Positions 1 through 64,000 of a DNA stretch of 64,000 nt are shown one piece after another. Location: contig OZ004589.1 of NCBI GenBank assembly GCA_963924555.1, positions 5,952,001 through 6,016,000 of the forward strand. The letters are read 5' to 3'. A program made the position numbers and the translations under genes. This DNA is from Crambe crambe. Taxonomy: Eukaryota; Porifera; Demospongiae; Poecilosclerida; Crambeidae. Positions within the stretch are counted from its first letter, which is position 1; each line of letters opens with the position of its first letter. The notes under the pieces were generated by a model. It ran no database searches, was not told the origin of the DNA, and saw only the letters and a list, made by a program, of their open reading frames with translations.

Positions 1-26
1 CACATACCTATTATCATACTCGCTCG

Positions 27-260
27 TATTTCCACAAGAAGCAAACCACCACATACAGCCATTTTGGGTGGGCATTATTTCTTACATGTGTGTTGTATTT
101 CCATAGGAAGCAAAGCACACATTCAATCTTAACAACAAGATGATATCATTTTGGGTGGGCATTATTTCTTACATGTGTGTTGTATTTCCATAGGAAGCAA
201 AGCACACACTCGATCTCAACAACAAGATGATATCATTTTGGGTGGGGATTATTTCTTACC
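27..260. repeat. 87-bp tandem repeat, about 2.5 copies
   Basis: The phrase ATTTTGGGTGGG recurs at 61, 148 and 235, a period of 87 bp. Each unit also holds TTGTATTTCCATAGGAAGC. The first copy is partial and diverged, and the last ends near 260. The stretch 1-607 holds no coding sequence I can recognise and is best read as PPWD1 intron, because the next downstream PPWD1 exon must lie left of the window. Confidence 0.85.
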
Positions 261-607
261 GCATGCAAAGAAGTTCCATGATGCAGAAATAGACACTTTT
301 AAGTGAAGTCAGCTTAGCAAAGAGTAGCTGAACCAGTAAAAGAAGTAGAAATAGAGCTAACGAGCGAGTATGGTATGCGCATAATGTATTGTATAGTTTT
401 GTGGGGAGGTTTTACAATAAATTAAAGTGTGAACCATAATCATAAATTCTCTTGCTTTGTCAAAATTCAGCTGATATTTGACCAGCCATAATAACATATG
501 TAGGCATTTTGGGGGGGAAATCAGACCTGAATAGGGATACGCAGATACCCCTTATAGGCACATATTGCTACCAGATAATCTTATAGAAAACAATCTTTCT
601 TGCTTAC

Positions 608-3600
608 TATTCATGGAAGAGTTTCATCTGAATGTCTCCAAAGGTAGTGTGAATGGTGGCCATATTGCTCACCCTGGCACTTCCTCCAGACTATGTATGT
701 ATGTATGTATGTATGTATGTATGTATGTATGTATGTATGGCAAACAAATATTAAAGCAAATGGAAGTTAGTACAATACCAGAAGTCAGGGGAGGGGGTGG
801 TGGATATTGATACATTACAATTCTTACACACAACTATTGACCAAATTCCTAACTCCAAGACATTAGCAGAGAGTATGGGTTGTTAGGCTAGGGCAAAAGC
901 TACGTCAACCAAGCATTTCAAGGTGTAAAGTGAATGAATGGCTGGCCTGATAGCATGATTGCTGTGTTACTTCATGTACATAAGCAACTTACCTGAGTGG
1001 CTGCCATCTGCTCTTCCTTTGAAGGTTTCTCATTGAAAACATCTCTATCGCTCTCTCCACTGTGCAAAGAGACATGCTGGTCATAAGCAAGAAGCAGAGC
1101 TCATGCTAATAACTGATACATATGCTCAGTGAATGGCTAGTCTTTCAGGTTGCACCAAGCACTCTGACCCCTTAAACTATGGTCACTACATCCTCCAAAA
1201 TTTAGAGCGGGAAATTAATTTAATGGAAAGGAGATTTTGTAAATTCAAATTACTGATGATCTGGACAGCAGCTCGACTTGGACTTGGAGGGAAATAATAT
1301 ACACATATGCTACATACCTTTTCACTTCGTCAGGATTTTTCCTGGTGAACAAGTAGAATCGGTTTTTCTTGTATGCAGTGCAGATGAGAGTAGGGTCCGA
1401 GCGATCTTTACGCAAGCCAGGATTATCAGATACTTCCATTTCCTAACAATCAGATCCAGAGTGAGTGAGTGAGTGAGTGAGTGAGTGGGTGGGAGGGTGA
1501 GTGAGTGGGTAGGTAGGTGAGTGAGTGGGTGGGAGGGTGAGTGAGTGGGTGAGTGAGTGGGTGGGTAGGTGAGCATCATTACAAGTACAAACACAATGAA
1601 GAAATTAGAGCTCCAATTTGATTGGTCCATGCATGCATCAGCAGATAGCCCATTAAATTTGGGCCAGCCACTACTTTAAACAGTTGGAAAAAGAGAAAAG
1701 TGACCTGGTCGGTGCTTCACTGAATGTTTGATAAGCTACCAAGTGCTTATGGGTAAATTAACAGGTCCTAAAAACTTTCAGTTTTAGTGATAGTCCATCA
1801 ACACATTAATGTACTGTCAGGTGGAGTAGTCACCACACAATGAAAATTTAGGTTTGTAGCCTTTTACACCACACAAAATTGTATTAAAAACAGTACTTGA
1901 TAAATCACTGCTTTCAAAGAATGAATGAGCGAGCATCTAAACCACAGAGATGAAGTTGCAACTCATCATCATAGTCTTCTGGGTTCAATTTCACATGCTG
2001 ATACTTGTAAACTGCACTTCTAACAGGAGCAGTCAGCTACAACTCGGCTACAACGAATATGGGAATGAAGGTTGTCCCACCTGGACTTATAACTACACAT
2101 CCAATGGCAGTACATTCTGCAAGTGTGGCTATGGCTCCGACAGTGTCATCACATGCGACCAAAGCTCGTTAAAGGTGGAGATATCAAAGTGTTATTGCAT
2201 GACTTATTCAGAAAAATATGAGGATGAGGTCATGGGGATATGTGCATACAACTGTTACCTGAATACCAGAGACCAAAAATACTATGACGTTCCGAAGAAT
2301 ACCAGCTTGCTAAATAACGCAACATGTGGCATATACAATCGTCAGGGACAGATGTGTAGCTGGTGCCTTGAAGGTTACGGAGTGTCTGTCTATTCGTATG
2401 AGTTTTACTGTGCAAAGTGTACCGAGTATGAATATAACTGGTTGAAATACGTCGTCATAGCTTATTTACCTCTGACCCTGTTCTACCTGGTGATTGTGTG
2501 CTTCAAGATCAGTGTCGTTAAAAGCTTACTGATTGCGTACGTGTTGGTTGGGCAGCTGACGACGACTTTACAAGTAGCTCACCTGATAGACACGAGAAGG
2601 CTATACTTCCGAGGGCACTCCCGATTGGGAAGGGTTGTTGGTATTAGGATATACTTCACCATATGTGGTATTTGGAATTTGGATTTCGGACGTTCCCTCT
2701 ATGAACCATTCTGTCTTCATCCGCATTTGTCCACACACCAAGTGGAAGTCCTCAACTATTGCATTGCTTTCTACCCACTCCTCCTCATTCTCATCACCTA
2801 CATCCTTGTCAAGCTCCACGACAACTACAGACTGGTGGTCTTTATTTGGAAACCCTTCTATCGCTGCATTAGGTGCTTTCAGAAAGAGTGGAACATCAAA
2901 TCCTCCATCATTGACGCCTTTGCATCTTTTCTCTTTCTCTCGAACGCCAAGCTGCTAAACGTGTCCTTTGACCTCATATCCGTCCCCATCACACTTTGGA
3001 CCACAAATGCAACGAGGATACCAATTTCTTACACATATACAAACTGTTCCATGGAGTACTTAGGGAGGGAACATGTTCCTTACTTCGTGTTGGGTTTGGT
3101 CGTCATCCTTGTCTTTAACGTGGTCCCAATCCTTCTCCTCTGTTTCTATCCCTTCCACTGGTTCCAAAAGTGTCTCCGTTCTTGCTCACTTCGAAGTCTC
3201 TCCCTCCACATATTCATGGATGCCTTCCAAGGCTGTTATAAGACAAAGCCACGCGACTATAGATCCCTTGCTTCTCTCCCTCTCATCATAACACTCCTCA
3301 ACTTCATCGTGTTCTACTTGACAACCAATGCCTTCTATTTCACAATACTTGGCTACATGCTAGTATTGCTATCTTTCGTCATTTTGGTGTGTAGACCATA
3401 CAAGAAAGAACACCATAATTACATTAACAGCTTCATTTATATCAGCATATCCTTCGTTGCATTCTCATACAACAGATCTGTAGCTTTGATTCGATCTGAC
3501 CATGCATACCTACAGCTACTCTATTCCATCATACAGAGTTCGCACACAATACTAACTGCAGTACCTACATTGCTGATCATCTTCGTCCTGGCAGCACGAT

Positions 3601-4677
3601 TGGTACGCACACTAAGAGAGAAAGTTTGTCATAGATTGTCAACAGCATTGACAGATTCGCATCGAGAGTACCTCACAAGGGAGGATGATCTACTGCTACC
3701 AGCCACAAGTAATTAACTATGTAGATTAGACTCGTACTCATGTATGACTTGCACTATATAATGTGTAAGTACATATGACAACCATTACCCAATTACAATG
3801 TAGTGTAAGTACATATGACAACCCTTACCCAATTGAGTATATATGACAACCCTTACCCAATTACAATGTAACAACCCTTACTCTTTACATAATTATGTAG
3901 GTGGGTGGGTGCATGAGTGTGGAAGGGCAAATTAGAGTTTCCCCTGATAGAGTCCAGGATCACTTCTATTTAAAGAAAGTATGAGACAAGCAACTTGCTG
4001 ATATGAGAAACTCTTCACCAACTGCACAATCCCTTATGTTTCTATATTGTCATTTGGTAGTATGTAGTGCAATTAAGTAGGATGTGCCCGCTTATTAAAC
4101 AAGCACTGTAAGTGCATACCCATAACTGACCATGTTCATGATGGCTTTCTTTCCTACTTGACCTTGATGCAGTGCCAAGTGGAGGAATCGAACACTCTCC
4201 TCCTACACTCACATACACACATACACATACAACCAAACGCATACGTACATACACACATACATACATACATACATACATACATACATACATACATACATAC
4301 ATACATACATACATACATACATACACACACACATACATATATATACACACTAAGGTGATGATCATATGCAAGTATAACAACTTACTTTGCCTATCATTCT
4401 GACACATTTGTTGGTTAATAGATTGATCACTATAAAACGATGGAGGCACAGTGTGTGATTAGAATGCCAAGCCAATGTTGTTCTAATTACCTTTGATGCC
4501 TACCATGCTGGCATAGAGAATGAAGTTGCCACTTTCATCAAACACTGTTAGAAGAATAAGTACAAAATAGAGGCACGAAAGGCTTGATTTGTCCACTGCT
4601 TGTTTTGTTGTTGTTTGTGGTTTTTGTTGTTATTGTTGTTGCTTTGGGATGCACACTATCTGATTTGTTTTTGTTGC

Positions 4678-4708
<31 letters not shown>

Positions 4709-6707
4709 GCTACACTATCTTGACTCACAAGCCTTGGAGTGAGAGAAGGCCGGTGTCTTCTCCAACTCTCTCTCCACAGCCAAGCGACGTCCAAACTCCA
4801 TATTAGGAAGTTGCTGGTTTTTCTGAAAAAGAGAAAGAGGAAAAGACAGTCATGGATGGATGGATGATGTCAAGGGGCCAGGGGCCTGGAATAATCGCTT
4901 TCCTTTCATAAAAATTGTTATAAAGGGTAGTTGATTTTAAAATAAATATGGGAATTTGAGAAACACCAACTGCATTGATGGGGTGAGCTAAAGGTATTGC
5001 CTCTTTGATATCTTAATACTCACTGTGAACCTAAACTATCCACCTGTTGCTGTTCAGTGAAGATTGAGATGGCCTCATCGAAGACCCTGTAGAGACGACC
5101 AGTGAGGAAGTGGAATACGCGGACCTTCCGGTCCCCACCCATCACCACAAATAACTTCCCCGTGGGTGAAAATGTCAGACTGAGAGGTTTAGTCTTGGCC
5201 TGGGGAGGAATGAAAAAACAAACTGCTGTCATTTTAAGGAAATGACTGAAAATACCAGTGCCTCGATGGAACTTCTGATGTCCTCTCTTGGAGGCAAAAA
5301 ATGTATGTATGCATGAAGAAGTGCTTACCTTTGCAAATTCATAGAGATCAGTGTCTGTCTTGTATTCAAATTTGACCACCTTGGGGAAGCCATAGTCCTG
5401 TGCAGGCCCAGCCCAGTACTCTAGCATTCCAGACTGGTCACCCGAAACAACCACATCATATACACTGTTATACTGCAATAGAGTAATAAAGTCCTCATAA
5501 TTAGAGAAGGGTAAGAGTAATATTGAAAATAGTACAGTTGAGTGTGTGTGTGTTATGTGTGTGTGTTATACCTCCATGAAAGTAATGTTTGAAGAGTGGA
5601 CTTTGTCGAGTACTGCCATTTCCTTATTATCCCCACGACTGTCAAACACATGGATCACTGGATGATCCTCCTCACAACTAGAAATGTATACACAGTCTTA
5701 ATAGTGATGGAACATTGTGTCAGTTAAAAGGATCGTCTCATGACAACATGCACATACAACAAGTGAGAACTCGAAGTTTGATCAGATACTCAAGAATTTC
5801 TACAAATGTAATTCTGGCAGGGCATACATACATTCATCACAGCAGTGGCTCTTATACATACATACATACCTACATACTTACCAAGCAACAGCAGGTGTTC
5901 TTGCTCCTCCAGCATAGAGCCATGTGCAGAACGAGGGGACAAATTGAAGACGAAACATGTTGATCATGTCTACAGCAATTCAAGTCGGACATAAAATTTC
6001 TGGTTTTTCACTTCAAATGAGGGGTCTGGCTTACCAAAATTGACAACATCAAATATCTTCAGTGCTTTGTCTTCTGATGTTGTAGAGAGGAGAAGGCCAT
6101 CAGGACTAACAGACATGTCAAGGATCTTACCTGAACCATATAACCATAATAGTACATACAAAGGAGTAAAGAAAGCTAAACATTCCATGGACCACAGGAT
6201 CACTTCCTTCTACCCGCAGTTTGTTGACAAAAGAACATTCGTTAAGTACCTAAATGTGCTCTAAAGTGCTTAACAAAGTCAATTCCATCTTCCATCTTTT
6301 TCCAGAACTTCACGTGTCCATCTTGACTTGCTGTCACAAGGAAATCAGTCCTAATGAATCAGTCATCACTATAATTTAACAGGAGGGAGTGCAGACATAC
6401 TTTGTACTGAGCACGTGCGTAATCACATCTCTGTGCATGTAACTCTTCTCATACATTTCGGCACATGGAAGGTTGTCCAGGTACATCTTTTCAAAGGGCA
6501 GCACTGAACAGAACAGCAAATCATGGGGCATGAAGGGCATTATTTGGAATAAATTCCATAAGTTGCTCGATAAGTACCTTTCCGCTTCTTTAATCCCTTC
6601 TCCTCCTGTGCTGGCATGGGACCAACAACATTGTCTTCCTCTTCCTCCGCAGCTGGAGGTAAGTCAGCACTTCTCTTTCTCTTTCGCTCCTCGACCTCCA
6701 GCTCCAT
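608..6707 (-). CDS. PPWD1: PPWD1: WD-repeat and cyclophilin-type peptidyl-prolyl isomerase (partial, 3' end off the left edge)
   Basis: Orthologue of the spliceosome-associated peptidyl-prolyl isomerase with N-terminal WD40 repeats. Exons in transcript order: 6707-6578 (start ATG 6707), 6503-6401, 6350-6250, 6130-6035, 5969-5882, 5677-5572, 5472-5329, 5199-5044, 4822-4729, 4544-4491, then 1442-1318, 1059-993 and 690-608. All splice sites are GT-AG and phases join without a break from 6707 to 4491. Hallmarks include [89 protein letters not shown] and [13 protein letters not shown], all close to human PPWD1. The exon 690-608 ([18 protein letters not shown]) begins the isomerase domain; the rest lies outside. 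I could not find the exon for the stretch corresponding to human [20 protein letters not shown], expected between 4490 and 1443. Its start codon lies 169 bp from that of G1. Confidence 0.93.
693..738. repeat. (ATGT)n microsatellite
   Basis: Eleven or so uninterrupted ATGT units directly abut the acceptor site of the PPWD1 exon ending at 690, so repeat length could affect splicing of that exon. The open frame through it is a shadow. Confidence 0.95.
1459..1572. repeat. (GAGT/GGGT)n minisatellite
   Basis: Imperfect GAGT and GGGT units, 16 bp upstream (in PPWD1 sense) of the exon 1442-1318. The open frames over it encode only low-complexity Ser/His/Thr/Pro runs and are not genes. Confidence 0.95.
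1950..3716 (+). CDS. Cysteine-rich multi-pass membrane protein, receptor-like, nested in a PPWD1 intron
   Basis: A single intronless frame of 588 codons. Residues 1-22 form a signal peptide (hydrophobic [16 protein letters not shown]). Residues 23-160 are an ectodomain with about 16 cysteines and several N-glycosylation sequons (NCT, NRS, NYT, NGS, NTS, NAT); it ends in the motif [19 protein letters not shown] then [12 protein letters not shown]. After about residue 164 come at least seven hydrophobic segments (near 165-185, 190-212, 267-288, 322-345, 378-400 and two or more beyond 425), with a basic loop between them and a short charged tail. The mid-membrane phrase [14 protein letters not shown] is, in my recollection, shared by a large family in sponges and other early-branching lineages whose function is unknown. 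A surface receptor or channel is plausible but unproven. It lies on the strand opposite PPWD1, between PPWD1 exons 4544-4491 and 1442-1318. The long open frames inside it in other phases are shadows. Confidence 0.88.
   Translation: MKLQLIIIVFWVQFHMLILVNCTSNRSSQLQLGYNEYGNEGCPTWTYNYTSNGSTFCKCGYGSDSVITCDQSSLKVEISKCYCMTYSEKYEDEVMGICAYNCYLNTRDQKYYDVPKNTSLLNNATCGIYNRQGQMCSWCLEGYGVSVYSYEFYCAKCTEYEYNWLKYVVIAYLPLTLFYLVIVCFKISVVKSLLIAYVLVGQLTTTLQVAHLIDTRRLYFRGHSRLGRVVGIRIYFTICGIWNLDFGRSLYEPFCLHPHLSTHQVEVLNYCIAFYPLLLILITYILVKLHDNYRLVVFIWKPFYRCIRCFQKEWNIKSSIIDAFASFLFLSNAKLLNVSFDLISVPITLWTTNATRIPISYTYTNCSMEYLGREHVPYFVLGLVVILVFNVVPILLLCFYPFHWFQKCLRSCSLRSLSLHIFMDAFQGCYKTKPRDYRSLASLPLIITLLNFIVFYLTTNAFYFTILGYMLVLLSFVILVCRPYKKEHHNYINSFIYISISFVAFSYNRSVALIRSDHAYLQLLYSIIQSSHTILTAVPTLLIIFVLAARLVRTLREKVCHRLSTALTDSHREYLTREDDLLLPATSN
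3764..3890. repeat. Short tandem repeat downstream of the nested gene
   Basis: The unit ACATATGACAACCCTTACCC recurs three to four times with partial loss, starting 48 bp after the stop of the receptor-like gene, so it probably lies in its 3' UTR. From here to 4490 I see only intron sequence and the CATA microsatellite. Confidence 0.75.
4205..4350. repeat. (CATA)n microsatellite
   Basis: Long run of CATA/CACA units in the PPWD1 intron. It creates open frames of repeated Tyr-Ile-His-Thr or Met-Tyr-Val-Cys on both strands, which are not genes. Confidence 0.97.
4605..4712. repeat. (TGT)n microsatellite
   Basis: Imperfect then perfect TGT triplets in the short PPWD1 intron between exons 4822-4729 and 4544-4491. 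Confidence 0.95.
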
Positions 6708-6876
6708 TTCTGCAACGACCCTTTACCCAACTAGCAGATATGGGTGTGGCAGCTTGTTGTTGTTTGTGGGTTCTGAGCTGAAAAGCTACTACCAGGCTTC
6801 TAAATTGCAAGTAGTACTGCCACACTTAGTTTTCGAGACTAATTTTTTGGAGCTGAAGGCGACTTATTCGCCTGAA
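6708..6876. promoter_or_regulatory. Likely bidirectional promoter between PPWD1 and G1
   Basis: Only 169 bp separate the divergent start codons at 6707 (minus) and 6877 (plus). It contains GATATGGGTGTGGCAG (about 6737-6752), a CACC-box/KLF-like word that recurs upstream of G4 and G6, and TCGAGACTAATTTTTTGGAG, which recurs just before the G2 and G5 start codons. No clear TATA box. Function is inferred from position and conservation between copies. Confidence 0.6.
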
Positions 6877-9800
6877 ATGGCTGAAACAACGGAGTTCTTG
6901 ACTCTGTTAAATTGTACAGGGAAACTAGAGATAGCACTGCAATCAGACAGAGAACTCGCACAGTTTCTCAATAAAGAAGGTTTCATCACTGATGAGGTCT
7001 ATGCAGACGTCAGCAGTACAACATCAGTGCAGACATCAATTCAAAAGGCTGGTACACTTATATCTCACATAAAAAATAAAGTCAACCTCAACCCCAAGAG
7101 GTACCACAAACTTGTGTGTCATCTCCGTCAAAACAAAAGGAAGTATGAGGATATTGTGAACATTCTTGAAGAGGAGTATTACAGACTCGTGCGTGATAGT
7201 AGCCAAGATGATCATACAGATGTGTCTCAAATGGATGCAGTTGATGTTCCAAGCTATCAAAAACAAGGAGGTATGTGTGTGCTGTATGACACTGTATATG
7301 ATACTAACTTTATTTCTGTGTAGATTCTGATTCCCGTCTCATAAGATTAATCAACCAAGTCGATGACACTCCATTGGGTACGTAAGGACATTACTTTTAG
7401 TGTGCCCATAACTATGCAGGTAGTAGTCTCTATAATTTATGGTGTGTGCTACTGAAAGAGCTCCCTCTGTGTCCCCCTTATATCAACCACATAACCCCCC
7501 ACCAAAAAAAAAAGTCTCAAACAAATATCATGTCATCATCATTGCCTATGATTAGCACATAGCTGCTAAAGCATTCATGGTAAACAATGCTCCTCTGTGT
7601 CTCTAATTAAGCTAATGCATGGCTTGTTGAACAATAATAGAACCAATAATCCTAATGCCTAAAATCTTCTAGATGAAGATGATTTGCCTGAACTAAGAAA
7701 AGCCTTAGTGGATGTGTCATCCAGATGGAAAGATTTTGGAATATCCTTTGGATTGAAATCGAGCAAATTGAAAGAAATTGGAGCAGATGGTGGCAAGAGA
7801 CCACTGGAGTATTTCTGTGAGGTGCTGACAGAGTTACTCACAAGGAACTATAATGTTGAGAAGTTTGGAGAACTGACTTGGAGGAAGGTAGTGGAGGTGG
7901 TGGCTGATCCTACAGCTGGTGATAACACAGCTCTAGCTGAAGTCATAGCCAAGGAACATACAAGTAAGATTATAATAATTTATTATGCAGGAAAATTTAG
8001 CTTACTTCTTTAAATTTGTATTGTAGAAAAAGTATCTTTTATGCTGAATGCTGCTCACTCAGGTAACATGCATGCAATGGGATAATGAATAAAAATCTTG
8101 CTAGCTAGCATAATTTCAAAAGCTCTGTATGCCATGGTTACCTAATTTTGCACTCCCCTCTGCATATTGGCTTCATTAGTGACTAACATTATGCAGCCCC
8201 CAGGGGAAGTGAGCTAATTAATATGAATTTTATTACAACAATAATTATTGCATATTCACTTCCCCTTTTAGCATGTTCACTTATGGAGTCAAGGGCAACA
8301 AAATTAAAAGCACATCTCAATACGTTTAAAGAAGTAGACAAAGCTGAGATGAATTCAGCAGTAAAAGATCTCATAAAAGAACAAATTGAAGAGTTTATTA
8401 CTACTTGCTTGAAGATCAGCTGTAATCCAGATGACGTGCGTGACATTTTAACCAATATTCATCACACTGATTTCCTCATTAGTAACGAAACATTGAAGTG
8501 GGCGATGGAGAGGGTTGATAGCATTGCTGTACAATCTATTGCTAAGAGTGATGGAGACTGCTCTAATCAGCCAAGCACCAAAGAAGATAAAAAATTATTC
8601 TGTGATGATGTTATTTACCATGCTACTTTATGTAGTCATGCAGCAAGTACCTGTGATGAAAATGATTTCAAAAAATTCTTCAATGAAGATCACCAACATC
8701 ACAACTTGGATGAAGCTTCTTTATCTATCACTCGTAAACGAGAGGAAGTGGACAGATACCTCATAGCAAGAAAAGGAAAGATCTACTTTATAGCTTTCAA
8801 GAGTGAATCTCTATTATCAGATTGGCAAGAAAAATTTACCTCATTTGCAGAAGGTATTTAATATGACTCAAATGAGTTATATTATTACAGCTATACTTAT
8901 TTTGTAGGGATTCAGCTGCAGACTGATCGCATACCTTTAAGGTTCTTGATACAGCAGTTACACGATGGATTCCAAATTGTACTCACAGGTATTGCTAGTT
9001 ACGTTCCTCTGTTATCTATGATTCATCTGGATTTCTTTTAATTACAGGATTTTCATATGGAGGTCTCTTGGCCTTATCAGTCACTGCTTCATTGTGGCAG
9101 CAGCCAAACCTACTGAGTTCAGATTTGCTGCAAAGAAATGTCTGTTGCGTTGCATTTGGCCTTCCACTGTTCAATCTTCCCCACATACAAGAAGCCATTG
9201 ATGAGTCCCCTGAATTAGCATCCACGATTCATTCTTTCTATGTCAAAAATGACATATTTCCTCAGCTTAATATTTTCTTTGACCCTGTATGTGAAAGTAT
9301 ACTTGATGATCTGGGAGACTTCAATGACATGGGAGATTTTGATCCAAAACTAGTAGGTTATCATAATATTATTATTGCATTATTTTAATATTATAATTTC
9401 TATTTCAGAAGTTTCAAGGATTAACTACTTCTTGTATTATTAATAATTTGAGTGCATTGCAGAAAGTACATCAGGTTAGTTATTCTTGCATGTAGAAGAA
9501 ATAATGCCAAGAATTAATAATTTCTATAGAATAAAATTGCTAAGGATTCAATCTGTGCTGTAAAATCGCGGCTTCAAGCAAAACTACCTCATCTGCTAGC
9601 CAGTGGACTGATTCAAAAGCAGTCACACCCCTATAACACATACCTGATAGACTCTGAATCAGGTCTTGCATTACATCCATTGACAAAGGAAGAAGCTATG
9701 GTTGAATTGAAGAATCTTACTCAACCTTTAATCGATGCTATGGATGATAGATTATTTCACAGGGTAAGGACATATTTTGATCTATGGCATATCATCATGT

Positions 9801-12800
9801 GATTATTATCTTTAGCATTCCATGTCGAATTACACCTGTAAGATTTGCAAAATCTTAAAATTTGAGTGTGAAATAACTCCTGAATCACTCACTGATTTAG
9901 AAGTTGCTGAACCCAACATTGAATCAGTATCATTTCATCGTCATGGTAAAGAAATTGCTGTGACTATAAAAGGGAGAAATTTGTGGTTTTGCTATCAAGT
10001 GAAAGTTGGTAAACACACAGAAAAAATTAAGGCAGAAAATGTCAGCAAGCAATCAATACAATTTAATTATGATCCAGAGTTGAATCGAAAAATATCATCA
10101 GACAGTGCCGAGATAAATGTATCAATGTGGACACACTTCTATGAACAAACTAGAAAAAAGGTGAAAACTGATCACAAGGTGTGTGTAAGTAATTTAGTAA
10201 TTACATGCATGTTCAGTCTATTCTGGCAACTATTAATAATTCTAAACATATCATATAATGCTCTTCATTTGATGCAGGTATATTATATAGCTAATTTTTT
10301 TGTTTTTAGTTGTTTTTTCTTCTTTTCTAGGTATATGAATTCACATTTCGTCAAGAGCAACTAGCTAAACTCAATCCTTCAGAGTTGATTGAAACAGCAT
10401 GTATGAGTGCCTTACTTGAACAGCATCCACACTCACAATGTGAAGAAGTCAAATATTTCTCAAAACGATTTGAAACATTGAGAAAATTTTTAGAGCAAGC
10501 TGTGTCAGTAGTTCCAGTGGAAAGCATTTTATTTGCTATAGCACATACCAATGATGCTGACATCTCCCGTCAATGCTGTACTCACCTAATGAAATCATCC
10601 ATCATACTTCCACCATCATTGTTAGCATGTGATGGATACAGAGTTGCTATTAATGCCATTGCAAGTCACTCATTGGAGAGGAAATTAGACTTTATTGATG
10701 AAGAGGCTGAAGTGAAAGATGCTATTGGTGAAAAAGAATTAAGAAAACAATTTAAAAATTATAAAAAAAGGGGAAATCTTAACCCAATGGAACAAAATGT
10801 AAATCGAAAAGCTTTCAATAAGCACCTTCATAGACACTACTTTTTAAAGTATTCTATGGATTATGATGAAAAGCTCTTACAACAGAAGATTCAAAACCTT
10901 GGAGTTGAACCTGGGGAAAACTGTGATTTACTTGTATTTCTTGAACAATCATATTACTATATGCTGTACAATCACATCAGTACATCTGCACTGGATGCTA
11001 TCAGTTCTGTTAATCTATCATCTGTTTACATGATCCAGTCTGAATCTGATGCAGCCATGTGTTTGAAACCTCCTCTTAATATTCTAGTGGAAGGAAGAAA
11101 AAAACTCTCATGGTTAGCGAAGCAAACTTTACAAGGACCAATGCCCGAAACGTCCTCTGATTCTCCCATAAGGTTATCACAACTGTATAATTCAAAAATG
11201 CTACAAATTGTGAATGGTTTTCGATCAAAAGAAGTGAGAGTAAGCTGTCTACTTCTTGCAGCATTCATGGAAGAACAGGTTAAAGTTCCCTTGATGAAGA
11301 CATCCTTTGACACAGCTAAAGCTTTGAATGTTGCCTTGTCAGCAGCAGCAGTAGGTGTTTGGGCAATCTTCAGCCTTGCATTAGGTGATCTTCAGGCTGT
11401 CATTAAATCAATTCCATCACGTTCACTCTTAGTACAAGTCACTGACTATATCAAAGGAGTTTTCAAGAATGATGAAAAAATAGCTGACCCTAATTATGCA
11501 GGTAAATTGCAGTTTATGGTTCAAGGGATGGAAGAAACAGTAAGCTGCAACAGCCACTACGTCAGCTACTCACTTGAACGTCAGCTGATTGAACTCTGCA
11601 AGAAACAGAACATTGATGAGTCAACTCCTCTTGACACTCTTGTTGGAGACTGGGATCGAATCTTTAAAGATGATATTTTAAGCATGGTCATGCAAACTCA
11701 TCGCTCACTCATTGCTCGCTGGTTAAAGTGGGCTCTGATGGTACACCACCTCCGTGAAGAACTGGCTCACTACACAGCTGTGGGGGTTGTAGGGCTGGTC
11801 AACTCTGGCAAGTCACTACTTGTCAGTACATTATTTGACATTGATGTGAGTGTAAAGACACAGTCTTTGCATATCACTAATTCATCTCACTCTTACTGTA
11901 GGTTCCAGTGGGTACAACAGCCATGAAACGTACTACAGTGCCTTTCCTGTACAATTTAGATGGTATGATTGATGGTTTGGATGTGATTGACTTCCCTGGA
12001 GTGGATGACAGAGATGAAACCATCCCTGACTTGGCAGAACTTCTCCTATCCATTGCACAAGTTGTCATTTTTGTTGTGGACTACAGGTATGAAAGCTATC
12101 AAGCTTAGTTCACTGTTCCTGTATATAAATTATACTGCAGGAAAGCCCACACTGAGTCATCCAAGAAGTGGCTGGAAATGCTGGAAGACAAAGCAATTCC
12201 TGTCCTGGTGTGTCTGACTTATGCTGATAAGCTTTATGCTGAACACATGGGGAAGGACGGGTCTCACCCTGATCCAAGAGATATATCACGAGAAATCACT
12301 AAGGAAACAGAAGTAAGCAAATGCCTTCATGCCACTAAGTGTGTGTACAGTAAGGGGTAAAAGAGTCTGGCTAATATTAAGGCCTTCACTCCCTCTTCAT
12401 TATCATATTCTCAATTATTTAAATTATGTACCTTTCTCTTCATTATCTATGTAAACTGTAAAGACATGTATAAAAACAACCCATTTTTAGGTTATCTGAG
12501 TTGCAAATTGCAACTCAGATAACCTAAAAATGGGTTATTTTTATACATTTCTTTACAGTGTACTTTTTGATCCTTGTTACAATTACCTAGATGATAATTG
12601 AGCAACTTGATCAAGTCCCTTCTCACAAAGTCCAGTTCTTCTCCTTCAGCCAAGACCGAGATTCAGTCCTGAACAACCCAGAGGGGAGGGAGAAACTGCA
12701 GAAGGCTGGTATTGGCACCCCCCAAGATGTGGGGGACTGGCTGGCAGGGATCTTTGAAAGTCAACTAGACCAAGATGAATTGGCCAAGAAGATACAAACA

Positions 12801-12818
12801 TTTGTCCACAGAAACTAA
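6877..12818 (+). CDS. G1: CARD-Death-lipase-GTPase protein, copy 1 (intact, 1501 aa)
   Basis: Fourteen exons: 6877-7270, 7324-7377, 7673-7963, 8027-8062, 8272-8853, 8908-8988, 9048-9352, 9409-9474, 9530-9763, 9816-10178, 10331-11845, 11902-12086, 12141-12312, 12591-12818; total 4506 nt, no frame break. Residues 5-105 are a CARD-like death fold and about 151-246 a Death domain (WKDFGISFGL, TWRKVVEVVAD). About 355-690 is a class-3 lipase: IYFIAFKSESLLSDW matches the usual oxyanion-strand motif, Ser482 lies in TGFSYGG, Asp548 in KNDIFP, and His682 in HSMSNY, a complete candidate triad. About 695-800 is an IPT/Ig-like beta domain. 803-1230 is mainly helical with a hydrophobic stretch (LSAAAVGVWAIFSLALG). 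1285-1501 is a P-loop GTPase: GLVNSGKS 1290-1297, DFPG 1337-1340, TYAD 1395-1398. The start was chosen by homology to G5. AATAAA at 12870-12875 is the likely polyadenylation signal. Function unknown; an innate immune or cell-death role is inferred from the domains. Confidence 0.9.
12454..12560. mobile_element. Palindromic MITE in the last intron of G1, TA target duplication
   Basis: A 107-bp near-perfect inverted repeat centred on GAGTTGCAAATTGCAACTC, with ends A(C)ACTGTAAAG and CTTTACAGTG, flanked by TA on both sides. The same intron of G4 at 40211-40230 has the uninterrupted sequence CTATGTACTTTTTG, an empty site. TA duplication fits a Tc1/mariner-type MITE. Related copies lie at 29177 and 23376. 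Confidence 0.9.
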
Positions 12819-13412
12819 AACCACACTTCAATTTTTATACACCCATTTTTATTTTGTCATGTGTAGTTTAATAAAACTATTTTAATAATTACGTAGCCAG
12901 ATTTAGATGTTATTACAATGGATCTGGCCACCTTTGGGACCAGCAGAAGTGTCCTGATTAGAGGGGTGGCCTCATTTTCGGGGGTGGATTTATATTATGA
13001 AGTTGTCCTGGATACAGGGGTGGCCTCATTTCAAGGGTCCTGATTAGAGGGAGTTCATGGTCACTGTATTGTAGTTGACCTAAAAATAATTGCTCATTGC
13101 TCAGTATGAAAAGCATCAATTGTCTGAATGTGCTCTCCCAGGACTCCCATCAGGGTAAGAGATGATAATAGCATTGCAGTCCAAAGTACAAGTTAGTTCC
13201 ACTATACTCAAGTGATAGCCTCGTCCCCCCAGGCCCTCTTTAAAAAGGAGGGCCTGGGGACGAGGCTACTCAAGTGATAGGGAAATGACCCAATAGAAAA
13301 TTCTTTGACTATCATCCATAGATTGACTGGTTCATGATATGCTTGACACCAAACAACATAACATCATCTATTATCGTGTGCAGCCTATAGAATGGAGTCT
13401 ATTAACTCTACT
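12819..13412. repeat. Duplicated downstream flank of G1 (matches 29540-30085 and 40477-41040)
   Basis: Starts with the 3' UTR (CCACACTTCAATTTTTATACACCC) and continues with a GTCCTGATTAGAGGG/GGTGGCCTCATTTC repeat. No gene is visible. It is nearly identical to the region after G3, and more diverged from the region after G4, showing that flank and gene were copied together. Similarity to the G4 flank resumes after about 16410, so the material between 13413 and 16410 was inserted later. Confidence 0.85.
13217..13267. mobile_element. 51-bp foldback insertion with 11-bp target duplication
   Basis: AGCCTCGTCCCCCCAGGCCC pairs with GGGCCTGGGGACGAGGCT around a TTTAAAAA centre. ACTCAAGTGAT occurs directly before (13206-13216) and after (13268-13278). 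The G4 flank has a single ACTCAAGTGAT at 40882-40892 with no insert. Confidence 0.85.
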
Positions 13413-13745
13413 CTTGCAGTACTTGATGAAGCTTGGCTTTTCTTGTGAAAGTGGAATCTCTCGGCGATTACAATGGGACTGGGCTCGTAGTGATCCTTTA
13501 GAGTCTTCACGAGGGTCTCGTAAGTTGAATCTTGCGGAAGAACTGGAGCGAGCAAGTCTCTCAGCAGCGAATACCCGGCATCCCCAAGGAGACTAAGGAA
13601 AACAGGAACCTTGTTATCATCTGCAACCTTGTTGGCAGTGAGAAACAGTGCCATCCTCTCCAGATAAGTAGAAATCTTATCCGACTCTGGCTTAAACTCC
13701 TTGATTGTCCCAAATGTCACCGGAGATCCCATCCTCGTCGCCAAT
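13385..13745 (-). mobile_element. LTR-retrotransposon gag fragment (Ty3/Gypsy-like fossil)
   Basis: A minus-strand coding remnant resembling the gag N-terminal region of Metaviridae-type elements (FKPESDKISTYLERM, LFLTANKV, VFLSLLGDAGYSLLRDLL). Only this part is visible; I found no pol, protease or LTR pair nearby, so it is an incomplete fossil. It lies in material absent from the paralogous flank after G4, next to the TIR transposon at 13847. Confidence 0.75.
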
Positions 13746-14214
13746 ATGTAGTAACTAACTACACAGTTTTACCAAGCTAAAACTTCAGTACTCAAATAGT
13801 TATTAATGGTAACTGATCTCTATAAAACATTAAAGTCATGAGATGACAGGGGGAGGTCACTCCTATTCACTCTGTACATACGTTCGCGACCGGGGTCAAA
13901 GTGAGGTCAAGGGGTCAAGATAGATTTTCCGTTCCGGTCAGACGGTCAACGGCTCTTTTGAGTTTCGGTCAAGGGTCAAGACATGATTCAGGACAGAAGT
14001 CTCCCCAACGCTGTTACCGAACAATTAAAGTAGCTAGATACATTTGCTTACATTTAGACGCCTCTATAATACTAATAGTTTATTATAATAGTTTAGCTGC
14101 TTGGCTATAAACTGATCTACGATCGATCAGAATAATAATTATGTCATGATGTAGGTGCGCGCGCGCATGCTTGTAGAAGTTCTGCGCGCATGCTTGTAAG
14201 TTGTAGAAGTTCTG

Positions 14215-14545
14215 TGCGCACCTTATCTTTTTGGAGAGTAACAGCTATGGGTCCTCCTCTTCTAGAAAACAATGTTCCTCAACTAGGAATACAGATATAG
14301 ATCGTCAAGTGCAGATATAGTTTGTACCAGCACAGAGGATACTGGTGACCATTGGAATAGAACTCACCTTATCTTTTCAAAGAGTAACAGCCATGGGTCC
14401 TTAATAGACTCCTCTTCTAGAAAACAATGTTGCTCAACTAGGAATAGAGATATAGTTTGTACTAGCATAGAGGGTACTGGTGATCATTTGAACGGAACGC
14501 ACCTTATCTTTTTGGAGAGTAACGGCCATGGGTCCTTCTAGAAAT
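14215..14545. repeat. Tandem repeat of about 140-150 bp inside the TIR element
   Basis: CACCTTATCTTTT followed by GAGAGTAACAGC and ATGGGTCCT recurs at about 14219, 14366 and 14500; the third copy is shorter. No coding potential seen. Confidence 0.8.
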
Positions 14546-14762
14546 CAATGTTGAATGGATGGAGGACTAGTCTCAGTCATTGTTGATCCACTCAAACTCG
14601 ATTTGCTCCCGAGGGTCAGTGATTGGAGGACTGCTTTAGAAGAAAGATCACTCTCTTCTTGTCTTGGGACCTGGATCTCGGGCCAAGGCTCCTCTTTAAC
14701 TTAAAATAAAATACTCCCAGCCATACCGTGAATGTCCATCCAAAGACCGATCAAGACGCTTT

Positions 14763-15482
14763 ATGGTAGGAAATCTACCATTTGATATTGATGCAGCAAG
14801 TGATCATGACATACACAAAAATCAGTTTTGGACAATTTATCCCTCGAATAAAGTTATTTGCTCAGCTAAAGCATTTGTACTTACACACATCTTGTTTATT
14901 GCTGAACTTGGAAAGCCAAAAAATAGTTCTATTCTATCTAACCCAAACACCAAAGTTATCCTAAATTTATATGAATATAATCTTGAGACTAAAATGTACT
15001 ATTCCTCTGGAAGATCCGCACTCCTTCATGCATCAAGTACATTACACATTAATGTAACGAAGCACATCATAAGAACACCTGATGGAATTACTCTTAGCCA
15101 TAAAGATATTCCTGAGTTATCAGGATATGAGCCATTTCATTTGGAATTAGATCTCACTGAAAGAATTCCTTCATCTTCAACACCAATCAGCGATCCAAGC
15201 AACAGATCTGAAGCAACTGAAAATGATATCTACATAGTAGAAAAAATTGAAAAGAAACGGTACAATTCCAAAAAGGTGCAGTATGAGTATTTCATAAAGT
15301 GGTTAGGTTATTCTTCAAAAGAAAATACTTGGGAACTACCCTCAAATATTCCAGCTGATATGTTGGATCAATATGAAAGGTCTATTCTAGATCCACATTC
15401 AACTGAACCTAGAAGAGCTGGATTGAGAGATCGCAGTACAATAAAAAGTACAAGCAAACCAGATTTTATATTAAATATGTGA
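14763..15482 (+). CDS. Chromodomain protein of the TIR transposon (239 aa)
   Basis: Open frame of 239 codons. Residues about 157-210 are a chromodomain: IYIVEKIEKKRYNSKKVQYE then YFIKWLGYSSKENTWELPSN, with the aromatic cage positions Tyr/Trp/Tyr present. The N-terminal 150 residues (for example FWTIYPSNKVICSAKAFVLT) match nothing I recognise. The tail is basic and Ser-rich. Chromodomains at the C-terminus of integrases or transposases target insertion to chromatin marks, so this may be the last exon of a longer transposase; upstream exons are not recognisable. Confidence 0.7.
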   Translation: MVGNLPFDIDAASDHDIHKNQFWTIYPSNKVICSAKAFVLTHILFIAELGKPKNSSILSNPNTKVILNLYEYNLETKMYYSSGRSALLHASSTLHINVTKHIIRTPDGITLSHKDIPELSGYEPFHLELDLTERIPSSSTPISDPSNRSEATENDIYIVEKIEKKRYNSKKVQYEYFIKWLGYSSKENTWELPSNIPADMLDQYERSILDPHSTEPRRAGLRDRSTIKSTSKPDFILNM

Positions 15483-15568
15483 AAATATAATAGCTAATCA
15501 CGAGTTAGTTTTTTTCTTTCTGTGTCTTCATACCATTTTAAATATAGCTGTAAAATATGAATAAAATT

Positions 15569-16073
15569 CTAATGATAAATCAATGATAAATAACAGTAAT
15601 CCACCTCATAGTGAATGTCTGGAGAGCAGTATTTATCTAAAAGTTCCTGCAAACGTGTCCTTTTATCCCGAGGAACACAGAGTGATATAAGAATATCTGT
15701 AGCACGATAGCGATATGCCTTGTTATCACTTAGCCCAAACTCCTTTCCAGAAATACAAGTACTGCAGCACAATAGTTAAGTTTAAGTTTTAATATTGGTC
15801 TACTTCATACCTTTTAATAAAAAGTTCTGGTAGGTTATCAAATATTGATGCCAGAACTGCAGCTATCTTCTTCTCAATATGCCCTAATATTTTCCCTGAT
15901 TTTGTTATCACAAGGATAGCATTGCTGTCTACAATATTGGATGGCTCTCTCCTTAAAATGACATGGAGCATTGGTTGCAGTTCTGGAAATCCTGAATAAA
16001 ATCTTATTCCCATAATATTTGCTAAAATAGAGCAATACTCTGAATATTCCATTGCTTGCATCTTCTTAATCAA
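15569..16073 (-). CDS. HIRAN-domain protein of the TIR transposon (151 aa, two exons)
   Basis: Exons 16073-15811 and 15761-15569 join in frame at GT-AG sites to 151 codons plus stop. Residues about 20-88 look like a HIRAN domain: GIRFYSGFPELQP, then LRREPSNIVDSNAILVITKS, GKILGHIEKKIAAVLASIFD. HIRAN domains bind DNA 3' ends or damaged DNA in HLTF and Rad5, and also occur as small stand-alone proteins. The C-terminal part (KEFGLSDNKAYRYRATDILI) is not recognised. The frame is intact, which suggests recent activity or capture. Confidence 0.7.
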
Positions 16074-16298
16074 CTTCTTAATAATTGCGCATGCGTACTA
16101 CTACTGTAATTTAACCACAAAGCTTATTACGTCATTCTATAGGTAAGTAGCGGTCAAGAAAAGGTACTAGGTACGGTCAACAGGTCAAGGAAAATTTCTG
16201 TGCGCGGTCAAGAGGTCAACATAGATTTTTGGGTGGTCAAAAACCTTGACCCCGGTCGCGAACGTATGTACAGAGTGAATAGGAGTGACCTCCCCCTG

Positions 16299-16845
16299 CA
16301 TGATATACTCTAAATGGCGCAAGGCCCCAAAGACAACAATGAGCTGGCCAGTAGTCATGGTAACACAAAAATGACGTAAATGAAACAAAACCGCAATAAC
16401 AATGTCATACACTACACTCCTCTGCATGTCATTATCTGATTGACCATCAAGATCAGTGATCCTGCATTATCATTCAATATGAGAGATGATCATTATACAT
16501 TGTACCCTTGGGGGAATAGTGGAACCTCAATAATCTGATCTGGAATTTAAGGTCAAAGTTCGGGATACACATTGCCATGCACAGTACTTCAATTAATATT
16601 TTGGGGGGCAGCTGTAATGTTCTATCAATCAGTGAAGAGTTCACTCTGGGTCTACCATAATTCAGTTTCTTATCTAGCTGTAGAGTTTTTACAGGGGTGT
16701 GGTTGTGTCAAAATGAGTGCGGTTTTGCCATTTTCTTTATCCAAACATTCACTTAACGTGAAAAATTGTACAGTTGCGGTCCGCCTGTTCTCGAGACTAA
16801 TTTTTTTTTCGGAGCTGAAGCGATGAAGGCACAAAATAGCCTGAA
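16299..16845. other. Flank upstream of G2, shared with the flank upstream of G5
   Basis: 16299-16410 is unrecognised inserted sequence. From about 16415 to 16690 it matches 41070-41330 (GATCAGTGATCCT, GGTCAAAGTTCGG, GAGTTCACTCTGGGTCTACC). After about 16790 comes the array promoter word CTCGAGACTAATTTTTT, as before G1 and G5. No gene seen. Confidence 0.65.
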
Positions 16846-19800
16846 ATGGCTGAAATAAAGGAGTACTTGACTCTGTTATATTGTACAGGGAAACTAGAGA
16901 TAGCACTGGATTCAGACAGAGAACCTGTGATGAGAAAAAAATTTTCAATGAAGATCACCAACATCATAACTTGGATGAAGCTTCACTCGTAAACGAGAGG
17001 AAGTGGACAGGTACCTCATAGCAAGAAAAGGAAAGATCTACTTTATGGCTTTCAAAAGTGAATCTCTACTATCAGATTGGCAAGAAAAATTTACTTCATT
17101 TGCAGAAGGTAGTTAATATGACTCATACAGGTTATAGCTAGCTATTGTTATTTTCATAGGAATTCAGGTGCAGACTGATCGCATACCTTTAAGGTTTTTG
17201 ATACAGCAGTTACATGATGGATTCCAAATTGTACTCACAGGTATTGCTAGTTACGTTCCTCTGTTTCCATGATTCATCTGGATTCCTTTATTTTATAGGT
17301 TTTTCATATGGAGGTCTCTTGGCCTTATCTGTCACTGCTTCATTGTGGAGACTGCCAAATTTATTGAGCTCAGAATTACTACAAAGAAATGTTTGTTGCA
17401 TAGCATTCGGTCTGCCACTGTTAAATCTGCCCCACATACAAGAAGCCATTGATGAGTCCCCTGAATTAACATCCACGGTTCATTCTTTCTATGTCAAAAG
17501 TGACATGTTTCCTCAGCTTAACGTTTTCTTTGACCCTGTGTGTGAAAGTGTACTTGATGATCTGGGAGACTTCAATGCTGACATGGGAGATTTCGATCCA
17601 AAACTAGTAGGTTATCATTATTATTACATATTATTATTATTATGTAATAGCATGGTTAGTTGTGGTATTTGGGATTGATAGCATGAGAAATGCAGGGGTA
17701 ATAGCACGAGGCGAAGCAGAGTACTATTTACTGTATTACAATTGCTAAACACCACAGCTATCACATGCAATAGTATACTGTTCATAATAGCCAAAGTAGT
17801 AGCTCTCAGCTGGTCAAAGAATGACTGTATTTCTGGGCAGAAGAAGGAATAAGGCCATGGCATAGCTAACTAGTAACTAGAACTTGGTTGGTTGTTGTTT
17901 CTTTGTAGCTAGCTAAGGCTAATTAGCACATGCACATTTATGGCACTCTCTATAGTTATTAATATAACTATTTCTATATTTCAGAAGTTTCAAGGATTAA
18001 CTACTTCTTGTATTGTTCATAATTTGAGTGCATTACAGAAAGTACATCAGGTTAGTTATTCTTGCGTGTAGAAGGAAAATATACAACCTTGAAATGCCCA
18101 GAATTAATTATTCCTATATATAGGATGCATTTTCTAAGGATCCACTCTGTGCTGTAAAATCTCAACTTCAAGCAAAACTGCCTCCTTTACTAGCCAGTGG
18201 ACTGATTCAAAAGCAATCACAACCCTATAACACATACCTGATAGACTCTCAATCAGGTCTTACATTACATCCATTAACAAAGGAAGAAGCCATGGTAGAA
18301 ATGAAGAACCTGACTCAACCTTTAATTGATGCTATGGATGATAGACTATTTCATAGGGTAAGGGCGTATTTTGATCTATCAGTCGTGTGATTTTATCCTT
18401 AGCATTCCATGTTGAATTACTCCTGTAAGATTTGCAAAATCTTGAAATTTGTGTGTAAAAGTACTGCCGGATCACTCACTGATTTAGAAGTTGCTGAACC
18501 CACCATTGAATCAGTATCGTTTTATCGTCATGGCAAAGAAATTGCTGTGACTATAAAAGGCAGAAATTTGTGGTTTTGCTATCAAGTGAAAGTTGATAAA
18601 CACAGAGAAAAAATCAAGGCACAAAATGTCAGCAAGCAATCGATACAATTTAATTATGATCCAGAGTTGAATCGAAAAGTATCATCAGACAGTACCGAGA
18701 TAAATGTATCAATGTGGACACATTTCTATGAGCAAACAAGAAAAAAGGTTAAAACTGACCACAAGGTAGGTGTAGTGTAGTATGAATTGCAAATTCAGTA
18801 ATTACATGTTCAGTATAATCTGGCAACTATTTATAATCCTATGCAATGCCATGTGTTTTTTTCTTCATTGTATCCCCTGAGCATCAGGCCAAAATGTCGA
18901 AATTTTTAAGCTAGATTAAGTTTTACATAATTATCATAATAATGCTCTTTATCTGATGCAGGTATAATAACTTTGTTTATTTGTTTTTTGTTGTTGTTGT
19001 TAGTTTTTTTTTTTCTTTTCTAGGTCTATGACTTCACATTTCGTCAGGAACAACTAGCTAAACTTAATCCTTCAGAATTGATAGAAACAGCATGTATGAG
19101 TGCCTTACTTGAACAGCATCCACATTCACAATGTAAAGAAGTCAAATATTTCTCAAAACAATGAGGAAGTTTTTAGAGCAAGCTGTGTCAGCAGTTCCAG
19201 CGGAAAGTATTTTATTTGCTATAGCACGTGCCAATGATGTTAACATTTCCCTTCAATGCTGTACTCATGCACCTAAAGAAATCATCCATCATTCTTCCAC
19301 CATCATTGTTAGCATCTGATGGATACAGAGCTGCTAGTAATACTATTGCAATTCATGCATTGGAGAGAGAACTGAAGTTTGTTGATGAAGGGGCTCTAAT
19401 GCAACATACTATTGGTGAAAAAGAATTAAGAAAACAATTTAAAGAATATAAAAGAAGGGGAAGTCTTAACCCAATGGAACAAAAAGTGAATCGAAAAGCT
19501 TTCAATAAGCACCTTTATAGACACTACTTTGTAAATAGTTATGATGAAAAGTTCGTACAATAGAGCTTGGAGTTGAACCAGGAGAGTGTGATTTACTTGT
19601 ACTTCTTGAACAATCATATCGACATCATATCTACAATCACATCAGTATGTCTGCACTGGATGCTATCAGTTCTGTTAATCTATCATCTGTTTACATGATC
19701 CAATCTGAATCTGATGCAGCCATATGTTTGAAACCTCCTCTTAATATTCTAGTGGAAGGAAGAAAAAGATTATCATGGTTATCAAAGCAAACCTTACTAG

Positions 19801-22041
19801 GACCAATGCCCGAAACATCCTCTGGTTCTCCAATAAAATTATCACAACTATGTAATTCAAAAATGCTACAAATTGTGAATGATTTTCGATCAAAAGAAGT
19901 TAGAGTAAGCTGTCTACTCCTTGGAGCATTCATGGAAGAACAGGTTAAAGTTCCCTTGATGAAGACATCCTTTGACACAGCAAAAGCTTTGAATGTTGCT
20001 CTGATAGCAGCAGCAGTTGGTGTTTGGGCAATCTTCAGCCTCGCATTAGGCTGTTATCGATTCAATTCCATCACGCTCACTCTTAGTGGAAGTCACTGAC
20101 TACATTAAAGGAATGTTCAAAAGTGCTGATAAAATAGCTGACCCTAATTATGCAGGCAAACTTCAGTTTATGGTTCAAGGGATGAAAGAAACAGTAAGCT
20201 GCAACAGCCACTATGTCAGCTACTCACTTGAACGTCAGCTGCTTGAACTCTGCAAGAAACTGAACATTGATGAGTCAACTCCTCTTGACACTCTTGTTGG
20301 AGACTGGGATCGAATCTTTAAAGACGATATCTTAAGCATGGTCATGCTCACTCATCGTTCACTGATTGCTCGCTGGTTGAAATGGGCTCTGATGGTACAC
20401 CACCTCCGTGAAGAACTGGCTCACTACACAGCTGTGGGGGTTGTAGGGCTGGTCAACTCTGGCAAGTCACTACTTGTCAGTACATTATTTGACATTGATG
20501 TGAGTATAATGATGAAGTCTTTGCATGGCACTAATTCATCCCACTCTTACTGTAGGTTCCAGTGGGTACAACAGCCATCAAACGTACTACAGTGCCTTTC
20601 CTGTACAATCTAGATGGCATGATTAATGGTCTGGATGTGATCGATTTCCCTGGAGTGGATGACCGAGATGAAACCCAGGCCTGTAGCCAGCAGGTGGCTC
20701 AGCGGGCTTGAGCCCCCCCCCCCCCTCCCCTTTGATTCAGGAAAATAATTGTATATGTATAATAGATCTATAGATGAATTGATTCAACTTTTCAGGAATC
20801 GTTGAGTTAGTTGATAATAATGACCAATCTAACAATCCTTGAAAGTTGAATCAACATCAGCAATTCATCTATCACCGATGAAATATAGCTTACGTATGCA
20901 ATTCATGTTCAGTTGCCACGAGCACTGATCACTGAATGGGTCATTTGAGTTAGTTCCTCGAGAGACCAGACACATCAAGGGCCAGACTAAACCCATCAAC
21001 TACAGGCATTATAGCTACACACTCTCCTGAGGTTTTCGTGGTGAGCACTTAGGGTACATTCCACAGAATTGAAGATGTGTGTTTGTGTATACCGCTGCTC
21101 TCCTTTAGCCTGGCTGGCCAGAACAATGTATGACATGGCATCGTCTGACATAGGGGCCATATGATCTGACAATTTTCTAATGTACAAGTCCTTTTATTTA
21201 TAGTGAAGAAGTGGTAGCTACCATCCTCATAATTTCCCTGCCTGCCTCATATCTGCTTGCAAAACATCAGTGAGTGTGGTTTGGCATGGCCGTGAAAATT
21301 TTCTGCACACATGTGCACAGATACCCTTCAGCCACCCCTTTTCTAAAATCCTGGCTACAGCCCTGAAACCATCCCTGATTTGGCTGAACTTCTCTTATAT
21401 ATCGCACAAGTTGTCATTTTTGTTGTGGACTACAGGTAGTTTAATAGCTTCTAGCTAGCTATTATGCTTGGTGAGCTCACTGTGAATAATTATGTAGGAA
21501 AGCCCACACTGAGTCATCTAAGAAGTGGCTGGAAATGCTGGAAGACAAGGCAGTTCCTGTCCTGGTGTGTCTGACTTATGCTGATAAGCTTTATGCTGAA
21601 TACATGGGGAAGGACGGGTCTCACCCTGATCCAAAAGAGATATCACGAGAAATCACAAAGGAAACAGAAGTAAGCAAAATACTTTGGGGGTGAGGAGGTA
21701 TGGGGCACAATATTCGATCACTCTCTCATTCTAAACGGCCTTTGACATTCAACATGTACACTTTTCTTTATTATGATTTACAGACTACAGCATGTTTCCT
21801 GTTCTTTCTGTAGATGATAATTGAGCAGCTTGGTCAAGTCCCCTCTCACAAAATCCAGTTCTTCTCCTTCAGTCAAGACCGAAATTCAGTCCTGAACAGC
21901 CCAGAGGGGAGGGAGAAACTGCAGAAGGCTGGCATTGGCACCCCCCAAGATGTGGGGGACTGGCTGGCAGGGATATTCGAAAGTCAACTAGACCAAGATG
22001 AAGCGGCTGAGAAGATACGAACACTTGTCCACAGAAACTAA
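16846..22041 (+). pseudogene. G2: decayed copy of the CARD-Death-lipase-GTPase gene
   Basis: The start (MAEIKEYLTLLYCTGKLEIA) matches the G1 CARD exon, but about 27 codons in, near 16925, it jumps directly into the middle of the lipase exon 5: the rest of the CARD, the Death domain and the first part of exon 5 are deleted. Exon 5 has lost a further 14 nt near 16984. Exons 6 to 10 are intact in sequence (lipase motif TGFSYGG at about 17299; beta-domain exon 18403-18765). Exon 11 (19024-20508) carries a deletion near 19160, a small insertion near 19266, an in-frame TAG near 19561 and an 11-nt loss near 20051. Exon 12 is split by a 690-bp transposon. Exons 13 (21498-21669) and 14 (21814-22041) are intact. 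AATAAA at about 22142. The 3' half is closest to G6. Confidence 0.9.
20676..21365. mobile_element. hAT-like non-autonomous transposon inside exon 12 of G2
   Basis: The left end CAGGCCTGTAGCCAGCA and the right end TCCTGGCTACAGCCCTG are inverted copies. AAACC (up to TGAAACC) is repeated on both sides. The uninterrupted target is present in all other copies (GATGAAACCATCCCTGA). It contains a poly-C tract near 20707 and an internal inverted pair around 20785-20870. No coding sequence is recognisable. Confidence 0.8.
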
Positions 22042-22473
22042 AACCACACTTCAATTTTATACACCCATTATTTTTTTGAAATACTTCATTAAATTTTGTG
22101 TTAGCTATAGCTAGCTAATTATTTTTCATGTACAAATTTTTAATAAATGATTTTCATTGCAGTACGTATATAGATGTAATTATTGCACATATTGAAAATC
22201 ATGGGTCAATTGTCTCTTGTGTGCATAGGATATATCCAAGCTTTAGACAGAAAATGGACTTCCTTTGTTGTGGTTACCTTTGACTTTGATGTTCAGCAGC
22301 TGATGCTTCTCTTTAAGCTTTGATGACTAACTTGTAGCTGATCCCATTCTTTGCCTAGTATTATTCTTCCTTCATAAAGACTTCAAAGCAGTATATACAT
22401 GGTTCACCTATCCATGTCATTGTGGCTCCAAAACCCAGCTCCTGCAGGCCTGTTCACTATAGCGCTATAGCTT
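22042..22473. other. Spacer between G2 and G3
   Basis: Begins with the 3' UTR of G2, including AATAAA at about 22142. The remainder matches 58583-58950 after G6 (for example GGATATATCCAAGCTTTAGACAG). No gene seen. Confidence 0.7.
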
Positions 22474-22518
22474 GGGCGGGCTAATGTGTTACGCATGCGC
22501 AAAAGCGCCTTTGGAGAA
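22474..22518 (+). promoter_or_regulatory. Promoter-proximal GC-rich element of G3
   Basis: GGGCGGGCTAAT followed by TTACGCATGCGCAAAAGCGCC ends just before the start codon. GCATGCGC is an NRF1-like palindrome, and GGGCGG is a GC box. The same elements precede G7 at 58958-59010. Assignment to factors is inference. Confidence 0.5.
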
Positions 22519-25500
22519 ATGGCTACGAAACAGAACGTCGAATATGAGACTTTACTTAGCTGCACATCTGAACTGACTTCGGAAATCTCTGCAGATCCTC
22601 TCTCTGTTTCTGAGAAATTGGTTGCTAAAGGACTAATCCCTCCATCACTACATAGCTCAGCCCAACTGCAAGCCAAAGGGAAAGAACTGAAGGCCAGTGA
22701 ATTGGTACAACAAGTCACTAACAAAGTCAAGATATTTCCGAGCAAGTTTGGAGTATTCACGAGCATTCTGGGTGAATTTTTATGGCTGAAAGATGTGTTG
22801 GAGCTGATCAATGAGAGATATCAGCAGCTCAACTTGGTAGGCTGTAGTCTGTATAGCTAGCTGGTATTTTCAGATTTCCATGAGGGAGAGAGAGAATCAG
22901 TTTACTACCAATTATTCTGAGGGTTTTGATTCTTTTGTCATGAAATGCCTGACAAAAGTGATGAGGAAGGTGGGGATAAGTTCAGTATGTTTATTTGACC
23001 TAATGTATGGGGTGTGGTTCAAGAGATTATTCATAGCAAGCTAACAACATCAATAAATAATGTTATTTTAATTGCTTTGATTATAGAATTCAGACTCTCA
23101 GAGGTCACCACAGGAATCACTCAGCTCCACTAGAACTGGCAATGACATTAATGGCAGAGGGAATCAAGGTACTTACTTAGCCACTAATCCTATCCAAAAA
23201 GAGGGCAACCTGAGAAACTGTCATGAATAATCTCTTGTCCTGGTTTGTGTGATAATAATTATCATTGTACATACTGTACACTGTACTGGATTTTGCGAGC
23301 TATTTGCAACATCCATTTAACTTACGGCGCATGCGCATTGAAGGCTGCAATGTAACGAATCATGTTGCTACGCTACACTGTAAAAACAAATGTGTAAAAA
23401 CAACCCATTCTTAGGTTATCTGAGTTGCAAATTGCAACTCAGATAACCTAAAAATGGGTTGTTTTTACACATTTGTTTTTACAGTGTACTTAGGCCATTA
23501 TAGAATCATCACTCCACGACCCATCCGCAGCAGATACGAGCCATACTGCACAAAAGCTTACAGTGAAGATATGAGGTGGAGAATAATCTGGCAGATGGAA
23601 GGACTCAGAGTCATGTAGCCAAAAACCTTGGTGTGGACCAGCAAATCCACTGTATCCAGAGTTTATAAGCAAATTTCTTGCAACAGGCTCTGTAAGCAAA
23701 AAACAACAACAATATTTTATGCCATTTCAAAAAAATTAATAGCACCTCCTGCTCTTTAATCTTGATATTAGTATTGGAGACACCTTAGAGAGATACAAAA
23801 AGAACTATTAGATGAATTGCAGCTTGAAGTTGACACTTCAACCATTTGTAGATTTTTACATGAGGTTCTAGAATTGATTGAAGGAGTTGGAGTTACTTGC
23901 CACCGATTTAAATCTCATAGAATTAGCAAAGTAAAGAGTGGAATCAAGGACTTGGAGTTATCTATGAACAGCATGCAGTGATGTAGAGACCATCATGTTA
24001 TCTGCATATTAATTTTGTATCTACTGTATTTCAAAACAAGACTGCCAAAATGGATTTCACACTCTGGGATATATAAAGTCATTCATGCATATAACATGCA
24101 ATGTTATTGTTTTCTGTATAATTTTACAGTTTCCATATGGCTGATAAAATATTTTCCTTCTGCTCATCATACTCCTCTTTATTTAAGATTCCATCCTTAA
24201 ATAACTCCTGAATAAACTGTAGCTGTTCTAAATTCTTTATTTGGAGAGTTACTTTCCTGGAGAAAGAGTCGCACAATCTTTATGCTCTACAGTAGCTGAT
24301 GAAGTAGTTGATTCGATGCCTTTGTAATCGCTAAAGCAGCCCCATCGCACTTATGACATCTGAAAATGACTCTTTTCTTGTTGCATGAAATGCTGGAATG
24401 TTTGAAGGATTATAATCATATGTGCCCAGAGTCTTAATTTGGGTGTTTCGTACTTATCTTGGTGTTTTTCTTTCAGGTCACTGAAGATATTATCCACTTC
24501 TTCCTCTCTTTCATGGTACCTAGATGTCACTAAACCTTCCCATCTGTGTTTTCCATGTCTCACTTTTTTTCCTGCTCTTAACTTTGTAGATATGTTTCTA
24601 CAAGTAATACTGATAGCTATAGCTAATTATCATCATTGATCTAGCAGGATAGCTAGCTAGCTACTTGGCTATTCTCCCTTACCTGAAGTTGTTTGATGAA
24701 GTGCCTAGCACTTGAATGCTCAAGAACTCATGACAACTGAGTCTTCGAAAATTGGCCTTGGCAACCTCAAAACTGTGCATGCTCAGAAGTACGTTAATGA
24801 TTTAATGTTACAAAAAGCTCACAAAATCCTATAAAAATGAAATTGTTTAATGCACACAATTTTGTCCCAATAGCTACACACTTTTTTTATAGTGTGTTCA
24901 ATTTTTATAGCTAGTGTACATTGTGGATTAGTTGTTTATAACAGTTTATACCTTACCCTAACTAACTAGTGTTTGGGTGTAGATTTTTAGGACTTTGAAG
25001 GTATAGCTACATAGTTTTAAAATGTGTGCGTTTATATTTCAAATTTGAACCTTTTTTATGATTATAGCATATTCATTTCTGGAGTCAAAAGCAACAAAAT
25101 TAAAAGCAGTTCTCAATATCTTCAAAGAAAAGGCTGAGATAAATCCAGCAGTGAAAATTGTCATAAATGAAGAAATTGAAGAGTTCATTACCACATGTTT
25201 GAAGACTGGGTGTGCTCCAGATGATGTGCGTGGCATTTTAGCCAATATTTATCACACTGATTTCCTTATTAATAATGAGACGTTGAAATGGGCCATGGAG
25301 AGGGTTGACAGCATTGCTGTACAATCTATTGCTAAGAGTAATGGAGACTGCCCTGATCAGCCAAGCACCAAAGAAGATAAAAAATTATTCTGTGATGATG
25401 TTATTTACCATGCTACTTTATGTAGTCATGCAGCAAGTACCTGTGATGAAAATAATTTCAAAAAATTCTTCAATGAAGATCACCAACATCACCACAACTT

Positions 25501-28500
25501 GGATGAAGCTTCTTTGTCTATCACTCGTAAACGAGAGGAAGTAGACAGATACCTCATAGCAAGAAAAGGAAAGATCTACTTTATAGCTTTCAAGAGTGAA
25601 TCTCTATTATCAGATTGGCAAGAAAAATTTACTTCATTTGCAAAAGGTAGTTAATATGACTCAAATGAGTTATATTATTACAGCTATACTTATTTTGCAG
25701 GAATTCAGCTGCAGACTGATCGCATACCTTTAAGGTTTTTGATACAGCAGTTACACGATGGATTCCAAATTATACTCACAGGTATTGCTAGTTACGTTCC
25801 TCCGTTATCTATGATTCATCTGGATTTCTTTATTTACAGGATTTTCATATGGAGGTCTCTTGGCCTTATCTGTCACTGCTTCATTGTGGCAGCAGCCAAA
25901 TTTACTGAGTTCAGATTTGCTGCAAAGAAATGTCTGTTGCATAGCATTCGGCCTGCCACTGTTAAATCTTCCACACATACAAGAAACCATTGATGAGTCC
26001 CCTGAATTCGCATCCACGATTCATTCTTTCTACGTCAAAAATGACATATTTCCTCAGCTTAATGTTTTCTTTGACCCTGTATGTGAAAGTATACTTAATG
26101 ATCTGGGAGACTTCAATGCTGACATCGATCCAAAACTAGTAGGCTATCAAATAATTACATATTATAATTGTAATAATTATAACTTCTATTTCAGATATTT
26201 CAAGGATTAACTACTTCTCGTATTATTAATAATTTGAGTGCATTGCAGAAAGTACATCAGGTTAGTTATTCTTGCATGTAGAAGAATTACACAACCTTGA
26301 AATTCATAATTTCTATAGGATACAGTTGCTAAGAATCCACTCTGTGCTGCAAAATCTCTGCTTCAAGCAAAATTGCCTCATCTACTAGCCAGTGGACTGA
26401 TTCAAAAGCAATCACAGCCCTATAACACATACCTGATAGACTCTGAATCAGGTCTTACATTACATCCATTGACAAAGGAAGAAGCTATGGTTGAATTGAA
26501 GAATCTTACTCAACCTTTAATTGATGCTATGGATGATAGACTGTTTCAAAGGGTAAGGGCATATTTTGATCTATCGTCATATGATTTTAATTGTTTTATA
26601 TGTTATCTTTAGCATTCCATGTCGAATTACTCCTGTAAGATTTGCAAAATCTTAAAATTTGAGTGTGAAATAACTGCTGAATCACTCGCTGATTTAGAAG
26701 TTGCTAAACCCAGCATTGAATCAGTATCATTTCATCGTCATGGTAAAGAAATTGCTGTGACTATAAAAGGGAAAGATTTGTGGTTTTGCTATCAAGTGAA
26801 AGTTGGAAAACACACAGAAAAAATTAATGCACAAAATGTCAGCAAGCAATCGATACAATTTAATTATGATCCAGAGTTGAATCGAAAAATCTCATCAGAC
26901 AGTGCCGAGATAAATGTATCAATGTGGACACATTTCTATGAGCAAACTCGAAAAAAGGTTAAAACTGACCATAAGGTAGGTTTAACTATAATCACATATT
27001 CAGTAGCAAATGATCTCGCTTTTTCTCTTTTTCTTTTCTAGGTATATGAATTCACATTTCGTCAGGAACAACTAGCTAAACTCAATCCTTCAGAGTTGAT
27101 TGAAACAGCATGTATGAGTGCCTTACTTGAACAGCATCCACACTCACAACGTAAAGAAGTCAAATATTTTTCAAAACGATTTGAAACTTTGCGAAAATTT
27201 TTAGAGCAAGCTGTGACAGTAGTTCCAGTGGAAAGCATTTTATTTGCTATAGCACATGCCAATGATGCTGACATCTCCCGTCAATGCTGTACTCACCTAA
27301 TGAAATCATCCTTCTTACTTCCACCATCATTGTTAACATCTGATGGATACTTAGCTGCTATTGGTGCCATTGCAAATGACAGATTTGAAGAAAAATTTCA
27401 TTATATGAAAAATGATACCCGTAATAAGATTGAGATAGAAGAGACTGTTGGTGAGAGAGAGTTAAGAAAACAATTCAAAAAATATAAAAAAAGGGAAAAA
27501 CTTAACCCAATGGAACAAAAAGTGAATCGAAAAGTTTTCAGTAAGAGGCTTATTAAAGATTATTATAATAGAACTGTTCCTATTTTTGATAAAAGGAAGC
27601 TACAGCAGTTCTTCTTTCAATATGGAATTGAACCTGGAGAATACAGTGATTTACTTGTATTTCTTGCCCAATCATATCACAATGTGTTTTCCGATCGTGT
27701 CAGTACATCTGCACTGGATGTTATCAGTTCTGTTAATCTATCCTCTGTTTATATGATCCAGTCTGAATCTGATGCAGCCATGTGTTTGAAACCTTCTCTT
27801 AATATTCTAGTGGAAGGAAGAAAAAAACTCTCATGGTTATCAAAGCAAACCTTACAAGGATCAATGCCCAAAGCATCCTCTGATTCTCCTATAAGGTTAT
27901 CACAACTGTATAATTCAAAAATGCTACAAATTGTGAATGATTTTCGATCAAAAGAAGTGAGAGTAAGCTGTCTACTCCTTGCAGCATTCATGGAAGAACA
28001 GGTTAAAGTTCCCTTGATGAAGACGTCCTTTGACACAGCTAAAGCTTTGAATGTTGCTTTGTCAGCTGCAGCAGTTGGTGTTTGGGCAATCTTCAGCCTC
28101 GCATTAGGTGATCTTCAGGCTGTCCTTGATTCCATTCCATCACGTTCACTCTTAGTAGAAGTCACTGACTATATTAAAGGAGTTTTCAAAAATGATGAAA
28201 AAATAGCTGACCCTAATTATGCTGGTAAATTGCAGTTTATGGTTCAAGGAATGAAAGAAACAGTAAGCTGCAACAGCCACTATGTCAGCTATTCACTTGA
28301 ACGTCAGCTGATTGAACTCTGCAAGAAACTGAACATTGATGAGTCAACTCCTCTTGACACTCTTGTTGGAGACTGGGATCGAATCTTTAAAGATGATATC
28401 TTAAGCATGGTAATGCTAACTCATCGTTCACTGATTGCTCGTTGGTTGAAGTGGGCTCTGATGGTACACCACCTCCGTGAAGAACTGGCTCGCTACACAG

Positions 28501-29539
28501 CTGTGGGGGTTGTAGGGCTGGTCAACTCTGGCAAGTCACTACTCGTCAGTACATTATTTGATATTGATGTGAGTATAATGATGAAGTCTTTGCATAGCAC
28601 TGATTCATCTCACTCTTACTGTAGGTTCCAGTGGGTACAACAGCCATGAAACGTACTACAGTGCCTTTCCTGTACAATTTAGATGGTATGATTGATGGTT
28701 TGGATGTGATTGACTTCCCTGGAGTGGATGACAGAGATGAAACCATCCCTGACTTGGCAGAACTTCTCCTATCCATTGCACAAGTTGTCATTTTTGTTGT
28801 GGACTACAGGTATGAAAGCTATCAAGCTTAGTTCACTGTTCCTGTATATAAATTATACTGCAGGAAAGCCCACACTGAGTCATCTAAGAAGTGGCTGGAA
28901 ATGCTGGAAGACAAAGCAATTCCTGTCCTGGTGTGTCTGACTTATGCTGATAAGCTTTATGCTGAATACATGGGGAAGGACGGGTCTCACCCTGATCCAA
29001 GAGATATATCACGAGAAATCACTAAGGAAACAGAAGTAAGCAAATGCCTTCATGCCATTAAATGTGTGTACAGTAAGGGGTAAAAGAGTCTGGCTAATAT
29101 TAAGGCCTTCACTCCCTCTTCGTTATCATATTCTCAATTATTTAAATTATGTACCTTTCTCTTCATTATCTATGTACACTGTAAAGACGTGTAAAAACAT
29201 CCCATTTTTAGGTTATCTGAGTTGCAAATTGGAACTCAGATAACCTAAAAATGGGTTGTTTTTACACATTTCTTTACAGTGTACTTTTTGATCCTTGTTA
29301 CAATTACCTAGATGATAATTGAGCAACTTGGTCAAGTCCCTTCTCACAAAGTCCAGTTCTTCTCCTTCAGCCAAGACCGAGATTCAGTCCTGAACAACCC
29401 AGAGGGGAGGGAGAAACTGCAGAAGGCTGGTATTGGCACCCCCCAAGATGTGGGGGACTGGCTGGCAGGGATCTTTGAAAGTCAACTAGACCAAGATGAA
29501 TTGGCCAAGAAGATACAAACATTTGTCCACAGAAACTAA
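22519..29539 (+). CDS. G3: CARD-lipase-GTPase protein without Death domain (1377 aa, intact)
   Basis: Exons: 22519-22836, 23087-23168, 25068-25646, 25701-25781, 25840-26138, 26195-26260, 26319-26552, 26613-26975, 27042-28568, 28625-28809, 28864-29035, 29312-29539; total 4134 nt, frame intact. The first exon encodes a CARD-like fold distantly related to that of G1 (YETLLSCTSELTSEISADPL, then LIPPSLHSSAQLQAKGKELK). The second is a Ser/Asn-rich linker ending in phase 1. No Death exon is found in the 1.9-kb intron that follows, and the next exon also starts in phase 1, so the linker joins directly to the lipase. Triad Ser in TGFSYGG, Asp in KNDIFP, His in HSMSNY; GTPase motifs GLVNSGKS, DFPG, TYAD. 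Exons 12 to 14 and the downstream flank are nearly identical to G1. The link between the N-terminal exons and the lipase exons is by phase and by recurrence in G7, not by transcript. Confidence 0.83.
23376..23486. mobile_element. Palindromic MITE in intron 2 of G3
   Basis: 111 bp, ends CACTGTAAAAAC and its complement, flanked by TA. Same family as 12454 and 29177. The matching intron of G7 near 60100-60118 has no insert. Confidence 0.85.
23530..23965 (+). mobile_element. IS630/Tc1-like transposase relic
   Basis: Broken frames translate to a helix-turn-helix start (YSEDMRWRIIWQMEGLR) and later IQKELLDELQLEVDTSTICR, both typical of IS630/Tc1-superfamily transposases. Stops and frameshifts interrupt it and the catalytic region is missing. 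A more decayed duplicate lies in the same intron of G7 (60120-60470). Confidence 0.75.
24110..24563 (-). pseudogene. Fragment of an unidentified gene with a SHOCT-like tail
   Basis: Minus-strand frame 24563-24351 encodes MRHGKHRWEGLVTSRYHERE and EKHQDKYETPKLRLWA. Further along on the same strand (about 24220-24120) broken sequence reads LQFIQELFKDGILNKEEYDE, which resembles a SHOCT-like C-terminal motif. The parts fit one multi-copy, probably transposon-borne gene, now broken. Function unknown. Confidence 0.5.
29177..29281. mobile_element. Palindromic MITE in the last intron of G3
   Basis: 105-bp inverted repeat, flanked by TA, at the same position as the G1 copy (12454-12560), so the insertion predates the G1/G3 duplication of this segment. 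The G4 intron is empty. Confidence 0.9.
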
Positions 29540-30085
29540 AACCACACTTCAATTTTTATACACCCATTTTTATTTTGTCATGTGTAGTTTAATGAAACTA
29601 TTTTTAATAACGAAATTTCATTACATACAGTAGCCAGATTTAGGTTATTACAATGGACACCTCTAGTCTGGCCACCTTTGGGGCCAGCAGAAGTGTCCTG
29701 ATTAGAGGGGTGGCCTCATTTTCGGGGGTGGATTTATATTATGAAGTTGTCCTGGATACAGGGGTGGCCTCGTTTCAAGGGTCCTGATTAGAGGGAGTTC
29801 ATGGTCACTGTATTGTAGTTGACCTAAAAATAATTGCTCATTGCTCAGTATGAAAAGCATCAATTGTCTGAATGTGCTCTCCCAGGACTCCCATCAGGGT
29901 AAGAGATGATAATAGCATTGCAGTCCAAAGTACAAGTTAGTTCCACTATACTCAAGTGATAGCCTCGTCCCCCCAGGCCCTCTTTAAAAAGGAGGGCCTG
30001 GGGACGAGGCTACTCAAGTGATAGGGAAATGACCCAATAGAAAATTCTTTGACTACATCATCCATAGATTGACTGGTTCATGATT
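29540..30085. repeat. Duplicated downstream flank of G3
   Basis: Nearly identical to 12819-13345 after G1, including the foldback insertion. It contains no gene. The sequences part at GACTGGTTCATGAT near 30083. Confidence 0.85.
29961..30011. mobile_element. 51-bp foldback insertion, second copy
   Basis: Same sequence and same ACTCAAGTGAT duplications (29950-29960 and 30012-30022) as the copy at 13217, inherited by segmental duplication. Confidence 0.85.
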
Positions 30086-30182
30086 CGATAAGTCATAGTT
30101 TTTATTATACGCGCGCACTATCGCCATGCTGAGTGGCAAAAGTGTACAGCAAGCTTACCGGTGGCAGCTGTTTTGTGTAGCT

Positions 30183-30727
30183 ATGGCGAGTGGCTTTAGT
30201 AGGAACTATTCTAAACACTATGTGGAGCAAGAGAAGTGTGTCAAGGACAGATACAGAGAGAAGTTGGACTTGATTGGACCTGGTATGAACACTTGATTGG
30301 ACCTAGTATGGATGATCCATACACTCTGACACCTGCAGCAGCTGTTGATGTTACTGTGAACATGTCAGTCTGCCAGAGGTAAAGTATCCTGATGTGTACA
30401 ATTACCTGATAGCTATTGCTAATGTCACATGTTTCTTTAAGTATAGCATTTTACCTGAACTACTTGCCAAGTGGCGGCTACACCAAACCACCATTTGCCA
30501 TTGAAGACAAGTGATGGTAACAGCAATGCTATAGCTTATAGCTCCGTGTCCGAGTCACTAGAGGAGAAGTGGTGTTATTGCAGAAGAGGTGAAGATGTAG
30601 GGGATATCATCATGTATGAAAGCAAGAAGCGTGTGATAGAATGGTTTCGTTAGGAATGTCAAAGAACACATGCACTAATACCAAAGGGAAATGGTACTGC
30701 CCTGATTGTAGGAAAACTGTAAAATAA
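30183..30727 (+). pseudogene. Broken gene with a C-terminal PHD-like zinc finger
   Basis: Starts MASGFSRNYSKHYVEQEKCV, then the frame breaks after about 37 codons; DDPYTLTPAAAVDVTVNMSV follows in another frame, an apparent intron at about 30380-30441, AFYLNYLPSGGYTKPPFAIE and another stop. The end reads EEKWCYCRRGEDVGDIIMYE, then IEWFR, a stop, and ECQRTHALIPKGKWYCPDCR, a PHD finger of ING type with some ligands lost. Genes with this finger are often repeated in early animal genomes and linked to transposons; that is recollection, not shown here. 30728-31525 holds nothing I recognise. Confidence 0.6.
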
Positions 30728-31525
30728 TCATTTGTATAGTTGTATTTGTATTTCAGTTGTGCCACCAAGATTTTTTAAAAACAATACAATACAATGTGAC
30801 AAAAATAACGTATAACATGTTCAATCAAAGGGTACAACCAACTTGCAACAATTACATAAAGCACAACAAATTTTATCAATTGTACTAATATCTGATTCAG
30901 GGGTCATTATCATGTTAATTGGAATAGTTGATTGTAATATAGTGTATTTTGCCTCAAATGTCTGATGACTCCTCCACATGTATTCTAACCCGAGATAGCT
31001 GACCTGCTTTATCAACTTCTAATCTTGACAAATGTTTTTCCCCCTCTTGTAAAGGGTGGGATATTTATTTCTGCACAATAAAACCCGACTGATTCTTGGA
31101 CATTAAACCCCCTATCTAATCCGCCAATATCTAGTCACCAGCACAGCCAACCACAACCAAGAGTGTTCAGTAGGTTGCCAGCTCTTTCTGTTGGTAGCTG
31201 CAAGCCACAAGGATCTTCTGCTGTAAAAACTGACACCACAGCCTCTGTAGGATCGCTTCGACCAACTGCACAAGCACCTGCAATAGCAGCTAGTTTTGAA
31301 ATCAAAATCGAATGGGCAGGGGTCGTCACGCTTAAAAGTCGTTGACAACCGATGGGCCACACCCACAAAATTCCAGCTCTATTGTTCAGAGATTTTTTGA
31401 GATAGATATAGATAAGGCCGCCAAATGCCGCCAATTCCAATTTTACATCTATTTAAGCGAGTTTTCCCATTTAAACGACTATAATGTGCAAAATTGCACG
31501 CTTTTGGCAGGCAACGGGAGTACAT

Positions 31526-31672
31526 AATAGTTAGACAACGAGACCTAGGGATCCAAGTTATTTAGAGACCCGAGGGCCCTGGGCTGTAGCGACCCGAGCG
31601 CAGCGAGGGCGCTACCAAGGGCCCGAGGGTCTCTAAATAACTTAGATCCCGTTGGTCAAGTTGCCTAACTTA
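31526..31672. mobile_element. Foldback (MITE-like) element
   Basis: AAGTTATTTAGAGACCCGAGGGCCC is matched in inverted form by GGGCCCGAGGGTCTCTAAAT and AACTT across a GC-rich loop (GACCCGAGCGCAGCGAGGGC). Imperfect pairing continues outward for about 25 bp. No coding sequence. Confidence 0.75.
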
Positions 31673-31961
31673 TTTAGAACATAGCAACATAGTTTTGGAA
31701 CTTAATAGAAAGGCTTCAAATGAATCGCTAAAGTTAGCTAGTCAGCCATGAAAGCTTCGTGCACGGAAAATCCAGCAGCTGAAAATCACCAGAACTAAGG
31801 TAGGCTTTCTAGCTTATACGCTTAAAAATATGAACTAACTAAGCTTTCTACGCTACCTTCGGTACCTTGTTACTCTTTTCTAGGCTTTAGTTGGTACTCA
31901 CTAGTGTCAGGAGGCGAGAAACTAGCTTTTACCATTTTTTGACAAGTCTTCTAACACACAC

Positions 31962-33055
31962 CATAGATATAAGAGGTTTTACGGGATTGGAAACGCCCAA
32001 TGAACTGCACAACCGAGGCGCGTTGACAGATGCGCACGCGCATGCAGCATTAATTATATTAATGGCCGTGAAAGGAGATCAATATTCACTCCTTTCAAGG
32101 CAGTTAAAGTGATGTTCTGCCCCTACAACTCACAGAATAGTACAAGTAAGCTAAGGGGAAGGTATTGAAGAAGTGAAGAGTCAGAGAGTTGAAGTTGGAG
32201 AGTCTGAGGAAGGAAGTTATTAATTATTCATAACTTTTTTCCTTGTAATTATAACTATGAGTACCTATCATTGCTCATTATACATTAATTGTATGTGATT
32301 GATTTGAAAGAAAGGCCAGAATGACTTTTGGTATTAAAATTAGACATAAATTCATTATTATTATAGCTAGATAATTTTGCCCCAAAGTTATCCGCCAGTT
32401 TCTGCTCAGTTCTCCCTCATCGCAATACTTCCAGCTTTTGGCTGTTGGATTTTGACACCATCCATCTCAAGAATTCGGCTCAGTCAGCTGTCCTGTGGAC
32501 CCTATGGATATTAGGGAGGAAATATAGTAAGCTTGCCATCTCCATAGGATGACTATTGTATGGAAAACGAATGCACCAATTCCATTTACTGTTCTATCCT
32601 TTCCCTGAAACTACTAATACAGTTTCAATATTGTTAATCTATTTCTTGAGAGAGGGATTACAGTTTTAACACCACTTGCAAATGCTAGAGACAATATACG
32701 TCAGCTAATACAAAAACTAACATTCCATGTAGCTAAAGTTTACATGCCTTTTGATCAGAAAATGAGCAACAGCAATTGATTCCATCAAGCGTGAGAGGGA
32801 TTACAGTCCCATTAACCACCACAGTAGTATTTGTAGGAATAAACTTGAAAATCTGAGCTAAAATTTATTTCATACAGTAAATCTATGCCCTAGTGTATTA
32901 TAGTATCATTGGCATAAGTCTTACCTCACGGATCTTGTCAGAACAGCAACTTTGACAAAAGTGCTATGTCATTCAGCTGTCAACGCGCCTCGGTTGTTAG
33001 TTGCTAACGAGAGCACGTGATCCGTTTCCAATCCCGTAAACCTCTTATATCTATG
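31962..33055. mobile_element. 1.1-kb non-autonomous TIR DNA transposon
   Basis: The left end CATAGATATAAGAGG then TTTTACGGGATTGGAAACG is matched in inverted orientation by the right end ending CCTCTTATATCTATG. CAACCGAGGCGCGTTGACA (left) and its inverted counterpart (right, about 32980-33000) extend the similarity. ACACAC flanks both sides, a possible 6-8 bp target duplication. No transposase is seen. Superfamily undetermined. Confidence 0.75.
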
Positions 33056-33129
33056 CACACACCCACCAGGCGGGGTTGGTTGGTTACTATGGATTCATAA
33101 CAATATTTCTAATTGCTGCCCACCACAGG

Positions 33130-33158
33130 TTTACTAAGTGCCCGGGGCACTTAGTAAA
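33130..33158. repeat. Short palindrome
   Basis: TTTACTAAGTGCC and GGCACTTAGTAAA are separated by three or four bases. Nature unknown. Confidence 0.7.
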
Positions 33159-33299
33159 GCTACTGTTAGGCACTTAGTATCCCTGTGATGCATTATGAGG
33201 TTTAGAAGATCTGATTTTGTATTGTGAATGTACAGAGCTGTGTTCTAAGAGTTACTTATTACCCACCCGCAAAGGGGCGGGCCCGCGATACTAGCTAGA

Positions 33300-33342
33300 T
33301 ATGGGTGTGGCAGTGTTTACACTCTAGCTGAGCTCTGATAAA
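33300..33342 (+). promoter_or_regulatory. Promoter-proximal element shared by G4 and G6
   Basis: GATATGGGTGTGGCAGTGTTTACACTC precedes the G4 start; nearly the same sequence precedes the G6 start (51468-51492), and its first 16 bases recur upstream of G1. GTGTTTAC resembles a forkhead site and GGGTGTGGC a CACC box. Inference from conservation. Confidence 0.45.
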
Positions 33343-34813
33343 ATGGCAGGTTAGACCAAAGATAAAGGAGGAGCTATTAACTCATTCAGTACACGTTTTC
33401 CTTTCAGATACCGCCGCCGTTACAAAGCTGACTCCAACCAATGAAATTGATGACTCACCTCTAGGTAGGTATTTAAAACACCGTGTTTTTACGCCTATAA
33501 TGCCATGACGTTACTAACAGTGTCTGAGAGTCAGTCATCCCTCATATGAAAAGTTGACCATAGGGAGCCTGGCATAGTTAACCCCAAGGCTTATTTTAAT
33601 CTTGTGAGCGGTCCCTTGTAGGCTAAAGTATACTTAGGCCACAGTTAATGACATTGTTGTTTCAGGAGGTGGGGGGTGAAAGGACATTAGCTAGCGATCA
33701 TGTGAGAGAACATGTGCATCACTTATTGAAAGTGCAACAAATCGTTCTACATAGCTCTAGTCACGCAAGGTGTGGCAGTATACTAAAGAATCACACGCTA
33801 ATAACTACAGTTATGAGCTGAATTTAATGCAGGCAAACTCTAATGGAAAGCATCAAGTAGCTAACCCTGCCAAGTCTGCTCATACATAGCCCTACATGTT
33901 ATATAAGCACTGCATGTTATTGGCGAGCAAAGTAAACCCCCAAATCATGAAAATTGAGATTTGAGCCATACATACATCATCTCCAATGTTTCACGTCACT
34001 ACAGTGAGAGCATACACATATGGAGACAGAATTGTTAGTGGAAAAACTTTCTTCTCTTGCATGCCGATGGAAGTTGCTAGCAAACAACCTCGCTTCGCTT
34101 GCCAATTGAATATGCCCTAGTCTAAGTGAACAGTGTACAAGACACTAGCCATTTCTTGTTCAGTTAGCTGTTCAGTACAGTGCTTTCCCAGCATAATCTT
34201 TCATAAGATTATCTTTCATTTCAAGCATAATGGGTACTCCCTAGCATTAGGCATAAAGCTAGCATAAAATGAATGCAAAGCCTCAAAGGTCAGCTGGGAT
34301 AACTCCAGAAATTCTCAAGCAGCTTGAAAATAATATTATACTACTTGTATAACATGACATGGATTATAATCCTTATCCTTATAAAGTTATCACTCCTACT
34401 CTAATACTACTGCCACTGACTAGTTACATAATATAGCTACAGTTTTTGACTTCATATAATTATTAATGAACCAAATTTAGTAAAATTGTTGGCATAACTT
34501 ATTTCAAGCATAATATGTAATTACTCAAAAGCATAATAGGCAAAAAAAATTACATATTAGCCTATCCCAGGGAAAACCCCTAAAGTTGCTAAGTAACTAA
34601 TGTCAAAAATGTAGTTATTGGCCCTCCTTTCCATGCAATAATGCATAGGTGCCCAACTTTTATTCCCGTACCTTCAGGGATATAAAGCCACACCCACAAA
34701 TCACACCTCTAAAATATAAAGCTGCAGAACTCTTATATAATCTGTTAAATCACAGAATAGTGATAACCACATGCATGCGGGCAGCTACATATAGAGCCAT
34801 AGTTGTCTATCCT

Positions 34814-34851
<38 letters not shown>

Positions 34852-37800
34852 CTTAGTTGCCAGTTATTCCGTACAATTCTTTAATATGGGACACACCTAG
34901 TGACCAATCAGATTGCAGTACGTATATATGCAGAGTAGTCATATGTAAGATCTGTTTAACATTACATTCAGATGATGATGATCTTCATGATCTGATGAAA
35001 GCCCTGACTGACATTTCAGCCAAGTGGAAACACATTGGAATTGCACTTCGACTGAAGCCAGCAAAACTCCAAGAGATAGCTGCAACACACCTCGGGAACC
35101 CTTCTGACTGCATCCTTGAAGTGCTCATAAACTGGCTAAACAAGAATTACAACACCGAGAAATTTGGGGAACCTACGTGGAGGAGGATAGTGGAGGTGGT
35201 AGCTGATCCAGCTGCTGGTGATAACGCTGCTCTAGCCGAACGAATCACCAAAGAGCACCAGAGTATGATTGCCTTGAATGAATAGTTACATATTATTGTT
35301 ATAATTTGTTATTTTTTCATTAGAAAGGGGGACTTTAGGTGTGGATACCAGTTTTTCTGGTAAGTAATGACTTGATCATGTAGCTAAGGTTAGCTACTGG
35401 TATAGCTAAGTATGTAAAAGTTCATCCCTTTCGGTGAGGGCATTTAGTAATTGATGATGTGGACTAATTGCTCTGTTAATCATTAATTTTGCTCATAGCA
35501 ATTATTGGCCCTGCCTGTCAGCTATTAGCTATTTGATCTTTATCTGCTAACTAATGATTGACAGAATGAGTTGTCGGGGTGGCTAAGTATAGATGGTGTG
35601 GCTTGGGCATACGAAACCACTGTGCCATGTTGGAGGGTGCTATCATCTACTATTCTCCTGTGCAAACACAGGCTACGTAGCTTTGCTAAACTAATTCTGT
35701 AATGATACACTGTAGCTATACACTTACCTTATTTTGCAGAATCTTCATTTCTGAATTCATAAATAGCTGAATTAAAATCCCAGCTTATTTCTTTCAAGAA
35801 AGTCAATAGTGACCAAGAAAAGGTTGAAACTTCACTTAATATTCTCATCACTACCCAAATCGAACAGTTCATCACCACTTGCTTACGGACTGAATGTGAT
35901 CCAGATGAGTTACGTAAAGCTTTAACTGACTTTCGTTGCAATGAAATTCTCATCAATGATGAAATTTTGAAATGGTCTATGGAGAAAATTGATTCCATCA
36001 CTTCAATAAAATCGGAAATTTATCATCAGAGTAGCAAGAAAACTCAAAAGGTATTTTGTGATGATGCAGTTTATCATGCTACTTTATGTAGCTATGCTGT
36101 AAGCACCTGTGATACAAAGAATTTTAAAGATTTCTTCAAAGATTATCATCATAGTTTTGATGAAGCATCTTTATCAATTCCTCGTGATCAAGAAGTCGAC
36201 AGATATCTCATAGCAAGAAAGGCAAAAACCTACTTTATTGCTTTTAAAGGTGAACTTCTACTATCAGATTGGCAAAAACAGTTCACATCATTTGCAGAAG
36301 GTATATATAACATAATGGTAAAGAAAAAGAACAAAAGTCAATTTTAGAAATCATTGTTTTTTTTTCTTATGTTAGCAAATGAGTTCTAAACATTCTTCCC
36401 TCTTCTGTGTAGATGTAGTATTATGACCTTTGACCCGCCATCCCTACTTAGAGAGTGCTAATGCACTCTTGATTATAGCTATAATACGTATCTGGCTAAT
36501 TTTACATCTCTTGGTATATGAATGTAGCTAATAATTATTATTTTGCAGGAATTCAGCTGCAGACTGATCGCATACCTTTAAGGTTCTTAGTACAGCAGTT
36601 ACATGATGGATTCCAAATTGTAGTCACAGGTATTGTTATTCCATAAAGATTCATTATGTCTAAGTTTACAGTACTCTCTATGTTACAGGATTTTCTTATG
36701 GAAGTCTCTTGGCCTTATCTGTCACTGCTTCATTGTGGAGACTACCAAATTTATTGAGATCTGATTTACTGAAAGAAAATTTTTGCTGTATAACATTCGG
36801 TCTGCCACTTATAAATCTCGCCAGCATTCAGGAAGCTATTGATGAGTCTCCTGAATTAGCAGCCACTATTCACTCATATTATGTCAAGAGTGATATATAC
36901 CCTCGCCTTAATATTTTCCTCGACCCTGAGTATGAGAGTATATTTCTCAAACTTGGAGACTTTGATATTGACTTGGAAAACTTCACTACGGTATGTGCAT
37001 TGAGTACTGTAGCTATCAGGTAATATCTATCATCCTGTACAAAATTTTCAGGGATTATCTGCTTCACTTCTTATTCATTACTTAAGTGTATTGCAAAGTT
37101 CTAAACAGGTTGGTTAATCACATTGCTATATAATCAGCACAATTAGGATTTCTTTGTCTCTGAGGACACTAACATTCCTAATAAATATTTCACTTGATGT
37201 TATTATTCCAAATTAGGAGGGATTGTCTTTGTCCAAAGATGATACACTTGATGCTCTGAAAACTAAACTTCAAATGGTTTTGCCTCATCTGCTAGCTAGT
37301 GGACGGATAAAACAAGAATTCCAACCCTTTAGCACATATCTGATTGATTCAGACCCCAAATCATTACGTCCACTAACGAAAGAACAAATTATAACTGAAT
37401 TAAAGCATCTGACGCAACCATTGATTGATGCTATCGATGACAAACTGTTTCACAAGGTTAGAATGTTCTGTCACATGTTACTGTAGCTACAAATAATTTT
37501 ATTTGTTTCTACTTCTAGCATTCAATGTCTAACTATTCATGTAAATTGTTGAAGATTCTAAACTGTGATGATGATAAGAGTGCCAATAAGTCAATGGGTG
37601 ATCTAATGTTAACTAAACCAAGCATCGGCTCAGTATCTTTTCATCGCCATGGCAAACAAATTGCTGTGACTATAAAAGGAAATAACATGTGGTTTTGTTA
37701 TCAAGTGAAAGTTGGTAAACACTGGGAAAAAATTGAAGCAAGAGATGTCAGCCAGCGATCTATTCAATTCAACTATGATCCCGAATCAAATCCAGGATTA

Positions 37801-40476
37801 TCATCAGATGAAGTGAATATAAATGTATCTCTCTGTACACATTTCCATAATCCTGTAAGAGGAAAAGTGAAAATTGACCATAAGGTAATTAATAGGCTTA
37901 CAACATATTATGAAGCCCCTCACAGAACAATATGTAGGGTTATTCCACAATCACAGGGCTGTATACACTGCCATAGTCCAAGGGTGAGAGCAACGTGAAC
38001 CATACAGCCTGAGTGGTTATAACTTGCATAGTGATTGTGAAACAAGGGTGACCATGATGTGCTCTGATCTTAATCATAAAATTGTTGTAAATAGTACTAT
38101 ACATTTTTCATTAGGTATACAAATTCACCTTTCGTCAGGAACAACTAGCTAAACTCAATCCTTCAGAATTGATAGAAGCAGCTTTTATGAGTGCCTTACT
38201 TGAACAGCATCCACATTCACAAAGTAAAGAAGTGAAGTGCTTCTCAAAGCGATTCGATACTCTACAAAAATTTTTAGAGCAAGCTGTATCTGTAGTTCCT
38301 ATTGAAAGCCTTTTATTTGCTATAGTTCATTCCAATGATATAAGCATCTCCCATCAATGCTGCACCCACCTTATGAATCTACCCTTTACATTTCCACTCT
38401 CATTGTTATCATTGGAAGGCTACTGTGCAGCTTCTGAATTCTTAATCGCAGGATATCAAACAAAGGATTATGAAAGAGTCGTGGCTGATAAAAGGACATT
38501 CCAAAAAGTTGACAAATTAATGAACAAGTTTTTCAATAAGAAATCAACTCCAGTGGGACGAGTACTTGTTAGTAAACAATGGAGTAGAATATCTCCTAAC
38601 TTAGAATTGAACGAAGAACAACTTAGACAAATTCTTCTCACTACATATGGAACTACACCATCTGATGATATCATGAAACAGTGCACGTATCTTACTAGAA
38701 CCTCTATGATGATGTCCAATTATTTAAACAGAAATCAAACTATATTGCCTGCTATCAGTTCTCTTGATTTATCATCCGTTTACAACATTCAGTCTAAGCC
38801 TGACTCTGACACAGCTTTTAGTTTAAAACCTTTGAATATATTAATTGAAGGCAGGAAAAAATTATCAGTACTGTCAAAACAACCCTTAAAAACATCAGCT
38901 CATGAGGTTTCTTCTGATACTCCATTAAGATTATCACATTTATATAATTCAAAGATGCTGGAGATTGTAAACAAATTTCGTACTGAAGAAGTGAGAGTAA
39001 GCTGTCTACTCCTTGGAGCATTCATGGAAGAACAAGTTAAAGTTCCCTTGATGAAAACATCTCTTGACACAGCCAAAGCTTTGAACGTTGCTTTGTCAGT
39101 GGCAGCAGTTGGTGTTTGGGCAATCTTCAGCCTTGCATTAGGTGATCTTCAGGCTGTTATCGATTCAATTCCATCACGCTCACTCTTAGTGGAAGTCACT
39201 GACTACATCAAAGGAATGTTCAAAAGTGCTGGTAAAATAGCTGACCCTAATTATGCAGGCAAACTTCAGTTTATGGTTCAAGGGATGAAAGAAACAGTAA
39301 GCTGCAACAGCCACTATGTCAGCTACTCACTTGAACGTCAGCTGATTGAACTCTGCAAGAAACTGAACATTGATGAGTCAACTCCTCTCAACACTCTTGT
39401 TGACGACTGGGATCAAATCTTTAAAGATGATATCTTAAGCATGGTCATGCAAACTCATCGTTCACTGATTGCTCGCTGGCTGAAGTGGGCTCTGATGGTA
39501 CACCACCTCCGTGAAGAACTGGCTCACTACACAGCTGTTGGGGTTGTAGGGCTGGTCAACTCTGGCAAGTCACTACTTGTCAGTGCATTATTTGACATTG
39601 ATGTGAGTATAATGATGAAGTCTTTGCATATCACCAATTCATCTCACTCTTACTGTAGGTTCCAGTGGGTACAACAGCCATCAAACGTACTACAGTGCCT
39701 TTTCTGTACAATCTAGATGGCATGATTGATGGTCTGGATGTGATTGACTTCCCTGGAGTGGATGACCGGGATGAAACCATCCCTGATTTGGCAGAACTCC
39801 TCCTTGCTGTTGCACAAGTTGTCATTTTTGTGGTGGACTACAGGTAATAGCCACAACTATTAGTTAAGCTACTGTGAATCTTTTTTCCTCTGCAGGAAAG
39901 CCCACACTGAGTCATCCAAGAAGTGGCTGGAAATGCTGGAAGACAAGGCAGTTCCTGTCCTGGTGTGTCTGACTTATGGTGATAAGCTTTATGCTGAACA
40001 CATGGGGAAGGACGGGTCTCACCCTGATCCAAGAGATATATCACGAGAAATCACAAAGGAAACAGAAGTAAGCAAATGCCTTCAATGCCCTTCATGCCAC
40101 TAAGTGTGTGTATAGTAAGGGGTATTGAGTCTGGCTAGCAAGACTAAGGCCTTCATTCCCTCTTCACTATAGTATTCTCTTTGGCATTCAGTGTGTACCT
40201 TTCTCTTCATTATCTATGTACTTTTTGATCCTTGTTACAATTACCTAGATGATTATTGAGCAACTTGGTCAAGTCCCTTCTCACAAAGTCCAGTTCTTCT
40301 CCTTCAGCCAAGACCGAGACTCAGTCCTGAACAGCCCAGAGGGGAGGGAGAAACTGCAGAAGGCTGGCATTGGCACTCCCCAAGATGTGGGGGACTGGCT
40401 GGCAGGGATCTTTGAAAGTCAACTAGACCAAGATGAAGTGGCTGAGAAGATACGAACATTTGTGCACAGAAACTAA
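33343..40476 (+). CDS. G4: Death-lipase-GTPase protein with short N-terminus; one nonsense codon in exon 5
   Basis: Exons: 33343-33349, 33408-33464, 34972-35262, 35324-35359, 35740-36300, 36549-36629, 36689-36990, 37052-37108, 37217-37456, 37519-37884, 38115-39602, 39659-39843, 39896-40067, 40249-40476; 4071 nt, all phases consistent. In place of a CARD there is a 22-residue leader (MADTAAVTKLTPTNEIDDSP) leading straight into the Death domain (WKHIGIALRL, TWRRIVEVVAD). Lipase Ser in TGFSYGS (the second Gly is Ser), Asp in KSDIYP, His in HSMSNY. GTPase GLVNSGKS, DFPG, and TYGD instead of TYAD. At 35760-35762 a TAA replaces the CAA found in G7, so the reading frame stops at the start of the lipase; nothing else is broken. 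It may be a null allele, a young pseudogene or a sequencing error. Exons 5 to 11 match G7, whereas exons 1 to 3 match G6. The intron 33465-34971 has no gene. Confidence 0.8.
34816..34848. repeat. Poly-G homopolymer, 33 bp
   Basis: Uninterrupted run of G in intron 2 of G4. Could be real, but its length is prone to sequencing or assembly error. Confidence 0.9.
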
Positions 40477-41389
40477 AACCATAGCTACTTCAATTTTTGT
40501 ACACCCATTTTATTTTTTTTGTATTTTTTTTTGTCATGTGTATGTTTAACGAAACTAGTAGCTAGATTTATACTATGTAAATGCTATTACAGTGGACTCT
40601 CTGGCCACCTTTAGGGCCAGCAGAAGTGCACTGATTAGAGGGGTGGCCTCATTTCAGGGGTGGATTTATATTATGAAGTAATTTTTTAAGTGTCCTGAAT
40701 ACAGGGGTGGCCTCGTTTCAGGGGTCCTGATTAGAGGGAGTTCATGATCACTGTAGTAGACCTAAAAATAATTCTAATTTTGGGCATAATTTCCAGTTTG
40801 AAAATCATCAATTGTCTGAATGTGCTCTCCCAGGACTCCCATCAGGATATATAATAGCATTGCAGTCCAAAGTACAAGTATACTCAAGTGATAGGGAAAT
40901 GACCCAATAGAAAATTCTTTGACTATCATCCATATATAGATTGACTGGTTCATATCATGCTTGACACCAAACAACATAACATCATCAATTATCGTGTGCA
41001 GTCTGTAGAATGGAGTCTATGTACTGACTCTACTCTTGCTGTAGTTTATCAAACAAAGGCAGCCCATTTCCTCTGCATGTCAAACCTCCATTCATCTGAT
41101 TCACCATCTAGATCAGTGATCCTACATTATCATTCAATATGTAAGATGATTATACATTATACCCTTGGGTGGTCATTTATCTAAGGTCAAAGTTCGGAAT
41201 ACACATTGTGCATGCACAGTACTTCAATTAATATTTTTTGCAGCTGATCTATGATCAATTTCAAGGCTAAGAGTGGAAGAGTTCACTCTGGGTCTACCAT
41301 AATTCAGTTTCCTACCTAGCTGTAGAGTTTTTATGATCATGCATCATGATGGGGTGACCTTAAGGGTTTTTTCCCCCTTTCAGTGTATG
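40477..41389. repeat. Downstream flank of G4, third copy of the duplicated flank
   Basis: Matches the flanks of G1 and G3, with more differences, and lacks the 51-bp foldback (single ACTCAAGTGAT at 40882-40892). It runs continuously into the sequence that in the G1 flank is split by the retroelement and TIR insertions (40957-41340 against 13345-13412 plus 16415-16690). No gene seen. Confidence 0.8.
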
Positions 41390-43005
41390 TACTCTCACTA
41401 TTCACCTGTTGTTCAGTAAATGGCCTTATCGAAGACTCAACCAGTGAGAAAATGGAACACACTGACCCACCCATCACCACAAACAACTTTCCCATGGGTG
41501 AGAATGTCAGACTGAGAGGTTTAACCTTGGCCTGGGAGGAATGAAAAATATAAATTACACTGAGAATACCAGTGCCTTGCTGAATAATGTCCATTGTAGA
41601 TGCTGTCCTCTTTTGGAGGCAAGAAATGTACATATGAATGAAGAAGTGCTTACCTTTTGTGAGATTGGTGTTTGTCTTGTATTCAAATTTGACCACCTTG
41701 AGCCATAGTCCTGTGCAGGCCCTGCCCAGTACTCCAGCATTCCAGACTGGTCACCTGAAACAACCATGGAGTAATAAAACTCCTCATAATTAGAGAAGGG
41801 TAAGAAAATTTACAGTGGAACCTCTAAATGCAGACACCTTTGGGACCAGCGAAAAGTGTCCAGATTAGAGAGGTGTCCCTATTTCAGGGGTTAAATTATA
41901 CACATTTATAATTATTGTGTTTGGACAAGAAAAAGTGTCTTCAAACATCACTTTCATGGAGGTATATTTACTAAAGTTACTTTTAATTTTTTCTCTTAAA
42001 AACCTTACGCACATGCACACACACATTCAGGACTACAGTGGAACCCCTAAATATGGACTCCCTGAAATGCAAAGACCTCTCTAATCAGGAGTGGACTTTG
42101 TCGAGTACTGCCATTTCCTTGTTATCTCCACGACTGTCAAACACATGGATCACTGGACGATTCTCCTCACAACTAGAAAATGTATACACAGTCTTAATAG
42201 TGATGGAACATTGTGTCAGTAAAAAGTAAGTCTCATGACAGCATGACAACATGCACATACATACACAGCATATAATCTTACCAAGCAACAGCAGGTGTTC
42301 TTGCTCCTCCAGCATAGAGCCATGTGCAGAACGAGGGGACAAATTGAAGACGAAACATGTTGATCATGTCTACAGCAATTCAAGTCTGACATAAAATTTC
42401 TGGTTTTTTACTTCAAATGAGCAGTCTGGCTTACCAAAATTGACAACATCGAATATCTTGTCTTCTGATGTTGTGGAAAGGAGAAGGCCATCGGGACTAA
42501 CAGACATTTCTAGAGTCTTACCTGAACCATACAGTACATACTAAGGAGTAAAGAAAGCAACATTCCATGGACCACAGGATGATAAATGCTACCCGCAGTT
42601 TGTTGACAAAAAGAACATATAAGTACCTAAATGTACTCTAAAGTGCTTAACAAACTCGATTCCATCTTCCATCTTTTTCCAGAACTTCACATGTCCATCT
42701 TGACTTGCTGTCACAAGGAAATCAGTCCTAATGAATCACTCACCATTATAATTTAACAGGAGGGAGTGGCTAGTGGATGACATACTTTGTACTGAGCACG
42801 TGTGTAATCACATCTCTGTGCATGTAACTCTTCTCATACATTGTGGCACATGGAAGGAGGGCAGCACTGAACAGAACAGCAAATCATGGCATGAAGGGCA
42901 TTATTTGGAATAAAAATTGCATAAGTTGCTCGATAAGTTACCTTTCCGCTTCTTTAATCCCTGTGCTGGCATATGGGTACCGGGTCCGGCCAGCTCAAGC
43001 TCCAT
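41390..43005 (-). pseudogene. Decayed duplicate of the 5' half of PPWD1
   Basis: Remnants of PPWD1 exons occur in the same order and orientation: about 42940-43005 (first exon), 42782-42870 ([14 protein letters not shown]), 42620-42730, 42420-42530, 42285-42370, 42088-42172, 41645-41765 ([19 protein letters not shown]) and 41392-41540 ([19 protein letters not shown]). Many small deletions break the frame, and exons beyond the eighth are absent. It stands head to head with G5 just as PPWD1 stands to G1, so it arrived by a block duplication. Two short DNA-transposon-like repeats (see 41811) interrupt it. Confidence 0.92.
41811..42080. mobile_element. MITE-like repeat, two pieces, inside the PPWD1 pseudogene
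   Basis: ACAGTGGAACCTCTAAATGC at 41811 and ACAGTGGAACCCCTAAATAT at about 42033 share the same end sequence, followed by phrases such as GTGTCCAGATTAGAGAGGTG. Related words occur in the flanks of G1, G3 and G4. A Tc1/mariner-type MITE is plausible. Confidence 0.5.
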
Positions 43006-43152
43006 TTTGTGCAACGACACTCTACCCAACCTCGCAGAAGGGAGGTATAAAAGCTACTAAGGCTTCTACTAGGCTAACTACTGCCACACTTCTGTTATCG
43101 AGACTAATTTTTTCGGAGCTGAAAGCACAAGACAGTGACTTATTCGCCTGAA

Positions 43153-46100
43153 ATGGCTGAAACAACGGAGTACTTGACTCTGATAAATTGTACCGGGAAA
43201 CTGGAGACAGCACTGCAGTCAGACAGAGAACTCGCGCAGTTTCTCAATCAGGAAGGTTTCATCACTGATGAGGTCTATACAGATGTCACCAATACAACAT
43301 CAATGCAGACTCCACTTCAAAAGGCTGGTACACTCATAGCTTGCATAAAAAATAAAGTCAAGCTCAACTCCTCAAGGTATCACAGATTTGTCTATTACCT
43401 CCGCCAAAATAAACGGAGATATGAGGATATCGTGAGCATTCTTGATAAGGAGTATAATAAAATTCTGTGCTGTAGCCAAGATGATCATGGAGATGTATCT
43501 CAAATCGATGCAGTTGGAGTCTTGCCTCAACCTATTGATGTTCCAAGACAAGGAGGTATGTGGTGTGCATGTTTGTATAACATTGTATACGATACTTTAT
43601 TTCTGTGTAGATTCCAAACTCACAAAATTAATCAACCAAGTCGATGACACCCCATTAGGTAAGGACATTACTTTTAGTGTGTGCATATAATTACATACAT
43701 GATACATGTAGTTAGTAATTTATGGTGTGCACTACTGAAAGAGCTTTCTTGTTTATGAAACCCCAAACCACATATCTCCACCCCCCCAAAAACCTCAAAA
43801 ATTATGATTATCATATAATAATCAGTAGCTACATGTACATAGGCTGGCCCCTACGTAATGAGTGACTTTTTGATTGTAGACATTTGTGTACAGTATTTCC
43901 TAATGTCTAAATCTTCTAGATGAGGATGATTTGCCTGAACTAAGAAAAGCCTTAGTAGAGGTGTCATCCAGATGGAAAGATTTTGGAATATCCTTTGGAT
44001 TGAAATCGAGCAAATTGAAAGAAATTGGAGCAGATGGTGGCAAGAGACCTCTGGAGTATTTCTGTGAGGTGCTGACTGAGTTGCTCACAAGGAACTATAA
44101 TGTTGAGAAGTTTGGGGAACTAACTTGGAGGAAGGTAGTGGAGGTGGTGGCTGATCCTACTGCTGGTGATAACACAGCTCTAGCTGAATGCATTGCCAAG
44201 GAACATACAAGTAAGATTCATATATCTTATGCAGGACTTCAGCTTACTTATTCATTAAAATTTATATATAGAATCTTTTACACTGAATGCTACTCGCTCA
44301 GGTAAGATGCATAGTATTTTAGTAGAAGCCTTGAATACCTAATAAAGAAAATATACTGGAACACTTTCTTGTAATTCATTTCAGTTAGGATTATGATTCT
44401 TTTGAAATGATCTGACAAAATGTCAGACTGTGGGAAGAGTTGATAGGCCATATTATGATATGGCCTTTAAATAGATACATTCCTAAGTGCAATGGGATGT
44501 ATTATGCCAATATGATGTCAGACCAAAGCAAATCTTGATCAGACATTTGACCTTTTGACCCGGTAAATGGCCTATGACAGACTGTTATAGTCCTCACTGC
44601 ATTTTCTAACCTATGTAGCTTACACCCACCTCTACATTGTAAAAAGGATGGTTGGAGGGGTGGATGGGGAGGGGATTTGCTGAGATAACCAGTGAATTAT
44701 ATTCCTCTCCCTCTTTAGGAATTTCATTTCTGAAGTCAAAAGAAACAAAATTAAAAATGCATCTCAATGTCTTCAAAGAAAAAGCTGAGATAAATCCAGC
44801 AGCAAAAACTCTCATGAATGAAGAAATCGAAGAGTTCATTACCACTTGCTTGAAGACTGGCTGTAATCCAGATGATGTGCGTGGCATTTTGACCAATATT
44901 CATCACACTGATTTCCTCATTAATAATGAAACATTGAAGTGGGCCATTGAGAGGGTTGACAGCATTGCTATACAATCTATTGCTAAGAGTAATGGAGACT
45001 GCCCTGATCAGCCAAGCACCAAAGAAGATAAAAAATTGTTCTGTAATGATGTCATTTACCATGCTACTTTATGTAGTCATGCAGCAAGTACCTGTGATGA
45101 AAATAATTTCAAAAAATTTTTCAATGAAGATCACCAACATCATAACTTGGATGAAGCTTCTTTATCTATCACTCGTAAACGAGAGGAAGTGGACAGGTAC
45201 CTCATAGCAAGAAAAGGAAAGATCTACTTTATAGCTTTCAAGAGTGAATCTCTATTATCAGATTGGCAAGAAAAATTTACTTCATTTGCTGAAGGTAGTT
45301 AATGAGTTATAGAAAAGGCATATTTAGCTCTTTTCATTATTATTTTTTCATAGGAATTCAGGTGCAGACTGATCGCATACCTTTAAGGTTTTTGATACAG
45401 CAGTTGCATGATGGATTCCAAATTGTACTCACAGGTATTGCTAGTTACGTTCCTCTGTTATCTATGATTCATCTGAATTTCTTTATTTACAGGATTTTCC
45501 TATGGAGGTCTCTTGGCCTTATCTGTCACTGCTTCATTGTGGAGACTGCCGAATTTATTAAGCTCAGAATTACTACAAAGAAATGTCTGTTGCATAGCAT
45601 TCGGCCTGCCACTGTTAAATCCTCCCCACATACAAGAAGCCATTGATGAGTCCCCTGAATTAACATCCACGGTTCATTCTTTCTATGTCAAAAATGACAT
45701 ATTTCCTCAGCTTAACGTTTTCTTTGACCCTGTATGTGAAAGTATACTTGATGATCTGGGAGATTTTAATGCTGATATGGAAGATTTTGATCCAAAACTA
45801 GTAGGTTATTATTATTATTACATCTTATAATTTCAATATTATTATTTCTATTTCAGATGTTTCAAGGGTTAACTACTTCTTGTATTGTTCATAATTTGAG
45901 TGCATTGCAGAAAGTACATCAGGTTAGTCATTCTTGCATGTAGAAGAAATACACAACCTCAAAATGGTAATAATTTCTATAGGATACTGTTGCTAAGGAT
46001 CCACTCTGTGCTGTAAAATCTCTGCTTCAAGCAAAACTGCCTCATCTGCTAGCCAGTGGACTGATTCAAAAGCAATCACAACCCTATAACACATACCTGA

Positions 46101-49100
46101 TAGACTCTGAATCAGGTCTTACATTACATCCATTGACAAAGGAAGAAGCTATGGTTGAATTGAAGAATCTGACTCAACCTTTAATTAATGCTATGGATAG
46201 TAGACTGTTTCACAGGGTAAGGACATATTTTAATCTATTGTCGTGTGACTTTAATTGTTTTATATCATCTTTAGCATTCCATGTCGAATTATTCCTGTAA
46301 GATTTGCAAAATCTTAAATTTTAAGTGTGAAATTACTGCTAAATCACTAACTGATTTAGAAGTTGCTAAACCCAGGATTGAATCGGTATCATTTCATCGT
46401 CATGGTAAAGAAATTGCTGTGACTATAAAAGGGAGAAATTTGTGGTTTTGCTATCAAGTAAAAGTTGATAAACACACAGAAAAAATTAACGCACAAAATG
46501 TCAGCAAGCAATCGATACAATTTAATTATGATCCAGAGTTGAATCGAAAAATATCATCAGACAGTGCCGAGATAAATGTATCAACGTGGACACATTTCTG
46601 TGAACAAACAAGAAAAAAGGTTAAAACTGACCATAAGGTAGGTTTAACAATTAGCAATGTAGCAAAGTCTTAATCACATATTATAATGATCTCTTATAAT
46701 CCTGAATAAGTACCATCATAATTATGTTCTTCATCTGATGCACAATGTTGTTGTTTTTTCTAGGTATATGAATTCACCTTTCGTCAGGAGCAACTAGCTA
46801 AACTGAATCCTTCAGAATTGATTGAAACAGCATGTATGAGTGCCTTACTTGAACAGCATCCACACTCACAACGTAAAGAAGTCAAATATTTCTCGAAACG
46901 ATTTGAAACTTTGCGAAAATTTTTAGAGCAAGCTGTGACAGTAGTTCCAGTGGAAAGCATTTTATTTGCTATAGCACATGCCAATGATGCTGACATCTCT
47001 TATAAATGTGGTATTCATCTTATGAAATCATCCATTTTGCTTTCATCATCATTATCGGTATCTGATGGATACAGAGCTGCTATTAGTGCCACTGCAAATC
47101 ATGCACTGGAGAGAGAAGTTCTTAACATTCAAGATGAAGAACTTGTAGTGCAAAGTACTATTGGTGAGAGAGAGTTAAGAAAACAATTTAAAAAATACAA
47201 AAGAAGGGGAAAACTTAACCCAATGGAACAAAAAGTGAATCGAAAAGCTTTCAATAAACACCTCCATAAAAACTTTTTTTTTAGTGATGGTTCTATTAAA
47301 AATTATCATCAAAGGCTCATACAACAGTACTACATTCAACTTGGAGTTGAACGTGGGGAATACTTTAATTTACTTGTATTTCTTGAACATTCATATCACT
47401 CTATGCTGTATAATCAAATCAGTACATCTGCACTGGATGCTATCAGTTCTGTTAATCTATCCTCTGTTTACGTGATCCAGTCTGAATCTGATGCAGCCAT
47501 GTGTTTGAAACCTCCTCTCAATATTCTAGTGGAAGGAAGGAAAAAATTATCATGGTTATCAAAGCAAACCTTACAAGGACCAATGCCCGAAGCATCCTCT
47601 GATTCTCCAATAAGGTTATCACAACTATATAATTCAAAAATGCTACAAATTGTGAATGATTTTCGATCAAAAGAAGTGAGAGTAAGCTGTCTACTCCTTG
47701 CAGCATTCATGGAAGAACAGGTTAAAGTTCCCTTGATGAAAACATCCTTTGACACAGCTAAAGCTCTGAATATTGCTTTGTCAGCTGCAGCAGTTGGTGT
47801 TTGGGCAATCTTCAGCCTCGTAAAAGGTGATCTTCAGGCTATCCTTGATTCAATTCCATCACGTTCACTCTTAGTAGAAGTCACCGACTATATCAAAGGA
47901 GTTTTCAAAAATGATGAAAAAATAGCTGACCCTAATTATGCAGGTAAATTGCAGTTTATGGTTCAAGGGATGAAAGAAACAGTAAGCTGCAACAGCCACT
48001 ATGTCAGCTACTCACTTGAACGTCAGCTGATTGAACTCTGCAAGAAACTGAACATTGATGAGTCAACTCCTCTTGACACTCTTGTTGGAGACTGGGATCG
48101 AATCTTTAAAGATGATATTTTAAGCATGGTCATGCAAACTCATCGCTCACTGATTGCTCGCTGGCTGAAGTGGGGTCTGATGGTACACCACCTCCGTGAA
48201 GAACTGGCTCACTACACAGCTGTTGGGGTTGTAGGGCTGGTCAACTCCGGCAAGTCACTACTTGTCAGTACATTATTTGACATTGATGTGAGTAAAATGA
48301 TGAAGTCTTTGCATAGCACTAATTCATCTCACTCTTACTGTAGGTTCCAGTGGGTACAACAGCCATCAAACGTACTACAGTGCCTTTCCTGTACAATCTA
48401 GATGGTGTGATTGATGGTCTGGATGTGATCGACTTCCCTGGAGTGGATGACAGAGATGAAACCATCCCTGATTTGGCAAAACTTCTCCTATCCATTGCAC
48501 AAGTTGTCATTTTTGTGGTGGACTATAGGTAATAAAATATTAACTAGCTCTATCGGGCTTGCTTTTGGGGATTTGCGTTAAAGGGAGTTCACTCTTCCGT
48601 TATTTTCCCTCTGCAGGAAAGCCCACACTGAGTCATCTAAGAAGTGGCTGGAAATGCTGGAAGACAAAGCAGTTCCTGTCCTGGTGTGTCTGACTTATGC
48701 TGATAAACTTTATGCTGAACACATGGGGGAGGACGGGTCTCACCCTGATCCAAGAAATATATCACAAGAAATCACAAAGGAAACAGAAGTAAGGGGATGG
48801 GGGAGGGGGGCACATTCACTATCTACTCCTTATACCATGTACCCTTTGATCCTTCCTTTTCTTTCTGTAGATGATAAATGAGCAACTTGGTCAAGTCCCT
48901 TCTCACAAAGTCCAGTTCTTCTCCTTCAGTCAAGACCGAGATTCGGTCCTGAACAGCCCAGAGGGGAGGGAGAAACTGCAGAAGGCTGACATTGGTACCC
49001 CCCAAGTTGTGGGGGACTGGCTGGCAGGGATATTTGAAAGTCAACTAGACCAAGGTGAATTGGCTGAGAAGATACGCAAGTTTGTACACAGAAAGAAATA

Positions 49101-49101
49101 A
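43153..49101 (+). CDS. G5: CARD-Death-lipase-GTPase protein (1503 aa, intact)
   Basis: Exons: 43153-43555, 43611-43658, 43920-44210, 44272-44301, 44719-45294, 45354-45434, 45493-45800, 45857-45922, 45983-46216, 46275-46637, 46764-48287, 48344-48528, 48617-48788, 48871-49101; 4512 nt, no break. Domain order as in G1: CARD-like fold (YLTLINCTGKLETALQSDRE), Death domain, lipase with Ser in TGFSYGG, Asp in KNDIFP and His in HSMSNY, IPT/Ig-like domain, helical region, GTPase (GLVNSGKS, DFPG, TYAD). The last exon ends RKFVHRKK, two residues different from the other copies. It lies head to head with the PPWD1 pseudogene, with 147 bp between that remnant and the start codon. With G1 it is the best candidate for a functional full-length member. 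Confidence 0.9.
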
Positions 49102-49242
49102 TCCACTTTGATATGCACTCTATAATTTATTATTAAATATAATTTTTATATCCCATGCGTGGGCGAGATCAAAGAGCAATGTTTTCCGTTATATGGGCGG
49201 GGCTCAACTAATTTATATAGAGCGCACTTTGGCTTTCTGATC
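49102..49242. other. Spacer between G5 and COMMD9
   Basis: AT-rich 3' end of G5, then GGGCGGGGCTC at about 49195, a GC box just upstream of COMMD9. Nothing else seen. Confidence 0.5.
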
Positions 49243-51158
49243 ATGGCAGGATTGACTGAAGAAGAGAGCGTTCCTTTACAACAACTGCTAAAAGTAAGCT
49301 ATGAAGTAAAAAGCTAATCTTGCACGCCATAGACCCTTAGGATATGAGGGAGAAACAGTATAGCCATCTAGCTAATATTCGTGTACCATTTCCTCCAGGC
49401 TCAATCCAAAGCAATCGTGATCAACATCTGTAGAGAGAGTTTCAACAACAGACATGAAAAAGGTACTAGCCTAGCCAAGGTCCTACTGATATTTATGGCC
49501 ATGTGGAGCGGGGTGTTGACTACAGTAAACTATTGACTCTGTTAATTCCTTTTTCTACTGTATGTGTACATGGTAACCATATGTAATTTTGTTAACCTGT
49601 AGTGCCTGATATGATACTGGCCTCTGCTGCCAAAGCTCTGGATATCCAGCCATCAGAAGCAACCAGTGTAAGATTAGCTTAGCTTAGAGACTGGGACATT
49701 GCTCATAATGTGCATTTATATTCCTTCATTGAATAGCTCTTTTCTTCGCTTTCTACACTCATCAAACTGATACTCTTCGAAGGACTCTCCGATGCTCAGA
49801 GCATTGCCGAGCTCTTTCCAGGTAGGGCACAGATAAAGCTAGAAAATCCTGCCAATTCTCAAGCATGAGAAACAAACTGATTCTCCAAAATTAATAACAT
49901 ACAGTCTAATCCACCATGTCCCAATAGCACTAATTCCAACTATTTTCAACCTCCCCACCTACATATCAAGGCCACTTGTTCCCTGGCCCATAATGTGGTT
50001 ACGCTGTAAAGAATGCCCTTTGAGGTTCAGTTTCACACTCTCTCATGACTGAAACAGCTACTTCTGTGTCCCTATTAGATTGAAGTTAGGTAGTAATGAG
50101 GTGATGCTTGCTGTTAGCATAGTGTAAACTTGTAGCCTACACTTGTGAACCTAACATACATACACTGTGTGCTGATGTGTGGATGTACACTCAATTCTTG
50201 CTCTTGTCACTGGCTACGTACATGCATACGTACATGCATCCTGTCCTGTCTTCATGGGTGGCATCACAATATTACATCTCTATGTGTACATATCTAGATG
50301 ATTTCCACAAGAATCTTAAAAGTCTGTTATCTGAAACCATTGCAAGCAACCTGTAAGTAACTCTAATAAGAGAGCACCTAGCTATATAATCAGAGGAAGG
50401 ATAATACTGCCATCAAATATGTACTGTTATAGTACTAGGTGGGTACTGTCCATGTTATGTGATAGTACTAGGCAGGTACTGTGCTCTATGAGTCTCCATG
50501 TTATAGTACTAGGTGGGTACTGTCCTCTATGAGTCTCCATGTTATAGTACTGGGTGGGTACTATCCTCTATGAGTCTCCATGTTATAGTACTGGGTGGGT
50601 ACTATCCTCTATGAGTCTCCATGTTACAGTACTAGGTGGGAGCATCAACTGATGGGTTGCTTGTTTTAGCAGGGGACCCCTTGTTATAGATAGATCAGGA
50701 AAGTGTTAATTGAAGGGTGCAAATGTTCAAGTTTTTTTTTTCCCCCTTCTCTCTCTTTCTCAGACCTGAATGGAAAGAAAAAGTGCTGAAGGATCAAGGT
50801 GACTGCGTGCTAGCTAAAAATGATAATTCAGACTCCATTATAAAGGAATACTGATACTCTCTCCCCAAAATTAACCTGGATTCAGAGGGGGAGGAATTTG
50901 GCATGAACTTTTAAAGTGCCCATCTTATGTACATGTGCGTATTTGCAGTGTCCCTCCCTCATCTGGTGGACTTTGATTGGAGAGTTGACCTAAAAACATC
51001 GTCAGACACTGCAGCCCGCATGGCCTACCCTACTTGCATTGTTCAAATGAAAGTGAGTTTGTTGTTGGTTGGTTGCCATGTTCTTTTAGATGATAATTAA
51101 GCAGCTTGGTCAAGTCCCTTCTCACAAAGTCCAGTTCTTCTCCTTCAGTCAAGACTGA
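49243..51158 (+). CDS. COMMD9: COMMD9, 3'-truncated; may splice into a relic of the array's last exon
   Basis: COMMD9 is a subunit of the Commander complex (CCC), which works with Retriever in endosomal recycling. Exons 49243-49293, 49399-49462, 49603-49667, 49737-49821, 50298-50352, 50764-50798, 50949-51052 join in frame to 153 codons. MAGLTEEESVPLQQLLK, ELFP then DDFHKNLKSLL, and VSLPHLVDFDWRVDLKTSSD with YPTCIVQMK follow human COMMD9 closely. The human protein continues for about 45 residues that complete the COMM domain; no such exon is visible before G6. Instead, 37 bp after the last donor an acceptor (TTCTTTTAG, ending 51089) leads in the same phase (0) into a relic of array exon 14, which adds 22 codons to a TGA at 51156. 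The product would be 175 residues with a replaced C-terminus. Whether this is expressed, or the gene is dead, is not decidable here. A short diverged tandem repeat (AGTACTAGGTGGGTACTGT) lies in the intron at about 50430-50640. Confidence 0.85.
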
Positions 51159-51297
51159 GATTTAGTCCTGAATGGCCCAGAGGGGAGGGAGAAATGCAGC
51201 ATTGGCACCCCCCAAGATGGCTGGCGGGGGATTTTTGAAAGTCAACTAGACCAAGATGAATTGGCCAAGAAAATACGAACCTTTGTACACAGAAACT
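51090..51297 (+). pseudogene. Relic of exon 14 of the array gene
   Basis: Matches the last exon of G1-G7 (MIIKQLGQVPSHKVQFFSFS), but has CAAGACTGA where the others have CAAGACCGA, giving a stop, and lost bases in the segment for EKLQKAGIGTPQDVGDW. It marks an eighth copy of which only the end survives, or a stray duplication endpoint. It ends at the normal stop position (AGAAACTAG). Confidence 0.88.
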
Positions 51298-51464
51298 AGC
51301 TAGCTATTTTTTTATAGCTAGTTTAAATTTAAATTAACATGCATTCAATGATTAATTTTTTGTACATCAGGTATAATTTTAGTCTCGCGCGGGCCAGAGT
51401 CGCGCGAGACCCACATAATTATACCATAGATACTTTATAGTATCTATGATTATACGATGCTAGA

Positions 51465-51507
51465 TAGATAGGTGTGGCAGTGTTTACACTCGATCTAGCT
51501 CTTATAA
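51465..51507 (+). promoter_or_regulatory. Promoter-proximal element of G6
   Basis: GATAGGTGTGGCAGTGTTTACACTCGATC directly precedes the start codon and matches the G4 upstream element at 33300-33330. Confidence 0.45.
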
Positions 51508-54500
51508 ATGGCTTCGATTGCAGGTGAGACCGTAGATATACAACTTGACTCATTCAGTATACGTTTTCCTTTCAGATATCGCCGCCGTTACAAAGCTGAC
51601 TCCAGCCAGTAAAATAGATGACTCACCTCTTGGTACATTGTGTAGTTCTTACCGTGACCCTAGCTATATACAAACAGTGTCTGAGAGTCAGTCATCCCTT
51701 GTTGAAATGATGACCATAGGGAGCCTGGCATAGTTAACCCCAAGGCTTGTTTTGATCTCATGAGCAGTCCTTGTACTCAGTGCAATTAAGGACATGTCAC
51801 ACTGCACTTTGTACCATGTTACATGCAGGTTTGTGAGGCTCTACTACAGTGTTAAAGCATTGTTTAAGCTAGTTCTCATATATATGTTGTATGTATGTAC
51901 ATTCACTTTCAATATATACAGCTAACCACAGGAATGCAAACATTGTAGAGGGTGGATTGATCTGTAAACAACCGCACCCTAAACATATAAATCTAAAGTT
52001 CCAACATTGTTGCACTAGCTCTATGAAGCTAACAGTTGAAAGGCAGAATCCTGGTATTATACTTGAAATTTACACCGGAGGGATAGTGAATAGCTTGAAC
52101 AGAGAAGGCAGGAGCCGCAGAAAACCTCGAACTAGGGTGCTTGACGGTACACAACTCTGCGAGTAACGTCAGTATGGCTCATTATTTCGAGAATCCCTCC
52201 GACAGAATTGCTTTTGGTCTATTTATCTACACTTGCTGAATGACGTTGTTTTGGGAGTAGTCTTGCTAGCCAGACTCCTTTTCCCCTCACTATCTTTGCA
52301 CATACACTTACTTGCACGCGCTTCTGGGAAGTGGGGAGTGAAAGGACATTAGTTAGCAATCATGTATCACTTATTATTGGGTGATTCAGTAGTCTATCAC
52401 TACCTTTTATGTATGATCATCATCTTGTTCCTTGAAAGAATTCAGGGTTTCATCTAGGAATTTTACCTTGGGGGGGAAGCTCACTGATCGTGTGGCCGTA
52501 GGCCATGGGAGAGGGGTAGGTTGCAGGAGAGGGATGTGCCCCTCCCGTGTGAAGCCAAAAAGGCTTACCTACCCCAAATTTCTCCCTTTGGTGGCTACAG
52601 GCACCATTTGAAGGGAGTAGCCTATATAAAAATTTTTATCTTGGGGGCGGGAGCTTCCCCTGCATCCCGCCCCCTTAGCTGTATTATAATCCTACTAACA
52701 TCACTGAGTCCATATATAGAGCTTTTTCATTGTCATAATTATCAGACACATGTTGATCCCTGCCCCTGTGCCCACCCCTGATATAGCAAGCGGTGTGCAA
52801 CTAGCTCTTGTCACACAAGGTGTATAGCTTCTTGTCCCAAGGACATTAGTAACTATAAATGTAGCTGCAGCTGACATATTGAAGAATCATTATTTCTGCT
52901 AGCTGAATTCATTGTATACTGTAACTGCCTATTCACTTGTACACCAGGACAATGTATTCTAAAAGCCAGCAAAGAATCACGAGGGGAGGTTCAATTAAAA
53001 TTTATGATGAGCTGTAGAGATAACTGATAGTTTACAGAGCAGTTAGTGGTCAATTGATTTAGAAGGGTTTAGCCAGTATGACTATCCCATAATGGGCTCT
53101 TTTGACACACACTGATAATTCCATCTTATAGTGACTGCTTTGGGAGGATATAATATTCATTCTTGTATAGTTGCAGTAAATAGCATGAACTTACTAGTGC
53201 ATACAGTACATGAGCAATACATGCATCTTGTGATCATTCCCCCATCATAGTAAACATGCAGGCAGTGGAACAACAATATACTATGCCCTCTCGTTCCAAT
53301 AAGCCCTTGGTGAAAATATTATTACATGTACAAGACTGGGAGGGCATAAAATTATGGGGAAAGATTGGCAGTATCGGCCCAACTGCATCAGTTCTTGTAG
53401 ACTCTCACAACGTAAATCACTCCTCTATTAGCCAACCATTGTTTAAGTGTACATGTGCATGCAAGCATCACATAGCGTCGCATGCATGCATCCAGGCAAT
53501 TCATGCTTCCATCACCAATCCTTTATCTATGCATGAACATACCCTAATGTAAGTGAACTCTGTAGCTAGCTAGCTCCCCTAAAGTTGCTAGGTAACTAAT
53601 GTGAAAAATGCAGACTGCAGAATAGTAATTATGCTAACCACATGCATGTACATGCAGTTATTAATTGGCCCTCCTCTTTATGCAATACAGGCTCATATTG
53701 CACACCTATTGACCAATCAGATTGCAGTATGAGTAGTCATATAATGTTTGACGTTACATGCAGATGATGATGATCTTCATGATTTGATGAAAGCCCTGAC
53801 TGACATTTCAACCAAATGGAAACACATTGGAATTGCTCTTCGACTGAAACCAGCAAAACTTCAAGAGATAGCTGCAACACACCTTGGGAACCCTTCCAAC
53901 TGCATCCTTGAAGTGCTCATAAACTGGCTAAACAAGAATTACAACACCGAGAAGTTTGGGGAACCTACGTGGAGGAGGATAGTGGAGGTGGTAGCTGATC
54001 CAGCTGCTGGTGATAACGCTGCTCTAGCGGAACGGATTGCCAAAGATCACAGGATAAAAGGGTTGCAAGGTATTTAGCTGTTTTGCTATACATAATTCTA
54101 ATACTTGCACACCAGTTCCCAATGGTTCCTCAAACTCCTCTTTCAGAATTAACTTCAGCTATAAAGTAATTAGTTTCATGCAGTCTATCTGTAATAGGAG
54201 GGAATTAAGATGTTACTATCATTCTTCTTTTTATGATTATAGCACATTCATTTCTGGAGTCAGCAGCAACAAAATTGAAAGCACATCTCAGTACATTCAA
54301 AGAAGTGGACAAAGCCGAGATAAATCCAGCAGTGAAAACTTTGATAAATGAGCAAATTAAAGATTTTATTGCTACTTGCTTGAAGACCGGCTGTAGTCCA
54401 GATGATGTGCATGACACTTTGACCAATATTCATCACACTGATTTCCTTGTTAGTAATGAAACGTTGAAGTGGGCCATGGAGAGGGTTGACAGCATTGCCG

Positions 54501-57500
54501 TACAATCTACTTCTAATAGTAATGGAGACTGCCCTGATCAGTCAAACACCAAAGAAGATAAAAAATTATTCTGCAATGATGTCATTTACCATGCTACTTT
54601 ATGTAGTCATGCAGCAAGTACCTGTGATGAAAATTATTTCAAGAAATTTTTCAATGAAGATCACCAACATCACACCTTGGATGAAGCTTCTTTATCTATC
54701 ACTCGTAAACGAGAGGAAGTGGACAGATACCTCATAGCAAGAAAAGGAAAGATCTACTTCATAGCTTTCAAGAGTGAATCTCTATTATCAGATTGGCAAG
54801 AAAAATTTACTTCATTTGCTGAAGGTAACTTATATGAGTTATAGAAGAGGCATATTTAGCTCTTTTCATTATTATTTTTTCAGGGATTCAGGTGCAGACT
54901 GATCGCATACCTTTAAGGTTTTGATACAGCAGTTACATGATGGATTCCAAATTGTACTCACAGGTATTGCTAGTTACATTCCTCTGTTATCTATATTATT
55001 CATCTGGATTCCTTGTTTACAGGATTTTCATATGGAGGTCTCTTGGCCTTATCTGTCACTGCTTCATTGTGGAGACTGCCAAATTTATTGAGATCTGATT
55101 TACTACAAAGAAATGTCTGTTGCATAGCATTCGGCCTGCCACTGTTAAATCTTCCCCACATACAAGAAGCCATTGATGAGTCCCCTGAATTAACATCCAC
55201 GATTCATTCTTTCTATGTCAAAAATGACATATTTCCTCAGCTTAATATTATCTTTGACCCTGTATGTGAAAGTATACTTGATGATCTGGGAGACTTCAAT
55301 GCTGACATGGGAGATTTTGATCCAAAATTGGTAGGTTGTAGCTAATACTATTGAAATTCTAGCTAATATTAAAAGTTTCTTATCACAGACTTTTCAAGGA
55401 TTAACTACTTCTCGTATTATTCATAATTTGAGTGCATTGCAGAAAGTACATCAGGTTAGTTATTCTTGCATGTAGAAGAAATACACAACCTCAAAATGCC
55501 TTGAATAAATAATTTCTATAGGATACTGTTGCTAAGCCTATAATACATACCTGATAGACTCTGAATCAGGTCTTACATTACATCCATTGACAAAGGAAGA
55601 AGCTATGGTTCAATTGAAGACTCTGACTCAACCTTTAATTGATGCTATGGATGATAGACTATTTCACAAAGTAAGGACATAATTTGATCCATCGTCGTGT
55701 GTTTTTAGTTATTTTATGTTATCTTTAGCATTCCATGTCAAATTACTCCTGTAAGATTTGCAAAATCTTAAAATTTGAGTGTGGAATAACTGCTGGATCA
55801 CTCATTGATTTAGAAGTTGCTGAACCCAGCATCGAATCAGTATTGTTTCATCGTCATGGTAAAGAAATTGCTGTGACTATAAAAGGGAGAAATTTGTGGT
55901 TTTGCTATCAAGTGAAAGTTGATAAACACACAGAGAAAATCAAGGCACAAAATGTCAGCAAGCAATCGATACAATTTAATTATGATCCAGAGTTGAATCG
56001 AAAAATATCATCAGACAGTGCTGAGATAAATGTATCAATGTGGACACATTTCTATGAGCAAACTCGAAGAAAGATTAAAACTGACCACAAGGTAGGTTTA
56101 ATGTAGCAAAAAAATTGCATGTCTCGCAACTATTTCCTAAATAAGAAAATAATGCTCTTTATCTATAGGTTGTTATTGTTTTTTGTTTATTTTTGTTTTT
56201 GTTTTTTTTTGGTTGTTTCTTTCTTTTCTAGGTATATGAATTCACATTTCGTCAGGAACAACTAGCTAAACTCAATCCTTCAGAATTGATAGAAACAGCA
56301 TGTATGAGTGCCTTACTTGAACAGCATCCACACTCACAACGTAAAGAAGTCAAATACTTCTCAAAACGATTTGAAACTTTGAGGAACTTTTTAGAGCAAG
56401 CTGTGACAGTAGTTCCAGTGGAAAGCATTTTATTTGCTATAGCACGTGCCAATGATGTTAACATTTCCCTTCAATGCTGTACTCACCTAAAGAAATCATC
56501 CATCATTCTTCCACCATCATTGTTAGCATCTGATGGATACAGAGCTGCTAGTAATACTATTGCAATTCACGCATTGGAGAGAGAACTGAAGTTTGTTGAT
56601 GAAGAGGCTCTAATGCAACATACTATTGGTGAAAAAGAGTTAAGAAAACAATTTAAAGAATATAAAAGAAGGGGAAGTCTTAACCCAATGGAACAAAAAG
56701 TGAATCGAAAAGCTTTCAATAAGCACCTTTATAGACACTACTTTATAAATGGTTATGATGAAAAGTCCGCACAACAGAGCTTTCAAAAGCTTGGAGTTGA
56801 ACCAGGGGAGTGTGATTTACTTGTATTTCTTGAACAATCATATCGACATCATATCTACAATCACATCAGTATGTCTGCACTGGATGCTATCAGTTCTGTT
56901 AATCTATCATCTGTTTACATGATCCAATCTGAATCTGATGCAGCCATATGTTTGAAACCTCCTCTTAATATTCTAGTGGAAGGAAGAAAAAGATTATCAT
57001 GGTTATCAAAGCAAACCTTACTAGGACCAATGCCCGAAACATCCTCTGATTCTCCCATAAGGTTATCACAACTATATAATTCAAAAATGCTACAAATTGT
57101 GAATGATTTTCGATCAAAAGAAGTGAGAGTAAGCTGTCTACTCCTTGGAGCATTCATGGAAGAACAGGTTAAAGTTCCCTTGATGAAGACATCCTTTGAC
57201 ACAGCTAAAGCTTTGAATGTTGCTCTGACAGCAGCAGCAGTTGGTGTTTGGGCAATCTTCAGCCTCGCATTAGGTGATCTTCAGGCTGTTATCGATTCAA
57301 TTCCATCACGTTCACTCTTAGTGGAAGTCACTGACTACATCAAAGGAATGTTCAAAAGTGCTGGTAAAATAGCTGACCCTAATTATGCAGGCAAACTTCA
57401 GTTTATGGTTCAAGGGATGAAAGAAACAGTAAGCTGCAACAGCCACTATGTCAGCTACTCACTTGAACGTCAGCTGCTTGAACTCTGCAAGAAACTGAAC

Positions 57501-58582
57501 ATTGATGAGTCAACTCCTCTCGACACTCTTGTTGGAGACTGGGATCGAATCTTTAAAGACGATATCTTAAGCATGGTCATGCTCACTCATCGTTCACTGA
57601 TTGCTCGCTGGTTGAAATGGGCTCTGATGGTACACCACCTCCGTGAAGAACTGGCTCACTACACAGCTGTGGGGGTTGTAGGGCTGGTCAACTCTGGCAA
57701 GTCACTACTTGTTAGTACATTATTTGACATTGATGTGAGTATAATGATGAAGTCTTTGCATAGCACTAATTCATCTGACTCTTACTGTAGGTTCCAGTGG
57801 GTACAACAGCCATCAAACGTACTACAGTGCCTTTCCTGTACAATCTAGATGGTATGATTAATGGTCTGGATGTGATCGATTTCCCTGGAGTGGATGACCG
57901 AGATGAAACCATCCCTGATTTGGCTGAACTTCTCTTATCTATCGCACAAGTTGTCATTTTTGTTGTGGACTACAGGTAGTTTAATAGCTTCTAGCTAGCT
58001 ATTATGCTTGGTGAGCTCACTGTGAATAATTATGTAGGAAAGCCCACACTGAGTCATCTAAGAAGTGGCTGGAAATGCTGGAAGACAAAGCAGTTCCTGT
58101 CCTGGTGTGTCTGACTTATGCTGATAAGCTTTATGCTGAACACATGGGGAAGGACGGGTCTCACCCTGATCCAAGAGAGATATCACGAGAAATCACAAAG
58201 GAAACAGAAGTAAGAAAAATACTTTTGAGGGTGAGGTGTGGGGCACAATATTTGATCACTCTCTAATTCTAAACGACCTTTGGCATTCAACATGTACACT
58301 TTTCTTTATTATGATTTACAGTATGTACTTTTCTATTTCCTATTCTTTCTGTAGATGATAATTGAGCAACTTGGTCAAGTCCCCTCTCACAAAGTCCAGT
58401 TCTTCTCCTTCAGTCAAGACCGAGACTCAGTCCTGAACAGCCCAGAGGGGAGGGAGAAACTGCAGAAGGCTGGCATTGGCACCCCCCAAGATGTGGGGGA
58501 CTGGCTGGCAAGGATATTCGAAAGTCAACTAGACCAAGATGAATTGGCTGAGAAGATACGAACATTTGTCCACAGAAACTAA
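51508..58582 (+). pseudogene. G6: Death-lipase-GTPase copy with frame breaks in the lipase exons
   Basis: Exons: 51508-51523, 51576-51632, 53764-54069, 54243-54824, 54884-54963, 55023-55330, 55389-55454, 55522-55670, 55729-56091, 56232-57734, 57791-57975, 58038-58209, 58355-58582. The leader (MASIADIAAVTKLTPASKID) and Death exon match G4. The small exon 4 is absent; the Death exon is extended by GLQ instead. The exon at 54884 is 80 nt instead of 81: one T is missing from the TTTTT run near 54920, which brings TGA into frame. The exon at 55522 is 149 nt against 234 in other copies, an 85-nt loss that removes the segment before TYLIDS and also shifts the frame. Exons 10 to 14, including the whole GTPase, are intact. 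It could yield a truncated Death protein or be dead. The 2.1-kb intron 51633-53763 holds no gene I recognise. The 3' half is closest to G2. Confidence 0.85.
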
Positions 58583-59010
58583 AACCACACTTCAATTTTA
58601 TAGACCCATTAATTTTTTGGAAGTACTTCATTAAATTTTGTGTTAGCTATAGCTAATTATTTTTCATACAAATTATGAAATTCAAATGATTTTCATTGCA
58701 GTACGTAGCTATATAGATGTGTACAGATGTAAGCAGTCAGTGGACATAATATTATTGAAATCATGGGTCAATAATGTCTCTTCCATCTACGGTGTGCATA
58801 GGATATATCCAAGCTTTAGACAGAAAAAGGACTTCCTTTGTTGTGGTTACCTTTGACTTCGATGTTCAGCTGATGCTTCTCTTTGATGACTAACTTGCAC
58901 TTTATAACAGATTTCAAAGCAGTGACGGAGTTCACACGGTTCACCTACCAGCTAGCTTGGGCGGGGCTAATTTATTACGCATGCGCAAAAGCGCCTTGGG
59001 AGAACTAGAA
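58583..59010. promoter_or_regulatory. Spacer between G6 and G7, with G7 promoter element
   Basis: Up to about 58950 it matches the G2-G3 spacer. 58958-59010 carries GGGCGGGGCTAAT and TTACGCATGCGCAAAAGCGCC just before the start, a GC box and an NRF1-like palindrome, as upstream of G3. Confidence 0.5.
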
Positions 59011-62000
59011 ATGGCTACGAAACAGAACGTCGAATATGAGACTTTACTTAGCTGCACTTCTGAACTGACTTCGGAAATCTCTGCAGATCCTCTCTCTGTT
59101 TCTGAGAAATTAGTTGCTAAAGGACTAATCCCTCCATCACTACATAGCTCAGCCCAACTGCAAGCCAAAGGGAAAGAACTGAAGGCCAGTGAATTGGTAC
59201 AACAAGTCACTAACAAAGTCAAGATATTTCCGAGCAAGTTTGGAGTATTCACGAGCATTCTGGGTGAATTTTTATGGCTGAAAGATGTGTTGGAGCTGAT
59301 CAATGAGAGATATCAGCAGCTCAACTTGGTAGGCTGTAGTCTGTATAGCTAGCTGGTATATTTCCATGAGGGAGAGAGAGAATCAGTTTACTACCAATTA
59401 TTCTGAGGGTTTTGATTCTTTTGTCATGAAATGCCTGACAAAAGTGATGAGGAAGGTGGGGATAAGTTCAGTATGTTTATTTGACCTAAGGCCAGTGTTA
59501 ATGACATTCATGTTTCTGGTCAGGATTTTTCCTCACAATCATGCGGGTGGGCGGTAGTTATTATCCATTATACCATTATTATCAATGTCAAAAATGTCCA
59601 TTTTCTAGCCACAAAATCATCACAAGTACAAGCTGCAGCTACTCTGCAGAGTAGCTGTATAAATAATACAATAATGGCTTCTGGAGCGGTGCCAATTTTC
59701 CAATGCGGGCGGTTGACCAGAAACATGAATATCATTAACACTGGCCTAATGTATGGGGTGTGGTTCAAGAGATTATTCATAGCAAGCTAGCAACATCAAT
59801 AAATAATGTTATTTTAATTGCTTTGATTATAGAATTCAGACTCTCAGAGGTCACCACAGGAATCACTCAGCTCCACTAGAACTGGCAATGACATTAATGG
59901 CAGAGGGAATCAAGGTACTTACTTAGCCACTAATCCTATCCAAAAAGAGGGCAACCTCTCAAGAAACTGTCATCAATGTGTCCTGGTTTGTGTGACAATA
60001 ATTATCACTGTACATACTGTACACTGTACTGGATTTTGCAAGTTATTTGCAACATCCATTTAACTTACAGCGCATGCGCATTGAAGGCTGCAATGTAACA
60101 AATCAGTATGCTACTTAGGCATAGAATCTCACTCTATGACCCATCCGCAGCAGATAATCTTATGGCATCCTGCGAGCCATACCACACAAAAGCTTACAGT
60201 GAAGATATGAGGTGAAGGACTTGGTTACATTCAGAGTCAAGTAGCCAAAACCTTGGTGTGGACAAATCCACTGTATACCAGAGTTTCTAAGCATATTTCT
60301 TGCAACAGGCTCTGTAAGCAAAAAAAGGAGGAACTGCCATTTAGAAAAATAGCACCTCCTGCTCAGACTTTATTCTTGAACCTGGCATATACCTTAGAGA
60401 GAACTAGCTCATGATTACATGAATTGCAGCTTGAAGTTGACACTTCACCATTTGTAGATTTTTATATGAAAAAGTAATTTCCGCTCTCCAGAGAAATAAT
60501 TTTCTTCGGCAGAAATACATTCATGATGTTTCCCTCTATAGCATAGACCATAGCTATTTGGTCTATTTGATCTATTTGGTCTTTACCTGATTGACAGAAT
60601 GGGTCATTACAATGTGAGGGGTGGCTATAAGTATAGACCCCTTGCAGTAGGTGTGGCTTGGACATACGAAACCACTGTGCCATGTTGGAGGGTGCTATCA
60701 TCTACTATTATATATAGGCTTATTTTTCTCCCATGCAAACACAGGCTACGTAGCTTTGCTAAACTAATTCTGTAATGATATACACCTACCTTATTTTGCA
60801 GAATCTTCATTTCTGAATTCACAAATAGCTGAATTAAAATCCCAGCTCATTTCTTTCAAGAAAGTCAATAGTGACCAAGAAAAAGTGGAAACTTCACTTA
60901 ATATTCTCATCAGTACACAAATTGAACAGTTCATTACCACTTGCTTACGGACTGAATGTGATCCAGATGAGTTACGTAAAGCTTTAACTGACTTTCGTTG
61001 CAATGAAATTCTCATCAACGATGAAATTTTGAAATGGTCTATGGAGAAAATTGATTCCATCACTTCACTGAAATCGGAAATTTATCATCAGAGTAGCAAG
61101 GAAACTAAAAAGGTATTTTGTGATGATGCAATTTACCATGCTACTTTATGTTGCTATGCTGTAAGCACCTGTGATACAAAGAATTTTAAAGATTTCTTCA
61201 AAGGTTATCATCATAGTTTTGATGAAGCATCTTTATCAATTCCTCGTGATCAAGCAGTCGACAGATATCTCATAGCAAGAAAGGCAAAAACATACTTCAT
61301 TGCTTTTAAAGGTGAACTTCTACTATCAGATTGGCAAAAACAGTTCACATCATTTGCAGAAGGTATATATAACATAATAGTAAAGAAAAAGAACAAAAGT
61401 CAATTTTAGAAATCATTGTTTTTTGTTGTTTTTTTTCTTATGTTAGCAAATGAGTTCTAAACATTCTTCCCTCTTCTGTGTAGATGTAGTATTATGACCT
61501 TTGACCTGCCATCCCTACTTAGAGAGTGCTAATGCACTCTCGATTATAGCTATAATACATATCTGGCTAATTTTACATCTCTTGGTATATGAATGTAGCT
61601 AATAATTATTATTTTGCAGGAATTCAGCTGCAGACTGATCGCATACCTTTAAGGTTCTTAGTACAGCAGTTACATGATGGATTCCAAATTGTAGTCACAG
61701 GTATTGTTATTCCATAAAGACTCATTATGTCTAAGTTTACAGTACTCTCTATGTTACAGGATTTTCTTATGGAAGTCTCTTGGCCTTATCTGTCACTGCT
61801 TCATTGTGGAGACTACCAAATTTATTGAGATCTGATTTACTGAAAGAAAATTTTTGCTGTATAACATTCGGTCTGCCACTTATAAATCTCGCCAGCATTC
61901 AGGAAGCTATTGATGAGTCTCCTGAATTAGCAGCCACTATTCACTCATATTATGTCAAGAGTGATATATACCCTCGCCTTAATATTTTCCTCGACCCTGA

Positions 62001-64000
62001 GTATGAGAGTATATGCACTGATGTGCTTCTCAAACTTGGAGACTTTGATATTGACTTGGAAAACTTCACTACGGTATGTGCATTGAGTACTGTAGCTATC
62101 AGGTAATATCTATCATCCTGTACAGAATTTTCAGGGATTATCTGCTTCACTTCTTATTCATTACTTAAGTGTATTGCAAAGTTCTAAACAGGTTGGTTAA
62201 TCACATTGCTATATAATCAGCACAATTAGGATTTCTTTGTCTCTGAGGACACTAACATTCCTAATAAATATTTCACTTGATGTTATTATTCCAAATTAGG
62301 AGGGATTGTCTTTGTCCAAAGATGATACACTTGATGCTCTGAAAACTAAACTTCAAATGGTTTTGCCTCATCTGCTAGCTAGTGGACGGATAAAACAAGA
62401 ATTCCAACCCTTTAGCACATATCTGATTGATTCGGACCCCAAATCAGGTCTCATATTATGTCCACTAACGAAAGAACAAATTATAACTGAATTAAAGCAT
62501 CTGACGCAACCATTGATTGATGCTATCGATGACAAACTGTTTCACAAGGTTAGAATGTTCTGTCACATGTTACTGTAGCTACAAATAATTTTATTTGTTT
62601 CTACTTCTAGCATTCAATGTCTAACTATTCATGTAAATTGTTGAAGATTCTAAATTGTGATGATGATAAGAGTGCCAATAAGTCAATGGGTGATCTAATG
62701 TTAACTAAACCAAGCATCGGCTCAGTATCTTTTCATCGCCATGGCAAACAAATTGCTGTGACTATAAAAGGAAATAACATGTGGTTTTGTTATCAAGTGA
62801 AAGTTGGTAAACACTGGGAAAAAATTGAAGCAAGAGATGTCAGCCAGCGATCTATTCAATTCAACTATGATCCCGAATCAAATCCAGGATTATCATCAGA
62901 TGAAGTGAATATAAATGTATCTCTCTGTACACATTTCCATAATCCTGTAAGAGGAAAAGTGAAAATTGACCATAAGGTAATTAATAGGCTTACAACATAT
63001 TATGAAGCCCCTCACAGAACAATATGTAGGGTTATTCCACAATCACAGGGCTGTATACACTGCCATAGTCCAAGGGTGAGAGCAACGTGAACCATACAGC
63101 CTGAGTGGTTATAACATGCATAGTGATTGTGAAACAAGGGTGACCATGATGTGCTCTGATCTTAATCATAAAATTGTTGTAAATTGGTACTATACATTTT
63201 TCATTAGGTATACAAATTCACCTTTCGTCAGGAACAACTAGCTAAACTCAATCCTTCAGAATTGATAGAAGCAGCTTTTATGAGTGCCTTACTTGAACAG
63301 CATCCACATTCACAAAGTAAAGAAGTGAAGTGCTTCTCAAAGCGATTCGATACTCTACAAAAATTTTTAGAGCAAGCTGTATCTGTAGTTCCTATCGAAA
63401 GCCTTTTATTTGCTATAGTTCATTCCAATGATATTAGCATCTCCCATCAATGCTGCACCCACCTCATGAATCTACCCTTTACATTCCCACTCTCATTATT
63501 ATCATTGGATGGTTACCGTGCAGCTTCTGAATTCTTAGTCACAAGGTATCAAACAAAAGTTATTGATTTCAAGAGAGACTTAAGGAAGGATTATGAAGCA
63601 GCCATTGGCAAAAAGGTATTCAAAAAACTTGACAAGTTGTATGAAAAGGAAATAACCCCAGTGGAACGAGCAGGAGGTATTAAACAATTACTGGTACTTC
63701 CCTTTCCTTCTAACATTTCAGATGAACAACGACTTAGACAAATACTTCTCACTACATATGGAACTGCACCCTCTGATGATATCATGAAACAGTGCACATA
63801 TCTTGCTAGAACCTCTTCGATGATGTCCAAAGATCATAATACAAATCCAACTGTGCTGGATGCTATCAGTTCTCTTGATTTATCATTTGTTTATAACATT
63901 CAGTCTAAGCCAGACTCTGACACAGCATTTAGTTTAAAACCACCTTTGAATATATTAATTGAAGGCAGGAAAAAATTATCAGTATTGTCAAAACAAGCCT
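59011..64000 (+). CDS. G7: CARD-lipase-GTPase protein, partial at the right edge
   Basis: Exons: 59011-59328, 59833-59914, 60802-61362, 61620-61700, 61760-62073, 62135-62191, 62300-62548, 62611-62976, 63208 to beyond 64000; phases are consistent and I saw no stop. The CARD exon is almost identical to that of G3, and the linker again ends in phase 1 and can join straight to the lipase exon (SSFLNSQIAELKSQLISFKK), with no Death exon between. Lipase: YFIAFKGELLLSDW, TGFSYGS, KSDIYP, HSMSNY. The lipase and beta-domain exons are of the G4 type, sharing its unusual introns. The window ends within exon 11, before the GTPase. Compared with G4 it keeps a glutamine where G4 has its stop, and four extra residues (about 62011-62022) in exon 7. 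Confidence 0.85.
59490..59746. mobile_element. PIF/Harbinger-like MITE in intron 1 of G7
   Basis: 257 bp with inverted ends GGCCAGTGTTAATGA and continuing similarity through CATTCATGTTTCTGGTCA. TAA flanks both sides. The matching G3 intron reads TTTGACCTAATGTATGG (about 22996-23012) with no insert. The 3-bp TAA duplication and GGCC ends fit PIF/Harbinger. Confidence 0.85.
60120..60470 (+). mobile_element. Second IS630/Tc1-like transposase relic
   Basis: Matches 23530-23900 (for example ACCCATCCGCAGCAGATA, CACAAAAGCTTACAGTGAAG, TTTCTTGCAACAGGCTCTGT), with further deletions. Copied with the CARD exon block before G3 and G7 diverged. Confidence 0.7.

Follow-up and report, generated by a model that had tools for sequence, protein, structure and literature searches.

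Does the tandem gene array on contig OZ004589.1 of the sponge Crambe crambe encode death folds, a lipase and a GTPase in one chain, as a preliminary description of the locus proposed, and what might such a protein do? We analysed a window of 64,000 nucleotides (positions 5,952,001 to 6,016,000 of the contig, here C12), in which all features described below lie on the plus strand. The copy G1 (6877-12818) has 13 exons, GT-AG internal borders and a single open frame of 1489 residues; including an optional 36-base exon (8027-8062) likewise leaves the frame intact and gives 1501 aa. Exon 1 (6877-7270) encodes a CARD-like death fold, a weak label, exon 2 (7324-7377) a linker, exon 3 (7673-7963) a Death domain for which a sequence profile (A6) finds FADD death domains first, and exon 4 (8272-8853) a helical linker and the start of an EDS1-like lipase domain, with the fold taken from the homologue P0001. 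Exons 5-8 (8908-8988, 9048-9352, 9409-9474, and 9530-9763) continue the lipase domain and encode its nucleophile elbow (GFSYGG) and Asp (KNDIFPQ). Exon 9 (9816-10178) carries a candidate catalytic His in HRHSMSNY and completes this domain before a predicted beta sandwich. Exon 10 (10331-11845) encodes conserved helices, a hypervariable helical segment, a second set of conserved helices, and the P-loop GLVNSGKS, and exons 11-13 (11902-12086, 12141-12312, and 12591-12818) encode the remainder of the G domain with its motifs DFPGVDD and TYADK, C-terminal helices, and the stop.

An intact gene encodes a single protein of about 1,300-1,500 residues, and the predicted order is one or two N-terminal death folds, a helical linker, an EDS1-like lipase, a beta sandwich, a helical region whose core is hypervariable, and, at the C-terminus, a GTPase of the Era/EngB type. 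The single chain follows from homologous frames that are uninterrupted on single contigs (five of ten relatives, on contigs of 4.5-5.1 kb) and agrees with the G1 frame. Every G1 junction is in frame and phase, and we rejected separate genes on these two grounds. The 4.5-5.1 kb homologue contigs may derive from cDNA or from genes without introns.

Exon-level tblastn recovered the seven plus-strand copies of the window in order, and their unequal state, pseudogenes included, is as first described: G2 and G6 are broken. In G2 (16846-22038), a remnant of exon 1 is fused into exon 4, exon 10 has frameshifts, and exon 11 is split. G6 (53787-58582) has a Death exon and an open exon 10, a frameshift in exon 5, and an exon 8 whose first part is missing. 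G4 (34971-40476) is a probable pseudogene or truncated gene, judging from a stop close to the start of exon 4 and an exon 7 acceptor that reads AA, not AG; its Death exon (34971-35258) is present and the remainder is open. G3 (22525-29539) is open to the stop over exons 4-13 (25073-29539, 1242 aa), and a divergent CARD-like exon (22525-22857) probably belongs to it by position. G5 (43153-49101) has a CARD-like exon, a Death exon (43922-44209), and exons 4-13 open to the stop (1244 aa), and is followed by an exon 13 relic with a stop (51090-51296). In G7 (59017-64000), a divergent CARD-like exon (59017-59349) is likewise assigned tentatively by position, exons 4-9 are open, exon 10 stays open beyond the window end, and exons 11-13 lie in locus L024. 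The array extends beyond the window at both ends: exon-10 copies occur on the contig from about 5,941,585 to 6,050,564, with a further copy at 5,671,111, and two diverged members lie on contig C13 and one fragment on C17. An exon-by-exon scan of the genome for Lipase_3 listed five places, none in this array, because the domain, being split between exons, escapes detection there.

A Death domain with FADD as its nearest relative is supported. The 11 best PDB matches of profile A6, which includes the homologue P0007, are all FADD death domains (4.6e-4), and P0007 matches PF00531 at 28.4 bits (cut-off 22.6). The G4 exon reaches 17.9 bits, below that cut-off, yet PF00531 is its best match; G1 exon 3 alone has no Pfam match, and the Death region of the structure model has a pLDDT of about 34-51. 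The CARD label proposed for exon 1 is weak: PF00619 matched none of the three window exons among the six exons scanned and came near its cut-off (23.9) in one relative, P0004 (22.6 bits), and no CARD was among the ten weak PDB matches listed for the CARD-like exon profile. The expectation of death-fold exons in every copy held for G1 and G5, which have both, but an exon for a Death domain was not detected in G3 or G7, and G4 and G6 showed none of the CARD-like kind.

The C-terminal P-loop GTPase was confirmed by a match of G1 to PF01926 (MMR_HSR1) above the cut-off, and its placement in the Era/EngB group is supported. By sequence profile the closest matches of the G domain are EngA/EngB/eIF5B/Era, and by structure EngB and IRG are tied, so the suggested parallel to IRG and GBP defence GTPases does not stand as worded. 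To our knowledge, IRGs have neither a lipase nor a death fold. We do not favour a GBP or dynamin identity, with Dynamin_N below its cut-off (hmmscan of G1 and P0001-P0011); GBPs are missing among the structure matches listed, which excludes nothing. The same hmmscan gave no match to NACHT or NB-ARC and a single nSTAND6 row, for P0011 (11.9 bits, cut-off 27.7). The region first read as an IPT domain forms beta strands at moderate confidence in the structure model and has no IPT/TIG sequence match, and we call it a predicted beta sandwich instead.

The class-3 lipase was recovered, with G1 just below the PF01764 cut-off (21.8 bits vs 22) and seven of ten homologues above it (P0001, P0002, P0003, P0005, P0006, P0008, and P0010); P0004 scored 21.3 bits, and P0007 and P0009 had no match. 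None of eight lipase segments searched against NCBIfam gave a useful match. Of the relatives of the lipase domain that were compared, EDS1, the hub of plant TIR-NLR immunity, comes closest, whether judged by profile, by single sequence, or by predicted fold, and the parallel is stronger than the one originally drawn to EDS1/PAD4. The G1 lipase alone aligns with EDS1 at an E-value of only 0.026, and the homologues and the profile give the stronger support. It is a serious possibility, somewhat short of even, that this likeness reflects shared class-3 lipase ancestry alone, through slow or parallel evolution from an ordinary lipase with no common immune history. The significant sequence alignments are limited to the surroundings of the elbow and Asp (about 75-135 residues), EDS1 offers a larger alignable domain than fungal lipases, sequences in the database search first had to pass word and length pre-filters, and the hhalign control compared one single sequence with a three-sequence EDS1 profile. 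Against this, plant PLA1-type and fungal lipases score clearly lower in the same PDB structure list, no PLA1 entry is among the sequence matches listed, and the structural match to EDS1 covers model residues 238-573.

As in plant EDS1, PAD4, and SAG101, the sponge lipase domain is followed by helices, and the elbow and Asp are kept in many members. Where the EDS1 family has its EP domain, the sponge proteins have the beta sandwich, variable helices, and GTPase instead; they also carry death folds in front and come from an animal, not a plant. PF18117 (EP domain) had no match in G1 or P0001-P0011, and by this sequence criterion the protein is therefore not an EDS1 family member. Animal NLRs, those of sponges included (NACHT/NB-ARC), share an N-terminal death fold, a nucleotide-binding module, tandem expansion, and a variable part. 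Judged by its predicted domains the Crambe protein is not an NLR, having a C-terminal Era/EngB-group GTPase rather than a mid-protein STAND ATPase, a lipase domain, and no NACHT match. Hydrolase-type NLRs of liverworts and mosses join an alpha/beta hydrolase, likened to lipase-like proteins, to a nucleotide-switch receptor; as far as the source describes them, they differ in their plant NLR ATPase and in having no death fold, a separation drawn from description, not from sequence (PMC10952240). Lineage-specific Death/TRADD-N expansions in Amphimedon likewise yield death-fold proteins that are specific to sponges and unusual in their domain combinations, but these are centred on TRADD-N, and the word "lipase" is absent from the main text of that study (Kaur et al. 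2021, PMC8195603).

In the literature searched we found neither a description of this architecture nor a report of an animal relative of the EDS1 lipase domain. The preliminary statement that no known protein unites these parts holds for described proteins, but uncharacterised relatives exist in other sponges and in octocorals. The lipase-to-GTPase order is present in Halichondria panicea and in Amphimedon queenslandica, in the latter with the lipase degenerate or undetected. A database search with word and length pre-filters also found octocoral relatives with this order. In the named octocoral model P0107 (707 aa), the lipase is linked to a G domain, but the beta module, helices, and P-loop are absent, so the full octocoral order rests on P0006 and P0008.

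Together these features suggest a previously undescribed immune-type switch in early animals. We give about even chances to a cytosolic protein that combines recognition with a switch and serves innate immunity or self/non-self control. A ligand or a guarded partner would dock on the hypervariable segment, and GTP binding or hydrolysis would alter the arrangement of the protein. The lipase domain may provide a scaffold for dimers or ligands in the manner of EDS1, or alternatively hydrolyse conditionally in those copies that retain the triad, and the freed death folds could nucleate a caspase or adaptor assembly. A more specific version, which we consider rather unlikely, is that animals have, or had early in their history, an EDS1-type immune node in which the sponge and octocoral proteins wire the EDS1/PAD4 lipase lineage to death folds, a GTPase switch, and hypervariable sensors encoded by the array; its ligand may be a small nucleotide, perhaps a product of TIR enzymes, whose binding would start death-fold assembly. 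The sponge death-fold protein and its octocoral lipase-GTPase relative would allow one to test whether a lipase-scaffold lineage is common to innate immunity in plants and animals, and likewise how early animals made variable intracellular recognition without NLR-type ATPases. A candidate sponge recognition locus is thereby named and its variable cassette mapped.

The variable helical region first noted proved to be a segment within exon 10 that is predicted helical and hypervariable between similar, conserved helical arms. In eight of the 20 pairs listed, silent sites of the segment have diverged at least twice as much as those of the arms, and there are mosaic pairs such as G6-G8, which match exactly in the segment and have 12 differences outside it. 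Such mosaics and the array of variable segments between similar arms would also fit allorecognition in place of microbe sensing, with a polymorphic intracellular self/non-self label and death-fold output on mismatch. The hosts, sponges and octocorals, are sessile, which counts for this reading; inspection without a dedicated predictor revealed neither a membrane part nor an extracellular one, and we regard allorecognition as unlikely. Mean pN/pS of the segment is about 0.56-0.85 among 11 copies picked as open, a choice that excluded rows L017-L023, which stand for the G2 pseudogene, the C17 fragment, and the members on C13. We do not claim positive selection, since the mean never exceeds 1 in any of the stretches compared, and relaxed constraint explains the values equally well. 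Values near 1, and an array in which decay has struck two of seven copies and probably a third, would suit a neutral linker in tandem duplicates with no recognition role. That explanation is also doubtful: exon 10 is stop-free in 11 of the 12 copies on C12, the segment is predicted helical, and the pairs with raised silent divergence are as expected of old cassettes between converted arms.

A regulated lipid enzyme, that is, a GTPase-controlled lipase on internal membranes with death folds for clustering only, appears improbable, more so than either of these. G1, G3, G4, G5, and G7 retain the Ser, the Asp, and the candidate His, which occur together in five of ten homologues (Ser in seven, Asp in eight, His in seven), but in three of the ten a Thr, Glu, or Leu stands in place of the nucleophile Ser, and the closest relatives of known structure, EDS1, PAD4, and SAG101, are not known to need hydrolysis for signalling. 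The His of QSHPYNTY was dropped as the catalytic residue, with Gln at that position in G3 and G5, and the His of an H-x4-Y motif is the better candidate. A microbial origin or anti-phage link was set aside, as P0008 had no match in phages or plasmids and PADLOC gave weak matches for two of five proteins, in the P-loop region only.

In one homologue, P0011, the GTPase is followed by a ZU5 domain (22.0 bits for the cut-out piece against a cut-off of 21, and 17.4 for the whole protein). In this P0011 resembles PIDD and UNC5-type ZU5-Death proteins, whereas G1 ends after the GTPase and ZU5 is confined to P0011.

Manual assembly from open frames and splice signals gave a model for G1, the first copy in the window (6877–12818, plus strand), whose 13 exons, bounded by GT-AG splice sites, make up a single frame of 1489 residues before a terminal stop; an optional 36-base exon (8027–8062) likewise preserves the frame. 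When each exon peptide was searched against the window, the exon series recurred six more times, whole or partial, and self-comparison placed DNA identity among the copies at ~73–97%. G3 and G5 are open from exon 4 to the stop (1242 and 1244 aa) with conserved splice sites, and in G7 exons 4–9 are open, as is exon 10 across the window end. Two copies, G2 and G6, are broken, as probably is G4. The tandem array of seven unequal plus-strand copies with pseudogenes, proposed in the preliminary description, was recovered. Exon 1 has been fused into exon 4 in the same way in G2 (16846–16923) and in the copy after G7 (66765–66842, in the window joined to the sequence L024 beyond it), so the deletion itself was duplicated. 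Upstream of both G1 (5134–6598) and G5 (41466–42962) lies a non-family flank, ~80–93% identical in pieces, which marks the duplication unit. Between G1 and G2, an open frame with a chromodomain (14700–15482; PF00385, 2.8e-13) resembles the terminal part of a retrotransposon integrase.

Searching the whole 143 Mb genome with exon 10 returned at least 18 rows, and this copy count is a lower bound because only the best candidates are scored. Copies on C12, the contig carrying the window, span ~5,941,585 to 6,050,564, overrunning both window ends, and a further copy lies at 5,671,111; exon 10 is stop-free in 11 of the 12 copies on this contig. Elsewhere, the search found two diverged members on contig C13 and one fragment on C17. 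An exon-by-exon genome scan for Lipase_3 listed five places, none within this array, one of which (C13:4821105) adjoins the C13 family members.

A search with the full protein found ten homologues: two from Halichondria panicea and three from Amphimedon queenslandica (species as named in the source records), plus five others. These five are uninterrupted frames of 1307–1436 residues on contigs of 4.5–5.1 kb, which, together with the in-frame joining of G1, upholds the claim of a single chain. HMM search bore out the GTPase assignment in all the homologues and the lipase assignment in most of them: MMR_HSR1 exceeds the Pfam cut-off in all ten homologues (P0001–P0010) and Lipase_3 in seven (P0001, P0002, P0003, P0005, P0006, P0008, and P0010), with P0004 just below (21.3 vs 22) and no Lipase_3 found in P0007 and P0009 by the Pfam scan. 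The active-site Ser is kept in 7/10, Asp in 8/10, and the candidate His, whose position is taken from the alignment and not from a solved structure, in 7/10. All three are kept in P0001, P0005, P0006, P0008, and P0010; P0002, P0003, and the three Amphimedon proteins each have at least one of them replaced. G1, G3, G4, G5, and G7 retain all three residues, and catalysis is therefore possible in these copies, as judged from sequence.

Of the N-terminal death folds that had been claimed, Death was the better supported. In a PDB search with a Death profile of six sequences, including P0007, the top 11 matches were all death domains of FADD (E 4.6e-4 to 3.3e-3), followed by RIPK1 (E 0.11). Pfam Death is over the cut-off of 22.6 in P0007 (28.4) and is the best, yet sub-threshold, match for the G4 exon (17.9) and P0001 (15.8); G1 exon 3 had no Pfam match. 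The predicted model of the P0001 N-terminus has low confidence in the Death region. CARD had no match in the window exons scanned and reached 22.6 against a cut-off of 23.9 in one homologue, and no CARD was among the ten weak matches of a PDB profile search, making the label a weak one. In the relative P0011, a ZU5 match lies behind the GTPase, reminiscent of PIDD/UNC5-type death proteins.

Diversity in exon 10 is concentrated in one hypervariable segment. Among 11 copies selected as open, alignment columns 91–240 have pN of 0.25–0.41, pN/pS of 0.56–0.85, and indels, and the remaining thirteen alignment windows have pN of 0.01–0.13; in one of these thirteen, columns 421–450, the ratio is also high (0.83), owing to a near lack of silent changes. 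pN exceeds pS in 10/55 pairs within the segment and 0/55 outside; pN/pS across these copies falls short of demonstrating positive selection. Of the 20 closest pairs, 8 have a silent divergence two or more times as high in the segment as in the arms, for example 0.165 vs 0.041 between G1 and the copy at 5,671,111 and 0.312 vs 0.068 between G4 and G7. Copies G6 and G8 have an identical segment and 12 site differences outside it. We infer that old cassettes may lie between arms homogenised by gene conversion or recently exchanged. A silent-poor stretch of ~40 codons (GMEETVSCNS...DTLV; 11525–11644 in G1 exon 10), with pS of 0.00–0.07 vs 0.17–0.38 on either side across the 11 copies, may be a product of gene conversion or hold a signal at the nucleotide level within the exon.

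By analogy, the domains point to a receptor that combines a nucleotide switch with output through death folds, a logic like that of NLRs but built here from other parts. From what is known of related families, the variable segment would sense, the GTPase would switch, the EDS1-like domain would scaffold, and the death folds would assemble. Among the matches listed in a full-text literature search, which covered few subscription journals and no preprints, there was no description of this architecture and no report of any animal protein resembling EDS1.

Using the C-terminal half as the query, a further search found 98 proteins, mostly of ~500 aa. Exon 10 has this same length and is presumably long enough for a gene call on its own. 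For several of these proteins the listed contig sizes are equal (e.g., four at 556,440, one being that of the window), a hint of possible arrays elsewhere. Nine N-terminal frames (P0113, P0123, P0124, P0138, P0145, P0153, P0154, P0155, and P0159) resemble the octocoral-type P0008 and lie on contigs all sized 536,277, suggesting a large array of the family elsewhere, probably in an octocoral. Ahead of G1 in the window, a 591-residue open frame (1941–3716), with a sub-threshold DUF6962 match and nothing else, looks by eye like a multi-pass membrane protein.
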